64,000 nucleotides of DNA from an uncultured Paracoccaceae bacterium (GTDB lineage: Bacteria; Pseudomonadota; Alphaproteobacteria; Rhodobacterales; Rhodobacteraceae): positions 62,001 to 126,000 of the forward strand of contig CANMPD010000009.1 of assembly GCA_947499635.1 (NCBI GenBank), read 5' to 3'. The notes below the pieces were generated by a model. The model searched no databases and was not told the origin of the DNA. It was given only the letters and a program-made list of their open reading frames with translations. Every line of letters starts with the position of its first letter. Position 1 is the first letter of the stretch. The translations under genes and the position numbers were made by a program. This document shows, piece after piece, positions 1 through 64,000 of this stretch.

Positions 1-183
1 CTGACCGCTATCGGGTTTTTCAACGCCGTAAATTAGCTTCATCAATGTGGATTTCCCGGCACCATTTTCGCCAAGGATTGCATGAATCGAATGAGAGGCC
101 ACATCAAGGTTCACGCCGCGATTGGCGTGAACCTGTCCATAGCTTTTCGATACATCGCGTAAGGAAAGCAGAGGGGCTGTCAT
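1..183 (-). CDS. ABC transporter ATP-binding protein, N-terminal part (cut by window edge)
   Basis: Only the first 61 codons are in the window. The reading frame starts with ATG at 183 and runs off the left edge. A Walker A motif GENGAGKST lies at residues 38-46, followed by LMKLIYGV. This is typical of the ATPases that power BMP-type (nucleoside or purine-like) and sugar importers. The start lies 3 bases after the stop of the BMP binding-protein gene, so the two are co-transcribed and this is almost certainly its ATPase. Substrate is not shown by this fragment; the neighbours point to an N-heterocyclic compound. Confidence 0.85.
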
Positions 184-186
184 CGG

Positions 187-1290
187 TTAGTTCGGCAAAG
201 GTGTTGTCACACCCTTCACGTGCCAATCCATCGAGATCACTTCGGGGGTGGTCATAACGCTGCCTGCGGGCACGCCATCGCTGCCGTCAGCCTTAAGGAT
301 TGGACCGGTGAACGGCGAGAAGCTGCCATCGGCAATTTTGGCCTCGGTCTCTTTGATTTGCGACATGGTATCGGCGGGGATATCTGTGCTCCAGTCGACC
401 ATTTTGACAACACCTTCGGCCATGCCAAGAAAGGCATTTGCGCCTGTAAATGTATTGGCGACATGCGCGTCAATCGACGCTTTGAAGAACGGCGACCAAT
501 CGGTTTCTACGCAGCCAAGATAGGTTTTGGGGGCATAGGTCTTCATGGAGGAGTTCAAGTTGAAGGAATAGATACCCAGCTCTTCGCATTGCGCAACAAC
601 GGAGGGAGTGTCTTGGGCGTTGGAAAAGACCACGTCACAGTCTTGAGCTGCGAGGGCTTTGGTGGCCTCTTGGGCTTTGGCAGGATCAAACCAGGAGTTG
701 AGCCAAACCACAGAGACTTCGATGTCAGGATTAATGGCCTGCGCGCCCAATGCGAAAGCGTTGATTGAGGTGATCAGCTCGGGGATCGCAAATGCGGAAA
801 CTGAGCCAAGCTTGCCGGTTTTCGACACTGCGGCTGCAGCCATGCCCAGCAAGTAGGTGCCTTGGGAATATTGCGCAGCAAATGGCGAAAAGTTTGGCGC
901 AACCATGAAGCCTGACGCATGCAACACGGTGACATCTGGATTGCGGCGGGCAATTTGCATTGCGCCATTTTGATAGCCAAAGGAGCCTGCGACCAGAACC
1001 TTTGCGCCTTCGGCCACGATTTTGTTCATGATACGGTCGGCGTCTGGGCCTTCATAGATGTTTTCCACAATAGTCAGCTGAACTGCGTCACCATAGGCGG
1101 CTTTGACAACGTTCAACCCCTCGGCGAGGGCGTGCCCCCAACCCACATCTGCGACCGGAGAGGGGATTACCAAAGCAATGGACAGCGGGTCTTCGGCTGT
1201 TGCGGCGGCGGCGCGACTGACAAGCGTGCTCATGACGCTGGCCATGGTGGCACCTTTGATAAAGTTTCGACGGTTCATTGGATTGGTCAT
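187..1290 (-). CDS. BMP-family ABC transporter substrate-binding protein
   Basis: This 367-residue exported protein of the BMP/PnrA family binds small nucleoside-, purine- or heterocycle-like ligands in the periplasm and hands them to an ABC permease. A twin-arginine motif (RR at residues 7-8, then NFIKGA) and an Ala-rich stretch suggest Tat export. The mature part opens with LSIALVIPSP and contains the periplasmic-binding pattern GSFGYQNG and later GLGMAEGVV-like strands of the family. The start has GGGAG about 6 bases upstream. It follows the amidohydrolase gene by about 27 bases and precedes the ABC ATPase, in one minus-strand operon with a Rieske oxygenase system. Ligand is unknown; a purine or N-methylated heterocycle is the contextual guess. 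Confidence 0.85.
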   Translation of the reverse strand: MTNPMNRRNFIKGATMASVMSTLVSRAAAATAEDPLSIALVIPSPVADVGWGHALAEGLNVVKAAYGDAVQLTIVENIYEGPDADRIMNKIVAEGAKVLVAGSFGYQNGAMQIARRNPDVTVLHASGFMVAPNFSPFAAQYSQGTYLLGMAAAAVSKTGKLGSVSAFAIPELITSINAFALGAQAINPDIEVSVVWLNSWFDPAKAQEATKALAAQDCDVVFSNAQDTPSVVAQCEELGIYSFNLNSSMKTYAPKTYLGCVETDWSPFFKASIDAHVANTFTGANAFLGMAEGVVKMVDWSTDIPADTMSQIKETEAKIADGSFSPFTGPILKADGSDGVPAGSVMTTPEVISMDWHVKGVTTPLPN

Positions 1291-1317
1291 TGGGGGCTCC
1301 CTGTCAGGTTGTTATGT

Positions 1318-2697
1318 TTATCTGTTTAATGTCGCCAGTGCGGCTTCGGCTTGGGTGAACAGTTTACGTTCATCGACGCGTGTAAACACTCCGTTCTCCC
1401 ATACGATCTGACCGTTGATCATGGTCATGTCTGTGGGTGTGCCAATCCCTACCTTGGGGATTAAGCTGATGGGATCATGGCGGGTGCCGACATAATCCAT
1501 ACGACGGGTGTCGATAGCAAAAAGATCCGCCGCCATGCCCGGCGCGAGATGGCCGATATCGAATCGGCCCAAAAGATCCGCGCCGCCTTTGGTGGCAATA
1601 TCTAGGAAATAGCTTGGCTCAGGGATGGGGTGGCTGCGTGTTGTGGCCGCAAGACATTGCAACATATACCCGGAGTGCAGGCAGTGCATGAGGTTCGAAT
1701 TGTCATTTGAGGCCGCGCCGTCCGCACCTAATCCAACCCGCAGATCAAAGGCTGACATCGCAGGAATATCAGGGATTTCGGCGCCGACCAGATATACAGG
1801 CTCGGGACAATGGGAGACACCCGTTTTGCTGGCGGCCATAGCAGCCAGTTCGTCATGGGTCAGTTCCCAACAGTGGGCATAAAACACATCAGGTCCAGAA
1901 AAGCCGATATCTTCGAGATAGGCCACAGTGCGTTTGCCATAACGCTCAGCGATGACAGGGCTTTCACCTTCGCCCACATGGGTATGAAGCATCACGTCTT
2001 TGTCTCGGGCGAGCGCGGCGGATTCTATCATAGTCTCGCGGTAGCAATTGACTGGCTGACAGGGGGCAATCACCATTTGCTGCATGCTGAATTTTGAGGG
2101 GTCGTGATAGGTGTCGATGATACGTGCACAATCGGAAATAAATTCGTCTGTGGTTTCTAGCATCTCGTCTGGAATGGTTGAGCCCTTGGATTTCGGCAAT
2201 GTGTTGCCACCGCGACCGGCGTGAAATCTCATGCCAAGCAGCTCTGCGGCTTCGAATTGGCGGTCGATCAGCCGTTTGCCTGCATGCCGAGGAAAGCAAT
2301 ATTGATGATCCATTGCCGTGGTGCAGCCATGTTTGATCAGCTCGGCCATGGCTGTGAGGGATGAATGGTAAAAGCAGTCTTCTGTGAGGCGCGAGAAAAT
2401 TGGATAGATGAGATCCAGCCACTCCAGAACCGAGAGCTTTGTCCAATCCAGATCCGCGCGGTTGCGCACGAATGTCTGGAAGAAATGGTGATGCGTGTTG
2501 ATCAAGCCGGGGTAGACAAACCAACCGGTGGCGTCGCGTATTTCGGTGCCGGGTGGCACCCCATTGGCATCAAGTTGAGGGCCAATCGCCTTAATCGCGG
2601 CCCCTTCGGTCAGCAGGTCTACGTCACGCAGGCAGGTGGTGCCTTGGCCTTGATCTACGATCACTGCGGCGCAATTTTTAAGGAGTACTCCCGTCAT
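1318..2697 (-). CDS. amidohydrolase of the 8-oxoguanine / guanine deaminase type
   Basis: This 459-residue cytoplasmic metal-dependent hydrolase belongs to the amidohydrolase superfamily branch that holds 8-oxoguanine deaminase, hydroxyatrazine hydrolase and related ring-amine hydrolases. Metal ligands are visible: HxH in NTHHHFFQ (about residues 69-71), a later His in LHTHVGEGE, a His in YAHCWEL, and the Asp of GLGADGAASND. The C-terminus carries the usual beta-sandwich strand with GHLAPGMAADL. It overlaps the GST-like gene by 4 bases (ATGA), so it is translationally coupled. In this operon it probably deaminates or dechlorinates the ring compound brought in by the BMP transporter; exact substrate is not readable from the sequence. 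Confidence 0.8.
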   Translation of the reverse strand: MTGVLLKNCAAVIVDQGQGTTCLRDVDLLTEGAAIKAIGPQLDANGVPPGTEIRDATGWFVYPGLINTHHHFFQTFVRNRADLDWTKLSVLEWLDLIYPIFSRLTEDCFYHSSLTAMAELIKHGCTTAMDHQYCFPRHAGKRLIDRQFEAAELLGMRFHAGRGGNTLPKSKGSTIPDEMLETTDEFISDCARIIDTYHDPSKFSMQQMVIAPCQPVNCYRETMIESAALARDKDVMLHTHVGEGESPVIAERYGKRTVAYLEDIGFSGPDVFYAHCWELTHDELAAMAASKTGVSHCPEPVYLVGAEIPDIPAMSAFDLRVGLGADGAASNDNSNLMHCLHSGYMLQCLAATTRSHPIPEPSYFLDIATKGGADLLGRFDIGHLAPGMAADLFAIDTRRMDYVGTRHDPISLIPKVGIGTPTDMTMINGQIVWENGVFTRVDERKLFTQAEAALATLNR

Positions 2698-3350
2698 TGG
2701 TTTGTGGTCTCCAAAGGGTCGTTGCTGAGTTCATGAAGTCGGTGAATGCCGGGCATCTCAATAAAACCGGGTTGGGCCCGAATGGCGCGCATCCAAAGGC
2801 GAATTTTGGGGTAGGGGTCAAGGGATACACTGCCGTCAGGCGCAAGCGCCGCATAAGGGAAACAGGCGATGTCGGCGATGGTCATACGGTCGGCCGCCAA
2901 ATAGGTCGCGCCCTTCATGTGTTGTTGCACAAGGGCGGCTTCTAATTCGCGCAGCGCGGCAATCCCTTGGTGTTGCAATGCGGCAAGGTCGCCGTGGCCA
3001 TGCAGCATCTCAATCAATCGCGCGCTGCCCAATGTCGTGGTCAATCGGTGTGAAAAGCTTAGCCATTGCTGAACATATGCCGCCATCTGCGGTGTGTCTT
3101 GCCCCAGCCATTGCGGGGCATTTTGGGCGGCAATAAATGTCAAAATTGCAGAGGACTCTGTCAGGACCAAGAGGCCATCTTCAAGGATCGGGATCGACCC
3201 TGCGGGGTTAAGTGTCAACAACTCAGGGCTTTGGTGTTCTTTACCAGGATGAAAGTCCACCGGCCGTAAGGTGAGCGTGGTGTCTGTCAGCGCGGCAAGC
3301 AGGCGCACTTTGTAGCAACTTGGGGAGAGGACGTAATCGTAGAGTTTCAT
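2694..3350 (-). CDS. glutathione S-transferase-like protein (possible NdmE-like partner)
   Basis: The 218 residues have a GST fold: an N-terminal thioredoxin-like domain beginning MKLYDYVLSPSCYKVRLL, the cis-Pro region NPAGSIPILEDG, the glutathione-site ESSAIL, then an all-helical domain with MTIADIACFPY. By sequence alone it could be an ordinary GST or maleylacetoacetate/maleylpyruvate-type isomerase. Its place between a Rieske-less oxygenase and an amidohydrolase, with 4-base overlaps on both sides, is like NdmE. That GST homologue is reported as a structural member of the caffeine N7-demethylase complex in Pseudomonas putida CBB5. A structural or glutathione-dependent role in the same reaction is inferred. 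Confidence 0.75.
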   Translation of the reverse strand: MKLYDYVLSPSCYKVRLLAALTDTTLTLRPVDFHPGKEHQSPELLTLNPAGSIPILEDGLLVLTESSAILTFIAAQNAPQWLGQDTPQMAAYVQQWLSFSHRLTTTLGSARLIEMLHGHGDLAALQHQGIAALRELEAALVQQHMKGATYLAADRMTIADIACFPYAALAPDGSVSLDPYPKIRLWMRAIRAQPGFIEMPGIHRLHELSNDPLETTNQ

Positions 3351-4189
3351 TTCGCCACCAACTGGGCTCCGTAGGTGAAATTATGGCGTTTGAGCCAGCG
3401 ACGATAGGCGACCGAAGTCATATCGGCGCGGGTCGGGACCTCCATTCCGGGATCCAGCGGCAGGCGCCTTGGGAGTTGATTTTCCAGAATTGAGCGATCT
3501 TGCAGGAAAATCAATTGCTGGAAATGGATCATATCGGTCAGGGGCGTCTCATCATCAAAGAGCGCCATCCACGGCCAGACGTCACAGAGTTCTTCGGTGA
3601 GGGGTTGCACAAACAGGCAGATCACATCCCATTCAGCGGGGCGCGGTGGGCATGTTTTATAAAGAACAGAACAGGTGGGCAGCGGGACACGGTACATGTA
3701 ATCTGTCGTGATCCCGCCTTCGGCGGATTTGGCGGCTTGAGGTTGGAAAAACTTTACCTTCGTAGCCCAGACTTCATCGGAGTCTTCGCGGATTTCAACT
3801 TGGTAGTTTTCAACCTCGGTATGAGGTTCAGCGCCAAGGATATCTGTATGCACAAACGGAAAATGGGCGATGTCGAGGAAGTTTTCCACCGCACGCAGGG
3901 GCGAACATTTTACGCGCACAACACCCACATCCACCAAGGTTCGCCCGGGTTGATCTGCTTCGGGAATACTAAAAAGATCCTTGCGAGGGGTGCCAAGCGA
4001 TGTCCATAAATGGCCAAAACGCTCTATTGTGACCAAGTGCTGCCCATTTTGTGTGGTGACAATAGGGATGCCGTTTGGGTCGCGTGCCGCATGGATCGGT
4101 TGTCCAAGCAACAGCGTATCCCGACCCTGCCTGTGAAGGTCGCTGAGCATCGCAACTGGATACCATTCATCTTGCATCGGAAAGCTCAT
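3347..4189 (-). CDS. mononuclear-iron oxygenase alpha subunit lacking the Rieske cluster (NdmC-like)
   Basis: The 280 residues match the Rieske non-haem iron oxygenase family, but the Rieske ligands (CxH...CxxH) are absent from the N-terminal part. That part still shows the family frame: EWYPVAMLSDL, then GHLWTSLG. The catalytic domain keeps the iron site N-x2-D-x2-H-x4-H in ENFLDIAHFPFVH, so mononuclear iron binding looks intact. Full alpha subunits are usually 340-450 residues. The lack of the cluster and the length recall NdmC, the N7-methylxanthine demethylase that borrows a Rieske cluster from NdmD. The neighbouring gene supplies a Rieske domain without the iron site. Overlaps of 4 bases link all three. 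The substrate is likely an N- or O-methylated ring, inferred. Confidence 0.8.
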   Translation of the reverse strand: MSFPMQDEWYPVAMLSDLHRQGRDTLLLGQPIHAARDPNGIPIVTTQNGQHLVTIERFGHLWTSLGTPRKDLFSIPEADQPGRTLVDVGVVRVKCSPLRAVENFLDIAHFPFVHTDILGAEPHTEVENYQVEIREDSDEVWATKVKFFQPQAAKSAEGGITTDYMYRVPLPTCSVLYKTCPPRPAEWDVICLFVQPLTEELCDVWPWMALFDDETPLTDMIHFQQLIFLQDRSILENQLPRRLPLDPGMEVPTRADMTSVAYRRWLKRHNFTYGAQLVAK

Positions 4190-4848
4190 GTTTGCTGCCC
4201 CTCGGGTGAGGGGCGTTCACAGAGGTTACGTAACACCTCGGCCGCGCGTGAAATGGCAATTTTCTGATCCGTTGACAGGTCTGGCGAGACCAAAATAAAG
4301 ACGTTGGTTTCTGTCTCATTTAAAGGCGTGACGATCAGGCGCGTTACAAAACCTGCGAGCGTTGCAGTCACATATGTGTCAGTGGCGGGGTCGCGACTGG
4401 AAGCATCGCAGACCGTTTTGATCCGGTCAATGCAGGCGCAAAAATTCAACATTCGCAGTGGCTGGTACTGGTCAAAGACCGGTGGTGCGGTATCTGGTTG
4501 CGCGCTTGCCACCCAAATCAACCCATCTTGTTCAACAGTGGGCATCACACCGCAGTGGATTGATGCGGGTGGTGTGACCTTGGGGTGGGCGGGAATGGCC
4601 GTGCAGCCACCCTCTTTCCCAAAGCTCCATCCGTGGTAGATGCAGGATAGTTTTTCGCCGCGCACAAACCCGTGTGACAGGCGCATTCCCCGGTGTGGAC
4701 AGCGATCGTGGTTGGCCGTGACCTGACCGGATTGACTGCGCCACACCGCGATTGGGCCGACAGGGAGTGTGGCTGGTATCACCATACGTGGGGGTACATC
4801 CGCAGACAGGGCCACGGGCGTCCACCAAGCGGTTGCGGGCATCGACAT
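4186..4848 (-). CDS. Rieske [2Fe-2S] protein lacking the mononuclear-iron site
   Basis: This 220-residue protein carries a complete Rieske motif, CPHRGMRLSHG...LSCIYHGWSF, i.e. C-x-H-x16-C-x2-H. The N-terminus looks like that of aromatic-ring oxygenases (WWTPVALSADVP). The C-terminal ~100 residues do not contain the D/H/H iron-binding motif of oxygenase catalytic domains. It therefore looks like an electron-transfer half that complements the Rieske-less oxygenase encoded directly downstream (4-base overlap). No FAD or NAD-binding reductase is seen nearby, so the reductase must be elsewhere. The start codon is the first ATG of the frame; a second in-frame ATG lies two codons on, and the ribosome site is weak. 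Confidence 0.8.
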   Translation of the reverse strand: MSMPATAWWTPVALSADVPPRMVIPATLPVGPIAVWRSQSGQVTANHDRCPHRGMRLSHGFVRGEKLSCIYHGWSFGKEGGCTAIPAHPKVTPPASIHCGVMPTVEQDGLIWVASAQPDTAPPVFDQYQPLRMLNFCACIDRIKTVCDASSRDPATDTYVTATLAGFVTRLIVTPLNETETNVFILVSPDLSTDQKIAISRAAEVLRNLCERPSPEGQQT

Positions 4849-5032
4849 ATGCTGGCTACTTTCTTTTCTCAGGTTTATTGTCGCACGGGCCTTGTTAAAC
4901 GGTCAAATTAAAAGCCGTTTGGGCAGTTTACTTGAGGCTATTTGCGATAATTTACCAACTGGGAAAAATGTCTTTGGGAGCGGGCATGACATTTTGATCA
5001 AATAAATTTGCAACTGCCTAATATTTAATCAA

Positions 5033-5308
5033 TCACGCGTTGGGACCAGCAGTGGTGGCAGAGGTGCTGACGCGTTTCAACTCTTGTACCCAGACTTCGA
5101 TGGGTCCCAGCAGGCACCCCATCTCAAGGGCATCCACCAAATCAGGTGGACCATAGACATTGAGATCAATGGTATCGTTATTGATCGAGATAAACTGTGT
5201 CCGCAGTCCCAATTTTTGGGCATGACGCTTGATCCAAGGTACAAAGCAGCTGTGATTGAGGGTGCCCTCAATTGTGAACACATCCTCTAGGTGATCTTGT
5301 TCTGTCAT
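5033..5308 (-). CDS. small acylphosphatase-like protein
   Basis: A 91-residue protein if started at the ATG at 5308, which has AAGGGAG about 9 bases upstream; an upstream in-frame ATG at 5344 lacks such a site. The chain resembles the acylphosphatase fold: EGTLNHSCFVPWIKRHAQKLGL aligns with the GxVQGVGFRxF...A..LGL segment, and YGPPDLVDALEMGCLLGP with the typical GP(x)...GP half. The catalytic Arg expected in GVGFR is not present (FVPW instead), although an Asn of the NND stretch could match the conserved Asn. Function is unknown. It may be the first gene of the Rieske operon, 184 bases upstream of the Rieske gene. Confidence 0.55.
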   Translation of the reverse strand: MTEQDHLEDVFTIEGTLNHSCFVPWIKRHAQKLGLRTQFISINNDTIDLNVYGPPDLVDALEMGCLLGPIEVWVQELKRVSTSATTAGPNA

Positions 5309-5391
5309 GGCTGCGTCACTCCCTTGATGGCACATATTGATCACATTTCTTAAGCTGATGCTAAAAATTAAAGGAGCAATTGCATCAAATT

Positions 5392-6249
5392 TTAAATGTT
5401 GCCTGGCAGAGTGTCGTCTGCGCGCTGCATAGAGGTCCGACGCGTGAGTGCCTGACGTCTCACAAATGCGATGATGAACAAGGTTGTCATGATCAGGATG
5501 ATTGTTGGTGCAGGCGCGCTATCCAAAAAGAAACTGGCATAAGTTCCCAGTAACATCGACGACATGCAGACAACCACAGAGACCCAAAGCATCGTTGAAA
5601 ATTTGCGCACTGTGAGGAATGCAATTGCTCCGGGCGCAATGAGCAGGCCGATTGCAAGGATAAGACCCGCAGCGGAGAGGGTTGCAACGATGGTCAATGA
5701 GAGGATTGCAAGCAGCCCGTAATGAAGCCAATTGACCCAAAGTCCGGACGCGCGTGCCTGCGCTGGATCAAAGCTATGCAGCAGCCAATCTTTCCATTTC
5801 AAGGTTAGCAAGAGGCCAACAACACCTGAGATGATGCCTGCGGTCCACAGCTCGTGTGTTTCTACGCCCAGCATGTTGCCGAACAGGATGTGATCAAGAT
5901 GCGCATTTGTCTCGACGGAAACATAAAGAACGATACCGACCCCGAACATCCCCGAGAACACGACACCCATCACTGTATCTTGCTTCACGCGGCTATTCGT
6001 CGACAGGTAACCTGTTGCAATCGCGCAGGTCATGCCTGCAACAAATGCACCAATGATCAACGGGATGCCAATGATGTATGCTAAAACAATCCCAGGAAGA
6101 ACCGCGTGGCTCACGGCATCGCCCATCAAGGCCCAGCCCTTGGTCACCAAAAAGCAAGACAGTAATGCGGTTGGGACAGAGATAATCATACAGATGAGAA
6201 AGGCATTCTGCATAAATGGGAACTGCAACGGAAGCAAAAGTGTTTCCAT
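5392..6249 (-). CDS. sitD: Mn/Fe ABC transporter permease (SitD-like)
   Basis: An ABC-3 family inner-membrane permease of 285 residues with about eight hydrophobic segments and the family signature GDAVSHAVLPG near residues 42-52. It pairs with the other permease, an ATPase and a metal-binding protein in the order SBP-ATPase-permease-permease. This is the SitABCD layout for manganese/iron import. It starts 5 bases after the upstream permease and ends the operon. Assignment to Mn or Fe rather than Zn rests on gene order, the Fur/Mur-like box and the binding-protein subtype, not on a permease motif. Confidence 0.85.
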   Translation of the reverse strand: METLLLPLQFPFMQNAFLICMIISVPTALLSCFLVTKGWALMGDAVSHAVLPGIVLAYIIGIPLIIGAFVAGMTCAIATGYLSTNSRVKQDTVMGVVFSGMFGVGIVLYVSVETNAHLDHILFGNMLGVETHELWTAGIISGVVGLLLTLKWKDWLLHSFDPAQARASGLWVNWLHYGLLAILSLTIVATLSAAGLILAIGLLIAPGAIAFLTVRKFSTMLWVSVVVCMSSMLLGTYASFFLDSAPAPTIILIMTTLFIIAFVRRQALTRRTSMQRADDTLPGNI

Positions 6250-6254
6250 GTCGA

Positions 6255-7136
6255 TTATTTAAACTCCGCTGCAAGGTTGCCAGGCCTGCGTTGTAACGCT
6301 TGTTTTGCTTTGCGTTTCGCGGCTAGAAACCCGTGTTTCGGGGCAAAGATAAAGACCATCAGGAAGATTGCAGTTTGTAGTGTCACGATAACGCCACCCG
6401 TCGCACCATCCAGAAAATAGCTGATATAAGCGCCGAAAAAGCTGGTGGTCGAGCCAATCAAAACGGATGTGAGGATCAATCGCGGGAAACGATCACATAG
6501 CAAATATGCCGTGGCCCCCGGTGTGACAACCAAAGCAATGACCAAGAATGCTCCGACGGTTTGCATCGCGGCAACCACAGAGGCGGACAGCAAGACAAAG
6601 AAGATCGCTTTCATCAGACCCGGACGTAATCCGATCGTGCGCGCATGGCTTTCGTCGAAAAATGTCACCATGAGATCTTTCCATTTCGCGAGCAGGATTG
6701 CCAAGGACACAAAGCCAATGATTGCCAGCTGAAGCGTGTCTTGGGGGGTGATCGCAAGGATGTTTCCCATCGTAATGGTCTGGATGGATACGGCGACGGG
6801 GTTGATGGATACGATGAACAAGCCTAGCCCGAAAAAAGATGTAAAGATCAAACCGATGATCACATCGACTTTCAACCCGGAGCGTTCAGATAGGAATAAC
6901 ATGGCCCCTGCAGCAAGCCCCCCGGCAATGAATGCCCCCAAGGCAAACGGCAGGCCAAGAATGTAAGCCCCAGCCACCCCCGGTACGACCGAATGGGAAA
7001 GCGCATCCCCGATCAAAGACCAGCCCTTGAGCATCAAATAAGAGGATAGAAATGCACATACGCCGCCAACAAGAGCTGATACCCACATAGCATTGGTCAT
7101 GTAGCCGTAGGAAAATGGTTCCAGCAGATAGTCCAT
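6255..7136 (-). CDS. sitC: Mn/Fe ABC transporter permease (SitC-like)
   Basis: A 293-residue polytopic inner-membrane protein of the ABC-3 family, with the signature GDALSHSVVPG near residues 42-52 and a basic C-terminal tail. Its start overlaps the ATPase stop by one base (TAATG-type junction), so it is translated from the same message. It would form the channel heterodimer with the downstream permease. The two permeases are clear paralogues. Confidence 0.87.
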   Translation of the reverse strand: MDYLLEPFSYGYMTNAMWVSALVGGVCAFLSSYLMLKGWSLIGDALSHSVVPGVAGAYILGLPFALGAFIAGGLAAGAMLFLSERSGLKVDVIIGLIFTSFFGLGLFIVSINPVAVSIQTITMGNILAITPQDTLQLAIIGFVSLAILLAKWKDLMVTFFDESHARTIGLRPGLMKAIFFVLLSASVVAAMQTVGAFLVIALVVTPGATAYLLCDRFPRLILTSVLIGSTTSFFGAYISYFLDGATGGVIVTLQTAIFLMVFIFAPKHGFLAAKRKAKQALQRRPGNLAAEFK

Positions 7137-8029
7137 TATACGTTTCCATCCGTGCGCTGAGTCTTGTTGCCATATTGCACAAGAGGACGTTCATCATCGG
7201 AAATGATGGTGATAGACCGCGCATCCTTGTCATCATGTAACGCATCACCGCCCAAGGTGAAGTGGCGCAAGACGCCACCGAACGCATCTTCGAGATTTTC
7301 GCGGGTAAATGTTGTTTCTGTGGTGCCATGGGCAAGCACGGTGCCTTTGACCAAGACGGTGCGATCGCAAAATTCGGGCACCGAACCAAGGTTGTGTGTT
7401 GATACCAGCATAACACGACCTTCGTCGCGCAATTCGCGCAGCAAGCCGATGATTTGCTCTTCGGTTTTTACGTCGACCCCAGTGAAAGGTTCATCCAACA
7501 AGATAACCTGTCCATCTTGTGCCAATGACCGTGCGAGAAAAACGCGTTTGCGTTGGCCGCCTGATAATTCGCCGATCTGTCGGGTTCTGAAATCTTGCAT
7601 ATTGACGCGATGCAAGGCCTCATCAACCTTATCATGGTCCACTTTGGATGGGCGGCGCAGAAATCCCATATGACCGTAGCGCCCCATCATGACGACATCT
7701 TCGACAAGCACGGGAAACGCCCAATCGACATCTTCGGATTGCGGAACATAGGCCACAAGGTTTTTGGACAAAGCTTCTTTCACATTCAACCCGAGGATTT
7801 TGATATTCCCCTTGGCAGCAGGAACGAAGCCCATGATGGCCTTAAATAGCGTTGATTTGCCTGCACCGTTCACACCAACAAGCGCGGTTACCGTGCCGCG
7901 TGGAATATCAAAACTGGCATCCCAAAGAGCAGTGTGACCATTGCGGTAGGTGACCGTAACATTTTGCGCTGAAATCCCAGCGGCCAGCTTTATTTCAGAG
8001 CGGTCAAATGAACTTAGCTCGTCACGCAT
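7136..8029 (-). CDS. sitB: Mn/Fe ABC transporter ATP-binding protein (SitB-like)
   Basis: The 297 residues include Walker [10 protein letters not shown], the ABC signature [15 protein letters not shown], Walker [13 protein letters not shown] and the H-loop STHN. The start has AAAGGAA just upstream. It energises metal import by the two permeases encoded after it. The separation from the binding-protein gene (86 bases holding a GC-rich hairpin) suggests that the binding protein is made in excess over the ATPase. Confidence 0.9.
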
Positions 8030-8068
8030 GCTATTTCCTTTAGCGATCTCGCCATTGAAGGTGAACGC

Positions 8069-8102
8069 AACAGACCCGCGGGCAAGATACCGCAGGTCTG
8101 TT
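8069..8102 (-). terminator. intra-operon hairpin between sitA and sitB
   Basis: An inverted repeat with arms AACAGACCCGCGG and CCGCAGGTCTGTT (12 of 13 pairs) and an 8-base loop lies between the binding-protein stop and the ATPase start. A T-run does not follow it cleanly, so it is more likely a partial terminator or an mRNA-stabilising hairpin than a full stop. Confidence 0.6.
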
Positions 8103-8115
8103 GGGTTATTGTCGT

Positions 8116-9018
8116 TTAGTCTACCGAAGACGTAAGCCCCGTGGCAACAGTGCGAGAGGTTACCGTCAATAAGTCAAGGTATGTCGGGACGTTACCGTCA
8201 GGGGCGCTCAGACTATCGACATATAACACACCGCCATAATCGGCTCCGGTTTCACGGGCGACTTGTTCTGCAGGGGCGGTGTTGACCGTGCTTTCGCAGA
8301 AAACGACAGGGATATTGTTTTCGCGAACACCATCAATTACGGCGCGAACCTGTTGTGGTGTGCCGACCTGATCTGCGTTCATTGGCCACAGGTATAGCTC
8401 TTTCATGCCGAAATCACGGGCAAGGTAGCTGAACGCCCCTTCGCATGTTACCAGCCAGCGTTGGTCTTCTGGTATTTCAGCAATAGCCGCACGCAGGGGT
8501 TCGATTGTCGCGCGCAGTTCATCTTTATACGCGTTTGCATTTTCCACATAGGTTTCGGCATTGTCTGGGTCATGTTCAGAAAATGCATCAACGATATTGT
8601 CGATATAAATTTCGGCACTCTTTGGGCTCATCCAGGCATGTGGGTTTGGTTTGCCCTGATAGCTGCCCGAAGCAATCGAAATCGGGTCAATGCCGTCTGT
8701 CAGTGTTGCTGATGGCACGTCTTTCATATTGCTTAGGAATTGTTCGAACCAAAGCTCTAGGTTCATGCCGTTCCACAAGATCAGATCTGCATCAGATGCG
8801 CGCACGATATCTTGCGGTGTGGGCTCGTACCCGTGAATTTCCGCGCCAGGCTTGGTGATGGATACGACATCTGCGGCATCGCCTGCAACATTTGAGGCCA
8901 TATCCGCAATCACCGTAAAGGTTGTCACCACTTTCATACGATCATCGGCAAGGGCGCCAGTGGCCGAAAGGGCGGTAATCGCAACAGCAGATGTCGTTTT
9001 GAGGAACTTGAAGAGCAT
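8116..9018 (-). CDS. sitA: Mn/Fe-binding periplasmic protein (SitA-like, cluster A-I)
   Basis: A 300-residue exported binding protein with a signal peptide ending around GALA. Four metal-ligand positions typical of the ZnuA/MntA/SitA family are visible: His in AEIHGYEP, His in NPHAWMSP, Glu in CEGAFSY and Asp in YVDSLS. The Glu third ligand fits Mn/Fe binders better than Zn binders, which use His there. The His-rich loop of ZnuA is absent, again favouring Mn/Fe. It is the first gene of the operon, downstream of a Fur-type palindrome. Confidence 0.88.
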
Positions 9019-9081
9019 GTGTGTTTCCTATGAAAGAGCGATGGTCTCTGTAAATGCAAATCAGTCTCAACTGTCAAGTGC

Positions 9082-9102
9082 AATTGATAATCATTCTCAA
9101 TT
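9082..9102 (-). promoter_or_regulatory. Fur/Mur-like box upstream of sitA
   Basis: A 21-base palindrome with 10-base arms AATTGATAAT and ATTCTCAATT around one central base, one mismatch between the arms. It resembles iron/manganese regulator boxes (GATAAT...ATTATC type). It lies 64 bases upstream of the sitA start. Regulation by Mur or Fur is inferred from the motif and the gene function. Confidence 0.65.
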
Positions 9103-9186
9103 AATGCTACAATCCAGCGACCTTTCTGATGCCGCCGGATGTGATGCATTTTGTAATGTCTGATTTTCAGAGCTAAGCCTGAGGTG

Positions 9187-9807
9187 TTATAGTTCGCTTA
9201 GGTACGTAAATATATCTGCGGCATCCGTAACGTCGCCGTATTTTTGATGGATGTCATACAGCGCTGCATCGTGAGGGGCAGAGGCACGGTCGCCGCAGCA
9301 ATCGGCTGGCACCAAAACGTGAAAGCCCGATTGGACCGCATCCACTGCCGAGGCGCGAACGCAGCCTGATGTCGTGGCGCCAGTTATGATCGCAGTATCA
9401 ACACGACATCCCGCCAGAACGGCTGCAAGGCTAGTGCCAAAGAATGCCGAGGCGCCTTTTTTGGTGATCAACGTATCTGTTGGCTGAATGCCTGTGCTGG
9501 CATCGACGTCGACCAGTCGCGTGCCTTCGAGAAGGGCGGCCATGCCCGTTGCTTTTTTCAACCATGGCAGTTGGTTTACCTCACCGGGATGATAGCTGAT
9601 CGTGGTGTAGATTACGGGAAACCCTTTTGAGCGCGCCAAATCTGTTAGCTGTTTGGTTGCCGCAATTTGCGGTGCCATGTCTGACGCCGTTGGGTATTGC
9701 GTGTCGGTGAAACCGTAAGTGAAATCAACAACGATGATTGCGGGCCGCGTGCCACGCGGTACCGACTGGCCAAAGCCAGCCGCCGCGTAGGTTTGCTCTT
9801 GAGACAT
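9187..9807 (-). CDS. nicF: maleamate amidohydrolase (isochorismatase fold)
   Basis: Hydrolyses maleamate to maleate and ammonia in the last nitrogen-releasing step of nicotinate breakdown. The isochorismatase-fold triad is visible: Asp in VVDFTYGF, Lys in ITKKGASAF and Cys in TTSGCVRAS. The chosen ATG at 9807 has AAAGGAC 5-6 bases upstream and gives 206 residues; the frame stays open 6 codons further. It lies next to nicX and nicD on the same strand, the same trio as in the Pseudomonas putida nic cluster. By fold alone it could be an N-carbamoylsarcosine amidase; the neighbours decide. Confidence 0.85.
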   Translation of the reverse strand: MSQEQTYAAAGFGQSVPRGTRPAIIVVDFTYGFTDTQYPTASDMAPQIAATKQLTDLARSKGFPVIYTTISYHPGEVNQLPWLKKATGMAALLEGTRLVDVDASTGIQPTDTLITKKGASAFFGTSLAAVLAGCRVDTAIITGATTSGCVRASAVDAVQSGFHVLVPADCCGDRASAPHDAALYDIHQKYGDVTDAADIFTYLSEL

Positions 9808-9826
9808 GATTGTCCTTTCGCGCACC

Positions 9827-10858
9827 TTAGGTGCGGTCCATCATCATTTCTTTGATGACCAATTCGCCGTCGATCACGATGGCTTCGTCATCGAGGAATA
9901 AGGAACAGCCGCGCATTGGGATATCGAGGTGACATGCGGTGTCATTTGGTCCGCCAAGTTCATTGTTCGGACCGGTCGAAAACATGACGTTGCCCAAGAA
10001 ACTGCGTGCTTCCATACCCATACCGCCGGGGAATTCACCCGGAGTCATCCCATGCCATTTGGCCGCGGGATTCATCCCCCAACCCACGTGGCTCATGCCC
10101 ATGCCACGGGGATCGTTAAAGCCGTCCATGTAAGATTTGACCAGATCAGCATCGAGGCCACCGCGAATGTCTGTGATCCATCCCTTTTCGATAGTATATG
10201 TAATGGGGTCGCGTACATACATGTTTTGCGGCAGTAAAATATCCCCTGGGGCGACGACAATTGTGCCGTCGACACCGTCATCATCGCCACCCGTAAAGAC
10301 AAAGCCAGATGGCCAATGATCCCAGCGACCGGGTTCATCTGTGCAGGCATATTCGGCGACTGTTGGATAGGTGTTGAGTTTGTATGTGACATCTGTGCCA
10401 TGCGGAGATGTGATGCGCATAACTTTGGCTTTTGCCAAATACTCTGCGCCGATCTCGACCTTTTCGCGCAACTCTTTTGTTGGCAGCATGCGTGCCAAAA
10501 GTTCTGGTGGCTCAACGGCGGTAAGGATGCGTGTGCCGGCATCTTGGATGGCAAATTGTTCGGGCGAGAACAGCAAGAACACACAATCGATCAGCATGTC
10601 ACAGGCCTTGAGCGCCTCAACCGCATCTGGCATCGCAGCCAAGCCGGTTTGCCCAACAGCCCAGGCGCCGGTTGGCATCGGGGCAGGGAGGCGCATGTGA
10701 TACATGCTGGCACCAAGGCGTTGACCGGCGGCCATAAAGGCATCTGCATAATCAAGACGTTCGTTGCCTTGGGTCAACACAATCAACTTTTCGCCCTCGT
10801 GGACACCTGACATTTTCAATTGATGCAGACAGATTTCTGTAAAACTTGCGTGGTCCAT
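9827..10858 (-). CDS. nicX: 2,5-dihydroxypyridine 5,6-dioxygenase
   Basis: Opens the ring of 2,5-dihydroxypyridine with O2 to give N-formylmaleamate, using mononuclear Fe(II). The 343-residue protein belongs to the small NicX family, distantly related to M29 aminopeptidases, and matches its length (about 350). His-rich segments in the C-terminal half (GMSHVGWGMNP, KWHGM, TACHLDIPM) include the likely iron ligands. The start at 10858 has AGGAA 6-8 bases upstream; the open frame continues upstream into nicD, which is not likely to be translated. It is flanked by nicD and nicF. Confidence 0.88.
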   Translation of the reverse strand: MDHASFTEICLHQLKMSGVHEGEKLIVLTQGNERLDYADAFMAAGQRLGASMYHMRLPAPMPTGAWAVGQTGLAAMPDAVEALKACDMLIDCVFLLFSPEQFAIQDAGTRILTAVEPPELLARMLPTKELREKVEIGAEYLAKAKVMRITSPHGTDVTYKLNTYPTVAEYACTDEPGRWDHWPSGFVFTGGDDDGVDGTIVVAPGDILLPQNMYVRDPITYTIEKGWITDIRGGLDADLVKSYMDGFNDPRGMGMSHVGWGMNPAAKWHGMTPGEFPGGMGMEARSFLGNVMFSTGPNNELGGPNDTACHLDIPMRGCSLFLDDEAIVIDGELVIKEMMMDRT

Positions 10859-10883
10859 GATGAATTTCCTATCGTTTTTGAGC

Positions 10884-11660
10884 TTATGCTTTGAAGTCGA
10901 GTGTGGCCTGTAAGAAGCCGTCAAAATCATCCCACGGGATCATATGGCCTGCACCTTCTACGGTGCGAATGTCGATTTCAGGAGCGAGTGTTTTAATTTC
11001 TGCGATGTCTTCCGGCTGAATAACCGGCGCGGCGCCCGCTGTGACCAAACGCATTGGCAGCTTAATATTGGGTAGGTCCGCGTGGATGTCGTCTGTGTGA
11101 AACCCATCATAAGCGATGCGAATTGCACCGAGGTTACAAGTGTGTAGCCATTCCGCTCTGAGGGCGCGTTGCGCGTCTGTCCATGTTGGGCAGAATTCCT
11201 TCATATCTTCGCCGCTACAGCCTTTGCGCGACATGAGAATGGAATCTTGATACCACGGCCAAGGTGACGGGTATACACGGCGGCCCGGTCCTGAGACAGG
11301 TGGATCGATAAGCATCAGACCCGCAAAAACATCAGGTGTGATTGCAGCCGCCCTCACGGCGATACGCGCCCCCATAGAGTGGCCAAGGACAACGGGATTA
11401 TCCATCTGTTTGGCCACTTCAATGGCATCTTGCGCCATCGCATCAAGGCTGTAGTCCAAATCGCCAGCTTCGCTAAGGCCACGCCCTCGTACGTCAATCG
11501 TATGCACATCGAACTTTTGTGCAAGTCCTTCGGCGACGAAACTCCAGGTGATTGCTGGTGAGGTAATGCCAGGAATGAGCAGCAGTTGCGGGCCGTTCCC
11601 CTTGGTGTGGATCAGGTGATGGCGAATGCCGTTGGCACGTATGGTGTAGCCAGTGGTCAT
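10884..11660 (-). CDS. nicD: N-formylmaleamate deformylase (alpha/beta hydrolase)
   Basis: Hydrolyses N-formylmaleamate to maleamate and formate. The 258-residue alpha/beta hydrolase shows the nucleophile elbow GHSMG, the acid in LIDPPV or the later strand, and the catalytic His in GAGHMIPWDD. Size and neighbours match NicD of Pseudomonas putida. It is the first gene of the minus-strand nicDXF group and is transcribed divergently from nicA. Confidence 0.87.
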   Translation of the reverse strand: MTTGYTIRANGIRHHLIHTKGNGPQLLLIPGITSPAITWSFVAEGLAQKFDVHTIDVRGRGLSEAGDLDYSLDAMAQDAIEVAKQMDNPVVLGHSMGARIAVRAAAITPDVFAGLMLIDPPVSGPGRRVYPSPWPWYQDSILMSRKGCSGEDMKEFCPTWTDAQRALRAEWLHTCNLGAIRIAYDGFHTDDIHADLPNIKLPMRLVTAGAAPVIQPEDIAEIKTLAPEIDIRTVEGAGHMIPWDDFDGFLQATLDFKA

Positions 11661-11986
11661 GGCGTGTCCTTTTCCTATTTGACAGACGGCAATGCGCCGT
11701 CACGGGGGCATGAGACGTCACGTTCAGGGGCGTGCCGCAATACGGGGATCTTGGCCGCTGTCGCTCTGTTTGAGTTTAGAGAGATCTGGCCAATGCGCAT
11801 TGCAGTCATGAATTGGTGCCCTTGCATATTAAGTTGCCTCAATATTGTGCGTACACAAACAACAGTCAAGGTAATCTAATGCCTACATCCGAGAAAGTCA
11901 TATATTCGAACATTATGCCTTTCGTTTAATCACAAGTTGCTTATGTTTGTTTGAAGGGAAACGATATGAGTGCTGGATTGTTATAG
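11661..11986. other. nicD-nicA divergent promoter region
   Basis: 326 bases between the divergent nicDXF and nicAB operons. It holds an inverted repeat TTGTG-CGTA-CACAA at 11845-11858 followed by AACAA, and AT-rich sequence towards nicA. No convincing gene is seen. This is where a MarR-type repressor such as NicR would be expected to act. Confidence 0.6.
11846..11861 (+). promoter_or_regulatory. candidate NicR operator upstream of nicA
   Basis: TGTGCGTACACAAACA fits the 16-base pattern TGT-N3-T-N3-CAAACA, which also occurs upstream of nicC (15922-15937) and, on the minus strand, of dctP (21354-21369). The site contains the inverted repeat TTGTG/CACAA. Assignment to NicR is inferred from its repetition at nic promoters. 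Confidence 0.5.
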
Positions 11987-12472
11987 ATGGATGAAACGGC
12001 AATACAATTAAATATCAATGGTTTAAATAAGTTATCATCCGGAGATCCAGACCGAAACCTCCTTGATTGCCTAAGAGTAGAAATGGGCTTGAATGGCCCA
12101 AAATATGGCTGTGGCTTGGCCCAGTGTGGCGCATGCACCGTCCTGATTGACGGCAGCCCTGCACGTGCATGCGTTTTACGCACACGCCACGCTGAAGGTC
12201 ATAAAATCACGACCCTAGAGGGGCTGGCCGACCCGGAAACGGGCAAGCTGCACCCGGTGCAAGCGGCATTTTTAGAGATGGAAGGCGCGCAGTGCGGGTA
12301 CTGCACCAATGGCATGGTCATGAGTGCAATTGCTTTACTTGAGCAAAACCCTTCTCCGACCGACACGGAAATTCGCCTTGCTTTGCGCCACAACCTTTGC
12401 CGTTGCGGGGCGCATACCGAGATTATCGCATCAGTCAAACGTGCAGCTCAGAATATGGAAGCCTCAAAATGA
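11987..12472 (+). CDS. nicA: nicotinate dehydrogenase small [2Fe-2S] subunit
   Basis: 161-residue iron-sulfur subunit that passes electrons from the molybdenum site during hydroxylation of nicotinate at C6. Two Cys motifs are present: the plant-ferredoxin type CGLAQCGACTV with a downstream Cys (ARACVL), and the xanthine-oxidase type CGYC...CRCG. It overlaps nicB by ATGA. A paired small subunit of the isoquinoline/nicotinate class without a separate FAD subunit supports nicA rather than xdhA. Confidence 0.9.
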   Translation: MDETAIQLNINGLNKLSSGDPDRNLLDCLRVEMGLNGPKYGCGLAQCGACTVLIDGSPARACVLRTRHAEGHKITTLEGLADPETGKLHPVQAAFLEMEGAQCGYCTNGMVMSAIALLEQNPSPTDTEIRLALRHNLCRCGAHTEIIASVKRAAQNMEASK

Positions 12473-15400
12473 GCCACCTGCCACGCCTGAATATTTGCGA
12501 TGCCAAAGGTCAGATCTTTGTTTCGCTGAACGCCAAAGGTCATTTGACGGGGTATTGTGGGCATGTCGATTTAGGGCAGGGTACAGGTGTTGCACTTACA
12601 CAGATTGTCGCAGAAGAGCTGGATCACGATCTTGCCGATACAGAAATGGTGCTTGGACATACGGCGCTGACGCCTGACCAAGGGCCGACAATTGCCTCTG
12701 AAACGATCCAAGTTTCGGCTGTGCCTTTGCGCCATGCAGCAGCCACATTGCGCCAAGAGATTGTTAAACGTGCGGCGCGGCAGTTGAACACAGGTGCGGA
12801 TGAGGTGACCTTGGGACAAGGTCACGCCTGCAGTCAGGATCACCGTATTGCGATTGGCCGCCTGATTGAGGCCGATGAAGAAGATCTGCTTATTGATGAA
12901 TGCGCGCCTCTTAAGGATCCCGCTGATTATAAAATTGTCGGACATAAAACGGGTCGCACTGATTTACGTGCTAAGCTTAGCGGGGATTTTGATTATATCC
13001 ACGATGTGACAGTGGCCGGCATGTTGCACGGTCACGTTATTCGCCCGCCCTATTCGGGGCGTGACAGCGGCGCGTTTGTTGGCACCAGTTTGATTGGGTA
13101 CGACGAGGCGGAAATCTCGGGACGTGAGGGTTTTGTTGCCATCGTGCGGCAAGGGGATTTGCTGGGTGTCGTCGCAACCGAACCTGATATTGCCCGCACA
13201 TTGGCAGAGGCTCTGCCGGTCCATTGGCGGATGCCGCCCGATCTACCGGATATGGAGCAACTCGGAGAAACCATCCGCAATCAACCAAGCACCGAGCGCG
13301 TTTTGGATGTCGCGGGGCATGTGGAAAAGGCGTTGGATCGCGTAGATGTGCGCCTCAAAAGAAGCTATATTTGGCCCTACCAGTTACATGGATCTATCGG
13401 ACCATCTTGTGCGATTGCGGATTGGCAAAACGGTGCGCCGATTGTTTGGTGCGGTAGCCAAAACCCACATATGCTGCGCGACGATCTTGCCAAACTTACC
13501 GGATTAGAGCCCAGTTCTATTGACGTGCGTCGATATCAAGCAGCGGGATGTTATGGGCGCAACTGTGCTGATGATGTTGCGGGTGATGCTTTGGTTTTGT
13601 CACGTGCCGTTGGCGCGCCGGTGCGGGTACAGCTGACGCGGATGCAAGAAAACCTATGGGAGCCCAAAGGCGCGGCCCAGATCATGGATGTTGAAGGTGG
13701 TTTAAAAGGCGGATGTTTCCATGCTTATACGCTTGATACATGGTATCCCTCAAACCGCGGCCCGAACCTCGCTCTTTTATTAACCGGAGTCATGGGCAAC
13801 CATCCGCAGCCTGTTGAAATGGGTGATCGCACAATCATACCACCTTATACGATTGCGCATAAACGGATCAGCGTTCATGACCTTGCACCAATTGTGCGGG
13901 CGTCATGGTTTCGGGGGGTGTCGGCGCTGCCGAACACCTTTGCGCACGAGTGCTTTATCGATGAATTGGCGGGTGAGGCTGGTATTGATCCGGTTGAGTT
14001 TCGCCTTAATCACACCGACGATCCACGTGCGGCGGATTTGATCAAACGCACAGCGCAAGCGGCGGGCTGGGAAAGCCGCGACAAGCCAAAATTGCGCACC
14101 CAAGGGCGCATGGCGTTCGGGCAGGGGTTTTCATACGCAACCTATGTCCACGGGAATTTCCCTGGCGTCGCGGCGGCCTCGGCTGCGTGGGTCTGTGATG
14201 TTGCAATTGACACTTACACCGGCGAAGTCACGCTGACACGTGTGTTCGTTGGGCAAGATCAGGGTTTGGTCATCAACCCAGACGGGGTGCGTCAGCAAAT
14301 ACATGGGAATGTGCATCAAACCGCAAGCCGTGTTTTGGGTGAGCAGGTGACGTTTGATGCAATTGAGCCAAGTCAAAAAAGCTGGGCTGATTATCCCATT
14401 ATGACTCTGCCCGATGCGCCCGAGATCGAAACGATGCTCATTGAACGCCCAGATGATCCACCACTTGGGGTTGGCGAAAGCGCTGCCGTTCCATCCGCAT
14501 CCGCCATTGCCAGTGCGATCTTTGACGCAACAGGTGTCAGATTGCGCGAAGTGCCTTTTACACCAGAACGTATGCGCAGCGAATTGCGCAAAGCGGGCTA
14601 TGCGGTTCAGGGGGAGGTTCAGTCCACGCCGAAATTCAATCTGCGAAAACGCGCGGGCCTTGCGGTTGCGGGACTGAGCAGTGTTTTAGCAGCAGGGGCA
14701 GTGTCTCTTCCGCTGTATCGTGCGATTGCGCCAGCCAGCCCGCCGCCTGCGGGTGGTTTTTCCGCAGCCTTGCTGGAGCAGGGCAGGCAAGTGTTCGCAC
14801 TTGGAAATTGCGCAGATTGTCATACGGCCGCAGACGGTATCCCTAACGCGGGCGGCAAACCATTTGAGACGCCGTTTGGCACGATTTATTCTTCTAATAT
14901 TACATCCGACCCTAAAACAGGTTTGGGGAGCTGGTCTTATGCGGCCTTTAATCGTGCGATGCGCAAGGGGATCAGTCGAGACGGGACAAACCTTTATCCT
15001 GCGTTTCCCTACACGTCTTTTAGCGGCATGTCGGACGACGATATGTTCGCCGTTTACGCCTATTTGCAGTCATTGCCAGCAGTTGAGCAGCCTGCCAAGA
15101 CGGCCCAAATGACCTTTCCTGCGAACCTGAGACCTACAAATGCCGCGTGGAATTTAATGTTTCACGACGTCAAAGCGCCATTAACAGCACAAGCAACCCA
15201 AAGTGATCAATGGAACCGTGGGCAATATCTGGTCGAAACCATCGGCCATTGCAGCGCCTGTCATACGCCACGAAATGCGTTGGGGGCTGAGAAAACGGGG
15301 GCTGATCGTTTCACTGGTGCTATGGTCAACGGCTGGTATGCACCGCCCCTTGCAGGGCCAGATGCTGCTACGCGTGGGTGGAGTGAAGATAATTTCAACG

Positions 15401-15873
15401 CGTATTTGCAAACCGGCCACGCGGCAGAAATTGCCTCTGCGGCAGGGCCAATGGCGCATGTTGTTTCAAACCTTCAGGATTTACCGCAGTCAGATATTGC
15501 AGCGATGAGCACCTATCTTGCCAGTTTGTCAGAACCTGTGCCGACAAGGCCTGTAGCTGCGCCAACCCAAGCGGCGATGTTGAACACGCAATCCCATCGT
15601 ATTTTTGAATCTGCCTGCGCAAGCTGTCATGAACCAGCATTTGACGGTATGCTCACCGCGGCTCAGGTTTCGCTATCTCAGTCTATGGTGCTTCGCGCGC
15701 CCTCGATTGAGACGGCGAAAACGGTAATTTCCCAAGGGCTTCGTGCGCCTAACAATTTGAAATTGCGCGATATGCCCGCATTTTCGACAGAGTTTTCCGC
15801 GCAACAAATTGATGACCTTGCGCATTATTTACGTGCAAAATATGCATCCGATTTACCGTCGTGGGTGCGTTGA
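12469..15873 (+). CDS. nicB: nicotinate dehydrogenase large subunit: molybdenum domain fused to triple-haem cytochrome c
   Basis: 1134 residues from the ATG that overlaps nicA (ATGA); the open frame extends further upstream but inside nicA. The first ~710 residues are a molybdopterin hydroxylase domain of the IorB/NicB type, with the catalytic Glu in GVGES at residue 670. A hydrophobic helix follows at about 730-755 (AGLAVAGLSSVLAAG). Then come three CxxCH haem sites: CADCH at 781, CSACH at 928 and CASCH at 1050. The layout implies a cytoplasmic molybdenum site and a periplasmic cytochrome c feeding the respiratory chain. KT2440 NicB is of similar size. mocA and xdhC downstream would mature the cofactor. 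Confidence 0.9.
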   Translation: MSHLPRLNICDAKGQIFVSLNAKGHLTGYCGHVDLGQGTGVALTQIVAEELDHDLADTEMVLGHTALTPDQGPTIASETIQVSAVPLRHAAATLRQEIVKRAARQLNTGADEVTLGQGHACSQDHRIAIGRLIEADEEDLLIDECAPLKDPADYKIVGHKTGRTDLRAKLSGDFDYIHDVTVAGMLHGHVIRPPYSGRDSGAFVGTSLIGYDEAEISGREGFVAIVRQGDLLGVVATEPDIARTLAEALPVHWRMPPDLPDMEQLGETIRNQPSTERVLDVAGHVEKALDRVDVRLKRSYIWPYQLHGSIGPSCAIADWQNGAPIVWCGSQNPHMLRDDLAKLTGLEPSSIDVRRYQAAGCYGRNCADDVAGDALVLSRAVGAPVRVQLTRMQENLWEPKGAAQIMDVEGGLKGGCFHAYTLDTWYPSNRGPNLALLLTGVMGNHPQPVEMGDRTIIPPYTIAHKRISVHDLAPIVRASWFRGVSALPNTFAHECFIDELAGEAGIDPVEFRLNHTDDPRAADLIKRTAQAAGWESRDKPKLRTQGRMAFGQGFSYATYVHGNFPGVAAASAAWVCDVAIDTYTGEVTLTRVFVGQDQGLVINPDGVRQQIHGNVHQTASRVLGEQVTFDAIEPSQKSWADYPIMTLPDAPEIETMLIERPDDPPLGVGESAAVPSASAIASAIFDATGVRLREVPFTPERMRSELRKAGYAVQGEVQSTPKFNLRKRAGLAVAGLSSVLAAGAVSLPLYRAIAPASPPPAGGFSAALLEQGRQVFALGNCADCHTAADGIPNAGGKPFETPFGTIYSSNITSDPKTGLGSWSYAAFNRAMRKGISRDGTNLYPAFPYTSFSGMSDDDMFAVYAYLQSLPAVEQPAKTAQMTFPANLRPTNAAWNLMFHDVKAPLTAQATQSDQWNRGQYLVETIGHCSACHTPRNALGAEKTGADRFTGAMVNGWYAPPLAGPDAATRGWSEDNFNAYLQTGHAAEIASAAGPMAHVVSNLQDLPQSDIAAMSTYLASLSEPVPTRPVAAPTQAAMLNTQSHRIFESACASCHEPAFDGMLTAAQVSLSQSMVLRAPSIETAKTVISQGLRAPNNLKLRDMPAFSTEFSAQQIDDLAHYLRAKYASDLPSWVR

Positions 15874-15921
15874 TTTCTTATGGATGTGTTGCTTAAAAAG
15901 AGTGGACAATGATCATATTTT

Positions 15922-15937
15922 TGTTAGTGTGCAAACA
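15922..15937 (+). promoter_or_regulatory. candidate NicR operator upstream of nicC
   Basis: TGTTAGTGTGCAAACA fits TGT-N3-T-N3-CAAACA, and lies within a perfect inverted repeat TTTGTT-N8-AACAAA at 15920-15939. It sits about 18 bases before the nicC start, where a bound repressor would block transcription or initiation. Confidence 0.55.
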
Positions 15938-15954
15938 AATATTGGAGCATGCAT

Positions 15955-17097
15955 ATGAGTGAAGAACAGGTAGATATCGCAATCGTCGGTGCAGGCTTAG
16001 GCGGTGCTGCTGCCATGGCTTTGCTACATCATAAAGGCTTGAAAGCACATTTGTTCGAGCAAGCCCCTGCCTTTGATCGTCTAGGTGCGGGAATTCACAT
16101 CGGGCCTAATGTGATGAAGATTTTCCGCGAAATTGGATTAGAGGACCGTATGGCGCAAATTGGTGCGCATCCTGATTTCTGGTTTTCGCGTGACGGTAAT
16201 ACCGGCGATTATCGGTCAAAGATCAAGCTAGGTGACTACGCGAAATCTGAATATGGGGCACCCTATATCACGATCCACCGTGGCGATATGCACGCGACAC
16301 AAATCGAAGCCTTGCCGCAAGATTATTTACATTATGGCCATTGCTTAAGCGGCGTTGAAGAACGCGAGAATGATGTAAAACTGAGTTTCACAAATGGCAG
16401 TACGGTGATTGCCAAGTTGGTGATTGGCGCAGACGGTATTAATTCGAAAATCCGAGAAGAGCTGCTGGGTGTTGAGAAACCACGCTTTTCTGGCTGGGTT
16501 GGTCACCGGTGTCTTTTGGATATGGATAAGTTGAAAAGCTCTGGTTTAGAGTTTGAAACCTGTGTCAAATGGTGGTGGGACCGGTCTAAGCATATCATGG
16601 CTTATGCGACCAAAAACGACGAGTCCGAGTACTATTATGTGACGGGTGTTCCAGATCAAACATGGGATCACGAAGCAAGCTGGATTGAGAGTTCTCGGGA
16701 TGAAATGGAAGCGACCTTTGGCAACTCACATCCGGTTGTGAACGCGTTGATTGACGCAACAACCGAAGTGACCAAATGGCCATTTTGGAACCGGGATCCA
16801 TTGAGTCTCTGGAGCCAAGGTCGTCTTTGCTTGCTGGGGGACGCCTGTCATCCAATGCGCCCACATATGGCGCAAGGGGCGTGTATGGCAATTGAAGACG
16901 CGGTGGTTTTGGCCCGGTGTCTCAGTGCAACGGGTATTGAAGACTATGCGAATGCATTTGAGATTTATGAAAATACCCGCCGAGAGCGCGCGACAGAGGT
17001 TCAGACAATCTCAAACGCGAATACATGGCTCAAAGAGCCCGAAGATCCATCATGGGTTTACGGACATAATGCATTAACGACTCCGCTCGCTGGCTAA
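15955..17097 (+). CDS. nicC: 6-hydroxynicotinate 3-monooxygenase
   Basis: FAD-dependent monooxygenase that converts 6-hydroxynicotinate to 2,5-dihydroxypyridine with decarboxylation, using NADH and O2. The 380 residues show the FAD motif GAGLGGAAAMALLHHKG, the DG motif VIGADGINSKIR and the GD motif CLLGDACHPMRPHMAQGA. The ATG at 15955 is chosen over that at 15949 because GGAG then lies 7 bases upstream. Similarity to salicylate hydroxylases is expected for the family; its place between nicB and nicR and its length (382 in P. putida) support NicC. Confidence 0.9.
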   Translation: MSEEQVDIAIVGAGLGGAAAMALLHHKGLKAHLFEQAPAFDRLGAGIHIGPNVMKIFREIGLEDRMAQIGAHPDFWFSRDGNTGDYRSKIKLGDYAKSEYGAPYITIHRGDMHATQIEALPQDYLHYGHCLSGVEERENDVKLSFTNGSTVIAKLVIGADGINSKIREELLGVEKPRFSGWVGHRCLLDMDKLKSSGLEFETCVKWWWDRSKHIMAYATKNDESEYYYVTGVPDQTWDHEASWIESSRDEMEATFGNSHPVVNALIDATTEVTKWPFWNRDPLSLWSQGRLCLLGDACHPMRPHMAQGACMAIEDAVVLARCLSATGIEDYANAFEIYENTRRERATEVQTISNANTWLKEPEDPSWVYGHNALTTPLAG

Positions 17098-17118
17098 TCT
17101 GGTAAACACTCACTATAT

Positions 17119-17154
17119 AAAAACGTCGAAGCTCATGCGGGCTTTGACGTTTTT
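17119..17154 (+). terminator. rho-independent terminator after nicC
   Basis: Stem AAAACGTCGAAGC / GGCTTTGACGTTTT with a short loop, followed by a T-run. It separates nicC from nicR, though the start of nicR is only 14 bases further. Confidence 0.8.
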
Positions 17155-17168
17155 CGGGGAGTGATACG

Positions 17169-17624
17169 ATGAGTGATAGGCTTAAGACAGCAGGATCACA
17201 GCAGACGTTGAACGATTCATATGAGCTTGAAAATCAGATTGGTTTTCTGTTGCGTCGCGCACATCAGCGTCATGTTAGTATTTTTACAGAACATATGCCG
17301 TCTGGGCTGACGACGCAGCAATTTGCGGTCTTAAGACGTCTGAGTGAAACCGGACAGCTGTCGCAGAATGAACTGGGCCGTCAAGCGGCGATGGATCAAT
17401 CCACGATTAACGGCGTCGTACAGCGCCTGTTAAAGCGAGGCTTTATTTTTAAAACGCCAAGCAACACTGATAAACGGATGGTTTTATTAGAGCTTACCGA
17501 AGATGGTCACGCGATGCTCTTGGATGTCATGGGCGCCGCCAGTGATGTTTCCGACCTGACGCTAGAGCCGTTAAAGCCCCAACAACGCGCCACGCTGCTG
17601 AAGCTTTTACGTCAGATCAGTTAA
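17169..17624 (+). CDS. nicR: MarR-family regulator of the nic genes
   Basis: 151-residue winged-helix regulator. The MarR core is visible: LTTQQFAVLRRLSETGQLSQNELGRQAAMDQSTINGVV as helix-turn-helix, then the wing with TDKRMVLLELTEDG. In Pseudomonas putida NicR represses nic genes in response to 6-hydroxynicotinate; the same role is inferred here from synteny. GGGGAGTG lies upstream of the start. Confidence 0.82.
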   Translation: MSDRLKTAGSQQTLNDSYELENQIGFLLRRAHQRHVSIFTEHMPSGLTTQQFAVLRRLSETGQLSQNELGRQAAMDQSTINGVVQRLLKRGFIFKTPSNTDKRMVLLELTEDGHAMLLDVMGAASDVSDLTLEPLKPQQRATLLKLLRQIS

Positions 17625-17647
17625 GCAAGTGCATAATCCAGAGACAT

Positions 17648-17752
17648 ACGCCAAGGTTTGCGTTATCTGTACCGTTTTGTCGATTGGGACGGGCAAATCC
17701 TTAGTTTACGCTTTCAGAGCAGCGCCAGTTTAGCCGACCTGCAAAGTGTAAA
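17648..17752 (+). pseudogene. possible IS6-family transposase fragment
   Basis: A ~34-codon stretch without start reads IRQGLRYLYRFVDWDGQIL then SLRFQSS. This resembles the segment around the first catalytic Asp of IS6-family DDE transposases (IRVKGKWRYLYRAVD-type). It ends at stops on both sides and no terminal repeats are seen, so at most this is a relic. Confidence 0.35.
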
Positions 17753-17863
17753 TGTCATCCTCGATCATTGTAAACGGATCATCCCAAATAGCCTATAGAA
17801 GAATAGGTTGTGCCTCTAGGACCTGTTTTGAAAGTTTACACCGGAACCTGCACCATGAACGGT

Positions 17864-18136
17864 TCAATCGCTGCATGTGGCTTCGAATACTATCTGACCA
17901 TCTACGACAGATTCACTATACGAAGCCAAAGTTTCTTTGTCACAACTAAATGATGCTATCGTACGAGCTTCTTCTGTCGTGAAACCTACTGGGTCATATC
18001 TTCCTATAATTGTATTACTGCCTGAAACAACATCTGCCACGATCTGGTCCGGGGCGACTGGTCTATTTGCAGAAGGTCCAATCGAGCAAGCCGTAATAAG
18101 AGTCACAGAACTTACTAATAAGAAGATGTTTTTCAT
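17864..18136 (-). CDS. small putative lipoprotein
   Basis: 90 residues with a lipoprotein signal: MKNIFLLVSSVTLITACS, with LITAC as lipobox and Cys17 as acylated residue. The mature part is short and contains two more Cys residues (FSCDKE and EATCSD), which could form a disulfide. AGGA lies about 9 bases before the start. No family is recognised. It sits in otherwise gene-poor sequence between nicR and the TRAP genes, on the opposite strand to nicR. Confidence 0.55.
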   Translation of the reverse strand: MKNIFLLVSSVTLITACSIGPSANRPVAPDQIVADVVSGSNTIIGRYDPVGFTTEEARTIASFSCDKETLASYSESVVDGQIVFEATCSD

Positions 18137-18395
18137 GAATGATATCCTAAATGTTCGTGTGTGTACTATTGGTTCTTATAATGTGAATTTCGCTATTTAT
18201 TCAATGTCATTGATGTCGGGCATTCTTGGGGAAGGGTTATCGCTGTCTACTTCCAAGTTCCGATCTAAGTGAGATACACGCCGCACTTCTTGGACCGCTC
18301 TGCCAAGGTCTTTTCTTCATTTGCACTGGCCACTTTCATCATGGGATTGTCTTTGAACGCAGGCCCAAATTTCCGCGAACACTACTGTACCTGCC

Positions 18396-19655
18396 TCAGA
18401 GAAGGACAAGGCTGATTTGTGGCGCAAGCGCCAAGATAATTAAGGCAATCAGTGTTACTGCAAAGAACGGCAGGGCAGTTTTAAAGACAGCCAAAGGGCT
18501 AATCTTGGCGACATTTGCAGCAATATAGAGCCCAATCCCGACTGGTGGAGAAAGCAGCCCAAGGATCAAGGTGATGGAAACAACTATGCCAAAGTGGATT
18601 GGATCAATACCATAGGTTTCCGTCGCGATGGGCAACAAAATCGGTACAACCATGATCAGGCCTGGGATGCCATCAATGATAGTCCCAAGCATGAGCAAGA
18701 TCACCATGACCAGCAACATAAACGTCGCTGGTGTTGTTGCGACGCTTTGAATCCAGACGGCAACTGTCTGAGGAATTTGACCAAACACAAGCACCCATGA
18801 AAAGACACCGGCAGAGGCGACAAGGAAAAGCACAAGTGCAGAGTTGATCCCCGTTCGTAATAAGATGGGTCCAAAATCTGAAAATTTCAGTGTTTTGGTA
18901 AAGAACAATCCAAGCATTGCTGCACAGAGCGCACCAAGAGCCGCAGCTTCTGTAGGAGAGCCAAAACCACCCAAAATAGTGCCAATAATGACAGCTGGAA
19001 TGCACAGCATCGGGAGAGCTTGGTAGAGGGCCTTAAACCGCTCTGGCCATGACAAGCTGGTTCCACGGGGGTAGTTGCGCCAATACCCTAATATTGCAAT
19101 TGTGCCGATAAACAGGCTGGCGAGCAAAAGACCCGGCAAAATACCTGCAAGCAGCATGTCACGTACAGCCAATTGGGCCAAGACGGCATAAATCACAAAG
19201 ACAATGGACGGCGGGATAATTGGCCCAAGCAATCCACCAAAGGCGGTTATCGCCGTGGAAAAATCGCGGTCATAGCCCTCTTCTTCCATCTCGGGGACCA
19301 TGACTTGTGTCATCATCGCGATCTGCGCTGTGGCTGAGCCAAGAATAGAGGCGATCATCATATTGGCGAGGAGGTTAATGTACGCCAAGCCCCCTTTGAG
19401 AGAGCCCACGAAGACAGCGGCAAGTCGAATTAAGCGCTGTGTGATCCCCGCACCATTCATCAGTTCGCCAATCAAAATAAAGAGCGGAATTGCCAGCAGG
19501 CCAAAGTTGTTGAGCACGCTAAACATCTGCAGGCCAAAACTGTCGAGCAGCACGGTATTGCCAGATGTTAAAATGAAAATATAGGCTGCCAGACACAATA
19601 CGATGCCAATAGGCAAGCCAATGGCAAGACACAGAAAAAAGGCGAATGCGGTCAT
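18396..19655 (-). CDS. dctM: TRAP transporter large permease
   Basis: 419-residue inner-membrane protein with about twelve hydrophobic segments, starting MTAFAFFLCLAIGLPIG and containing the DctM hallmarks GELMNGAGI, GPIIPPS and IDGIPGLIMVVPI. It couples substrate uptake to a sodium gradient. It overlaps dctQ by 4 bases. Located inside the nicotinate island, it likely imports a pyridine carboxylate; this replaces the MFS importer NicT of pseudomonads. Confidence 0.9.
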   Translation of the reverse strand: MTAFAFFLCLAIGLPIGIVLCLAAYIFILTSGNTVLLDSFGLQMFSVLNNFGLLAIPLFILIGELMNGAGITQRLIRLAAVFVGSLKGGLAYINLLANMMIASILGSATAQIAMMTQVMVPEMEEEGYDRDFSTAITAFGGLLGPIIPPSIVFVIYAVLAQLAVRDMLLAGILPGLLLASLFIGTIAILGYWRNYPRGTSLSWPERFKALYQALPMLCIPAVIIGTILGGFGSPTEAAALGALCAAMLGLFFTKTLKFSDFGPILLRTGINSALVLFLVASAGVFSWVLVFGQIPQTVAVWIQSVATTPATFMLLVMVILLMLGTIIDGIPGLIMVVPILLPIATETYGIDPIHFGIVVSITLILGLLSPPVGIGLYIAANVAKISPLAVFKTALPFFAVTLIALIILALAPQISLVLL

Positions 19656-20233
19656 GAGGTGCTATCCATATTCAAGCCGGCCGGATCGCGTGGACGTTCC
19701 AAAAAGCCAAGGTCTTCGAAGAGGTTTGTTAGGGCATGGATTGTAATTCCAACCGCAAAAAAGGGAACGATCAGGTAGAGAAAATACGCTGGGATCCCCA
19801 TGACAGGTGTCAGGTCTGTATAGATAAAATTAAATGTTTTTGCTTGAAAGGCAGTGACGTCAAAGCCTGCCTGCATCAGGGCGATTGGGTTAAACCAACG
19901 CACACACAGATAGCATAATAGCATGCCAAACGCGGTGGATACCGCCGAGACAATCCCCATTAGAACGCGCTGAATTCTGTCCGATACAAATGTGTGCATG
20001 AGTAAGACGGCAGGGTCCATACGCGCGCGCAGCATCAAAGACGCGCCTACAAAACCCGATAAAACCATAGTATAGATCGCCAATTCATCGGCCCAGGCTA
20101 GGGTTATCCCGATCATGCGCAATAAGACGTTTGTCAGAACAAACAGAGCCAATCCGCCAATCAAACATTTCAACAACAGGCGCTCAATCGCACTGATATA
20201 CGATGATAATCGGCTCAAAGTACGGGGTATCAT
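19652..20233 (-). CDS. dctQ: TRAP transporter small permease
   Basis: 193 residues with four hydrophobic segments and the DctQ pattern (WADELAIYTMVLSGFVGASLMLR). The ATG at 20233 has TTGGAAG 5-6 bases upstream; a TTG four codons earlier opens the frame but would overlap that site. The gene is coupled to dctM and separated from dctP by a hairpin. Confidence 0.87.
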   Translation of the reverse strand: MIPRTLSRLSSYISAIERLLLKCLIGGLALFVLTNVLLRMIGITLAWADELAIYTMVLSGFVGASLMLRARMDPAVLLMHTFVSDRIQRVLMGIVSAVSTAFGMLLCYLCVRWFNPIALMQAGFDVTAFQAKTFNFIYTDLTPVMGIPAYFLYLIVPFFAVGITIHALTNLFEDLGFLERPRDPAGLNMDSTS

Positions 20234-20258
20234 CAGGTCTTCCAATCTGGGTTAGAAA

Positions 20259-20285
20259 AACCGGCAGCAAATTTTACTGCCGGTT
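20259..20285 (-). terminator. partial terminator between dctP and dctQ
   Basis: Stem AACCGGCAG/CTGCCGGTT with a 9-base loop, followed in the minus direction by TTTT. It lies just after the dctP stop, so it would let dctP be made in excess over the permeases, a usual arrangement for TRAP operons. Confidence 0.75.
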
Positions 20286-20297
20286 CAAAGGATCGCC

Positions 20298-21278
20298 TTA
20301 GAAGCTTGCGGTTAAAGCCCGCAATTTTGCAACGTAAGGGGTCTTTTCGGCCCAATCCGCATCCCAGCGTTCGACAATATCGCCAAAGAACTCTTGGCTG
20401 ACATCTTCAGTTACAGATACACCGTCGATCGCTTTGAGCTTTTCCAATTTGCCTGCTTCGCCTTCGACGAAACTGTCGATTGTCGCATCACAGTGCTTTT
20501 GAGCAGCGGCACGTACGATACCCTGATCTTCTTCAGAGAGTTTCGCCCATACACGACCAGAAACCAATGCGACCATACCAAAGAGCTGGTGATTTGTTTC
20601 CAACAAGTGAGGGGCGTGGTCGTGGTAGCCAAAATTCAAAATTGACTCGTGGTCCATGTCAATGGCGTCGATCTGGCCATTCGCCAATGCGTCATAGACT
20701 TGGGTCAGCGGCATTGGGGCTGGGGCCGCGCCGAACATTTCAAAAAATGTCTGGATGGGCGGAGCTGGTGTAATCCGGAAACGCAAACCATCAAGGTCTT
20801 GGGCAGAGGCGATCGGATCCTTGGTCATGATCTGGCGCATACCAGTCATCGCATAGCATAGGCCCACGGTGCCTGTTGCTGCAGGCAGCGCATCCAGGAT
20901 TTCGATTGCTTCATCGGAGCGTAAAACTTTTGCGGCATCTGCGATATTGTCCACGAGGAACGGCGCGTGCAATGCACTCATGTCTGGAACACGCAGCGTA
21001 AGGCCCGCTGTGGTGAGCCAGGCCATATCCAAGGCACCGGTTTGCAACTGTTGCAGCATCGTGCCTTCATTCCCCAGTTGCCCTGAAGGAAATGCGGTTA
21101 CGGACAAGCGCCCATCACTGGCTTCGCTTAGGGTTTCACCCATGGCGTCAACCTGCTTGTTCCAAACGTGAACAGGAGGCGTGATCAACCCCACGCGAAA
21201 GTTTTTGTCTTGCGCGGATAGGGCAAGAGGCGTGCACAACGCGACCGTCGTTACTAGAGTTGTGAGTACCTTATTCAT
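20298..21278 (-). CDS. dctP: TRAP transporter substrate-binding protein
   Basis: 326-residue periplasmic protein with a signal peptide ending near LALSAQ. DctP-family features are visible: NEGTMLQQLQTGALDMAW, the Arg of DLDGLRFRI that binds ligand carboxylate, and MPLTQVYDALANGQIDAIDMD. The ligand is probably an organic acid; nicotinate or a related pyridine carboxylate fits the surrounding genes. An operator-like site shared with nicA and nicC is found upstream. Confidence 0.87.
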   Translation of the reverse strand: MNKVLTTLVTTVALCTPLALSAQDKNFRVGLITPPVHVWNKQVDAMGETLSEASDGRLSVTAFPSGQLGNEGTMLQQLQTGALDMAWLTTAGLTLRVPDMSALHAPFLVDNIADAAKVLRSDEAIEILDALPAATGTVGLCYAMTGMRQIMTKDPIASAQDLDGLRFRITPAPPIQTFFEMFGAAPAPMPLTQVYDALANGQIDAIDMDHESILNFGYHDHAPHLLETNHQLFGMVALVSGRVWAKLSEEDQGIVRAAAQKHCDATIDSFVEGEAGKLEKLKAIDGVSVTEDVSQEFFGDIVERWDADWAEKTPYVAKLRALTASF

Positions 21279-21814
21279 ATTTTTCTCCTGCTGGTTTTTG
21301 GTGCCAAGACGTCTTGTTGATGCGCATCCTGTGCATTTTTCATGTATAATAAATGTTTGTATAGAAACATGTTTGCATGCGGTAAAACTGTCAATGAAAA
21401 TCTAGAACTTGATCAGGTTCAGCCGCTTTAGCTCCTTAAAACCACTCCGTTTCCGATTGAGATAACGCGTCTTTGACGTAAGTTAGCAGCGTAAATAGTG
21501 CGTGATTTTGTGTTGCTATCCCATACCATGTCATCGAGCTAAAGTGCATCTGCAAATGTCTATTTAGAACGATAATGGGCTAAAAGATGCGGAAATTCTT
21601 GGTTTTACGAGGTTTCCTGCTGTGATTACTCGAAACGGGCCAACTGGAACATACGGGTGAGTATGTTCATCTGCTCGATTTTTTAAAACCAATGCCGATT
21701 AATTAATAGGCAAAAATTGCGACCTTTCGTATTTTTGATCGTTTCGCTTATTTTGGGTGTAAGATTTGGATTTTATGATCCCGAATTACAATTTTAACGA
21801 GATTGATCGCCAAC
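21279..21814. other. dctP upstream region
   Basis: 536 bases without a convincing gene. It contains the operator-like 16-mer at 21354-21369 and a near-palindrome GAACTTGATCAGGTTC at 21405-21420. The rest (21430-21800) is AT-rich and shows nothing I can name; it may be eroded sequence. Confidence 0.5.
21354..21369 (-). promoter_or_regulatory. candidate NicR operator upstream of dctP
   Basis: Read on the minus strand, TGTTTCTATACAAACA fits TGT-N3-T-N3-CAAACA as seen at nicA and nicC; it is also a palindrome TGTTT-N6-AAACA. It lies 76 bases before the dctP start. This would place the TRAP genes under the nic regulator. Confidence 0.5.
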
Positions 21815-22393
21815 TTAACGCGTCTGAATTACATGAGTATAAAGGGCAATTTGGTCTTGGGTATCGATATCTGCAGCCTCTATGTCAGACAGGGGCAGCA
21901 ATGCTTTCTTGGGCAACATACGCAGTAAGGCACGTGCGCCTTGGTCTCCGGATTGCGCCATCAGCGCATTAAACGTGTGGCGTGGAAAGCTGGCCGGAGG
22001 GGACAGCCGGTGACCATTTATGGACCCGCACCCGTGCTCTGTAGAATAGACGCTGAGTAACTTACGTAGTGTGCTGCTCGTCACAAATGGCATATCGCCC
22101 AGCACGATTACAACACGATCAACCTCATGACGGTTTACGCCTTGAATTGCAGTTTTCAAACTTGCCGATTGTGTTGTTGTACCGCTTGTTCGGGTAACGC
22201 ATTGAAAATCTGGTAACTCAGCGCGAACGGCTTGGTTTGAAATCACTGCGATTTTGTAGTCCAAATCAAGACCACGCAAAGCGTTTGCGGCATAGGATAC
22301 CATGGGTCGCCCGCCCAGATCTGTCAGCAGTTTATCCTGAGCACCAAACCGCTGTGATGCGCCAGCGGCTAATAATACACCCGCCGTTTTCAT
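21815..22393 (-). CDS. mocA: molybdenum cofactor cytidylyltransferase-like protein (MobA/MocA NTP transferase)
   Basis: 192-residue nucleotidyltransferase with the NTP-binding start GVLLAAGASQRFGAQDKLL and GDMPFVTSSTL. MocA attaches CMP to molybdopterin for xanthine-oxidase-family enzymes. It overlaps xdhC by 4 bases. In this cluster the client is NicAB. MobA would serve other molybdoenzymes; the pairing with xdhC favours MocA. Confidence 0.82.
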   Translation of the reverse strand: MKTAGVLLAAGASQRFGAQDKLLTDLGGRPMVSYAANALRGLDLDYKIAVISNQAVRAELPDFQCVTRTSGTTTQSASLKTAIQGVNRHEVDRVVIVLGDMPFVTSSTLRKLLSVYSTEHGCGSINGHRLSPPASFPRHTFNALMAQSGDQGARALLRMLPKKALLPLSDIEAADIDTQDQIALYTHVIQTR

Positions 22394-23304
22394 GACTGCA
22401 CCTGTGCCAAAACTTGGGCTAAAACAGACACAGATAAAGTCACGGGATCACGGGTTGAGGGAATAAGACCGATTGGGCCGCGCACACGTCCCCGGTTTTG
22501 AGGTGTAATGCCGCGTTGCTGTAAACCTAAAAGACGCATGTCGTGTGCCTGCCTACTCCCTTGGGCGCCAATATAAGCTGCAGGTGAGGCAAGCGCATGT
22601 ACGAGAATATCCAGTTCCCAATCGTGGTCATGAAAGAACAAGATGATGGCGGTATGCGCGTCGATCTGCGCATCGGTGGGAAAGTCTTTTGTCTCTAGGA
22701 CCTGTGCCTCACGGCCGGATGCGCGACTTTTGGCAACGTCGCTTTCATTGGGGGAAAAGAACATCGAAGCAAAACCTGCGGTTTGTGTAAGACTGGCAAA
22801 AACCTCGGCTGTAGGGCCTGTTCCGAAAATCAAAAAGCGAAGTTTGGGTCGAAAATGGATATGCAGAGTACTGCCGATAAGCCGAGAGTCGTTTTGCGTT
22901 CCCACAGAAATCGCGCCTGTTTCCAGCTCAAGATCCAGAGAACACATGATACGCTGTGCGCGCTGAACACATAATGCAGCCAATACTGTTTTATCCGGTC
23001 TTGGGACTAATGCGAGATGTAGGGCTCCGCCGCAGGGCAGTTGAATGTCAAAGTAGGGTGAGCCTTCTCCATAATGTAACATCATAACCGTGCTGGTATC
23101 TAAAGCGCACCGTGCGTGGTGTAGGATGTCTGCCTCAAGACAGCCCAGCGATAGTGACCCAACCCGAGACCCGTCCGCCCAAATGGCCATCATCGTGCCC
23201 ACCGAATTATAAGAGGGTCCATAGGTCGCGGTGACCACAACCAAAACGGCATCCTCGGAGGAATTCAAAACAGCATCAATTGGGTCGTGATCGACAATCG
23301 TCAT
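22390..23304 (-). CDS. xdhC: XdhC/CoxI-family molybdenum insertion factor
   Basis: 304 residues with an N-terminal XdhC/CoxI domain (AVLVVVTATYGPSYNSVGTMM; GSLSLGCLEADI) and a C-terminal Rossmann domain (FLIFGTGPTAEVFASL; AYIGAQGSRQAHDMRL). Proteins of this family bind molybdenum cofactor and aid its insertion, with sulfuration, into xanthine-oxidase-type enzymes. It is coupled to mocA and would serve NicB. Confidence 0.87.
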   Translation of the reverse strand: MTIVDHDPIDAVLNSSEDAVLVVVTATYGPSYNSVGTMMAIWADGSRVGSLSLGCLEADILHHARCALDTSTVMMLHYGEGSPYFDIQLPCGGALHLALVPRPDKTVLAALCVQRAQRIMCSLDLELETGAISVGTQNDSRLIGSTLHIHFRPKLRFLIFGTGPTAEVFASLTQTAGFASMFFSPNESDVAKSRASGREAQVLETKDFPTDAQIDAHTAIILFFHDHDWELDILVHALASPAAYIGAQGSRQAHDMRLLGLQQRGITPQNRGRVRGPIGLIPSTRDPVTLSVSVLAQVLAQVQS

Positions 23305-23590
23305 CTATGGTCGCTTCATATTGAAAACGCAGCGGTAAATGTTCCGCCTGCTGTTATCATGTTAATGTATTCAAATACAGGCATCGTCGGCTTTCGTCAT
23401 TATCCAGCGACACTTGTGGCAAAATTTTCGGGACTTTATCTGCTCGGTGTTTTGAAACGCGGTGAATGTATGTGCATAACAGGCCGCGCCGCGGTGAATT
23501 TATTTTGCATTTGCATGCTCGCGATATTGATGAGATGTCTATTTCGGTAAAACAGATTTCTCGGTAAACCTTAGAGGGTTGGAAGATCAT

Positions 23591-24187
23591 ATGGCTGAAG
23601 CACTTATTGTCATTGATATACAGAACGATTTTTGTCCTGGTGGAGCTCTTGCCGTTCCCAATGGCGACGAAGTGATTGCGCCGACAAATGCGTTGATTGA
23701 GACGGCAGATACAGTTGTTTTATCACAAGATTGGCATCCAGCCGATCACTCTTCATTTGCATCTAACCACACTGGAAAATCACCGTTTGATGTGGTGGAA
23801 ATGGATTATGGGCCACAAACACTTTGGCCTGCGCATTGTGTGCAAGGGTCTTTAGGTGCTGAATTCCACCCGGAACTGATGACGGGCCCGGCAAACGCTA
23901 TCATACGAAAAGGAATGCGGTCTGCGATTGATAGCTATTCCACCTTTTTTGAAAATGATCGCAAGACTCCAACTGGCCTTGTTGGGTTTCTACGTGAGCG
24001 GAATGTGACCGATGTTAAGCTTGTCGGTTTAGCGCTAGATTTCTGCGTCGCCTTTTCCGCGTTAGATGCGGTGGAGCAGGGTTTTGCCGTGTCTGTTCAG
24101 CTGAATGCCTGCCGCGCAATCGATAACGCAGGGTCGCTTGATCAAGCTCTGGAACAAATGCGAAGCTGCGGCGTTCAATTGCTCTGA
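23591..24187 (+). CDS. pncA: nicotinamidase
   Basis: Converts nicotinamide to nicotinate and ammonia. The 198-residue isochorismatase-fold enzyme has the catalytic Asp9 in VIDIQNDFCPGG, the metal-binding cluster SQDWHPADH, a Lys in RKGMR and the nucleophile Cys in GLALDFCVAF. The ATG at 23591 has GGAAG upstream; the TTG four codons earlier that opens the frame overlaps it. Its place beside the nic genes suggests it feeds nicotinamide into catabolism as well as NAD salvage. Confidence 0.9.
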   Translation: MAEALIVIDIQNDFCPGGALAVPNGDEVIAPTNALIETADTVVLSQDWHPADHSSFASNHTGKSPFDVVEMDYGPQTLWPAHCVQGSLGAEFHPELMTGPANAIIRKGMRSAIDSYSTFFENDRKTPTGLVGFLRERNVTDVKLVGLALDFCVAFSALDAVEQGFAVSVQLNACRAIDNAGSLDQALEQMRSCGVQLL

Positions 24188-24303
24188 ACGTAACTTAATT
24201 GCAGCAGTTATCTCGGCCTGTAGCGCCTTTGATGTGCCCAAAAATTAGACAATATCTGTGATCAGCCCAGTGAAGTCTGGCTTGATACGTTACAAAGCGT
24301 GAT

Positions 24304-25002
24304 CTAATTACTTGACCGCATGGGAATGATCTGTTGCGCGATACCGGCAAGCAACAGATAGATAGATGTCATAACCAATCCCCAATGTGCCCAGCTTTGG
24401 GGATCAAAATCGACCCAAGCTGCCCATCCTGCAAAATATGTCCAGGCGAGTGCGATAGGCAAAGTTATGGGACGCCAACGCGAGGTTCGTACAGGATGTA
24501 CGAATTTCAGTGGCAAAAACATTGCAATCGACAAAGCGGTCACCAAAGCGAGCGACACCCAAAAATCAGGGGTCAATGCAAAGATCACCAAGACCAGCAT
24601 GTTCCAACACCCTGGAAAGCCAGAGAATGAATTATCCTTTGTTTTCATGCGTGTATCAGCAAAGTACATAGCCGAAGCGAAGGTTATTATGATGATTGCA
24701 GACCATCCAGTCCAACCTGGAAGAAGGCCTGATTTAAACAACGCATAGGCAGGTACAAAAACATAAGTCAGGTAGTCGATGATCAAATCTAGCAAGACCC
24801 CATCAAACGATGGCGCATTGGTCTTGACGTCATAGCGCCGCGCCAGCGGTCCATCGATCCCATCCACCGCAAAAGCGACGACCAACCACAGGAACATCAT
24901 GCTCCAATCTTCTTGAACAGCAGCCAGCATTGCAAGCATTGCAAAAACGGCGCCTGTGGCAGTTAGGAGGTGAACAAGTAGAGCTTTGGTATGCAGTGTC
25001 AT
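24304..25002 (-). CDS. pcs: phosphatidylcholine synthase
   Basis: Joins choline to CDP-diacylglycerol to make phosphatidylcholine in the inner membrane. The protein (232 residues from ATG 25002; a TTG six codons earlier also opens the frame) has about eight hydrophobic segments and the CDP-alcohol phosphotransferase motif DG-x2-AR...D-x3-D, seen in DGIDGPLARRYD and FDGVLLDLIID. Length and motif fit Pcs of alphaproteobacteria. The choline import and choline-sulfate genes a few kilobases away would supply its substrate. Confidence 0.85.
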   Translation of the reverse strand: MTLHTKALLVHLLTATGAVFAMLAMLAAVQEDWSMMFLWLVVAFAVDGIDGPLARRYDVKTNAPSFDGVLLDLIIDYLTYVFVPAYALFKSGLLPGWTGWSAIIIITFASAMYFADTRMKTKDNSFSGFPGCWNMLVLVIFALTPDFWVSLALVTALSIAMFLPLKFVHPVRTSRWRPITLPIALAWTYFAGWAAWVDFDPQSWAHWGLVMTSIYLLLAGIAQQIIPMRSSN

Positions 25003-25079
25003 GGCATCGTAATGCGCCAAAAGCCTGACGAGGGCAATCAGTTTATTCTGTAGCTCTTTGCTTTATTTTAACATAATAT

Positions 25080-25116
25080 TGATTATTGAATAATTTATCA
25101 GAATTTTCAATAATCA
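25080..25116. promoter_or_regulatory. AT-rich inverted repeat upstream of pcs
   Basis: Perfect 11-base arms TGATTATTGAA and TTCAATAATCA separated by 15 bases, 78 bases before the pcs start and 13 bases after the stop of the SDR remnant. It may be an operator for pcs or a terminator for the lost gene; no T-run follows. Confidence 0.45.
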
Positions 25117-25129
25117 CCTGTCCTACAAT

Positions 25130-25200
25130 CTAGGTCACGCCGCCATCGACACTCAAAATTTGACCGGTGATCCACCCAGCGTTTGGCTTTGTCGAAGAAA
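25130..25200 (-). pseudogene. C-terminal fragment of a short-chain dehydrogenase (SDR)
   Basis: The last 22 codons read SSTKPNAGWITGQILSVDGG then VT and stop. This is the standard C-terminus of SDR oxidoreductases (WITGQ..xVDGG). The sequence upstream in the same frame is unrelated, so the rest of the gene is lost, probably by the adjoining IS21 insertion. Confidence 0.7.
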
Positions 25201-25395
25201 TATGTAGTTTGATTTCAAAATTATACGCGGACAATAGCAAATCACGTGCTCTTCGTCGAATGTAACGAAAGCGGTTTGGACCCACTTGGTAATATCTGCA
25301 TATTTCGACTGTCATCAGCATGTGTTTCAAATTATGTTCGGCGTTGACCGCAAGTTGCAATCAACGCCGATTCCAAATTGGAACAAGACCTCGGC

Positions 25396-26137
25396 CTATA
25401 GATCGTCAAAACTTGCTTCTTTTTTACGACGAGATTGCCCCTTCAACTTGATGTGCCAGCGATTGCTCGACAATCTATCCATGACGGCGTCTGCAATGAT
25501 GGGATCGTCAATAAACAAATGCCAATCATTGTATGGTCTTTGACCGACAAAGATCGTCGATTTTGTTCCGACTCTGTCATCCATTACTTCAAGTAAGTCT
25601 GATTTGCTTTGTTGTGTCATTGGCGTAACGCCGAAGTCGTCTAAAATGAGAAGCTGATACTTCGTCAGTTTAGTTTTGAATTTGAGCAATTGACCATCTG
25701 CCCGCATGAGCGCCATTTCGTACAACAAATCGTCTACTCGATAATACTTCGTCTTAAGTGAATGTCGCATGGCTGCCGTCCCGATGCAGCAAGCCACCCA
25801 CGTTTTTCCAGTGCCCGTCTCACCAGATATCAGAATATTCCATCCATGATGCGCCCAACTACAATTGAGCAATTCGCGAAATTGAGCCAGGTCAAAGCCG
25901 CGCGAAGAGGTCGCCTTTAGCTCTTCCGGTGCGGCCTGTAGCTTAAGTTTTGCACCCTTAAATAGGCGCGAGAGCATTGCATCATACTTCTTTCTTTTTC
26001 GCACAAAAAAGCGATCCAAGACGTTCTGAGAATGGCAGATCATCATGCCCTAGATGCGAAGCTTGGAGCTCCAGCGCGTCTGCAAAACCGGGCAACCTCA
26101 GTTCGCGAGCAAGTTCAATGACTGAATGAATTTACAT
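25396..26137 (-). pseudogene. istB: IS21-family helper ATPase, broken by a stop and a frameshift
   Basis: The AAA+ core is clear: Walker A GETGTGKTW, Walker B LLILDDFGV, and the family pattern SRGFDLAQF. Two lesions are visible. The expected ATG at 26137 is followed at once by TAA, and the next frame reads IHSVIELARELRLPGFADAL, the normal IstB N-terminus. About 34 codons later, at a run of six T around 26004-26012, the frame shifts by +1; the rest (216 residues) is open to the C-terminus at 25396. IstB would assist IstA in transposition; this copy should be inactive. Confidence 0.8.
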
Positions 26138-26139
26138 TT

Positions 26140-26700
26140 CTAAGCCTCCTCGTCCGATTGATAGTAATCTGCTCCGCGCACATTACCTGATGGGGCTGCA
26201 GGTCTTGGAAGTAAGGGTGTGCCATAGCTTTTGGACCCACGTTCAATAAGCGTATAGATAGCAGTGGCGTAAATCTGGCCACGCTCCGTCGCTTCAACAA
26301 TCGCGGCCTCGACTTTCTTCCTACCGTGTTCGCGCATTTTGCGTTCAATATTTTGACACATGTCGCCAGTCGCTTTTACATTCTTGTGTGTCTCAATATG
26401 TCTTTTCGCAAACGTTTCCGTCACTTCCCCGAGTCGTTCCGCTTGTCGCAATAAGTTGTCACGCTTGTACGATGACATTGCTTGATGGTTCGTTGGAAGA
26501 TGGGAGACGTCAGTAACTCGAGTAGAGCCTGGCTTGGCTCGTGAATGGATTGCGACGATTTTTCCATCACCGTACACTTCTACTGTTAGCATAGACAACT
26601 TGATGTTGACCCTCGAACCAATGAGCCCGTGAGGGACACTATATTCGACGCCATCTGCTAGGATATAGTAATATTTGGGAACTGTTATGCCTATCTTCTA
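26140..26700 (-). pseudogene. istA: C-terminal part of an IS21-family transposase
   Basis: The frame reads VPKYYYILADGVEYSVPHGL then IGSRVNIKLSMLTVEVYGDG and continues to SDEEA. This matches the C-terminal beta-barrel and tail of IstA transposases (the YSVPxxLxGxxVxVRL...TVEVxxxGxxVAxH pattern). The DDE catalytic domain and the DNA-binding N-terminus are missing; the frame is lost at about 26700. The stop lies 2 bases before the istB start as in intact IS21 elements. Confidence 0.8.
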
Positions 26701-26844
26701 CTCGCCGTATTCGTATCGATTTGTTGGCAATGACCGCAAGCTATCACGTTCGAGTTGATTGAATATTTGCCGTCGATGCCAGCTTGATCAGTGCCATGTC
26801 CAGAAACAGAATTCCAGCAGTCCAGCGAAGTCATCCTAGACGAT

Positions 26845-27290
26845 GCGCTATCTGCGACGAACCCGTCGCTTCGCTCGATGTCTCGATACAGGCGCAAATC
26901 ATCAATTTGTTTCTAACTTTGACCAAAAAGCTGAACTTGACCTGTGTGTTCATCAGCCACGATTTATCCATCGTGCAACATGTGAGTGACCGTGTTGCCG
27001 TAATGTATCTGGGTCGCATTGTGGAACTTGGACCTGTGGCACAGATCTTTGGCCGACCTGCCCATCCCTACACCGCTGCCCTGTTTGGAAGTGTCCCGAA
27101 CTGGTGCTTGAAGCAGACGAGCTGGTCCATTTCGACACGATCGAAGGTGAAGTCCCGTCCCCTCTGTCTCCACCTTGTGGTTGTTATTACCATCCGCGCT
27201 GCCCTCTCGTCTCGTCGCAGTGTGCTCAGGCCGCGCCACCTACAACGGCGGTGTCTGGTGTGCGTGACGTTGCCTGTATCACTCGGACTC
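26845..27290 (+). pseudogene. C-terminal part of an oligopeptide/dipeptide ABC ATPase, frameshifted
   Basis: From ICDEPVASLDVSIQAQIINL the sequence follows Opp/Dpp-type ATPases through the H-loop (FISHDLSIVQHVSDR, VMYLGRIVELGP) to HPYTAALFGSVP. Near 27095 the reading frame must change; the next frame continues with ELVLEADELVHFDTIEGEVP, SPLSPPCGCYYHPRCPL and ends near VRDVACI. This is the oligopeptide-transporter C-terminal extension with its Cys pair. The Walker A half is missing. Non-functional. Confidence 0.8.
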
Positions 27291-27324
27291 ACAACTGGAT
27301 CTTAGCTCACAGCGTTGACAGTGT

Positions 27325-27466
27325 TTATAAAGGACGGCTGAAATTTGTAGACGATGGTGAAACCCGACGACTGGCGGGTGAAGGCATCGCAAAAGCCCAA
27401 ATTACCCGAGATCTTGGTGCTTTAAGACCAACCGCCTACCCGGCACTCGCTGGTATTGAGACCTAA
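27325..27466 (+). pseudogene. C-terminal helix-turn-helix of a serine resolvase/invertase
   Basis: In-frame with the second half of the ABC-ATPase relic, the last ~45 codons read VYKGRLKFVDDGETRRLAGE then GIAKAQITRDLG and end AGIET. This matches the C-terminal DNA-binding domain of Tn3-type resolvases (YKGRxxxxD...IxxLxxxGxxxxxIAxxLGxxRxxVYRxL), with Ser/Val changes. The catalytic N-terminal domain is absent. Confidence 0.65.
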
Positions 27467-27692
27467 ATTCGCCATTGGTTAAGACGGCGGCGAATTCAAT
27501 GAAAGAGCACCATATTAACTTCAGTGATGGAAGTTTGTTGTTGATGCTTCATGTCCCTTTCGTAGAACGGCTTATTATCAAAACCACCGCCGCGCAGAAG
27601 GCAACGGATGATGCAACATGAATGACAGTTTGAAAGTCGTACGCCTCGCGTATTAAATTTATGGTACCGATATTACGGATCTCTAATAACCG

Positions 27693-29192
27693 TCATTCGC
27701 CACGAGGAAAACGTTGGTTTTCCTCGACATTATTGAGGTCTAGGTGGTTGCGCATGAACCGTTCAGAGGCTTTTTGCAAAGGTTGATAATCCCAAGGGAA
27801 GTATTCTCCATTGCGTAGAGCTTCGTAGACCACACAACGCCTTGCCTGAGATCGACGTACGTCTTCATCAAAACGTTCAAGGTCCCATCGTGTGTCAGCC
27901 ATTTCACGAAAACGGTTCAGGGCATCCGCATGCACCGGATCATCCGCAACATTTATCAACTCATGCGGATCTTTGGCCAGATGGAACAACATGTCCGGAT
28001 CCAATCTACACCGTACGTATTTATATTCGTGATCTCGTAGGGCGACAACTGGCGCATAGGATGCCTCTGCAGCATATTCAATTGCAACTGGGCCGCGTGT
28101 GACTTTGCCGTTCACAACGTCGATAAGGTTTTTACCTTCGGTCCAAGGGGCCACTTCATCCATATTGACATCAGCCAGAGTTGCTAAAGTTGGGCAGACA
28201 TCAATCGTCGATGTTGGTACGTCGATCCGTCCTGGTTTCAAATTTGGAGCTGAGATCATCAAGGGCACGCGTGCGGAGCCTTCAAACATGCTCATCTTGA
28301 ACCATAAACCACGTTCGCCCAGCATATCGCCATGATCAGAAACAAACATGATCGCAGCTTCTTGTCTGGTCCGTTCCAGAACATCCAAAATTTCACCAAC
28401 CTTTTCATCTAAATAGGAAATATTAGCGAAATAGGCACGACGAGACCGGCGAATGTCTTCATCGGTAATGTCAAAATTACGCCAATCATTTGCTTCAAAG
28501 ATACGTTTTGAGTGAGGGTCGTGATCCTCATAGGCCATCGCGGGAATTTCAGGCAGAAGATGTTCGCAATCTTCATAGAGGTCCCAGTATTTTTTGCATG
28601 CGACATAAGGGTCGTGTGGGTGGGTAAAGCTAACGGTCATGTACCAAGGGCGTGTGTCATGGCCTCTCGCCAGATCATAGAGTTTCGCACATGCTTTGAA
28701 GGCGACCTCGTCGTCATATTCCATTTGATTGGAAATTTCAGCGACACCTGCACCGGTTACGGACCCCATATTGTGATACCACCAGTCGATCCTCTCTCCC
28801 GGTTTGCGGTAATCGGGCGTCCAACCAAAATCTGCAGGGTAGATATCGGTGGTCAAGCGGTCTTCAACTCCGTGCATCTGATCGGGACCAACAAAATGCA
28901 TCTTGCCTGACATACAGGTGTAATAACCTGCACGGCGCAAATGATGTGCATAAGTGGGTAAGTCTGATGGAAACTCTGCGGCATTGTCGTAGACACCAGT
29001 CATCGACGGTAATTGACCAGACATGAAACTCGCGCGCCCGGGTGCGCAAAGAGGCGACGCTGTATAGCAATTACGGAACCGTGCCGACTTTTCAGCCAAG
29101 CGCTTAAGGTTAGGCGCGTGTAGCCACTCCGCGGAACCGTCAGGGAATGAGATCCCATTCAATTGGTCGGCCATTAATATGAGAATATTCAT
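27693..29192 (-). CDS. betC: choline-sulfatase
   Basis: Hydrolyses choline-O-sulfate to choline and sulfate. The 499-residue cytoplasmic arylsulfatase-family protein has the formylglycine motif C-x-P-x-R as CAPGR (Cys49), metal ligands in ADQ near the start and in VSDHGDMLGERG, and the BetC-type C-terminal region RRCVVYEALRNGEYFPWDY. It follows choV in the same direction with a strong hairpin between. It would link an osmolyte source to the betIBA pathway. Confidence 0.9.
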   Translation of the reverse strand: MNILILMADQLNGISFPDGSAEWLHAPNLKRLAEKSARFRNCYTASPLCAPGRASFMSGQLPSMTGVYDNAAEFPSDLPTYAHHLRRAGYYTCMSGKMHFVGPDQMHGVEDRLTTDIYPADFGWTPDYRKPGERIDWWYHNMGSVTGAGVAEISNQMEYDDEVAFKACAKLYDLARGHDTRPWYMTVSFTHPHDPYVACKKYWDLYEDCEHLLPEIPAMAYEDHDPHSKRIFEANDWRNFDITDEDIRRSRRAYFANISYLDEKVGEILDVLERTRQEAAIMFVSDHGDMLGERGLWFKMSMFEGSARVPLMISAPNLKPGRIDVPTSTIDVCPTLATLADVNMDEVAPWTEGKNLIDVVNGKVTRGPVAIEYAAEASYAPVVALRDHEYKYVRCRLDPDMLFHLAKDPHELINVADDPVHADALNRFREMADTRWDLERFDEDVRRSQARRCVVYEALRNGEYFPWDYQPLQKASERFMRNHLDLNNVEENQRFPRGE

Positions 29193-29264
29193 AACATAGC
29201 TTTCGTCCGCGTAGCGCGCTAACGGGCTGAATTTGCTTAGAACCTTAGCCTGTTTTCGATTTTA

Positions 29265-29304
29265 CCCCGCATTTGCCAACCTATGCATGTTGCCAAATGC
29301 GGGG
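29265..29304 (-). terminator. long hairpin between choV and betC
   Basis: Arms CCCCGCATTTGCCAAC and GTTGCCAAATGCGGGG pair at 15 of 16 positions around an 8-base loop. In the minus direction it lies right after choV. No strong T-run follows, so it may be a weak terminator or RNA-processing site that lowers betC expression. Confidence 0.65.
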
Positions 29305-29313
29305 TTGAGACCA

Positions 29314-30339
29314 TCAGCAGTTTTTTGCAAGCCCTAGAAACACCGAGTCCCTGCTCGCTTCGCCAATTATGTTCCCATCCTCAATAACACCTACCGGACC
29401 TTCCTGTTCACTTAGCAAGGTCATCAAAGCATTGATCGGCATAGATGCGTCAACGGTGTGTTCATAGTTGCCTTCTTGGGCAGTGGAGATCATATCCCCT
29501 GCAGTCAAAACGCTTAGAGGGTTCATATGATTGACAAAGTCACGCACATAGTCGTCCGAAGGGTTCGAGAATATCTCCTTGGGAGATCCACATTGAACAA
29601 CCCTTCCGCCTTCCATAATTGCAATCCGGTCACCTAGCTTAAAGGCTTCGTCCAGATCGTGGCTTACAAAGACGATTGTGCGTTTGAGCCTACGTTGCAA
29701 GTCCAGCAATTCGTCTTGCAGGTGGTTCCGAATAAGTGGATCCAAGGCTGAGAAAGGTTCGTCCATCAACAGGATCGGTGCCTCGGTTGCAAAGGCGCGG
29801 GCAAGGCCTACACGTTGTTGCATACCACCTGAAAGCTCTGACACTTTGCTGTTGGCCCAATCTGTTAGGTTCACAAGGGCAAGCTGCGTGTCAACGCGAG
29901 TGTCGAGATCTTTCTTTGGCACCCCGGCAAGTTCAAGACCAAGTCCGACATTTTCGCGCACGGTTCGCCATGGCAACAGGCCGAATTGCTGGAACACCAT
30001 AGCCACGCGAGACTGTCGCAGTTTACGCAACTCGGCTTCGTTTGCATGGGTCACGCTTACCATTTTGGTGCCGTCATTGATCAACGCCTCTCCCCGCACA
30101 ACCGGGTTGAGACCATTAACAGCGCGCAATAATGTGGATTTTCCTGACCCGGATAACCCCATCAGAACAAGAATTTCACCTTGCTTTACATCGATTGAAC
30201 AGTTGTGCACACCAAGCACCTGACCGGTCGCCTCTTGAACCTCTTTACGCGATTTTCCCGCGTCCATCTCAGGTAAGGCTGATTTCGGATTGTCCCCAAA
30301 AACAATCGAAACATTATCAAATTTTACTGCGGTGGTCAT
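29314..30339 (-). CDS. choV: choline ABC transporter ATP-binding protein
   Basis: 341-residue ProV/OpuAA-type ATPase: Walker A GLSGSGKST, signature LSGGMQQRVGLARAF, Walker B ILLMDEPFSALD, H-loop SHDLDEAF, and a C-terminal CBS-like regulatory part. The N-terminus has the ~45-residue extension common in ChoV. It overlaps choW by 4 bases. Specificity for choline rests on the partner ChoX and the adjacent bet genes. Confidence 0.9.
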   Translation of the reverse strand: MTTAVKFDNVSIVFGDNPKSALPEMDAGKSRKEVQEATGQVLGVHNCSIDVKQGEILVLMGLSGSGKSTLLRAVNGLNPVVRGEALINDGTKMVSVTHANEAELRKLRQSRVAMVFQQFGLLPWRTVRENVGLGLELAGVPKKDLDTRVDTQLALVNLTDWANSKVSELSGGMQQRVGLARAFATEAPILLMDEPFSALDPLIRNHLQDELLDLQRRLKRTIVFVSHDLDEAFKLGDRIAIMEGGRVVQCGSPKEIFSNPSDDYVRDFVNHMNPLSVLTAGDMISTAQEGNYEHTVDASMPINALMTLLSEQEGPVGVIEDGNIIGEASRDSVFLGLAKNC

Positions 30340-31169
30340 TTACGTTCGATCCTCATCACACGGTCCAAAATGATCGCAAGGACGACGATCACAAAGCCGC
30401 TCTCAAAGCCAAGGGAGGTGTTCACCTGATTAAGAGCCCGCACGACCGGCACACCCAATCCATCTGCCCCCACGAGGGCCGCAACAACAACCATTGATAA
30501 CGACAGCATAATAGTTTGGTTTAAGCCTGCCATGATCTGCGGCAATGCATAGGGCAGTTCGACCTTCCATAGGGTTTGGCTGGACGTGCCTCCAAAGGCT
30601 TGAACCGCTTCAAGCAAAGGCTTGGGGGTAGAGCTGATGCCCAGATAGGTCATGCGGATAGGTGCAGGTAAAACAAAGATGACCGTCGCCAACAACCCCG
30701 GCACCATGCCAATCCCAAAGAATACAATCGCGGGGATCAGGTACACAAACGTCGGCAGAGTCTGCATCAAATCCAAAATAGGCTGCAGGGTTTTATAGAA
30801 CTTAGGTCGATGCGCGGCAAAAATGCCTATCGGGACACCAATTGCCATGCAAACAAGACAAGCTGCCAAGACCAATGTAAGGCTCTCGGTCATTTCTTCC
30901 CAATAGTCCTGATTGAGAATGAACAAAAATCCAAGTCCCACAAACAGACATATTTTCCAACTGCGTTGCAACAACCAGGCAATTCCAACGAAGGCAGCGA
31001 TTGTTATCAAAGGCGGGGGAGTTTGCATCACCCATAAAACGGACTCAATGACCGCCTCGCCAACCACGGCGATGCCATCAAAAAAGCCCTGACCAATGTT
31101 TTGAATCCAGTCGAAAACCGCCGCAGCGGTTTTGCCAATTGGAATTTTATGATCTGTAAGCCAATCCAT
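30336..31169 (-). CDS. choW: choline ABC transporter permease
   Basis: 277-residue OpuAB/ProW-type inner-membrane permease with about six or seven hydrophobic segments and the EAA-like loop ALPQIMAGLNQTIMLSLSM preceded by AFGGTSSQTLWKVELP. It lies between choX and choV in one operon. Confidence 0.9.
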   Translation of the reverse strand: MDWLTDHKIPIGKTAAAVFDWIQNIGQGFFDGIAVVGEAVIESVLWVMQTPPPLITIAAFVGIAWLLQRSWKICLFVGLGFLFILNQDYWEEMTESLTLVLAACLVCMAIGVPIGIFAAHRPKFYKTLQPILDLMQTLPTFVYLIPAIVFFGIGMVPGLLATVIFVLPAPIRMTYLGISSTPKPLLEAVQAFGGTSSQTLWKVELPYALPQIMAGLNQTIMLSLSMVVVAALVGADGLGVPVVRALNQVNTSLGFESGFVIVVLAIILDRVMRIERK

Positions 31170-31255
31170 CCTCGGCCTTCCTTAAAATGCACAAGTAAGT
31201 AGCGCGCTGCTTTCAGGAGATTTTATCCATCAAGCAACGCGCGTTTTTTTTGACA

Positions 31256-31274
31256 GGCCGTTTATAAAACGGCC
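31256..31274 (-). terminator. hairpin between choX and choW
   Basis: Perfect 8-base arms GGCCGTTT/AAACGGCC with a 3-base loop just after the choX stop. A run of eight A (minus strand) follows rather than T. It may stabilise the choX message so that the binding protein is made in excess. Confidence 0.5.
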
Positions 31275-31283
31275 AATCTTATC

Positions 31284-32198
31284 TTACAAACCAAAGGCGG
31301 TTTTAACAGCAGGCAGACCTTCGGCGCCACTTGTCGTTGTAACACCGTCAAGCCACGCATCCAGAACCGCAGGGTTCTTAGCAACCCATGCCTTTACGGC
31401 ATCATCTGCGTCTTCGCCGTCATCCAGAATGGAACCCATGATTTCGCTTTCCATCGGCAGGGTGAAATTCAACTGGCTAAGCAATGTTCCAACGTTCGGA
31501 CAATCTGCGCTGAACCCCTTACGTGTGAGCGTGTTGACGACACCTTCGCCGCCAAAAAACTCTTCGCCACCGGTAAGATATGAGATGTCAAAATTAACAT
31601 TCATCGGATGCGGCGCCCAACCAAGGAACACAACGTCTTCGCCACGGTCATAAAGGCGTCGCACTTGGCTGAGCATGCCTTGCTCAGAGCTTTCTTTGAC
31701 TTCGAATTCGCCTAGCCCATGGGTATTGGCGTCGATCAGGCTGACTAGATAATCGTTGCCTTCGTTGCCAGGTTCGATGCCGTAAATGACCTCGTCTAGC
31801 GAGTCTGAGAACTTAGCAATGTCTGCGAAATCCTTAAGACCTTTGTCATAGGTATAGGTCGGTACGGCCAATGTGTAATTGGTTCCCGTCAGATTCACAT
31901 TAACAGATTCGATGCTACCATCCGCGAGGTAACCTTCGACTCCTGCGTTTTGCGCTGGCATCCAGTTGCCAAGGAACACATCCACGTCTCCGCCGGACAG
32001 TGAGGCAAAGGTTACTGGGACGGACAGAACTGAGACGTCGACATCATAACCAAGCGCTTCGAGAATTTGTTTCGCGACAGAAGTGGTGGTGGTGATGTCA
32101 GTCCAGCCCACATCTGAAAAGGATACGCTTTCGCATACGGATTGAGCAGAAGCTTGGCTGGCCATCAAAACCAACGCGATTGCGGACGTACGGAGCAT
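31284..32198 (-). CDS. choX: choline-binding periplasmic protein
   Basis: 304 residues with a signal peptide ending ASAQS. It matches the ChoX/OpuAC family: CESVSFSDVGWTDITTTT at the mature start, FLGNWMPAQNAGVEGY, YGIEPGNEGNDYL and VVFLGWAPHPMN, which supply the aromatic residues that box quaternary amines. It is the first gene of choXWV and is divergent from betI. Confidence 0.9.
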   Translation of the reverse strand: MLRTSAIALVLMASQASAQSVCESVSFSDVGWTDITTTTSVAKQILEALGYDVDVSVLSVPVTFASLSGGDVDVFLGNWMPAQNAGVEGYLADGSIESVNVNLTGTNYTLAVPTYTYDKGLKDFADIAKFSDSLDEVIYGIEPGNEGNDYLVSLIDANTHGLGEFEVKESSEQGMLSQVRRLYDRGEDVVFLGWAPHPMNVNFDISYLTGGEEFFGGEGVVNTLTRKGFSADCPNVGTLLSQLNFTLPMESEIMGSILDDGEDADDAVKAWVAKNPAVLDAWLDGVTTTSGAEGLPAVKTAFGL

Positions 32199-32213
32199 TT
32201 TTAGATCCCTGTT

Positions 32214-32235
32214 TTATTGATTGATGAATCAATAA
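32214..32235. promoter_or_regulatory. BetI-type operator between choX and betI
   Basis: A perfect inverted repeat, arms TTATTGATT and AATCAATAA with a 4-base spacer GATG, lies 16 bases before the choX start and 42 bases before betI. The AT-rich palindrome fits BetI operators in choline operons, and would let BetI control both sides in response to choline. Confidence 0.7.
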
Positions 32236-32276
32236 AGAATATATTAGGCCATGTTTGACAACAGCTGAGAGGAAAA

Positions 32277-32873
32277 ATGCCAAAATTAGGAATGCAGCCA
32301 ATCCGCAGCTCTGCTTTGATCGAGGCGGTCATCACAGAGATCGGAAAATCGGGTACGATGGACGTCACGGTCAGCCAAATCGCGCGCCGTGCTGGTATGT
32401 CCTCGGCTTTGGCACATCACTATTTTGGAAGCAAAAACAGTATGTTCGTCGCAGCTATGCGCCATATCATGACAAAATTTCATCGCGAGGTTCGTCAAAA
32501 TTTAGCCGGGAAAACCGAGGCCAAAGAACGGGTCGAAACGCTCATTTGCACAAGCTTCTCCGAGACCAATTTGCAGCCCGACACAACAAGCGCCTGGTTA
32601 AATTTTTATGTCTTTGCGCAAAAATCAGGCGAAGTTTCGCGACTTCTGCGGGTCTATCATAACCGTTTAGAATCAAACCTGAGGCACGAACTGCGCCAGC
32701 TGGTGCCCGGAAAAGAGGCAATTGTCGCCGAAGGAATAGCCGCAATTATCGACGGCGCATATATCCGCCGGGTCCTGCGAGGCAAGACCGATTTCTTGGA
32801 TAACCCAGAAAATATCGCTCTGGATTATCTGCATATGAGCCTCAAGACATACGGGCGCGACACAGCACATTAA
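32277..32873 (+). CDS. betI: choline-responsive TetR-type repressor
   Basis: 198 residues with an N-terminal TetR helix-turn-helix (VTVSQIARRAGMSSALAHHYFGSK) and the BetI-type start PIRSSALIEAVI. It is the first gene of betIBA and probably binds the palindrome just upstream. Confidence 0.9.
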   Translation: MPKLGMQPIRSSALIEAVITEIGKSGTMDVTVSQIARRAGMSSALAHHYFGSKNSMFVAAMRHIMTKFHREVRQNLAGKTEAKERVETLICTSFSETNLQPDTTSAWLNFYVFAQKSGEVSRLLRVYHNRLESNLRHELRQLVPGKEAIVAEGIAAIIDGAYIRRVLRGKTDFLDNPENIALDYLHMSLKTYGRDTAH

Positions 32874-32949
32874 CTCGAACATCGATGCAGTAAGGCCATT
32901 CATACCTCAGCTTTAACCTGCATCAACACTATGAAAACAGGTACAAACC

Positions 32950-34401
32950 ATGCAGACTCAACCTACCGCAAGTCACTTTATCGGTGGCACATATGTCGAA
33001 GACACCTCTGGCGCGTCGCTGATTTCGACGTTTCCGGCAACCGGCGCTGAAATCGCAAAGCTGCATTGCGCTACGGACACGATCACGGAGCAAGCCTTGT
33101 CCGCAGCCGATGCTGCACGTGCCCAGTGGCGTGCAATGACAGGCAGTGAACGTGGACGGATTTTGCGCCGCGCAGCCGAAATTATCCGCGAGCGCAACCA
33201 TGAACTTTCGGTTCTTGAGACAATGGATACCGGCAAACCTTTGCAAGAAACATTGATTGCAGATGCGGCGTCAGGGGCTGATTGTCTGGAATATTTCGGC
33301 TCGGTTGCCGCAGGTTTGACCGGAGACCACATTCAACTTGGTGCAGATTTTGCCTACACGATACGCGAGCCTTTGGGTCTATGTGTTGGTATTGGTGCAT
33401 GGAACTACCCGCTTCAGATTGCTTGCTGGAAAGCTGCCCCTGCCCTGGCCTGTGGCAATACTATGGTGTTTAAACCTTCTGAAATGACCCCGCTTACGGC
33501 ATTAAAACTGGCCGAAATCCTAACGGAAGCGGGGCTTCCTGATGGTGTCTTCAATGTTGTTCAGGGTTTGGGCGATGTGGGCAGTCGTCTTGTTACGGAT
33601 CCACGTGTCGACAAAGTCTCTCTTACAGGATCAGTACCGACCGGCCGCAAAGTCTATGCAGCTGCCGCAACAGGAATGAAACATGTCACTATGGAACTTG
33701 GTGGCAAATCTCCTTTGATCATTTTTGATGATGCTCACCTAGAAGACGCCGTAAGCGCTGCAATCAACGGAAACTTCTATTCCTCTGGTCAGATCTGCTC
33801 GAACGGGACGCGCGTTTTTGTCCAAAAGGGTATTCTCCCTGCATTCCTTGAGCGGCTGAAAGCTCGTACAGAAAACGCAGTCATAGGCGACCCGTTGGAT
33901 GAGGCGACAAACTTCGGCCCTATGGTATCACAAAATCAGCTCGATATTACGCTGGGGTATATCGAAAAAGGCGTGAACGAAGGGGCCACGTTGGTCACCG
34001 GCGGCAAAGCCCACGCAAATGGCGGGTTGTTTATCGAACCAACTGTTTTCACCGATGTTACTGACGAGATGAGCATCGCCCGCGAAGAGATTTTTGGCCC
34101 GGTTATGTCTGTCTTGAGCTTTGACAGCGAAGACGAGGTTTTGGCACGCGCCAATGACACCGAATTCGGTTTGGCAGCAGGTGTGTTCACCAGTGATTTA
34201 ACCCGTGCCCATCGGGTTGTTGCAGGATTTGAGGCAGGAACCTGCTGGATCAACACCTATAATCTTACTCCGATTGAGATGCCGTTTGGTGGGGTCAAGG
34301 CCTCGGGTGTAGGGCGCGAAAACGCGCAAGCTGCAATTGAACATTATTCACAATTGAAATCCGTCTATGTCGGCCTCAGCCGTGTAGAAGCTGCATTTTA
34401 G
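32950..34401 (+). CDS. betB: betaine aldehyde dehydrogenase
   Basis: 483-residue NAD(P)-dependent aldehyde dehydrogenase, oxidising betaine aldehyde to glycine betaine. Active-site Glu in MELGGKSP and Cys in [11 protein letters not shown] are present, with the cofactor loop [12 protein letters not shown]. It lies between betI and betA, 11 bases from betA. Confidence 0.93.
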
Positions 34402-34412
34402 GATCCAAAAAT

Positions 34413-36062
34413 ATGGAAGCAGATTTTGTTATCATCGGCGCGGGCAGCGCTGGCTCTGCTATGGCGTATCGTTTGTCAGAGGCAGGCGCCTCAGTCTTGG
34501 TGATTGAGCATGGTGGAACGGACGCCGGGCCGCTCATTCAAATGCCGGCGGCGTTGTCTTACCCTATGAACATGAAACGCTATGACTGGGGATATCAATC
34601 CGAGCCTGAACCATTTTTGGATGGGCGCCGTCTTGCAACACCCCGCGGTAAAGTCATTGGCGGATCGTCGTCGATCAACGGCATGGTTTATGTCCGCGGT
34701 CACGCTCATGATTTTGACACTTGGGCGGAAATGGGCGCTGAAGGCTGGTCATACGCGGATGTGCTACCCTATTATAAACGAATGGAAACCTGGCACGACG
34801 GCGGTCATGGCGGGGATCCGGATTGGCGTGGAACGGATGGCCCGTTGCATGTCACACGCGGCCCACGGGACAACCCTTTGTTCCACGCATTTGTCGAAGC
34901 AGGCGCTCAGGCAGGGTATCCTGTCACAGGTGACTATAATGGCGAGCAACAAGAGGGCTTTGGCCCGATGGAGCAAACCGTTTGGAAAGGGCGTCGCTGG
35001 TCCGCAGCAAATGCCTATCTGAAACCTGCGCTCAAGCGGCAAAATTGTGATCTGATCCGTGGTTTGGTTGCAAAAATTGAAATTGAAGACGGACGCGCCA
35101 CAGGCGTGCGCCTTGAGGATGGTCGCCTGATCACAGCACGCCGCGAGGTGGTTTTGTCAGCGGGATCAATCAATTCACCAAAAATCTTGTTGCAATCAGG
35201 CGTCGGTCCAGCTGCAGAACTTGCGGCTCTTGGGATCGAGGTCCAGGTTGATCGCGCGGGCGTCGGTAAGAATTTACAGGATCATTTAGAACTGTACCTG
35301 CAAATGGCCGCAAGCCAACCCATCACTTTGTTCAAACATTGGAATATCTTTTCCAAAGCTTTGATTGGTGCACAATGGTTGTTCACAAAGACAGGACTTG
35401 GTGCGTCAAATCAATTTGAATCTGCTGCGTTTATTCGCTCGCGCGCAGGGGTGCGATACCCTGATATTCAATATCACTTCCTGCCAATTGCAGTGCGATA
35501 CGATGGGCAAGTCGCAGCCGAAGGCCATGGATTCCAGACACATGTCGGACCTATGCGCTCTGCATCGCGTGGCGAAGTGACCTTGAAATCCACCGACCCG
35601 CGCGAGGCCCCACGTATTTTGTTTAACTACATGTCGCAAGAAAGCGATTGGGAGGATTTCAGAACCTGTATCCGCCTAACCCGCGAAATTTTTGGCCAAG
35701 ACGCGTTTAAACCCTTTGTGAAACACGAGATCCAACCGGGAGACGGTGTTCAAAGCGATGACGAGCTGAATGGCTTTATCAAAGAACACGTTGAAAGCGC
35801 CTATCACCCCTGTGGGACCTGCCGCATGGGTCACAAAGATGATCCTATGGCGGTGGTCGATCCGCAAAACCGGGTTATCGGTGTCAATGGGTTGCGTCTG
35901 GCAGATAGTTCGATTTTCCCACAAATTCCAAATGGGAATTTGAATGCGCCGTCGATTATGACAGGGGAAAAAGCATCGGATCATATTCTTAGCAAAGATC
36001 CGTTGTCGTCTTCGAACATGGTCCCTTGGTTGAACGAGAACTGGGAGACATCACAGCGTTAA
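34413..36062 (+). CDS. betA: choline dehydrogenase
   Basis: 549-residue GMC-family flavoprotein that oxidises choline to betaine aldehyde at the membrane. FAD motif [20 protein letters not shown] at the N-terminus, GMC signatures [14 protein letters not shown] and [16 protein letters not shown], and the catalytic His in [10 protein letters not shown]. Last gene of betIBA. Confidence 0.93.
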
Positions 36063-36083
36063 AACGCAGGATGTGACCTCGTA

Positions 36084-36117
36084 AAGACCGGTTCTGATCC
36101 TATACAGAACCGGTCTT
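36084..36117. terminator. bidirectional terminator between betA and the FecE-type gene
   Basis: Perfect 13-base arms AAGACCGGTTCTG/CAGAACCGGTCTT with an 8-base loop, in the 74-base gap between convergent genes. Confidence 0.85.
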
Positions 36118-36136
36118 ATCTTTCATAATACGACAC

Positions 36137-36898
36137 TCACAGCGCCCGCACGGCCCTGATCTGCAAATGCTCCGGTCCGACGTTTGTGACTTCAGTCTCT
36201 ATACCATACACACGACCAAGACGTTCAGCGGTCAAAACCTCCTGTGGTGGTCCATAGGCGTCTAGTTTTCGTTTATTTAGACAAGCAATCCGATCACAAA
36301 ACTGCGCCGCTAAAGATAGGTCGTGCATCGCCACGATCACTGCGATCTGCCGACTGCGGGCTAATTTTCGCAACGTTTCGAACACTATTAACTGATGTCG
36401 CAAATCCAACGCTGCTGTAGGTTCGTCCAACATCAAAACTTGGGGCTCCCGAAAGAGCGCTTGCGCTAAATAACATAATTGTCGTTGACCGCCGCTGACC
36501 GCATCTAAAGTTCTGCCGGCCAAATGCTCTAAACCAAAATCCTGTAAAGCGCGGTGAACGGAGCTGATTAGATCTGGACTGACCCGCATGCCTAAGGTGT
36601 TCAGCCGCCCCAACAAGACGACTTCGGTTAGAGTTAGCGAAGACCCGGCGCTGCTGTCCTGAGGCATATAAGACACCACCCGCCGCCGATCTGCTTGGCT
36701 GAGTTCACGATCCTTATACGTGACGCTCCCACTGCTGTTCATTATGCCAGCCATCGATTTGAGCAATGATGATTTTCCAACACCATTCGGCCCGATCAAC
36801 CCAGTGATTTGTCCTGGTAACAGGGTAAAGTTCACATCCTGCAATACAGTTTGTTTCGCACGCCGAACCTCAAGTTTTTGAACTGAGAAACTCACCAA
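36137..36898 (-). CDS. Fe-siderophore ABC transporter ATP-binding protein
   Basis: 253-residue FecE/FhuC-type ATPase with Walker A GPNGVGKSS, signature VSGGQRQLCYLAQAL, Walker B VLMLDEPTAALD and H-loop AMHDLSLAAQFCD. It overlaps the permease by 7 bases. Given the siderophore biosynthesis genes that follow, it probably energises re-import of the same siderophore. Confidence 0.87.
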   Translation of the reverse strand: MVSFSVQKLEVRRAKQTVLQDVNFTLLPGQITGLIGPNGVGKSSLLKSMAGIMNSSGSVTYKDRELSQADRRRVVSYMPQDSSAGSSLTLTEVVLLGRLNTLGMRVSPDLISSVHRALQDFGLEHLAGRTLDAVSGGQRQLCYLAQALFREPQVLMLDEPTAALDLRHQLIVFETLRKLARSRQIAVIVAMHDLSLAAQFCDRIACLNKRKLDAYGPPQEVLTAERLGRVYGIETEVTNVGPEHLQIRAVRAL

Positions 36899-37947
36899 TG
36901 CCTCCTTTTCCCCAAGAGGATCAAACCAAATAGGAATGGCACTCCTAAGACTGCAGTTACGATTCCAATTGGGATAACGGCACCAGGAGAGATTAATTTC
37001 GACAATATCGACGCCCCAGTCATGATAATCGCGCCGCTTAATGCGGCCATGGGTAATAAAAAGCGTTGGTCTTCGCCTATGAACCCACGTGCAACATGGG
37101 GGGCAACCAATCCGATGAAGCCAATTGTTCCAACAAATGCGACAGCTCCCGCTGTCAACAATGCCACGATTACAAACATGCGCACACGCAGCCCCGTGAC
37201 ATTCACGCCAACGGCTGCCGCGCGTTCATCTCCCATACGCAGAGCAGTTAAACGCCAGATATCTGGCACGATTGCCGCACAACAAATGAAAAGAATACCG
37301 GACGTGATAGCTAGGTTGTCCCACGATGCTTTCAATAACGAGCCAAACAACCAAAAAACTATGGCCTGAAGCACCTCAGGCGCTGCGAGATACTGCACCA
37401 AGGATTGCAACGATTGGAACAGGAATAAGGTGGCGATACCAGCGAGGATCATGATTTCGGGTGTCATACCGCGCGCGCGTGCAAGGCCGTACACGATTGC
37501 GGCCGCAATCATCGTTGCAGTAAACGAAGCAAGCGGCACAGTTAACCACGCCAAAGCGGGTAATGTAATCCCGGTGAGAATGACAATACTTGCCCCAAAA
37601 CCTGCAGCAGCTGAGAACCCCAAGGTATATGGGCTCGCCAACGGATTACCCAAAATCGTTTGCATGATCACACCTGCAACAGACAATGCTGCACCTACGA
37701 CGACCGCCATCAAGGTCAATGGCAGGCGAATATCCCAGACAATAATAGAGGTCATGGAATGTGCGGTTGCGGGGGTAAAGAGCGCCGCAATGACATCGCG
37801 AACAGCCAGCATGGCCGGACCGGTCAGAATGTCTCCGATGATGCAAACTGCCAACACAACACCCGCAATAACAAGGACCGTAAACCGTTTTGCGATATTC
37901 ACAGAGTATGATGGGGCGGTATCAACCGCCCCGTGCGTAACATTCAT
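36892..37947 (-). CDS. Fe-siderophore ABC transporter permease (FecCD family)
   Basis: 351-residue inner-membrane permease, about nine to ten hydrophobic segments, with FecCD features LPLTLMAVVVGAALSVAGVIMQ, NPLASPYTLGFSAAAGFGA and GFIGLVAPHVARGF. A single permease gene suggests a homodimer as in BtuC-type systems. Overlaps both neighbours. Confidence 0.88.
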   Translation of the reverse strand: MNVTHGAVDTAPSYSVNIAKRFTVLVIAGVVLAVCIIGDILTGPAMLAVRDVIAALFTPATAHSMTSIIVWDIRLPLTLMAVVVGAALSVAGVIMQTILGNPLASPYTLGFSAAAGFGASIVILTGITLPALAWLTVPLASFTATMIAAAIVYGLARARGMTPEIMILAGIATLFLFQSLQSLVQYLAAPEVLQAIVFWLFGSLLKASWDNLAITSGILFICCAAIVPDIWRLTALRMGDERAAAVGVNVTGLRVRMFVIVALLTAGAVAFVGTIGFIGLVAPHVARGFIGEDQRFLLPMAALSGAIIMTGASILSKLISPGAVIPIGIVTAVLGVPFLFGLILLGKRRHW

Positions 37948-39059
37948 GGCAACTGGACCATATATGTACCGCTAAAACTAATTGGCATGTACTCTTCAAA
38001 GAATTCATCCAAATTAGCCTGTGGATCTACATCTTTAAACAGTTCGGGATGTAGGGTTTTTGCCAGGTATTGAAAAAACGCAAAATCATAAAGTGTGCGG
38101 GCACCACCGTGATACAAGCCATGAATTTCACCATTTTTTGCTGCATTCATATCGCTCCAGCCGGCCCGCATCATATAGGGTTGCATCCGTGCGAAGGTCA
38201 GTTTCGTATCAACGCCTGGCCCCATAACAATCGCATTGTCACGAGACGCCCAACCTGATCCAGCCAAGAATACAAAATCTGGATTTTGCGCAAGCACGTA
38301 CTCTGGACTCAACTGCCCCCATTTCGCGACTTGACCTTCAGCAATGTTATTGCCTCCAGCTGAGGCAATCAATTTCCCCCACATGGTATTTCCGTAAGAG
38401 TTCCCGATCCCGTCTGCACCCTTATTGCCCAGTTCAACATAAACTGCGGGTGTCTCAGTTGCCTTGGCTACGCGTGCAAGTACGTCAGAATAGGCGTTCG
38501 CATAATTTTCCGCCAGTGTTTGCGCACGTTCGTTTTCTCCAAGAATAGCTCCAAGTGCGAGCGTAGAGGCCACGTGTTTGTCAACGTCTTGTGCATTGTA
38601 ATCAAGTACAACAACGGGCACGCCTGCGGCCTCTAGCCGATCGACAGTTTCACCCAAGGTGTCAAATTGCCACGCCGCTAAGATCGCGACGTCAGGTTGG
38701 GTGGCTAATGCCGCCTCAAGAGAAAAGGAACCAGCATCCACTTCACCGACGTCAGCAATTTCAGTGATGCGCGGAACAACTTCTGCATATTTGGCCCATT
38801 GGAGACTACGCCAACCTGCCCATGCGTCTTTTGAAATGCCGACCACGCGATCGTATACGTCAGGACCGCCAACCGCGAATGTATCTTCAAAGTAGAAACC
38901 CAGCAAAATACGTTCAGCCTGCTGAGGAACCTCAACAGTGCGCCCAATCGCGTCAGTCACTGTTATCGTGTCTATTGTGTCAGAAAATGCGGGAATTGGC
39001 AGCAAAAGCGCACCACCAATCAGAGCCGAGAAAACCCGACGTGTAAAAGAGTTGGACAT
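37944..39059 (-). CDS. Fe-siderophore periplasmic binding protein
   Basis: 371 residues from the ATG at 39059, which has AGGAA upstream; a TTG ten codons earlier opens the frame. Twin-Arg and hydrophobic stretch (FTRRVFSALIGGALLLPIPAF) suggest export. FecB/FepB-type features: VTVTDAIGRTVEVPQQAERI-like opening, a long linking helix, and EYVLAQNPDFVFLAGSGW. At over 370 residues it is longer than usual (about 300). First gene of the importer operon. Confidence 0.85.
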   Translation of the reverse strand: MSNSFTRRVFSALIGGALLLPIPAFSDTIDTITVTDAIGRTVEVPQQAERILLGFYFEDTFAVGGPDVYDRVVGISKDAWAGWRSLQWAKYAEVVPRITEIADVGEVDAGSFSLEAALATQPDVAILAAWQFDTLGETVDRLEAAGVPVVVLDYNAQDVDKHVASTLALGAILGENERAQTLAENYANAYSDVLARVAKATETPAVYVELGNKGADGIGNSYGNTMWGKLIASAGGNNIAEGQVAKWGQLSPEYVLAQNPDFVFLAGSGWASRDNAIVMGPGVDTKLTFARMQPYMMRAGWSDMNAAKNGEIHGLYHGGARTLYDFAFFQYLAKTLHPELFKDVDPQANLDEFFEEYMPISFSGTYMVQLP

Positions 39060-39225
39060 GATATTTCCTATTGGATGGATAAGAGTCAAACACCATCAGA
39101 ACACCTGCGAGATCTTGATCAGATCCAGTAAGTACGATCACAAAAGGTGGTTGAATGAGATTTTGAAGGCAAACAAACCAATAGAAGCCTTTGAAGGCTG
39201 GGTTTGCTCACCTCGTTGAAATCAT

Positions 39226-39600
39226 CTATCCAAACAGTGGCGGTGCGCGTGAGGCACGTGCAGGATCAAACGGCGCAGACCGATGGGCAACATCGGTGCT
39301 AATTTGTTCCATTGTGACAAACGTGGTACTGTAAAAACGCCACTGCGTCTGCGTATCTGCTAAGTTGAAGCCACCGCTGATAAGGCACGCTTCACATTCC
39401 CCGGCATGTCCGGCAGGGCCATCACCAAGAGGTCCACATAAATCGTTTAATGTTCCACCCATCGCCAGGTAAGCTAAAATAGCGGGATCATTGCGTTCAA
39501 GCTCAATCGAGTCATGTGCGAAACTGACCATAGACATGGAAAACAGGAAGACAACAATCGCCCCAAGAGATCCAATATTTTTGAACATATTCCAACGCAT
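39226..39600 (-). CDS. small secreted protein, DUF2946-like
   Basis: 124 residues with a signal peptide (IGSLGAIVVFLFSMSMVSFA) and a mature part with C-x13-C-x2-C (DLCGPLGDGPAGHAGECEAC) and a C-terminus ARASRAPPLFG. Cys spacing and the APP-type tail recall DUF2946 proteins, often found beside metal-uptake genes. Role unknown; perhaps metal handling. Confidence 0.5.
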   Translation of the reverse strand: MRWNMFKNIGSLGAIVVFLFSMSMVSFAHDSIELERNDPAILAYLAMGGTLNDLCGPLGDGPAGHAGECEACLISGGFNLADTQTQWRFYSTTFVTMEQISTDVAHRSAPFDPARASRAPPLFG

Positions 39601-39699
39601 GTATCCATGAAACGTTTTTCAACTTAAATTACAAGATGAAAACACCCACGCATTTCGGCTTTCAAATTCCCTATGCGTGTAAAACCTTGTAACAAATCC

Positions 39700-40395
39700 T
39701 CAGATCTGCTGCACCGGTGTTGGTGACACGCAAACCAAAGTGCGGATCAGTTTATGCAGCCTATCCCAATGACATTCATAAATATCGCCTTCAAATGATA
39801 AGCTAAGTGTCTGCGTTGCAACCTCTAGCACCTCACTGTCCAGAAAATCGGCAAAGGTTGTCTTTGTGCTATGCGTCGCTTTAAAGAGAGCTTCTTTTGC
39901 TGAAAAAATTAATGTTGAAAAACTTTCGTCATCCATGTGTGCGGGTTTTTGTCTCAGCTCTTTAGGCGACATAATATAGGTTTGGGTTTCGTGAGCCTGG
40001 GCATTGGTCATGATATGTTCGATATCAATGCCCAACGCGCGATACTGCGTAGAAACCGCGGCAATGGCATAGCCATTGGTGTGACTGATCGAGCCAACAA
40101 CGCCTTGAGGCCAAAGTGGAAGCCGCCCTTGGCGCCCAATTTTCGGGTCTTTCCCTGCTTTAAGAAGCGCCGTGGCGGCACAAAACCGACCGGCAAGAAA
40201 CTCTGCTTGACGTTTGGGTACAGCCGCTTTCAGATCTGGAGGGAGCGTGATCGTATGGATCTCATCCTTATCCTGCAGCGCAAGGCTGGTATATGAGGCA
40301 GGCCCAAATTGGGCTGCAACCCAATGTATATTTGGCACATTGGCTGGGGGATATGACTCAGACGGAGATATCCTTGGCTCACCTCTTAGGCACAT
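39700..40395 (-). CDS. 4'-phosphopantetheinyl transferase (EntD/Sfp type)
   Basis: Transfers the phosphopantetheine arm from coenzyme A to carrier domains, as needed by the NRPS proteins nearby. Motifs: RQAEFLAGRFCA, GVVGSISHTNGYA, LGIDIE and FSAKEALFKA (magnesium and CoA sites). The frame opens with a TTG at 40413; the first ATG is at 40395, with no clear ribosome site, so the start is uncertain. It follows the TetR gene by 27 bases. Confidence 0.87.
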   Translation of the reverse strand: MCLRGEPRISPSESYPPANVPNIHWVAAQFGPASYTSLALQDKDEIHTITLPPDLKAAVPKRQAEFLAGRFCAATALLKAGKDPKIGRQGRLPLWPQGVVGSISHTNGYAIAAVSTQYRALGIDIEHIMTNAQAHETQTYIMSPKELRQKPAHMDDESFSTLIFSAKEALFKATHSTKTTFADFLDSEVLEVATQTLSLSFEGDIYECHWDRLHKLIRTLVCVSPTPVQQI

Positions 40396-40422
40396 ATTTA
40401 AAGCCACGGCCAATACGTCAAA

Positions 40423-41127
40423 TTATACTTGCGATTCAAAAGGCTTACATCCCGCACCATTGAGAAACAGATCCCAAGCCATATCAAAATAGTTGTCTTG
40501 CTGAGAGCTATCACTGAACTCAGTATTGCCAAGCATGGACAGAATAAGCGGCTTGATAGATGTCGCATATAAGAGCTGCTCCGCCAAAATCAGCGGATCA
40601 CCCTGGGCAAACGTACCCTCTGTCTGTGCCGCTTGAACAAGGCTCCCAAAACGTTGCATGATCGGGTCATCTTTCGAAGAAATGCGTTGTGCTCCACCGA
40701 CGGCCACGGCCTCGCCTAGGGCGACACGGTTGAGTGCAATGAGCTCTGGACGTAGGTTTATCGACAACATCGTACGCGCAAACTTCTTCAAAACCACGAG
40801 TGGTTCACCCGTCTCATGCGCAACTTTTTCCAATTCGGGTAAAAGATCCTGATGACCGCGCGCCATAAGTGCTTCGAACAATTTTGCTTTCGATGGGTAA
40901 CGACGATAAATCGTGTCTTTGCCTGCCTGACAATCCGCCGCAATTTGTTCCATTGTCGTGGCAGCAAATCCGTTTTCGGAAAAATGACGCGCGGCCACGT
41001 CTAATATTTTTTGTTCCAACGCCAGGGCCTCCTGTTTTGTAGGGCGCCCTCCGCGAGACTTACGCGCTGCAGGCGTTTTTGAGGGCGCTTCTTTAGCGGT
41101 GACAAGAGACGATTTAATACTATTCAT
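40423..41127 (-). CDS. TetR/AcrR-type regulator of the siderophore locus
   Basis: 234 residues from ATG 41127 (the frame opens earlier at a TTG). After a basic N-terminal tail (AARKSRGGRPTKQEA), the TetR helix-turn-helix reads VAARHFSENGFAATTMEQIA, DCQAGKDTIYRRYPSK. Divergent from the isochorismate synthase with two inverted repeats in the gap, and co-directional with the PPTase. Probably controls both; ligand unknown. Confidence 0.82.
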   Translation of the reverse strand: MNSIKSSLVTAKEAPSKTPAARKSRGGRPTKQEALALEQKILDVAARHFSENGFAATTMEQIAADCQAGKDTIYRRYPSKAKLFEALMARGHQDLLPELEKVAHETGEPLVVLKKFARTMLSINLRPELIALNRVALGEAVAVGGAQRISSKDDPIMQRFGSLVQAAQTEGTFAQGDPLILAEQLLYATSIKPLILSMLGNTEFSDSSQQDNYFDMAWDLFLNGAGCKPFESQV

Positions 41128-41199
41128 AGGTCTGTTTTCTGCCTTGGACTGGGTAGATGGCGCAATCTCGCACTGATTTATACAATCACGCAACCATTA

Positions 41200-41240
41200 T
41201 TCCAACGCTGGCGTACCGTTAAATATTCATGGCGTTGGAA
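41200..41240. promoter_or_regulatory. inverted repeat upstream of the TetR gene
   Basis: Arms TTCCAACGC (41200-41208) and GCGTTGGAA (41232-41240), perfect, 23 bases apart. With the palindrome at 41282-41305 they mark the TetR/entC intergenic region as a control point. Confidence 0.5.
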
Positions 41241-41281
41241 ATCTGAAACGCCAAGGCAAAAAATCGCCCGCCACGCACCAT

Positions 41282-41305
41282 TATCTGGACGCAATCGTCC
41301 AGATA
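41282..41305. promoter_or_regulatory. palindromic operator upstream of the isochorismate synthase gene
   Basis: Perfect arms TATCTGGACG and CGTCCAGATA around CAAT, 47 bases before the start. Size and symmetry suit a TetR-family dimer; the adjacent regulator is the likely binder. Confidence 0.65.
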
Positions 41306-41352
41306 TGAGCATACTCGAATAATTGCAAACCTACCCGTGAAAAGGAGTTGAA

Positions 41353-42537
41353 ATGCAACGTGACCAGACCCGCGAAAGCTTGATGTCATCTGCAAAAACA
41401 TCCGCAGTCTTTCGTTTTAAAACACCAAATTACAGCTTATATACAAAAGGTATTCACAAACAGATCCGTGTCGCTAAATGGACCGGACAAGAGGTCGCAA
41501 CTGCGTTTAAAACCGCATTTGGAAACGCCCCACACACAGGCAAAAGACCCCCTGTGGTCGTTGGTGCAATCCCGTTTTCCGCACAACATCCAGCCCATCT
41601 ATACATTCCAAAACACGTGGAATGGGGGGACGGGATTTCAAAGGGTCCCGGTCGAAACCCGGATGAATCAACGAACACAATACGCCGCATTGACGGTGAA
41701 GATTCTCCGGCCTATCGCGCAGCTGTCGCAAAAGCCTTGCGTCGTATTTCAATCGGCGCGGTAGACAAAGTTGTTCTGGCAAGACGACTACGTGTTTCAG
41801 CGGATAGCGCCTTTGACACCGATGAGATTTTCAACCGTCTTTGCGTTTTGAACCAAAGCGCGTTTGTCTATCAACTTGATTTACCACAGGCTCAAAACCA
41901 GACGTCATCTGTTTTACTCGGAGCAAGTCCCGAGTTGGTTCTCAACAGTACAAATGGCACGGTTCAAAGCGCGCCTCTTGCAGGGTCAATCCCACGTGTG
42001 TCCAGCACAGAGCTGGACCAAAAACGCGGCCAAAATTTGTTGCAATCTCAAAAGGATCTACATGAACACGCCGTCGTTGTCCGCGCCGTTGGTGACCAAT
42101 TCCGACGCCACTGCACAGACGCCATGGTGCCTGCACACCCGGAATTGGTCAAAACACCTGTAATTTGGCACCTGGGCAGTAAAATTTCCGGTCTCTTGCG
42201 CGAGGGTGTCCATCCGGTTCAACTGGCATATGCCCTGCACCCAACGCCAGCAGTTAGCGGTTGGCCGCAAAAAGCCGCACAACGTGCAATTGCTGAACTC
42301 GAAGATTTCGAGCGTGGGTTTTATGCGGGGCTTATTGGTTGGATGGATGCCGAAGGCAACGGAGAGTGGGCACTCACACTGCGTTGTGGTCTGATCAGCG
42401 GTAACACAGCCCAAGTCTTTGCAGGGGCTGGCATTGTTGAAAACTCAGATCCCGAAGCCGAACACACAGAAACCGCAACCAAATTGCGCACTTTTTTAAA
42501 TGCACTGGGGCGCGTTGAGGCTCCGGTCCATGCATAA
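41353..42537 (+). CDS. entC: isochorismate synthase (EntC/DhbC type)
   Basis: Converts chorismate to isochorismate. The 394-residue protein has the EntC pattern: base Lys in DKVVLARRL, LLGASPELVL, APLAGSIPR, KDLHEHAVVV, LHPTPAVSGWP, GFYAGLIGWMDAEGNGEWALTLRC and FAGAGIVENSDPEAEH. AAGGAG lies 5 bases before the ATG. It is on the plus strand, alone, opposite the NRPS operon. A separate salicylate synthase is encoded at the right edge, so its product may supply that enzyme or a 2,3-dihydroxybenzoate branch not seen here. Confidence 0.9.
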   Translation: MQRDQTRESLMSSAKTSAVFRFKTPNYSLYTKGIHKQIRVAKWTGQEVATAFKTAFGNAPHTGKRPPVVVGAIPFSAQHPAHLYIPKHVEWGDGISKGPGRNPDESTNTIRRIDGEDSPAYRAAVAKALRRISIGAVDKVVLARRLRVSADSAFDTDEIFNRLCVLNQSAFVYQLDLPQAQNQTSSVLLGASPELVLNSTNGTVQSAPLAGSIPRVSSTELDQKRGQNLLQSQKDLHEHAVVVRAVGDQFRRHCTDAMVPAHPELVKTPVIWHLGSKISGLLREGVHPVQLAYALHPTPAVSGWPQKAAQRAIAELEDFERGFYAGLIGWMDAEGNGEWALTLRCGLISGNTAQVFAGAGIVENSDPEAEHTETATKLRTFLNALGRVEAPVHA

Positions 42538-42675
42538 ACTAAATAACAGAATAAACTGGTTCGTTTATTAAGAGCCAACCCCTCAGCCTAGCCGCGCTCA
42601 ATACAGCCAGGCCTGATTTCTGTTCTGAATATCACCTAAAATCTGGGCCACGACGACACACACCACCGCCATGTC

Positions 42676-42708
42676 AAAAACCTGCACGGCACGGTGGCCG
42701 GACAGGTT
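42676..42708 (-). terminator. terminator of the NRPS operon
   Basis: On the minus strand AACCTG...CAGGTT with an inner CGGC/GCCG pair, followed by TTTTT, 30-60 bases after the stop of the last NRPS gene. Confidence 0.7.
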
Positions 42709-42735
42709 CTCGTCTAATTTAATCGCTCAAAGCTA

Positions 42736-45700
42736 TTATGTTAAACAACGCGTTGGTTTTGGAAAGAACCCAGTATTTACAAAATACGCGACATAGCGAT
42801 CTAATATTTCACCATCAATGCGCGGCGGGGCGATATCCGTATCTGCTAAGGCAGCTTTGATCTGCGATTGCCCCAGTACAGATTCCTGAACAGGGCCGTT
42901 GTACTTCTTCATGTGATCCGTCAACATAAAAGCCGCATTCAAAGAAGTGTCACCACGGGCCGCACGGCTATTCGCCTCGCGTTCAAGATCTTCAAGCCAC
43001 GCCTCAAACTCCACAGTCTTAAGCGGATATCCAGCACGTTGTGCAGCTGCAACAATCTCTCCGATGCTTGTCTGACTGTGATTGGTAATGTGATAAGTCG
43101 CACCACTTTCACCGTGCTCCAACAACGCAACAATCGCTCGGGCGACATAATCGACAGGGGCCAAAGTCAAATCACTCGACGCCAAATCAGGTACCGCACC
43201 AAGTTGCAGCATCGCGCGAATAAAGTACCAAAACCCCACACCAGGGCCGCAGGCACCACTGCGACTGTGACCGCTGATACGGCCCGGTCGATGAATAGTG
43301 ACAGGCAATCCCGCATGTGCCGCATTGTGCATCATCTCTTCGGCGACCCATTTACTTTGAACATATCCTGTTGGTTCAATCTCTGTCGCCGTAAGACGTG
43401 TCGCTTCGGGGATGATGTCTGGGTTCACACCCTGTTTGGCAACCACGGATGCGGTCGAGATAAAGTGGATCGGAACCGCCCGTTCACCCTGTGTCGCAAG
43501 ACTCAAAATTTGTTCAGCTCCGCCGACATTGGTTGGAGCCAACCGAGCATAGGGTTCCGCTTCGTTCGTTGCGCCACCGTTGTGTATAATGACACCATAG
43601 CGATCGGACAAAGCGTTAAACGTCTGGGCCGTAAGCCCAAGTAAATCCTGCGAAAGGTCCCCCGCCAGGCCGGAAATTCGGTCCTTATAGGCGTCTTGCC
43701 ACAATCCGTACTCTTGCATCGCCCGCTCTACCCGTGCGGTCGCCGATGCATTGTCTTTTGCCCGGACCAAACACTCTATTTTGGCCTCGGATGTCGTTAG
43801 TATTTCAGCAATGAGATGACAGCCCAAAAAGCCCGCTGCACCGGTTAGCAGAACCGGCCGTTCTTGACTGAGCACAACACGGCCTGCCGCAATCAAGGGT
43901 ATATGAGACGGCAGTTTCGAAGCCTCTGTCAGATCCACATCCAGTGTATCCGTCGCCTGCATATCCAACCCGACAACAGAGCTTTGTACAGATACGTCTT
44001 TTGCCTCGGCCAATGCTGCCGGTGTGGGATAATCATAAACATCCCGTACACTCACTTCGGCCTCTAAGCGGTCGCGCAGCATGCCTGCCAGCCTGACCGT
44101 CAAAAGCGAATGCCCGCCCAAATCAAAAAAGTCATCAAAACGGCCAACCGCTTTGACCTCTAGAACCTCTGCAAAGGCCGCGCAGATAGTCGCTTCCATC
44201 CCCGTAGCCGGCGGAGCATCTGTTGTCTGATCCATCTCTGGCTTAGGCAAGGCCGCAACATCCAACTTGCCATTTATTGTCCGCGGCAGGTCATCTACAT
44301 AAACGAATGCGGCTGGTATCATGTAACTTGGCAATTCTGCCCGCAATTGATCTCGCAATGCTGCAATTGCCGGTGGATCTTGGGTCGCGACAATATAGGC
44401 AACCAACTGAAGTGCATCCGCATCGGATTTACGCCCCACAACCGCGGCACGGCTTATGCCATTTATCGAGACGATGACATTTTCAATCTCTGCCGGCTCT
44501 ATTCGATATCCGCGGATCTTGAGCTGACTGTCCGCACGGCCCAGAAAATCAATGCTGCCATCTTCTCGCCAACGGGCAAGATCTCCGGTGCGGTACATAC
44601 GCTCCCCCGGAGCACCACAAGGATGCGCAACAAAGCGTTCAGCGGTCAAACCCGAACGCTGAATATATCCGCGCGCAAGCCCAACGCCACTGAGATACAG
44701 TTCTCCTGTGACCCCAATAGGGGCAGGCAACAGTCCCGGACCAAGGATAAGTGCACGCGTATTGGAAATCGGGCGCCCAACAGACGGTTCTGCACTATCC
44801 GCAAGGTCTGCTCCTAACGCATTAATCGTATATTCGGTTGGTCCATAAAGGTTATACCCCCCGACGCCGGGCGCATCGCGCAGTTGATCCCAAAGCGCAT
44901 CTCCAACCGCCTCTCCGCCCAACGACACGAACACCACGCCTGTGCCCACGTCCCCTTTGGGCCGTGGGCGTTCTAGCAACCCGTGTTCCACAAGATAGGA
45001 TCCATAAGTCGGGGTAACATCAAAGGCGTCGATCTCTGCCGCGTCGAATAACTCAAGCAAGCGATCAGGATCGCGGCGCAACTCGTCACTGATCACATAA
45101 ACTTCGTGACCACTTAGCAACCACAAAAGCTGCTCCCAGGATGCATCAAAGGCAAATGACGTTGTGTGTGCAATCCGAATACGTCGCCCGCCTTGTGACG
45201 CAAGAGTTGGGGCAAAAATCTCCTTTTGGTGGTTCACAAACATATTGGTCAAACCCCGATACGGAACCTCAACCCCCTTAGGTTTCCCAGTCGAGCCAGA
45301 TGTAAAGATCACATAGGCCAGATGATCCGAACCAGCCGGTCGATACACATCTGGACATGTGGTGGGTAAGCTCTCCAAAACGGCTGCAACTTCGGGGGCA
45401 TCAAATTCGACAACGCGATAATCTGCCTGATAGCTGTCTGGCAACAAGTGCCGCATATCACCGGTTGTCAAAATGACAGTTGGCTCGGCCTGATCCAAAA
45501 TGGCCTCGATCCTTTTGGCCGGTGTCTCTGCATCAATGGGAACATAGGCCGAATGCGCCGCAAACACGCCAAACAATGCAACAATCATTTTCTCGCTGCG
45601 CGGTAGGAGCAATGCAACCTTATGTTCAGGATGAACCCCCCGCATTTGCAAGAAACGTGCCAACTGGTTGGCTTGTTGGGATAGTTCAGCAAAGCTAAGC

Positions 45701-48700
45701 TCAACATCCCCTGCAACTACGGCACGTAAATCGGGTGATTTTTCTGCCTGAGCAATCAATAAATCCGAAACAGAGGCATTTCCATACTCCAACACGTTCC
45801 CAGAATCTGTTTGAGGCAACCGCGCAAGGCTGTTTGCCAAAGCATCAATGTGCAATATCGCCTTATCCGGTTGCGCAATACATTCGTTTAATATGTGTTG
45901 ATAGGCTGACAAAAGATCCGAGGCATAGTTGCCCTCGATCAAATCACTGCGATACATCAATCGTACAGTGATCCCATTCTGCGACGGGGACACTGCAAGG
46001 CTAAGCGGATAATGCGTCGCGTCACGCACTGTCGCTTGACCAAATGCCACATCACTGCTGTGATCCAGTGTCATAGGAGGCAAATTTTGTATCGCAAACA
46101 GCGTGTCAAACAACGGATTATGTCCCGAAATCTGCATCAACTGTGAAAGCGGAACATGTGCGTTTGATAAGGATGCGGCCTTTTGATCATGCAGCGATGA
46201 CAAGGCCTGGCGAACCGTCTCTCCCTCATGGGCATGGATCCGCGATGGCACAGTGTTAAAGATCAAACCGATCATTTCATCAACGCCTTCAATCCCTGCC
46301 GGACGACCAGACACAACAGTACCAAACACAACATCAGGATTGCCCGACATACGGATCAACAAAAGACCCCAAGCCAATTCAAGTACAGAACTCAGTGTTG
46401 TCGATGCATCACGCGCTAAATCTGACAATGCCTTCATTGCCGAGACAGGAATATGCGCTTCTTGTTCTGCGCTATGGGTCACTGTCGCCTCAAGCCCCTG
46501 CGCCGCCGGATATAATAGTGTCGGTTGCGCCCCAGAGAGTAACGCGCGCCACGGCTCTTGTGATGCCTCTGGGTCTTGCTGTTCTAGCCACGACAAGTAC
46601 CGCCCGATACTGGGAGGTGTAATATCCGCATCCGGCGTGCTGTACATTTGAAAAATCAAACGACACAGCAGGCGTATGGACCAACCATCCAACAGAATAT
46701 GGTGTGCTGTTAAATAGAACTTATGCGTTGTCGTGCCCCCTTCGGGTGCAACGCAGGTTGCCAGAGCCATACGGATAAGCGGAGGCTTGGCGATATCAAA
46801 GGTCGCGTTATATTCTGCATCAGCCAAGACCTGCGCGTCTGCTTCTGTCGCGACGTTCATATGTGCAAATGGAATGCGGATGCTGTGCGGACAAACCTGA
46901 ACCGGTTTGCCACCGATCTCGGAAAAGCCTGCAGTAATATTAGGGACTAACGCAGCCGCACGATCAATTGCCCGTTGCAACCGTCTGGGATCAATTTCAC
47001 CGCTAAGTGAAAGAGTTGTCTGAGAAATATAGACATCTGATGTATTCTGGGATGTCCCCGCCGCATGAAAGCGCAAACCTTCCTGCAAGGGCGAAAGAGA
47101 GAATACGCCTTTAATCGCACCAAATTCATCTTCGATCTTGCGCCGCTCCCAAGCGCTCAGTGCGAGAGCCCCTTCGCTTGCACGCGAAGCGGAACAGGCT
47201 GGCACAGCCGTTATATTGGTTGCCAATGTGGCAAAATTCTTTGCCCATTTCTGTAAAAACACCTTGGCGTCATGGGACATATCACATGTTTTCAGACTGA
47301 AACACACCCGCTTGCTGTGCGCACAGACGTCAATCCCTAACCAAGTCACTTGGTCTGACATCTCGGGATGGGTGGGCGGTACAAACGCCACGTCACCCCA
47401 ATCCGATAGACGAACGGACAGAACCATTTGTGGGTCAGGTAAATGGTCAAACGCACCTGCTGTTTCCGAGTGTATATCCCGCGCCATTTGATAAGAGACC
47501 GCGATATTGCCAGTCAAAAAGCGATCATCCGGCAAGGATAAAGCTGTATCTGACAGCTCTAACATCTCGGCTGGCAAGGGGTCACTTTCACCGCGCGAGG
47601 CGGGATTAAGCACAGTTGGCACATAGCGCCGGCATTTCCCGATCACATAAAACCCACCGTCCTCCTGCGCAAAGCGATCCCGGTCTGGTTCGTCAATATC
47701 CAGACGACAAGGCTGCGTCAGCATTGGCATCAGTGCAGCAACTGCAACGCGGCGCAGATCACGCGGATCAGGATGGTTTGGGATATCTGACAGCTCTAGC
47801 ACCATATTTTCCAGAAACGGCTCTTGCCCATCTGTCTCATTAGGTTGCGACGCATGCGTCTCCAAAAGATCCAGCCAATCTTCTGCCAAATCTAGCACCG
47901 CCTCAGATTGACCCAGTTCAACAGTGCGGGTCAGCCAAGTGTCATAAGATGCGGATGCTGTTGACTGTGAAACCTCTGCATTTTGACGGATATCAGCCAG
48001 CTCGGATAAAACCAACGCCCAGGATTCAGGGTCAAGCAAACCCGCAGGCGCCGACACAATCAGGTTCTTATCTTCCGCAACCCAAGCCAAAAATCGATCA
48101 TTTGAGGCCGCCTTAGATTGTTCCAGCGCACCGCTCAGCCCCTCAAACAATTCAGCAGTTTCTAACACGCGCCATCCGCGCAGCTCTGGGTCATGGATTA
48201 ACCGCAAGGCCGGATTGCGCGCAATGAGCCTGATCAGCGCCCGGCGTATTTCATGGTCTTTGACATCGTCGCGCAAAGCAATTTGTCTGTGCTCGGGGAT
48301 GTCAGATGACCGCTTTGACAAACCAGACAAAGCGATCTCGGAAAACGGTGACTCGACAATATATTGCACCTCAGACAAAGGCGTGTCGGTACAATAGATC
48401 ATCTGACCTAATGTTGCCGTGAGTTGTGAGACCAAGTTCGCAGCCGTTTGCTCAGAATACAAATCACAGGCAAACAGCAATGAAAGCCCAATGCGCCCCT
48501 GCCCCCCTTCATCGTGTAAAACAAAGGTCAGATCGAATTTAGCTTGCGTTTGACGTGGTTCTTCCACAACCCAACGCGCGCCAGAGAACTCCATATCTGG
48601 CCAGGGTCGACTGGTTGTCACCATCACATCAAACAATGGATTTCGGGCAGCTTGGCGAACAGGATTGACACGTTCAACCACAGTCTCAAACGGCACATCC

Positions 48701-49791
48701 CGGTGATCCAAAGCATCCAGCATCCGTGTATGCACGCGTTCAAGCAAAACCTGCAGCGTGGGATTGCCCCCTAAATCACACCGAATTGCCACCGTATTAT
48801 TAAAAAATCCGACCGTATCTGAAAGCCCAGAGTCCTGCCGTAAATCAACTGGAACCCCAAGGCAGATGTCCTCACCGCCACCGCTGTTCTTAAGTACGGC
48901 AGAAACCGCAGTTTGCATCAGAACCAAAGATGACATGCCACGTGCCTTGGCAAAATGTCTCAGATCCGCCGAAAGCTGTTGTCCCAACCATTGACGCACT
49001 TGTTGACCGCGAAAACTGGATATTTCGGGGCGTGCAAAATCCGCGGGAAATTGATCACCGTCGGGTAAATTCTCCAAGGTATCAGACCAATACCCCAGTT
49101 GATTTGCGCTCAGATCCGTCTCGTTCAAACGCTTTTGTTCCCAGACCGCATAATCCCCATATTGCAACTGATCACGAGCACCCATGACATCAGCAGGGGC
49201 ATCAAACGCCGCCTTCAGGTCGCGTAAGACAGTGCCAAATGATCCACCGTCACCTGCAATGTGGGGCAAGGTCAGCACCACCGCATAGGGCTTGTCATCG
49301 CGACGCACCAAAGCCCCCCTCAACGACACATCACAAGACAGGTCAAACGCTTTCGAGCGTAACTCAAGTGCAAGATCCTCAAGCTCCTGATCCGGTGTTG
49401 CCGAAGAGAGATCATGCAATGTTGCGTCTACGCGAAGCGTATCATCGACAACCTGAAGCGCAACTCCGTCAGACCCTATCACATACCGCGTGCGCAAAAT
49501 GTCATGACGCTGAACCACCCTATGTAACGCTATTTTCAAATCGCTCAGCGACATTGTTGTTTCGGCTGTAACCTCCTGCACGCGTAGAACAATACAGAAG
49601 TTATAGGCTGAAGCATCCGCAAATTGAGACTGGTACCACATGCGCTGTTGTGCAGAAGACAGCGGTACAGGACCTGACGATTCATGCTTACGTAGACGTG
49701 TGTCGCCTTTGTCGCGATGAGACCCTGTTAGAAGTTTGGCCTTAACCATTCTTGCTTGTAATAGACGTTGTTTTTGGTCTGAAAGAGTCAT
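42736..49791 (-). CDS. nonribosomal peptide synthetase, C-C*-C-A-PCP-reductase
   Basis: 2351 residues. Condensation domain 1 (about 41-470) has PHIAGDG at the HHxxxDG site, keeping the second His (177). A second C-like region (about 480-890) has lost the motif (APAGLLDP) and looks inactive. A third C domain has an intact HHILLDGWS. The adenylation domain follows (VIFTSGSTGKPKGVE; FDASWEQ; YGPTEYTINALG; NGKLD) with Asp at the position equal to GrsA 278, hinting at a basic or polar substrate. Then PCP (LGGHSLL) and a C-terminal reductase (about 1980-2351) with GAAGFLG and YxxxK (YVQSK), which would release an aldehyde or alcohol. Overlaps the decarboxylase gene by 4 bases. Confidence 0.9.
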   Translation of the reverse strand: MTLSDQKQRLLQARMVKAKLLTGSHRDKGDTRLRKHESSGPVPLSSAQQRMWYQSQFADASAYNFCIVLRVQEVTAETTMSLSDLKIALHRVVQRHDILRTRYVIGSDGVALQVVDDTLRVDATLHDLSSATPDQELEDLALELRSKAFDLSCDVSLRGALVRRDDKPYAVVLTLPHIAGDGGSFGTVLRDLKAAFDAPADVMGARDQLQYGDYAVWEQKRLNETDLSANQLGYWSDTLENLPDGDQFPADFARPEISSFRGQQVRQWLGQQLSADLRHFAKARGMSSLVLMQTAVSAVLKNSGGGEDICLGVPVDLRQDSGLSDTVGFFNNTVAIRCDLGGNPTLQVLLERVHTRMLDALDHRDVPFETVVERVNPVRQAARNPLFDVMVTTSRPWPDMEFSGARWVVEEPRQTQAKFDLTFVLHDEGGQGRIGLSLLFACDLYSEQTAANLVSQLTATLGQMIYCTDTPLSEVQYIVESPFSEIALSGLSKRSSDIPEHRQIALRDDVKDHEIRRALIRLIARNPALRLIHDPELRGWRVLETAELFEGLSGALEQSKAASNDRFLAWVAEDKNLIVSAPAGLLDPESWALVLSELADIRQNAEVSQSTASASYDTWLTRTVELGQSEAVLDLAEDWLDLLETHASQPNETDGQEPFLENMVLELSDIPNHPDPRDLRRVAVAALMPMLTQPCRLDIDEPDRDRFAQEDGGFYVIGKCRRYVPTVLNPASRGESDPLPAEMLELSDTALSLPDDRFLTGNIAVSYQMARDIHSETAGAFDHLPDPQMVLSVRLSDWGDVAFVPPTHPEMSDQVTWLGIDVCAHSKRVCFSLKTCDMSHDAKVFLQKWAKNFATLATNITAVPACSASRASEGALALSAWERRKIEDEFGAIKGVFSLSPLQEGLRFHAAGTSQNTSDVYISQTTLSLSGEIDPRRLQRAIDRAAALVPNITAGFSEIGGKPVQVCPHSIRIPFAHMNVATEADAQVLADAEYNATFDIAKPPLIRMALATCVAPEGGTTTHKFYLTAHHILLDGWSIRLLCRLIFQMYSTPDADITPPSIGRYLSWLEQQDPEASQEPWRALLSGAQPTLLYPAAQGLEATVTHSAEQEAHIPVSAMKALSDLARDASTTLSSVLELAWGLLLIRMSGNPDVVFGTVVSGRPAGIEGVDEMIGLIFNTVPSRIHAHEGETVRQALSSLHDQKAASLSNAHVPLSQLMQISGHNPLFDTLFAIQNLPPMTLDHSSDVAFGQATVRDATHYPLSLAVSPSQNGITVRLMYRSDLIEGNYASDLLSAYQHILNECIAQPDKAILHIDALANSLARLPQTDSGNVLEYGNASVSDLLIAQAEKSPDLRAVVAGDVELSFAELSQQANQLARFLQMRGVHPEHKVALLLPRSEKMIVALFGVFAAHSAYVPIDAETPAKRIEAILDQAEPTVILTTGDMRHLLPDSYQADYRVVEFDAPEVAAVLESLPTTCPDVYRPAGSDHLAYVIFTSGSTGKPKGVEVPYRGLTNMFVNHQKEIFAPTLASQGGRRIRIAHTTSFAFDASWEQLLWLLSGHEVYVISDELRRDPDRLLELFDAAEIDAFDVTPTYGSYLVEHGLLERPRPKGDVGTGVVFVSLGGEAVGDALWDQLRDAPGVGGYNLYGPTEYTINALGADLADSAEPSVGRPISNTRALILGPGLLPAPIGVTGELYLSGVGLARGYIQRSGLTAERFVAHPCGAPGERMYRTGDLARWREDGSIDFLGRADSQLKIRGYRIEPAEIENVIVSINGISRAAVVGRKSDADALQLVAYIVATQDPPAIAALRDQLRAELPSYMIPAAFVYVDDLPRTINGKLDVAALPKPEMDQTTDAPPATGMEATICAAFAEVLEVKAVGRFDDFFDLGGHSLLTVRLAGMLRDRLEAEVSVRDVYDYPTPAALAEAKDVSVQSSVVGLDMQATDTLDVDLTEASKLPSHIPLIAAGRVVLSQERPVLLTGAAGFLGCHLIAEILTTSEAKIECLVRAKDNASATARVERAMQEYGLWQDAYKDRISGLAGDLSQDLLGLTAQTFNALSDRYGVIIHNGGATNEAEPYARLAPTNVGGAEQILSLATQGERAVPIHFISTASVVAKQGVNPDIIPEATRLTATEIEPTGYVQSKWVAEEMMHNAAHAGLPVTIHRPGRISGHSRSGACGPGVGFWYFIRAMLQLGAVPDLASSDLTLAPVDYVARAIVALLEHGESGATYHITNHSQTSIGEIVAAAQRAGYPLKTVEFEAWLEDLEREANSRAARGDTSLNAAFMLTDHMKKYNGPVQESVLGQSQIKAALADTDIAPPRIDGEILDRYVAYFVNTGFFPKPTRCLT

Positions 49792-51269
49792 TGATCTGTT
49801 CCTAATTTCCCAAAAGCATCAGCGGCACAAGGCACCGGTCTGACAGGCGGAATTTGATGTATTTCTGCGCCGCGAGATTGCGCATGTCCCAAGCTATCGG
49901 CATGCGCCAAAGTCCAGATCTCACCCGGATGAACCAACGGAACCCCCGGCGGATATGGAATGATATAATCTGGACACTCAGCCCCTATTTCTGGCTGCTT
50001 TGCCACGTGCGCCCCCTCAAATGTGACCCCGTCTGGGGAAACCGTTTCTGAGTTGTGAGGCCTCTCGCGCCAATCTTGCTGTGCGAGGTCAAGCAAAGCG
50101 GTCAAAAGCGCCTCAATGTTTTGCTTGCTGACGCCCACATGAATACGTGCGATCAATGTATCCTTGCTATGTGCAATCAAAATTCGATGATGTTCGAACA
50201 GCCATTTTTGAATATATTGCGCCGGTGCTGGGCTCTGTATTTGCACGACAAGTGGATCAATTTCATGAAATGCGTCTCGTGGCGTCGGGACAACCAAAGG
50301 CCTCAACAGAGGGTTTCCTTCCAGCTCTTTCATCACCATTCCGCGCAACCCATACGCACGCGACAACGCATCACCACCACATCTTTGACCATGCACCCGC
50401 GCAAGATCCAAAGACACAAGGATCGGCCACGACGGCGAGGTTGAATGATTGCGGTAAATTGCCTGCCTCAGCCGCGCCACATCCTCGGTGTCACCAAGGA
50501 TATGAATATACGTACCTTGCCGTAACGCAGCCATCGTTTTATGCGCCGATTGCGTCACAATAACAGGCGCATGTATGTCCAATTGGCGGCAAACCGAGAG
50601 TGCCGTCGTCCGGGCGGTTTTCGGCCCAAATGCATAAACAGCAGACCACGCTTCATCCACAATAATAGCGGTTTTAGGGGACGCTTCGTTTAAGATTGGC
50701 AATACGTGCTCTAGCCGCACGCGCCGTCCATCATAGTGACATGCTGTTAACACCATCACATCAAAAGGCCGCCCCTGCGCACAGCGCTGTGTGAGCAACC
50801 GCACCGTTTGAACCACATCTATATGCGCCAAATGCCCCCGCTTAATATGAGGCATTCGCGTCACCTTGCGCTCTTCGCTTGCAAAGACCACAGATTGATG
50901 TGCTGCGGGATCCACCAACACAGATCCATCATGGGGGCACACGGCCTCTATTGCGATGCGATTGGACAGCGTCGTCCCATTGGTTCCAAAGAAACTTGCG
51001 TCTGCGCCAAACGCTCGTGCTGTGGCACGTTGTGCAATGGCCAATGGCCCCGTTGGCGCAAAGAATGAATCCACAGCACCCCCAACCCAAGTGTTGTCCA
51101 CGGTGTGTGTGCCGTTGACAAGCAAGGCCTGATATTGGGCCGCGAGGTCCTGCGGCATATCTTTCATCGCCCCCGCCCAAGGAAGCGCGTGGAAATTATG
51201 AACTTCGGGCCCCTCGGTAAAGTCGGCAAAGTAATTCGCCAGCGGTGCGGCTTCGACGTCAGGCAACAT
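49788..51269 (-). CDS. PLP-dependent Orn/Lys/Arg decarboxylase family protein
   Basis: 493 residues of the fold-type I Orn/Lys/Arg decarboxylase family, of the short (SpeA/YaaO-like) size. The PLP Lys is in VTQSAHKTMAALRQG, the Asp that holds the ring N in IIVDEAWSAVY, and substrate-loop FFGTNGTTLSNR near the N-terminus. It would make putrescine, cadaverine or agmatine. The gene sits inside the NRPS operon, overlapping both neighbours (11 and 4 bases), with GGGAGGAG before its ATG. The amine is likely a building block of the siderophore. Amino-acid specificity cannot be read here. Confidence 0.85.
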   Translation of the reverse strand: MLPDVEAAPLANYFADFTEGPEVHNFHALPWAGAMKDMPQDLAAQYQALLVNGTHTVDNTWVGGAVDSFFAPTGPLAIAQRATARAFGADASFFGTNGTTLSNRIAIEAVCPHDGSVLVDPAAHQSVVFASEERKVTRMPHIKRGHLAHIDVVQTVRLLTQRCAQGRPFDVMVLTACHYDGRRVRLEHVLPILNEASPKTAIIVDEAWSAVYAFGPKTARTTALSVCRQLDIHAPVIVTQSAHKTMAALRQGTYIHILGDTEDVARLRQAIYRNHSTSPSWPILVSLDLARVHGQRCGGDALSRAYGLRGMVMKELEGNPLLRPLVVPTPRDAFHEIDPLVVQIQSPAPAQYIQKWLFEHHRILIAHSKDTLIARIHVGVSKQNIEALLTALLDLAQQDWRERPHNSETVSPDGVTFEGAHVAKQPEIGAECPDYIIPYPPGVPLVHPGEIWTLAHADSLGHAQSRGAEIHQIPPVRPVPCAADAFGKLGTDQ

Positions 51270-54200
51270 TTAACGCTCCTCCCGACAGACAAAACCGAAC
51301 CCAAACCTCCAACAGGGTCTGTGCATCCAATGTTCCAAGCCGACTGCGCACACAAAGCGTAACTGTCCCCTCATCCGTGACCTGCCACGACGCGGTAATT
51401 TTGTATAAAACCTCTGCGCCATTGGGCGGGTCGGTCAGTGCGTCTTGCACACCGCAAGAGTGTAAAAGCACCCCCGGCCCCGCAGCACTTGGTCTCTCGA
51501 CGCGCTGGAAATGTTGAAAACTTTCCGGAGTTCCAATCTTGGTGTCCCTGAAAAAACCTGATCCGGCAGCGACACTTACAGGTACAATGCTCAGCGGTCC
51601 GGGCAGCCGTGACGGGATTTCCACATCAATCGAAACCGATGTGTTACAAGACACCTGCAACAGTGCCGATACAAAGCCTCTGATGATCTGCGCAGGCTCT
51701 GTTACCCCTTTGATCTCTTGGTCTACGCTCCAAGACAAAACAGGAAACACATCTTGCGGGGCCTGTTTTCCCCAAAACGAACACTGCCCTCCGCGCTCAA
51801 TTTCGTCAGCCCAGACATCGTTCCCTTTGGTCACACAAGGAAGATTTGGAATTTCTGACCGCCTATCCTCAATCTCTGCGACTGCAGACAACATGCCCGA
51901 TCCATCCAAAATTGCGGCATGCGCAACAAGAACGCTGTTGTCCGGGGTGTTAATCCCAACCACACCCCGGCCCCCTGCGACATCAATATGCGATCGCGCC
52001 AAATCCAGCAGGTCAGGGAAGGACAGCGACGTTGCACAGGTGACAACGCACACACCGCCTTTGGCTTTGTCGTGTTGACGCAAGCGCCATAGGCGCCCGC
52101 GCATTGTGATCGGCTGTCCCAGGTTGGGGTGGCCGCGTATTAAATTCTCCAACCGGCTCTCAAAATCTACCGTGTCCAGCCGCGTTTCCAAAACGCGCCA
52201 ACTCAGGAAATTCTGCGGTTCTAAGCCCGACAAACGCATACGATGCACAATCGCCGCGAACCCTTGTTGTTCCCGCTTTGACGCATCGACGACGGCAGCT
52301 TTTGTGGTCGGGTCGGTTTTCTCAGATACCTCAGCTGCAGGAAACATTTCCGCCAGCTGCGCAATCGTCGGAAATTGAAAGATAGACGCCGCGGTCAGTG
52401 TAAAGCCCATCGCATTGGCCCGCGCCGCAAAGCTAAGGGCCAGCATTGAATCCCCACCAAGCGCAAAAAAATTGTCTTGGGCACCCACAACATCCCGTTC
52501 CAGAAGCTCAGCCAAAAGAGCCGCAAGAGCTGTTTCCACAGGTCCAATCGCCGCGCGTCCAACTGTATTTTCAACTGCCGGTGCTTTGATGTTTTGCAGG
52601 GCAATGCGGTCAATTTTTCCACCCATTAAACGCGGCAATTTTTCCACCGCAATCACCACAGCCGGAATGAAAGGACCCGGCAAGGTCTGGGCCAAAGCGA
52701 TTTTGATTTGGGCCTGATCCGGTAAATCTGCCGCGCGCCCCGCAACATAGGCCACCAGCTCCATGGTCCCGCGCGCAGGCCGTGCAATAACACAGGCCTC
52801 CTCAATCGCATCGATGGACAAAAGCTTTGCTTGCGTTTCAGCAGGATCGACCCTGTGGCCCCGCACATTCACCTGATCGTCGGATCGCCCCGCCAATTCC
52901 AACTGACCATTCGCCCGCCGTCGCGCCAAATCGCCTGTTCGGTACAACCGTTGCCCCGGTTGAAACGGGTTCGCGACGAAACGCGATGCAGTCAGGCCCG
53001 GCTGCTTTAAATACCCGCGTGCCAACTGAGGGCTTGCAACATATAGCTCTCCCAACACATCATTCGGAGCCAAGCTTAGATCCGAGGTCAGCACATAACA
53101 TAAAGACCCCGGTAAAGGCGTCCCAATGGGGGCGGTGGCCTGCTCTGGTCCTGTTTCAGGGACTTCTCCGGAAATCACATCGCCCGTCGTCTCAGAACAT
53201 CCATACGCGTTATGAAGTATCAACCCCGGGGCGCGCTTGCGCATTTCAGTGATCGGTTGCGCCAACAGAGGTTCACCTGTGGACAGAACCCGCAGGCATT
53301 TTTGGACACTTTCAGGCGCAGCCGTCGCAACAGCTGACAACAGCCCCGGCACAGCCATGAAATGACGAATTCCGTATTGATCCATCAGCTGGCCAAGACG
53401 CATGGGGTCGCCTGCCTCTTGGTCCGTCGCGATGATCAACATATCTCCTGTCATCCACGCTTCACACATCTCGGCAATTGCATCAATTGCGGTTGGTGTG
53501 CTCTTGGCCAAACGCGCGCGCCTGTGCTCATCTGATCCAGAGGACCACTGTTGTGAGACCCAACCGGTGCGGGCCGCCAAGGCTGCCTGCGTGGTGATGA
53601 CTCCTTTGGGCGCTCCGGTTGAGCCAGATGTAAAACTCACATGGGCCGCCGACAGCGCATCCGGCTTCCAAGTATCATCAGGCTTTTGCGGTTCTTGTGA
53701 TGACCAGATTTTTTCGGGAACAACGACAAACGGCGAGACGACATCGGCCTCGATGTCGGTGTCGCAAATCACATACCCCGTATCCGCGCGTGACAATAAG
53801 GTCTGCAGCCGGTCTTGAGGATGATCAGGATTGAGCGGAAAATAAACACCCCCAGCTTTCCAGATTGCAAGAGGCGCCACGCAAGCCGCAAGACCCCGGC
53901 GCAGCAAAACACCAACGGGCGTTTCGGCCTGTAGACCCTTTTCGCGCAAGGCCACCGCCAGAGTGTTGGCAAGTTGGTCAATGTGACCATAGCTATATTC
54001 TACCCCCTCGCAAACCATCGCAGTTTTCATAGGGTCCGCAGCCACACACGCGTGCCAATGATCAAGCATTGTCAAAACGGGGGCAGTAACGCGCTCACCT
54101 GCGCTGGCATCCAAAATGTCTTTGGTTTGACCATAGGGGAACGCCGCGATCAGACCTACAGCTTGATACGGCGCGCTTTGCGCCGAACATAACATCGCAT

Positions 54201-55503
54201 CCAAATGATCAAGCATTTGATGAATCGTTGAACTGTCAAACACACTGCGGCGATGGGTTACTTCGACTTTCAACTGCCCGCCGCTCAGAAACCCTTGGAA
54301 CGTCAAAGCAAAAGGAGAAGCGCCGTTAAAGATATTGTCCCAGGTTGCCTCTACATCCGGCAAATCCGGACCATTCATATCACGATCCAGAAACAGCCCC
54401 AAAGTATCGGTGAAAAACCCGTGACCAGCGGCGCGGGCCGGCTGTAGCTCTTCGATGAGACGTTCAAACGAGATCTCTCCGTTTCCGATACTGTCACGGA
54501 TTTCCGACTGGACATGCGAAACAAGCGCGGCAAAGGGCTGATCAAGATCGATCGTCATGCGCAACAATACAGTATTTCCAAAATTACCAATCAGCGCCCC
54601 TGCCCCGGGCTGATGACGATTGGCGACCATCGTGGCTATGGTGATATCCTCTTCACCACTCCATTGGCGTAGCAACAGGGCATAAGCAGCGGTAAAGACC
54701 GCAAAAGGTGTCGCTCCAAGTGTCTGCGCGATTTCGCCTAATGCGTTACAACACGCATCGGACATGTTTCTGTCTGTCCGGTCTGCAGCATCCCCTACAG
54801 CTGGTGATAACGCAGCAACCGTCGGCAGAGGCAGAGCCGCCGGCAGGGGCGTGAGTTTACGACGCCAATAATCAAGCTGCCGTTCCTCTCCCTTAGATTG
54901 ATGTTCTTGCTTATTCGCGGCTTCGTATTCTGCAAAATCAGCATATTGCAGCTTAAGCGGCTCTGTCGCGCGCGCACGATAGGCCTCGCTCAGATCCGCA
55001 CAAAACACCCCAAAGCACCCTCCGTCCCAAACGATGTGATGCACGGTCAAAATCATCGTCCGTTTCGCCGCATGGTGTCGCAATAAATGCACACGGATCG
55101 GGCTATCACGGGCCAAACCAAAAGGTTTTGCAGCCACCTCGCCCGCGAGGTTTTCGGGATTTAAACCCTCAAGACGCTCTAAATACGGCAACGGTGTTTC
55201 ATGGATCTTTTGTGTCACCCCAGCGTTTTGATCGCGATGATAGGTGGTTCTCAGCACCTCATGGCGGTTCACTACATCCTCAAGCGCCGCGATCAGGCGC
55301 GGCTCATCAAGATCCCCACTAAGGTCGATCCGAATTGAAACATTATATGCGCTGCTGTCGGGGTGTAATTCTTGATGCAACCACATGCGGTGTTGTGCGG
55401 ACGACAACGGTGCAAATGCCTTGTGCTTGCGGGGCTGTACACCTGACGTCCCCCAAGATTTCTTGCCCGCTCTACGACGTAAAAGCTCTAGTCGTGCATT
55501 CAT
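51259..55503 (-). CDS. nonribosomal peptide synthetase, C-A-PCP-degenerate C
   Basis: 1414 residues. C domain (about 30-440) with HHIVWDGG; A domain (about 470-960) with SFTSGSTGAPKGVI, LYRTGDLARR and the A10 Lys in MGGKID; PCP with LGGDSMLAL (about 975-1045). The last ~350 residues resemble a condensation domain but the active-site motif reads AHAAILDGSG, with the second His replaced, so it is probably structural. The A4 core reads AIDAIAEM, giving Ile at 235 and Asp at 236 (GrsA numbering) instead of Asp235. This resembles beta-amino-acid codes such as beta-alanine; tentative. Confidence 0.88.
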   Translation of the reverse strand: MNARLELLRRRAGKKSWGTSGVQPRKHKAFAPLSSAQHRMWLHQELHPDSSAYNVSIRIDLSGDLDEPRLIAALEDVVNRHEVLRTTYHRDQNAGVTQKIHETPLPYLERLEGLNPENLAGEVAAKPFGLARDSPIRVHLLRHHAAKRTMILTVHHIVWDGGCFGVFCADLSEAYRARATEPLKLQYADFAEYEAANKQEHQSKGEERQLDYWRRKLTPLPAALPLPTVAALSPAVGDAADRTDRNMSDACCNALGEIAQTLGATPFAVFTAAYALLLRQWSGEEDITIATMVANRHQPGAGALIGNFGNTVLLRMTIDLDQPFAALVSHVQSEIRDSIGNGEISFERLIEELQPARAAGHGFFTDTLGLFLDRDMNGPDLPDVEATWDNIFNGASPFALTFQGFLSGGQLKVEVTHRRSVFDSSTIHQMLDHLDAMLCSAQSAPYQAVGLIAAFPYGQTKDILDASAGERVTAPVLTMLDHWHACVAADPMKTAMVCEGVEYSYGHIDQLANTLAVALREKGLQAETPVGVLLRRGLAACVAPLAIWKAGGVYFPLNPDHPQDRLQTLLSRADTGYVICDTDIEADVVSPFVVVPEKIWSSQEPQKPDDTWKPDALSAAHVSFTSGSTGAPKGVITTQAALAARTGWVSQQWSSGSDEHRRARLAKSTPTAIDAIAEMCEAWMTGDMLIIATDQEAGDPMRLGQLMDQYGIRHFMAVPGLLSAVATAAPESVQKCLRVLSTGEPLLAQPITEMRKRAPGLILHNAYGCSETTGDVISGEVPETGPEQATAPIGTPLPGSLCYVLTSDLSLAPNDVLGELYVASPQLARGYLKQPGLTASRFVANPFQPGQRLYRTGDLARRRANGQLELAGRSDDQVNVRGHRVDPAETQAKLLSIDAIEEACVIARPARGTMELVAYVAGRAADLPDQAQIKIALAQTLPGPFIPAVVIAVEKLPRLMGGKIDRIALQNIKAPAVENTVGRAAIGPVETALAALLAELLERDVVGAQDNFFALGGDSMLALSFAARANAMGFTLTAASIFQFPTIAQLAEMFPAAEVSEKTDPTTKAAVVDASKREQQGFAAIVHRMRLSGLEPQNFLSWRVLETRLDTVDFESRLENLIRGHPNLGQPITMRGRLWRLRQHDKAKGGVCVVTCATSLSFPDLLDLARSHIDVAGGRGVVGINTPDNSVLVAHAAILDGSGMLSAVAEIEDRRSEIPNLPCVTKGNDVWADEIERGGQCSFWGKQAPQDVFPVLSWSVDQEIKGVTEPAQIIRGFVSALLQVSCNTSVSIDVEIPSRLPGPLSIVPVSVAAGSGFFRDTKIGTPESFQHFQRVERPSAAGPGVLLHSCGVQDALTDPPNGAEVLYKITASWQVTDEGTVTLCVRSRLGTLDAQTLLEVWVRFCLSGGALNVA

Positions 55504-55509
55504 CTCATA

Positions 55510-56889
55510 TCACCACACTTGTTGGGCAGCAGCTTTGATTGCCGCCTCTAGGTTGTTCAGTAGCGTCTCGATTTTGGTGTGATCAAAGCGACGGCGGGCA
55601 TAGGTTGCCTCGACTTGAAATAGGGCCTCTTGCCCACGACCGTGGACAAAGACCTCAAGCCCTAGGGGCACCAATGGAAATTGGGTTGCGCCTGTGTGCA
55701 GCCTCTCCCAATCACACGAAACATCCGTAAGCTGCGGCCCCTGTGTTCCGCTGGGAATAAAAACCACCAAACTATCAAACAGTTGTGGGCCGCGTGCAGG
55801 ATCATCACATCCTGCCAATTTACATATATCTTCATAAGGAAGATCTGAGTGTGCAAAAGCAGCATCAACCTCCTGAGACACCGCAGGTATGAATTGTTCT
55901 GAAACAGGCGTTCCCGCAATCTGGAACCGCAAAGGAATGTGGTTCGCAAAATTGCCAATCGTCTTTTGAATTTGCGGGGCTGCACGGTTGAGAACCGTTG
56001 TGCCCAACGACAGCTCTTTTTGTGGGGCATGCTGCCATAGAACATATGCCCAACAGGCCATAAATGCCTTGAAAGGCGTGACACGGTGCGCGGTCGCAAG
56101 TGTAACCAAATCACGGCCACACGACAGGGTTCTGTCGAGACGATCTGCCGCCTCCTCTGGGGCCGCAAGATCCCCGCTGCAATCTGCAAAACTCAACTTA
56201 GGTAAAGCGCCACCAACTTTAGAGCGCCAAAACGCTTGGGCCTGATCGTGCTTGTGCTCTCGGCTATCCCATTCAGCCCAATCCGCATATTGGGCCGACA
56301 CCTGTGGCAGCTGAATGCCTTGGTAAAGCTGTTCAAGTTCACGACAGATCAGATCAAATGTCGCCCCGTCCCAAATGATATGATGAATAATCAATGTCAT
56401 GCGCAGTTGCGCCACATTGGTGCGATGCATCAAAACCCGCAAAGGGGCATCACGTTCCAGATCAAAAGGCTGTTCCAGCGCTTTCTGAGCCCGCGCGCGG
56501 GCCTCATTCTGGGTCAGGGTCAAAGCCTCGCAATAAAACGGCAACTCTGCGTGGATAACCTGTCGTGGAGCATTCGTGCCTGTTTCGCACTCATAGGTCG
56601 TCCGCAAGATTTCGTGTCGCAGAACCAACGCTTTGATCGCACTCAAAAGACGGTCTTCTTCGACCAGACCATCAAATATAAACGTCAGGCCCAGCACATC
56701 ACTCAGACTGCCAGGATGATGGGCCTCGTAACGCAAGCTATGCCGTTGTGTTGGCGATAGACACGCAGCGCGCGGATGCAAACGGGCTGGGATGCCCGCA
56801 GTATCACCGGACGCATGAGTGTTGTGTTCCTCTGATAACCCCGACGTTTTCATACGCCGACGCAGCAGGGCCTGACGCGCAGCACTCAT
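55510..56889 (-). CDS. free-standing condensation domain protein (VibH-like)
   Basis: 459 residues consisting of a leading basic segment (QALLRRRMK) and one complete condensation domain with HHIIWDG and LNRAAPQIQKTIGNFAN. No adenylation or carrier domain. In vibriobactin synthesis the free-standing VibH joins an aryl-acyl carrier to a free amine; a similar job with the amine from the neighbouring decarboxylase is plausible. Overlaps the upstream gene by 4 bases and is 6 bases from the next. Confidence 0.85.
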   Translation of the reverse strand: MSAARQALLRRRMKTSGLSEEHNTHASGDTAGIPARLHPRAACLSPTQRHSLRYEAHHPGSLSDVLGLTFIFDGLVEEDRLLSAIKALVLRHEILRTTYECETGTNAPRQVIHAELPFYCEALTLTQNEARARAQKALEQPFDLERDAPLRVLMHRTNVAQLRMTLIIHHIIWDGATFDLICRELEQLYQGIQLPQVSAQYADWAEWDSREHKHDQAQAFWRSKVGGALPKLSFADCSGDLAAPEEAADRLDRTLSCGRDLVTLATAHRVTPFKAFMACWAYVLWQHAPQKELSLGTTVLNRAAPQIQKTIGNFANHIPLRFQIAGTPVSEQFIPAVSQEVDAAFAHSDLPYEDICKLAGCDDPARGPQLFDSLVVFIPSGTQGPQLTDVSCDWERLHTGATQFPLVPLGLEVFVHGRGQEALFQVEATYARRRFDHTKIETLLNNLEAAIKAAAQQVW

Positions 56890-59348
56890 GACAGAACGGG
56901 CTCTCGCATATCCGCATCGTCTTGCGATGCAGCAGCTGCGTCTTCTTCCGCCAGTAAGGCTGCGACCTCCTCGTCAGACATATTGCGAATGTCCATCGTA
57001 AGCGCCGCAATTTCATTCAGCCGCTCAATGTCATCTTCGGTTTCCAGATACGCGATAAGTTCCGCCACCGTTGGAAACTGGAACAACACCCGCAGGGTTA
57101 TTGCAGCTGTATCCAGTTCTTCTTGCAGACGGGCGACAACGCGGGTGGCGAGTAAACTATCACCACCCAATGCAATGAACTCTTCATTGATACCAATTGT
57201 CTCAAGGCCCAAAACCTGTGCCCAGATATCCGCGATAACCTGTTCAAGGTCTCGCGTCGGAGCAACAACCTCGCGTGTGCCACTTTCGCGTTGGATCAGA
57301 TCCAAAAGCGCAGCCGTGTCCCATGTCCCGCCAACGACACGCGGCAGATCGTCCGCAATCACAATACGTTCCGGCAACAGATGCGCAGGGACACGGCGGG
57401 CAAGTTCTGCACGCAGGGTCTTACCTGTCATATTCTCAACCGTTGTTTCAAACACAACAACTGCGGCGAAACCTTCGGGCCTTACAACAGTCGCAACCTC
57501 GCGAATGCGTGGATCGGTGCGTATTGCGCGCTCAACATCCTGCTGCCAAACAGGAACGCCATTGACCTGAACGTAATGGCTCAGCTCCCCGTCTGTCTCT
57601 TCTCCTAGGATCTGAACCGTACCCGCCTCATCCGCGCGGGCCCATAGGGTTGGGTTATGCTCTAATTGGCCGACAACATGCGCGGGGCAGTCCACCCCAT
57701 TGGCATCGACAATTCGCACGCTCTCTGTCTGTAAACTGCGCGCAGTACATGGTGCATCGTGTACAGGCAAAGCCTCGTGCCACGTACTTTCGGCATCAAC
57801 GACAGCCGTAAGCCAACGTTCAAATTGTGCAAACATCGCATCAGCAACCCCAGCCGCCAGTGCCTCTTCGCGTATGTCCCAATTGACCAAAATACCTTGG
57901 TTAAATTCGGTGATTTGAGCGTCTAACAACACCTGCGGCCCCTGAGAGATAACCCAAGCAGGCTGACCAAGGCAGTCAATAGCCTCCTGTGAGAACAACT
58001 CGCCCAAACCCAGCGCACTTGTGAACACAACCGGAGCCAAGACCGTTTCGCCGCGCATGCGTCCAAGGCCGCGCAAAACATCAAGACCGCTATAGGCCGC
58101 ATGGGTTGCGTCTTTGTGCATGCGTGCCTGCAACGCACGTACCCGCTCTAGGAAACTGGCAGGTTGTCGCAAGTCAACTTCCAACATAATCGAGCTGGAA
58201 AAATCACCAACGACTTTATCAATCTCAGAGTGCACAGCCGGACGGTCAAACATCGGCACATTTAGCAAAAAGTGCTTTGTCGCACTCCAACGTCCGACGA
58301 CTTCTGCAAGGATCGTGGCAACCGTCATTGCCGGCGTCACACCATGGCGTTGCGCCATCGAAAACAGGGTCGCTTTTTGTTCAGGCGTAAACCACATATG
58401 GCGGCGCGTAACCTTGGGATCAGCTGCCGCATCAGCAGACAGCAGCGTCTCCGGCAAAATGGGCGATCCGGGCAAAGACTGCAAACGACCGCTCCAGGCA
58501 GCTTCTGCATCTGCTGCTGCAGCCGTCTTGTGCGGTTGAACGCCTATCAGATAATCACGGTAGCTCAGCGACAGATCCGGCAGGGTTGCGTTTTTATGCG
58601 ATAACAGCGCAACCAGATCTGCAATCAAAATACGATAGCTCACAGCATCAGCAGCAATCATGTCCACATCAATATGAAGACGCGTGGCCCCATCAGGCAG
58701 CAGGCTTAAGGCTGCGCAAAAAACCTCTCCACGTTCCACATCCAAGGATTGATGCGAAAAATCATGACGCAGTTGCTCTAACCGCGTATTCCGATCCTCG
58801 GCGCTTAAGTCCCGTAAATTATAAACCGTAAACGGGAGCTTTGGCGCTTGGATGATCTGTTGGTGACCATCAACCGTCACTTTGGTACGCAACGAAGCAT
58901 GGCGTTGCATCAACTGTGTAAACGCGTGATGCAGATAATCTGGATCTTGCTGCCAATCCTGTGCCGTATCGACTTGGTCAAACTCAACATATAAATGTGC
59001 AGCAACCCCGCCCAGTCGTTGGCCCGGGCTGCGACCAACCCAATAGGCATGCTGCATCGTCCCCAATGGCATCAACGCGTCATCTGCCGCAGGTGCCAAA
59101 GCGGTTGGGGTTTCGCTGACCTCAGAGGCCCCCAATGTATGGATCCAGGCTGCCAGTGTTGGATTTTCCGCCAGACCTGCGAAATCCACTTCGATACTGT
59201 CGCGGCGCAATCGGTTCACAACACGCAGGAGGCTTATTGAATCCAGCCCAACTTCAAAAAGATTGTCTTCTAAACCCAGCGAACTTGCATCGTCTCCTAG
59301 AAATTCGGCCAAAGTCTGACGGAGAAGGTTTTCAAAATGATCTGTCAT
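56886..59348 (-). CDS. NRPS: carrier-heterocyclisation-truncated A-carrier
   Basis: 820 residues. N-terminal carrier (about 1-75) with GLDSISLLRVV, likely an aryl carrier. A Cy domain follows (about 85-520): it opens MPLGTMQHAYWVGR and has the heterocyclisation motif D-x4-D in DMIAADAVSY in place of HHxxxDG. Residues ~525-690 look like only the C-terminal part of an A domain, and the A10 Lys is missing (VGGTWD for the usual GK.D). The second carrier has LGGDSLLATRVV. So its amino acid must be loaded in trans, most likely by the adjacent free-standing A domain. The product would be an aryl-methyloxazoline thioester. Confidence 0.87.
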   Translation of the reverse strand: MTDHFENLLRQTLAEFLGDDASSLGLEDNLFEVGLDSISLLRVVNRLRRDSIEVDFAGLAENPTLAAWIHTLGASEVSETPTALAPAADDALMPLGTMQHAYWVGRSPGQRLGGVAAHLYVEFDQVDTAQDWQQDPDYLHHAFTQLMQRHASLRTKVTVDGHQQIIQAPKLPFTVYNLRDLSAEDRNTRLEQLRHDFSHQSLDVERGEVFCAALSLLPDGATRLHIDVDMIAADAVSYRILIADLVALLSHKNATLPDLSLSYRDYLIGVQPHKTAAAADAEAAWSGRLQSLPGSPILPETLLSADAAADPKVTRRHMWFTPEQKATLFSMAQRHGVTPAMTVATILAEVVGRWSATKHFLLNVPMFDRPAVHSEIDKVVGDFSSSIMLEVDLRQPASFLERVRALQARMHKDATHAAYSGLDVLRGLGRMRGETVLAPVVFTSALGLGELFSQEAIDCLGQPAWVISQGPQVLLDAQITEFNQGILVNWDIREEALAAGVADAMFAQFERWLTAVVDAESTWHEALPVHDAPCTARSLQTESVRIVDANGVDCPAHVVGQLEHNPTLWARADEAGTVQILGEETDGELSHYVQVNGVPVWQQDVERAIRTDPRIREVATVVRPEGFAAVVVFETTVENMTGKTLRAELARRVPAHLLPERIVIADDLPRVVGGTWDTAALLDLIQRESGTREVVAPTRDLEQVIADIWAQVLGLETIGINEEFIALGGDSLLATRVVARLQEELDTAAITLRVLFQFPTVAELIAYLETEDDIERLNEIAALTMDIRNMSDEEVAALLAEEDAAAASQDDADMREPVLS

Positions 59349-61003
59349 GAGGAAGTCTCTTTTGTAAGGGTACGGCCACGCGCAACGCGGCGGCGCAGCA
59401 ACGCACTGCGGTCCAAAGTTGCCGCAGGGGTTTGACGGGATGACGGGGCAGGCAATGCCGCCCGATCAAGTTTGTTATTGGGCGTAAGCGGCAGCGCCTT
59501 TAGCGCGACGATATGTGTCGGGACTAAATGCGCGGGCAGGGTTTGGTTCAAATGGGCCCGCAGGCCACGCATGTCGCTGGACGCTTGGGACCCCGTTACA
59601 TAGGCTACCAAACATTCGTCGGCTGCCGTGCCGTCAGGGTCTGGTTTGATGGCTACCGCGCTTGCGGTGATACCGGGAAATGTTTCCAGAACCGCCTCGA
59701 TTTCGCCCGGCTCGATCCGAAATCCTCGCAGTGACAGTTGCAAATCTGCCCGACCCGCAAACTCTAACTCGCCCGCCGTGCGCTTGACCAAATCGCCCGT
59801 GCGGTATAGCCGCCCTCCCCCGCCTTTGGGATCTGCGATGAAACGCGTGGCGGTTAGGCTGGGACGACGCAGATACCCCCGTGCCAACTGCGGGCCACCA
59901 AGATAAAGCTCCCCGAGATCCGTGGTTTCCACAGTCCGCAACTGAGGGTCAAACACATGATCCCGAAAACCAGCCAAGGGCCTGCCAATTGGGCTGGCCG
60001 TGTATAAAGCGCCCATATCCGCATGCATATCAAGCGCGGTAACATGGACTGTGGTTTCAGTAATGCCGTACATATTGACCATGCGGGGTCTTTCTGGACG
60101 GCGAGAAAACCAATTTTGCAAGCGCGCAGGCTCCAGGGCCTCGCCCCCAAAAATGACCAAACGCAAAGCAGAAAGCGCGCAGTTATGCTCCTTATCTGCC
60201 TGCGCCAAGGCCGCAAACGCAGTGGGCGTCTGGTTTAAAACTGTGACCTTTTCACGATCCAACAGGGTCAAAAATTCAGATGCAGACCAAGTTGCGTCCC
60301 GCGGGACAATCACAGCCCGTGCACCTGTCAGCAAAGGCGCCCAGATTTCCCAAACCGAAAAGTCAAACGCATAGGAATGAAAGACACTCCACACGTCTTG
60401 ATCACTGAGATCAAAATGCGGGATCGTTGCATCAAGCAGGCTTAAAAACGCATCATGCGAAACAACGACACCTTTGGGGCGCCCAGTCGAGCCAGAGGTA
60501 TAAATCACATATGCCGCGCTCTCGCCTGTTAAACCCCCACGAAGACGTTCCAACGTTTCCCCGGCCCGGGGCGGATGGGGGCGCGACATTGCCGAGGCTT
60601 TGACGACAGGGACAGTATTTGCCGGGATCTCAACACCCGCATCCGTCACAAGGCTGACCGGCTGCGCGTCCGCGATCAAATACGTCAATCTGTCCTTAGG
60701 GTAATCTGGATCCAAAGGCAGATATGCGGCCCCGGTTTTCAACACGGCCAAAAGCGCAACGATCAAGTCTATCGACCGAGGCAGCGCCACCGCAACGATT
60801 GTTTCTGGTTTGGCCCCTTGTGCTGCGATTTGTACAGCCAGCGCATCAGATCGCGTGTTGAGCTCGCCGTAGCTCAGGCTTTCACCGCCAAAAGTTACTG
60901 CGCAAGCATCAGAATTAAGCGCGACCTGATCTAGAAACCGTTTCACAAACGTAGTCACATCATTTTCCTCCAACAAGGTCTCAACCGTCAGCCCGACAGG
61001 CAT
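59345..61003 (-). CDS. free-standing adenylation domain, predicted threonine-activating
   Basis: 552 residues, one A domain: VIYTSGSTGRPKGVVVSH, MYGITETTVHV, LYRTGDLVKR, FRIEPGEIEAV and A10 PNNKLD. Reading the ten specificity positions by eye against GrsA gives D-F-W-N-I-G-M-V-H-K, the textbook threonine code. It has no carrier domain and overlaps the Cy protein by 4 bases, so it should load threonine on the second carrier of that protein. An alternative GTG start at 60958 has GGAGG 8 bases upstream and is at least as likely as the ATG at 61003. Confidence 0.88.
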   Translation of the reverse strand: MPVGLTVETLLEENDVTTFVKRFLDQVALNSDACAVTFGGESLSYGELNTRSDALAVQIAAQGAKPETIVAVALPRSIDLIVALLAVLKTGAAYLPLDPDYPKDRLTYLIADAQPVSLVTDAGVEIPANTVPVVKASAMSRPHPPRAGETLERLRGGLTGESAAYVIYTSGSTGRPKGVVVSHDAFLSLLDATIPHFDLSDQDVWSVFHSYAFDFSVWEIWAPLLTGARAVIVPRDATWSASEFLTLLDREKVTVLNQTPTAFAALAQADKEHNCALSALRLVIFGGEALEPARLQNWFSRRPERPRMVNMYGITETTVHVTALDMHADMGALYTASPIGRPLAGFRDHVFDPQLRTVETTDLGELYLGGPQLARGYLRRPSLTATRFIADPKGGGGRLYRTGDLVKRTAGELEFAGRADLQLSLRGFRIEPGEIEAVLETFPGITASAVAIKPDPDGTAADECLVAYVTGSQASSDMRGLRAHLNQTLPAHLVPTHIVALKALPLTPNNKLDRAALPAPSSRQTPAATLDRSALLRRRVARGRTLTKETSS

Positions 61004-61017
61004 AACTTCTTTGTCTC

Positions 61018-61041
61018 AGGACAGCGGTTTTCACCGGTCCT
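61018..61041 (-). terminator. hairpin upstream of the threonine A-domain gene
   Basis: Arms AGGAC-AG-CGGT and ACCG-GTCCT around TTTC in the ~100-base gap between the aryl-AMP ligase and the A-domain gene, the only sizeable gap in the operon. It could tune expression of the NRPS part. Confidence 0.4.
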
Positions 61042-61102
61042 AAGGGTAATTTTGACGTTTCATGTGAGGCTGGCGTAGGTAGGCCGCTAGCAGAACTCGC
61101 GC

Positions 61103-62758
61103 TTATTGCGCTGGAATGAGATCAGAAAATTGCGCAATCAGCGCTTTGCGATCCACTTTACCAAAACGGGTAAGTAGCAGATTTGGCACGACTTCTAATC
61201 TGTCCGGCAACTTATATGTCGCAACACCGCGCGTGCTGAGGTAGCTGCGCAAATCCCGAAGACGCGGCACATCCGAGCCAGATAAACAAATGACAGCACA
61301 ACACATTTGCCCAAGCGCCTCGTCCGGCAAGCCAATCACCGCCACATCGCGCAGACTTGGGTGATCAATCAGGTGGTCCTCGATCTCGGCGGCTGAAAAC
61401 TTTTCCGCAGCACGGTTGATTTGATCACCGGCCCGCCCTTCGACGATCAGATGCCCCGATGAAAGCCTGCGCACCAAATCACCACTGCGATAAAAACCGT
61501 CCGGTGTGAAAGCACGCGCATTTACCTCATCAGATGCCACATAGCGACGGATGGTATAGGGACCGCGCACCCAAAGCTCGCCGACCTCTCCCTGTGGAAC
61601 TTCGCGCCCAAGTTCGTCAACAATTCTGAGTTCATCATCCTCGCATAGGGGACGCCCCTGACTGGTTTCAACCAAATCTAGCGCATCCTCAAAGCGGGTA
61701 AAGTTTAGCAGACCTTCCGCCATGCCAAAAACCTGCTGCACGCGCGCGCCCAACATTTTGGGAATACGCGCGGCCATGCTGGGGGCCAATTTTGCACCGC
61801 CAACCTGCAAGAGCTCAAGACTGGACAGATCCCGATCGTCAAATTCGCGGGCTTCTAACCACAGGGATATCAGCGTCGGAACCGCTGCGGTGATAGTCAC
61901 CTTATGGCGTTCAATCAACCCAAACACCGTATCAGGGCTTGGGTTTTTTGCCAGAACAACCACCCCGCCAACACACAACGCGCCTAAAATGCCCGGGCAC
62001 GCCAAAGGAAAGTTATGTTCAACCGCCAAGCAGGCCAGATACACTGTATTGGCTCCCATACCACATACCTCTGCACTGGCGCGTGCATTATAGAGATAAT
62101 CATCATGGGTGCGCGGAATGAGTTTCGGAAGACCGCTGGTGCCACCCGAGTGAAGGTATAGCGCAACTGAACTTGGATCGACCTGAGGCAAGTCACCCTT
62201 GGGTTCCGCCATATCACACAGGAGCTGATATGATGTTGCCCCAGCCAGCGTTCCAACATCGCCAACCACCAAAAGTTTGGTCACATGCGGCAGGGCCGTT
62301 TGGATCTCCTGCGCCAGTGGGCGAAAATCAAAACTCGCAATGCGATCAGGGATCGCATAGGCAACCGCACCTGATCCTTGCGCAAGATGCAGAACTTCGC
62401 GCGCACGATGTGTAGGCAACACCATGACAGGAATGATCCCTGCGCGAATACAGCCGAAAAACAATGTAATCAGCTCAATCGTATTGGGCAGTTGCACGAT
62501 CATCCGCTGACCGGGCTGTAAGCCCCATTGTAACAAGGACATAGCCATTTCATCTGCAGCGCTATCAAGCGCCGCGTAAGAAACCGATTGACCCGCCGTA
62601 TCAATCAGTGCGGTGCTGTCGGGCTGCGTTTGCGCGAAGTCGCGCAATGGCTGTGACAGGCACTCACCCGTCCAATACCCTTTTTCGCGATACCGTTTGG
62701 CAAAGTCTTCGGGCCACAAAGACCCCGTCTCAGAACGTGACGACTGTAAAGCACCCAT
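61103..62758 (-). CDS. aryl-acid AMP ligase, salicylate type (EntE/YbtE/PchD family)
   Basis: Activates an aromatic acid as AMP ester and loads it on the aryl carrier. 551 residues from the ATG at 62758, which has AAGGA 7 bases upstream (another ATG is 5 codons earlier). Family motifs: LHSGGTSGLPKLIPRTHDDY, VEHNFPLACPG, QVFGMAEGLLNFTR, YRSGDLVRR, RAAEKFSAAEIEDHL, GKVDRKAL. At the two positions known to separate substrates (DhbE 240 and 337) it has Cys and Leu, as in salicylate-activating enzymes, not the Ser and Val of 2,3-dihydroxybenzoate enzymes. The salicylate synthase upstream agrees. Confidence 0.87.
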   Translation of the reverse strand: MGALQSSRSETGSLWPEDFAKRYREKGYWTGECLSQPLRDFAQTQPDSTALIDTAGQSVSYAALDSAADEMAMSLLQWGLQPGQRMIVQLPNTIELITLFFGCIRAGIIPVMVLPTHRAREVLHLAQGSGAVAYAIPDRIASFDFRPLAQEIQTALPHVTKLLVVGDVGTLAGATSYQLLCDMAEPKGDLPQVDPSSVALYLHSGGTSGLPKLIPRTHDDYLYNARASAEVCGMGANTVYLACLAVEHNFPLACPGILGALCVGGVVVLAKNPSPDTVFGLIERHKVTITAAVPTLISLWLEAREFDDRDLSSLELLQVGGAKLAPSMAARIPKMLGARVQQVFGMAEGLLNFTRFEDALDLVETSQGRPLCEDDELRIVDELGREVPQGEVGELWVRGPYTIRRYVASDEVNARAFTPDGFYRSGDLVRRLSSGHLIVEGRAGDQINRAAEKFSAAEIEDHLIDHPSLRDVAVIGLPDEALGQMCCAVICLSGSDVPRLRDLRSYLSTRGVATYKLPDRLEVVPNLLLTRFGKVDRKALIAQFSDLIPAQ

Positions 62759-62759
62759 A

Positions 62760-63620
62760 TCAAGTTCCTTCATTGATCGGCGTGTTCGAATAGGATTTCA
62801 AAAATGAAATCATCAAATCATTCACCGCTGCTGGTTGTTCTAAATATCCGTAATGACCCGCATTGGGGACATCTGCGAAAACCGCGTTTGGAATTGCGTC
62901 AGCAACTTCGCGAGTTAGGTTCGGGGCAATTGCGATATCATCCGCAAAAGCCAAGGCCAGGAATGGCACCGTGATCTGTTGATACGCACTGCGGCGGTCC
63001 TTTAGATCGGCTGAGACTTGCAACTGGGCCGCGTGACCGGCACTGATGCCCGCATCATTCAACGACAGCATATCCAGCCAATCCTGTGCAGTTCGTTCAT
63101 TGGCGCGTGTGGCCGGAGACAAATATTGCAAGGCATCCACAGCAGCCCGATAGGCAATCGGTGCAGGTTCAGCCTGTTTGGCCATTGCAATTTCACCGTG
63201 CACCATAGCGCGCTGCACAGGGTCGAGACGCGCATGTGCTGCCATTGCCACCACATATGTCACCAATTCTGGATGCGCCAATGCCACTTCGGTTACGATA
63301 CGCGCCCCAAGCGACGTTCCGATCAATGCCACCGGGCCAAAATCCAAGTGTTTGATCAGTGCCACAACATCTGCGGCCATATCCTCTATTGTGAAATCGC
63401 TTGCGTCTTCAGCACTTGGCGCTATGCCACGATTGGTCAATGTGACAACACGATATCCCGCAGATATAAGGGCCGGAACTTGGTGAAAATTCCACACACG
63501 CCCCGGGCTGCCGGTTCCCATAACCAAAACAACAGTCTCTAACGCCTGCGCCGCACCTTTTGGCAGATGCAATTCATATGCGAATTGCAGACCATCATGC
63601 ATGAAATATTGGACAGCCAT
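62760..63620 (-). CDS. alpha/beta hydrolase of unknown role in the siderophore operon
   Basis: 286 residues from ATG 63620, with GGGGAGG about 9 bases upstream; the frame opens 10 codons earlier inside the previous gene. The nucleophile elbow is GTSLGA and the catalytic His is in NAGHYGYLEQP. It is not a typical type II thioesterase (no GHSxG). It may hydrolyse stalled or finished siderophore esters. It lies between the salicylate synthase (5 bases) and the ligase (1 base). Confidence 0.75.
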   Translation of the reverse strand: MAVQYFMHDGLQFAYELHLPKGAAQALETVVLVMGTGSPGRVWNFHQVPALISAGYRVVTLTNRGIAPSAEDASDFTIEDMAADVVALIKHLDFGPVALIGTSLGARIVTEVALAHPELVTYVVAMAAHARLDPVQRAMVHGEIAMAKQAEPAPIAYRAAVDALQYLSPATRANERTAQDWLDMLSLNDAGISAGHAAQLQVSADLKDRRSAYQQITVPFLALAFADDIAIAPNLTREVADAIPNAVFADVPNAGHYGYLEQPAAVNDLMISFLKSYSNTPINEGT

Positions 63621-63624
63621 CGGT

Positions 63625-64000
63625 TCATTCCTCCCCAGATGCTGAACCATCGCACGGCACCAAAAAGCGGCTCACACTGCGCAATTTTTCGTTGGTCTCT
63701 TCCAATTCACGCGCTGCTTTTGCACCGACAATCAGCCCGGCCCCTGCCCTCAGCCATGCCTGCCCGTCTTGCTCAATAACGGATCGGATCGCGAGGGCAG
63801 CATCCAAACAACCGTCACTATCCAGCATCAAAACGGCACCACTGTATACCCCCCGTGCCGCGCTCTCTCGTGCTGTAATTTCAGCACGTGCGCGCGCTTT
63901 TGGGATGCCCGACGTCGTCACTGGCGGGAACAGACTCGCAAAGGCCGCCCAAGCGTCGTTTCCCCCAGTCAACTGCCCTTGGACTGTTGATGCGATGTGC
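63625..64000 (-). CDS. salicylate synthase, C-terminal part (cut by window edge)
   Basis: The last ~124 codons are in the window. The frame reads HIASTVQGQL, ASLFPPVTTSGIPKARA, ARGVYSGAVLMLDSDG, WLRAGAGLIVGA, and ends with LEETNEKLRSVSRFLVP. This matches the Irp9/YbtS/MbtI branch of chorismate-using enzymes (HLGSxVxGxL; ETxEKLxSIAPYL) better than EntC. These enzymes turn chorismate to salicylate through isochorismate. First visible gene of the NRPS operon. Confidence 0.85.
   Translation of the reverse strand, partial: HIASTVQGQLTGGNDAWAAFASLFPPVTTSGIPKARARAEITARESAARGVYSGAVLMLDSDGCLDAALAIRSVIEQDGQAWLRAGAGLIVGAKAARELEETNEKLRSVSRFLVPCDGSASGEE

Follow-up and report, generated by a model that had tools for sequence, protein, structure and literature searches.

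A putative salicyl-methyloxazoline siderophore cluster, probably plasmid-borne, compared with kasichelin- and madurastatin-type assembly lines

A stand-alone C domain and an aryl-methyloxazoline characterize the vibriobactin and agrobactin systems. The kasichelins of Streptomyces sp. K17/9 are reported (PMC12305651) to be made by a line ordered Cy / C-A-PCP-E / C-A-PCP-E and to contain a phenolate oxazoline from Thr, a β-Ala/BAIBA linker and N-hydroxy-Orn. As for the madurastatins (mad, rene, mds), PMC10779116 and PMC10951976 describe a salicylate synthase, a salicylate ligase, a Cy domain, a β-Ala module and an ornithine N-hydroxylase, with Ser, a Gly ahead of β-Ala, N-OH-Orn in two copies and a lactam terminus; PanD is assigned to β-Ala. 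Finally, the myxochelin synthetase MxcG is a C-A-PCP-R protein with reductive release, according to PMC9611931.

The NRPS siderophore cluster reported here spans positions 41353-64000 of the window (the whole stretch of DNA analysed, 64,000 nucleotides) and continues beyond its end. Pfam assigned the genes on its upstream flank and those past the window end, where coordinates are given on L001:

36137-39089, minus strand: Fec-type importer, with ATPase (36137-36898), FecCD permease (36892-37947) and binding protein (37944-39089); Pfam ABC_tran, FecCD, Peripla_BP_2
39700-40413, minus strand: 4'-phosphopantetheinyl transferase (PPTase); Pfam 4PPT_N and ACPS
40423-41193, minus strand: TetR-family regulator; Pfam TetR_N
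41287-41305, plus strand: candidate operator GGACGCAATCGTCCAGATA, pattern taken from similar sites
41353-42537, plus strand: isochorismate synthase, DhbC/EntC type, from NCBIfam scores
42736-49791, minus strand: P0001, NRPS with C1 (PHxxxDG) - degenerate E-like - C2 - A - PCP - thioester reductase, from Pfam, the thioester-reductase model, codes and motifs
49788-51269, minus strand: P0002, fold-I PLP decarboxylase of Orn/Lys/Arg type; Pfam OKR_DC_1
51259-55503, minus strand: P0003, NRPS with C - A - PCP - degenerate E-like domain, from Pfam, codes, tree and profile comparison
55510-56889, minus strand: P0004, stand-alone C domain (HHIIWDG), from Pfam, motif and tree
56886-59348, minus strand: P0005, aryl carrier - Cy (DMIAAD) - A-domain remnant - PCP, from Pfam and motifs
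59345-61003, minus strand: P0006, stand-alone A domain, code DFWNIGMVHK, from Pfam and the specificity code
61103-62773, minus strand: P0007, salicylate-AMP ligase, from the closest solved chain and the ACPG and EGLL motifs
62760-63650, minus strand: P0008, alpha/beta hydrolase, putative editing or release helper, from family searches
63625-64000, minus strand: salicylate synthase, C-terminal 124 residues only; the gene runs on to L001:3016
beyond the window, to L001:4645: MbtH and N-hydroxylase, after the salicylate synthase
beyond the window, to L001:9411: SIP, binding protein and TonB receptor, after the N-hydroxylase

RepC is encoded on the contig, and the gene set for making and importing the siderophore is probably plasmid-borne. 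Most parts named in the original prediction were recovered: the salicylate-type AMP ligase (P0007), the aryl carrier-Cy protein (P0005), the stand-alone threonine A domain (P0006), two large NRPSs (P0001 and P0003), a reductase, which is the terminal domain of P0001 (residues 1980-2342), and the Fe-siderophore importer and PPTase, both adjoining the cluster. The salicylate-type ligase, the Cy domain and the Thr code lend good support to its proposal that the pathway makes a salicyl-methyloxazoline siderophore.

Compared by description (PMC12305651), the cluster resembles the kasichelins in the phenolate oxazoline from Thr and would share the β-amino-acid linker and N-hydroxy-Orn, and it differs in its split-off Thr A domain, degenerate E domains, reductase-domain release, extra C domains and PLP decarboxylase. 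By sequence, salicylate supply, salicylate loading and a Cy domain with Ser/Thr occur at the cluster as in both kasichelin- and madurastatin-type pathways; the use of Ser, the Gly residue, the second N-OH-Orn, the lactam end and the use of PanD set the madurastatins apart, as described (PMC10779116, PMC10951976). The assembly line seems to be a rearranged version of these lines and has apparently lost one A-PCP.

A siderophore pathway on kasichelin/madurastatin-type logic is the best explanation of the locus, and we consider it probable. The salicylate synthase would supply salicylate, possibly with a contribution from the isochorismate synthase; P0007 would attach it to the P0005 aryl carrier, P0006 would charge the PCP of P0005 with Thr in trans, and the Cy domain would close the salicyl-methyloxazoline. 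P0003 would then add a β-amino acid, most likely β-alanine or a close relative, obtained by decarboxylation of aspartate or a substituted aspartate by P0002, while the MbtG-like hydroxylase would provide N-hydroxylated Orn or Lys for addition by P0001. A second salicyl-oxazoline unit placed on the hydroxylamine would give a hydroxamate and six donor atoms; two C domains of the Cy-adjacent type (those of P0003 and P0004) and a further two in P0001, together with the lack of any acetyl or formyl transferase among the cluster proteins scanned, lead us to propose this unit. The reductase domain would release the chain as an aldehyde or alcohol. For such products the calculated [M+H]+ values are 407.1925 (aldehyde) and 409.2082 (alcohol) for Sal-mOxz-betaAla-OHOrn, and 610.2508 (aldehyde) and 612.2664 (alcohol) once a second Sal-mOxz is attached, the corresponding Lys alcohol having 626.2821. 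The sequence itself gives the enzyme families, the Thr code, the salicylate-type ligase, the degenerate E domains, the reductase motifs and the genes for regulation and uptake; which β-amino acid is used, what P0002 decarboxylates, the choice of Orn or Lys, the second acylation and the oxidation state of the released chain are predictions.

Regarding the β-amino acid, the A-domain code of P0003 was read as I-D-A-M-L-T-A-G-D-K, where the register at the start is our interpretation, automatic alignment having yielded DAAMLTAGDK, DxAMLTAGDK or IDAMSTAGDK. The domain looks to be of β-amino-acid type: it forms one clade with A domains of three PanD-carrying actinobacterial clusters (support 0.988), from whose codes it differs at two pocket positions, M/T instead of T/S. 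A point against this reading is a fourth T/S-type code in Roseibium, outside the clade and with no PanD in the 31 kb examined. The loci of matches to the P0003 A domain in Streptomyces cadmiisoli, on a Mycobacterium plasmid and in Methylobacterium were, like the Roseibium locus, taken to belong to different lines and not used further. P0003 and P0001 each carry a degenerate epimerisation domain, detected by profile comparison in the C-terminal region of P0003 and the middle region of P0001; the predicted structure of the former was unusable (mean pLDDT 35.9) and the profile comparison was used instead.

Within this clade the decarboxylases alternate: P0002 occurs in all seven clusters with the M/T code and PanD in none of them (in the stretch examined), whereas PanD occurs in all three with the T/S code and P0002 in none. 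The cluster lacks PanD, a madurastatin feature, and no PanD match was found in the whole genome of the window organism (98.01% complete, 50 contigs). The exchange is probably a single evolutionary switch, because the M/T-type A domains form a single clade (0.942). Adding Sciscionella C1 and genome G477 strengthened the P0003 clade (0.998) and weakened the independence of the PanD/P0002 pattern.

On these grounds P0002 may be the source of the β-amino acid, although its nearest sequence relatives are arginine decarboxylases (81 bits) and lysine decarboxylases (75 bits), and its NCBIfam score of 74 bits is far under the cut-off. The Orn/Lys/Arg decarboxylase family is not known to include an Asp-specific member. 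The active-site region departs from generic relatives (HQS for HKS, R250 for T/S); R250 does not prove that the substrate is of Asp type, since it is also kept in P0002 relatives from other settings. Such relatives (G425, G521, Azospirillum) also weaken the idea of a strictly β-Ala-linked enzyme; that of G425 lies beside a DAHP synthase, a chorismate-binding enzyme, an amidotransferase and a chorismate-mutase-like ORF. Coupling of the decarboxylase to the reductase (e.g. amine plus aldehyde) was likewise considered, and is weakened because G477 has P0002 beside P0001-, P0003-, P0004- and P0007-like genes, with a thioesterase replacing the reductase (the stretch examined excludes the Cy part).

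The amine-forming decarboxylase of the original prediction exists as an OKR-family enzyme, and its role in an amine core found no support. P0002 could in principle release a free diamine (cadaverine, putrescine or agmatine) that P0004 acylates in the manner of VibH, which would yield a salicyl-oxazoline amine branch, and both the kinship with Arg/Lys decarboxylases and the joint occurrence of P0002 and a stand-alone C frame in seven of seven clusters fit such a route. We nevertheless find it doubtful: P0002 shows the active-site departures given above, the N-hydroxylase is not of the diamine kind, and P0004, in a tree without VibH, groups with C domains adjoining the Cy module of PanD-type lines (the wider group has supports of 0.96 and 0.914, its pairing with Pseudonocardia 0.416). 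The stand-alone C domain predicted as VibH-like is present and groups among the Cy-adjacent domains, and the predicted amine or diamino core is not supported, in view of this grouping, the Lys/Orn-like hydroxylase and A domains that look to be of β-amino-acid and N-hydroxy-Orn/Lys types. P0004 arrived together with the PanD/P0002 switch, however, so that P0002 could supply it with a diamine instead.

To return to kasichelin/madurastatin-type logic, the N-hydroxylase is closest to MbtG, followed by KtzI and an L-ornithine 5-monooxygenase; it scored 398, 311 and 270 bits with lysine N6- and ornithine N-monooxygenases, against 98 bits with putrescine N-hydroxylase, which ruled out a diamine hydroxylase. 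Its sole NCBIfam match, histamine N-monooxygenase, reached 161 bits against a cut-off of 700. The A domain of P0001 (code DA[W/E]DSGLINK) looks to be of N-hydroxy-Orn/Lys type: it is 47-51% identical to DMENLGLINK-type domains, with which it forms a clade (support 1.0), and its code shares 7 of 10 positions with the N-OH-Orn code, position 239 being ambiguous owing to a shorter loop. The terminal thioester reductase carries TGxxGxxG and YxxSK, and, judged from genes only, the cyclic N-OH-Orn end without reductase of kasichelin/madurastatin type is not found here. The domain order and reductive release recall MxcG as described in PMC9611931, but P0001 matched the MxcG equivalog model only in part (692 bits in all, cut-off 2300), and the aryl unit here is a salicyl-oxazoline.

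The MbtG-like hydroxylase, an MbtH protein and an ArCP-Cy region of P0005 related to mycobacterial and other actinobacterial NRPSs are shared with mycobactin, and a product of that kind could be imagined in which P0001 takes N6-hydroxylysine, the lysine end is reduced and P0003 carries another small residue. This is unlikely, as the P0001 A domain falls inside the DMENLGLINK clade, neither a polyketide module nor an N-acyltransferase appeared in Pfam scans of the cluster proteins, and the β-type module and reductase release differ from mycobactin.

As for salicylate, the predicted synthase gene is present at the window edge, which cuts it (376.9 bits with TIGR03494, cut-off 325.15); the product of 41353-42537, at 123 bits against that cut-off of 325, was ruled out as a salicylate synthase and is of isochorismate-synthase type (271 bits with isochor_syn, cut-off 224.75; 349 bits with the DhbC model, under the cut-off of 486). 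The closest solved chain to P0007 is the salicylate-AMP ligase 5wm2 (607 bits), and P0007 carries the ACPG and EGLL motif pair of the salicylate type; its score with the salicyl-AMP ligase PchD (449 bits) is below those of several DHB ligases. A vibriobactin/agrobactin-kind catechol siderophore, with DHB made via the isochorismate synthase, is very improbable despite that enzyme, the DHB-ligase scores and the shared stand-alone C domain and aryl-methyloxazoline, given the salicylate synthase, the ligase motifs, a cluster with no isochorismatase or polyamine evidence, and only two isochorismatase-family matches in the genome, at least 17 kb from 41353, one with an in-frame stop. The P0006 code, which we take to denote Thr, recurs in all four rhizobial orthologues examined.

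Four Rhizobium plasmid loci, of eight Rhizobium records found, were examined, and all four have the identical order N-hydroxylase, MbtH, salicylate synthase, hydrolase, ligase, A, carrier-Cy, C, NRPS, decarboxylase, NRPS; because this order is kept, the gene grouping is not due to chance. The isochorismate synthase, TetR gene, PPTase and TonB block take other positions in these loci, where no FecCD importer is annotated. The segment that begins with the Thr A domain and ends with the second NRPS also occurs in A. cavarae and Rhizobium sp. P38BS-XIX. A divergent homologue of the cluster is present in Sciscionella, with a P0008 homologue (not found in the G477 stretch examined) and without the hydroxylase in its C1 cluster.

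No published product for this gene set was found among the matches listed from PMC open-licence papers (for several searches, the best 10-20 of more papers), and the earlier judgement that the pathway is probably undescribed is consistent with this. Tentatively, the cluster could represent a new alphaproteobacterial plasmid siderophore family, with two salicyl-methyloxazolines and an NRPS-made hydroxamate on reduced N-hydroxyornithine/lysine, in which an OKR-fold aspartate-type decarboxylase replaces PanD for the β-amino acid. An uncharacterised siderophore is predicted that plant-associated Rhizobium strains and the window organism would have in common via plasmids, and Actinomycetota have a related core. 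The cluster also offers two testable cases: an OKR-fold decarboxylase that would have replaced PanD in providing the β-amino acid, and an assembly line that would have been reshaped by loss of A and PCP domains with degenerate epimerisation domains kept.

Regarding regulation, the N-hydroxylase and TonB genes, which lie beyond the window, have upstream sites similar to 41287-41305, and these would make this site a candidate operator; the Rhizobium clusters likewise have an annotated TetR gene. RirA-type TGA-N9-TCA boxes were dropped, as this loose pattern occurs 34 times in 81.9 kb of the window genome; among the intergenic stretches tested, the window genome has only one, upstream of TonB, and in Rhizobium loci L003 and L004 five of six stretches have one.

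The cluster encodes a siderophore pathway together with dedicated uptake genes and is probably carried on a plasmid; within the phenolate-oxazoline/hydroxamate kind it is a probably undescribed variant. It continues past the window into the adjoining DNA (L001), with its genes arranged as follows, minus-strand genes in order of transcription:

Beyond the window, minus strand: TonB receptor, binding protein, siderophore-interacting protein (SIP), N-hydroxylase, MbtH and salicylate synthase, the last cut by the window edge
Next, minus strand: α/β hydrolase, aryl-AMP ligase (P0007), stand-alone A domain (P0006), ArCP-Cy-PCP protein (P0005), stand-alone C domain (P0004)
51259-55503, minus strand: NRPS P0003
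49788-51269, minus strand: PLP-dependent decarboxylase P0002
42736-49791, minus strand: NRPS P0001
After P0001, plus strand: isochorismate synthase
Past isochorismate synthase, minus strand: TetR, PPTase, Fec-type importer

The original prediction had drawn the cluster at 41353-64000; this interval does hold cluster genes, but both of its ends fall within the larger set. A 124-residue ORF between PPTase and importer (39226-39600) has a signal-peptide-like start and a few cysteines; away from the cluster, an isochorismatase-family frame (23600-24187) contains one in-frame TGA and is possibly a pseudogene.

Regarding the replicon, the source genome comprises 3.6 Mb in 50 contigs, and contig 9 (160,477 bases; window at 62001-126000), which carries the cluster, has at its end a RepC replication gene (159949-160404), so that a RepABC-type plasmid or chromid is the probable carrier. 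Compared with plasmids, one flanking piece found its best match in Qingshengfaniella, through one gene only, for choline sulfatase (74.6% identity), followed by Paracoccus, Rhizobium and Ciceribacter; this makes Rhodobacterales no more than a tentative host order. All five condensation-type matches of the source genome lie inside the cluster.

As for the salicyl part, the best solved relative of P0007 is the salicylate-AMP ligase 5wm2 (607 bits), which we take to be CahJ, against 558 bits for the best DHB ligase; the salicyl-AMP ligase PchD scored just 449 bits, under that DHB ligase. P0007 shares with 5wm2 the ACPG/EGLL pair, presumably at positions 240 and 337, whereas the compared DHB enzyme has SSPG/EGLV. 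Together with the DMIAAD motif in the Cy domain of P0005, the P0006 code DFWNIGMVHK (a Thr-type code, identical in 4/4 rhizobial orthologues examined) and the salicylate synthase at the window edge, this upholds the salicyl-methyloxazoline originally proposed. Between Cy and PCP, P0005 has a weak match to the C-terminal part of an A domain and no more, while in its homologues from Sciscionella, Pseudonocardia and Embleya the code of an A domain can be read there; the adenylation core of P0005 was probably lost, with P0006 supplying the activity in trans.

The remaining residues were predicted from the A domains of P0003 and P0001. In register with its relatives, the P0003 code is I-D-A-M-L-T-A-G-D-K, its start being a reading (automatic alignments gave DAAMLTAGDK, DxAMLTAGDK and IDAMSTAGDK). 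This domain groups, with a support of 0.988, with the IDTT(V/I)S(S/L)GDK domains of Pseudonocardia pLS2-1, Embleya NBC_00896 and a second Sciscionella cluster, and all three of these T/S-type clusters contain PanD. When the tree was extended by Sciscionella contig C1 (IDTMVTSGDK) and G477 (VDSMVTSGDK), support was 0.998 for the whole group and 0.942 for the M/T-type domains as their own subclade. In the cited portions of the madurastatin papers, PanD is assigned to β-alanine, and a Gly module precedes β-Ala (PMC10779116, PMC10951976). The P0001 code, DA[W/E]DSGLINK, has W or E at position 3 depending on the alignment, one of which shifted the first two positions; R. tumorigenes, A. cavarae, P38BS-XIX, R. 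etli, Sciscionella and G477 all share it, and the domain has 47-51% identity with DMENLGLINK-type domains from the PanD-type clusters (joint clade support 1.0). Among relatives of the hydroxylase, MbtG scores highest (398 bits), ahead of KtzI (311) and an L-ornithine 5-monooxygenase (270); another L-lysine 6-monooxygenase gave 174 and putrescine N-hydroxylase 98. For the hydroxylase, the sole NCBIfam match, histamine N-monooxygenase, reached 161 bits, below the cut-off of 700. These clades and hydroxylase relatives point to a predicted β-amino acid plus N-hydroxy Orn or Lys, in the order given for kasichelin in the cited part of PMC12305651 (β-amino acid, then N-hydroxy Orn). The amine or diamine core of the original prediction finds no support in the PanD-linked and DMENLGLINK clades of the A domains, nor in a hydroxylase so far from putrescine N-hydroxylase.

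The decarboxylase bears on the same residue. In tblastn searches over 20-43 kb per cluster (about 82 kb for the window with L001), P0002 occurred and PanD was not found in seven clusters, four of them near relatives (window with L001, the Rhizobium loci L003 and L004, L009, L010, Sciscionella C1 and G477); PanD occurred and P0002 was not found in three (L084, L085 and L086, the second Sciscionella cluster). In 31 kb of Roseibium L087, whose T/S-type code falls outside the clade, neither gene is present. At whole-genome level, PanD gave no match in the source genome, A. cavarae or P38BS-XIX, and three in Sciscionella. With all M/T-type A domains in one clade, the exchange may be a single switch; and since A-domain code covaries with decarboxylase type, the P0003 residue may be a relative of β-alanine. 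Against this link between P0002 and the residue count the stand-alone C frame accompanying P0002 in 7/7 clusters, the existence of P0002 relatives with no such A domain nearby, and the Arg and Lys decarboxylases that are the nearest solved relatives of P0002. A comparison made without G477 (which departs at residue 69) gave 26 conserved positions that set P0002 and five cluster orthologues apart from 11 generic relatives, including Q125 (HQS for HKS) and R250, six residues past the presumed PLP lysine K244; R250 is also present in 3/3 relatives outside these clusters, and Q125 in 2/3. In G425 (L099/L100, about 17797-25277), a P0002 relative adjoins ORFs for DAHP synthase, a chorismate-binding protein, an amidotransferase and a chorismate-mutase-like protein, and the cluster queries found no NRPS there, which suggests a wider, unstudied decarboxylase family.

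The assembly line itself is rearranged. In profile comparisons with five genuine epimerisation domains, which matched along the full length, the C-terminal region of P0003 gave 90% (E 1.9e-7) and the middle of P0001 96.5% (E 8.4e-10); with C domains the former did almost as well (88.5%), but the latter did not (0.35%). The HHxxxDG motif reads HAxxxDG in P0003 and AP....DPESW in P0001 (DDESW or DEESW in rhizobial proteins), and with motifs so altered both domains are probably inactive. P0001, ordered C1-E(degenerate)-C2-A-PCP-R, looks like a dimodule minus one A-PCP. In the C-domain tree, P0004 and P0003-C shared a group with the C domain that comes first behind the Cy protein in Pseudonocardia and Embleya (0.96 and 0.914), while P0004 and the Pseudonocardia domain paired at just 0.416; C1 fell with later C domains (0.874) and C2 with those following E or E-like domains (0.998). 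No acetyl or formyl transferase was found among the cluster proteins scanned (all but the 124-residue ORF), and this, with two C domains of the post-Cy kind, suggests that a second salicyl-oxazoline could be placed on the hydroxylamine. The reductase domain of P0001 has the motifs TGAAGFLG and YVQSK; G477 has a thioesterase at this position. Since it has no PanD and carries a reductase instead of a reductase-free route to a lactam end, the cluster is not counted as a madurastatin or kasichelin member.

A shared motif, GGANNNNAWCGTCCAGWTA, occurs as an exact match in three promoters of the cluster:

Window 41287-41305: near-palindromic site in the gap from TetR to isochorismate synthase
L001 4862-4880: upstream of the hydroxylase gene
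L001 9457-9475: upstream of the TonB gene

With up to two mismatches, this pattern, derived from the three sites themselves, had as its sole extra match in the window and L001 the reverse reading of 41287-41305 (expected 0.26 and 0.08). These sites are candidate operators for the cluster's TetR protein.

Among the matches listed from open-licence PMC papers, no description of the cluster or its product was found. In their cited portions, the metallophore survey (PMC12971057) has Rhizobium and Agrobacterium in the reference list only, for vicibactin and fabrubactins, and the kineochelin (PMC13238742) and Sinorhizobium RirA (PMC8822346, petrobactin) papers concern other products.

Relatives do exist. 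P0002 matched 13 plasmid records by tblastn: eight Rhizobium, four Azospirillum (no such cluster around the P0002 relative in the one examined) and one Ensifer, whose matching stretch is without annotation. In the four Rhizobium records examined, the run from N-hydroxylase to P0001 keeps the window order, with isochorismate synthase between ligase and A domain; PPTase and TetR follow on the other strand, then TonB receptor, binding protein and SIP (TonB, SIP, TetR and PPTase paired with window genes by annotation only), and no FecCD importer is annotated in these stretches. P0001-P0009 are 43.5-65.7% identical in L003, L004 and L007-L010, over the part that each locus covers; in L003 and L004 the hydroxylase is 58-59% and salicylate synthase 46-47% identical. 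A scan of GTDB contigs found 68 loci, with 44-47% for A. cavarae, Rhizobium sp. P38BS-XIX and L51/94, 39% for Sciscionella marina, and 22-42% for the other 64, mostly Firmicutes. Genome sampling returned only the source genome in its own family (1/394, E 1e-30) and class (1/385, E 1e-40), only A. cavarae itself in that genome's family (1/394, E 1e-50) and, with the Sciscionella protein, 4/297 of its family, itself counted (E 1e-40). The cluster is rare and patchily spread, which fits plasmid transfer. The divergent homologous cluster on Sciscionella marina C1 (L077/L078, about 208137-241153) contains no hydroxylase; it encodes acyl-CoA dehydrogenases along with an A domain of proline type, which may serve to make a pyrrole unit, and the PanD-type cluster of this organism lies on another contig.
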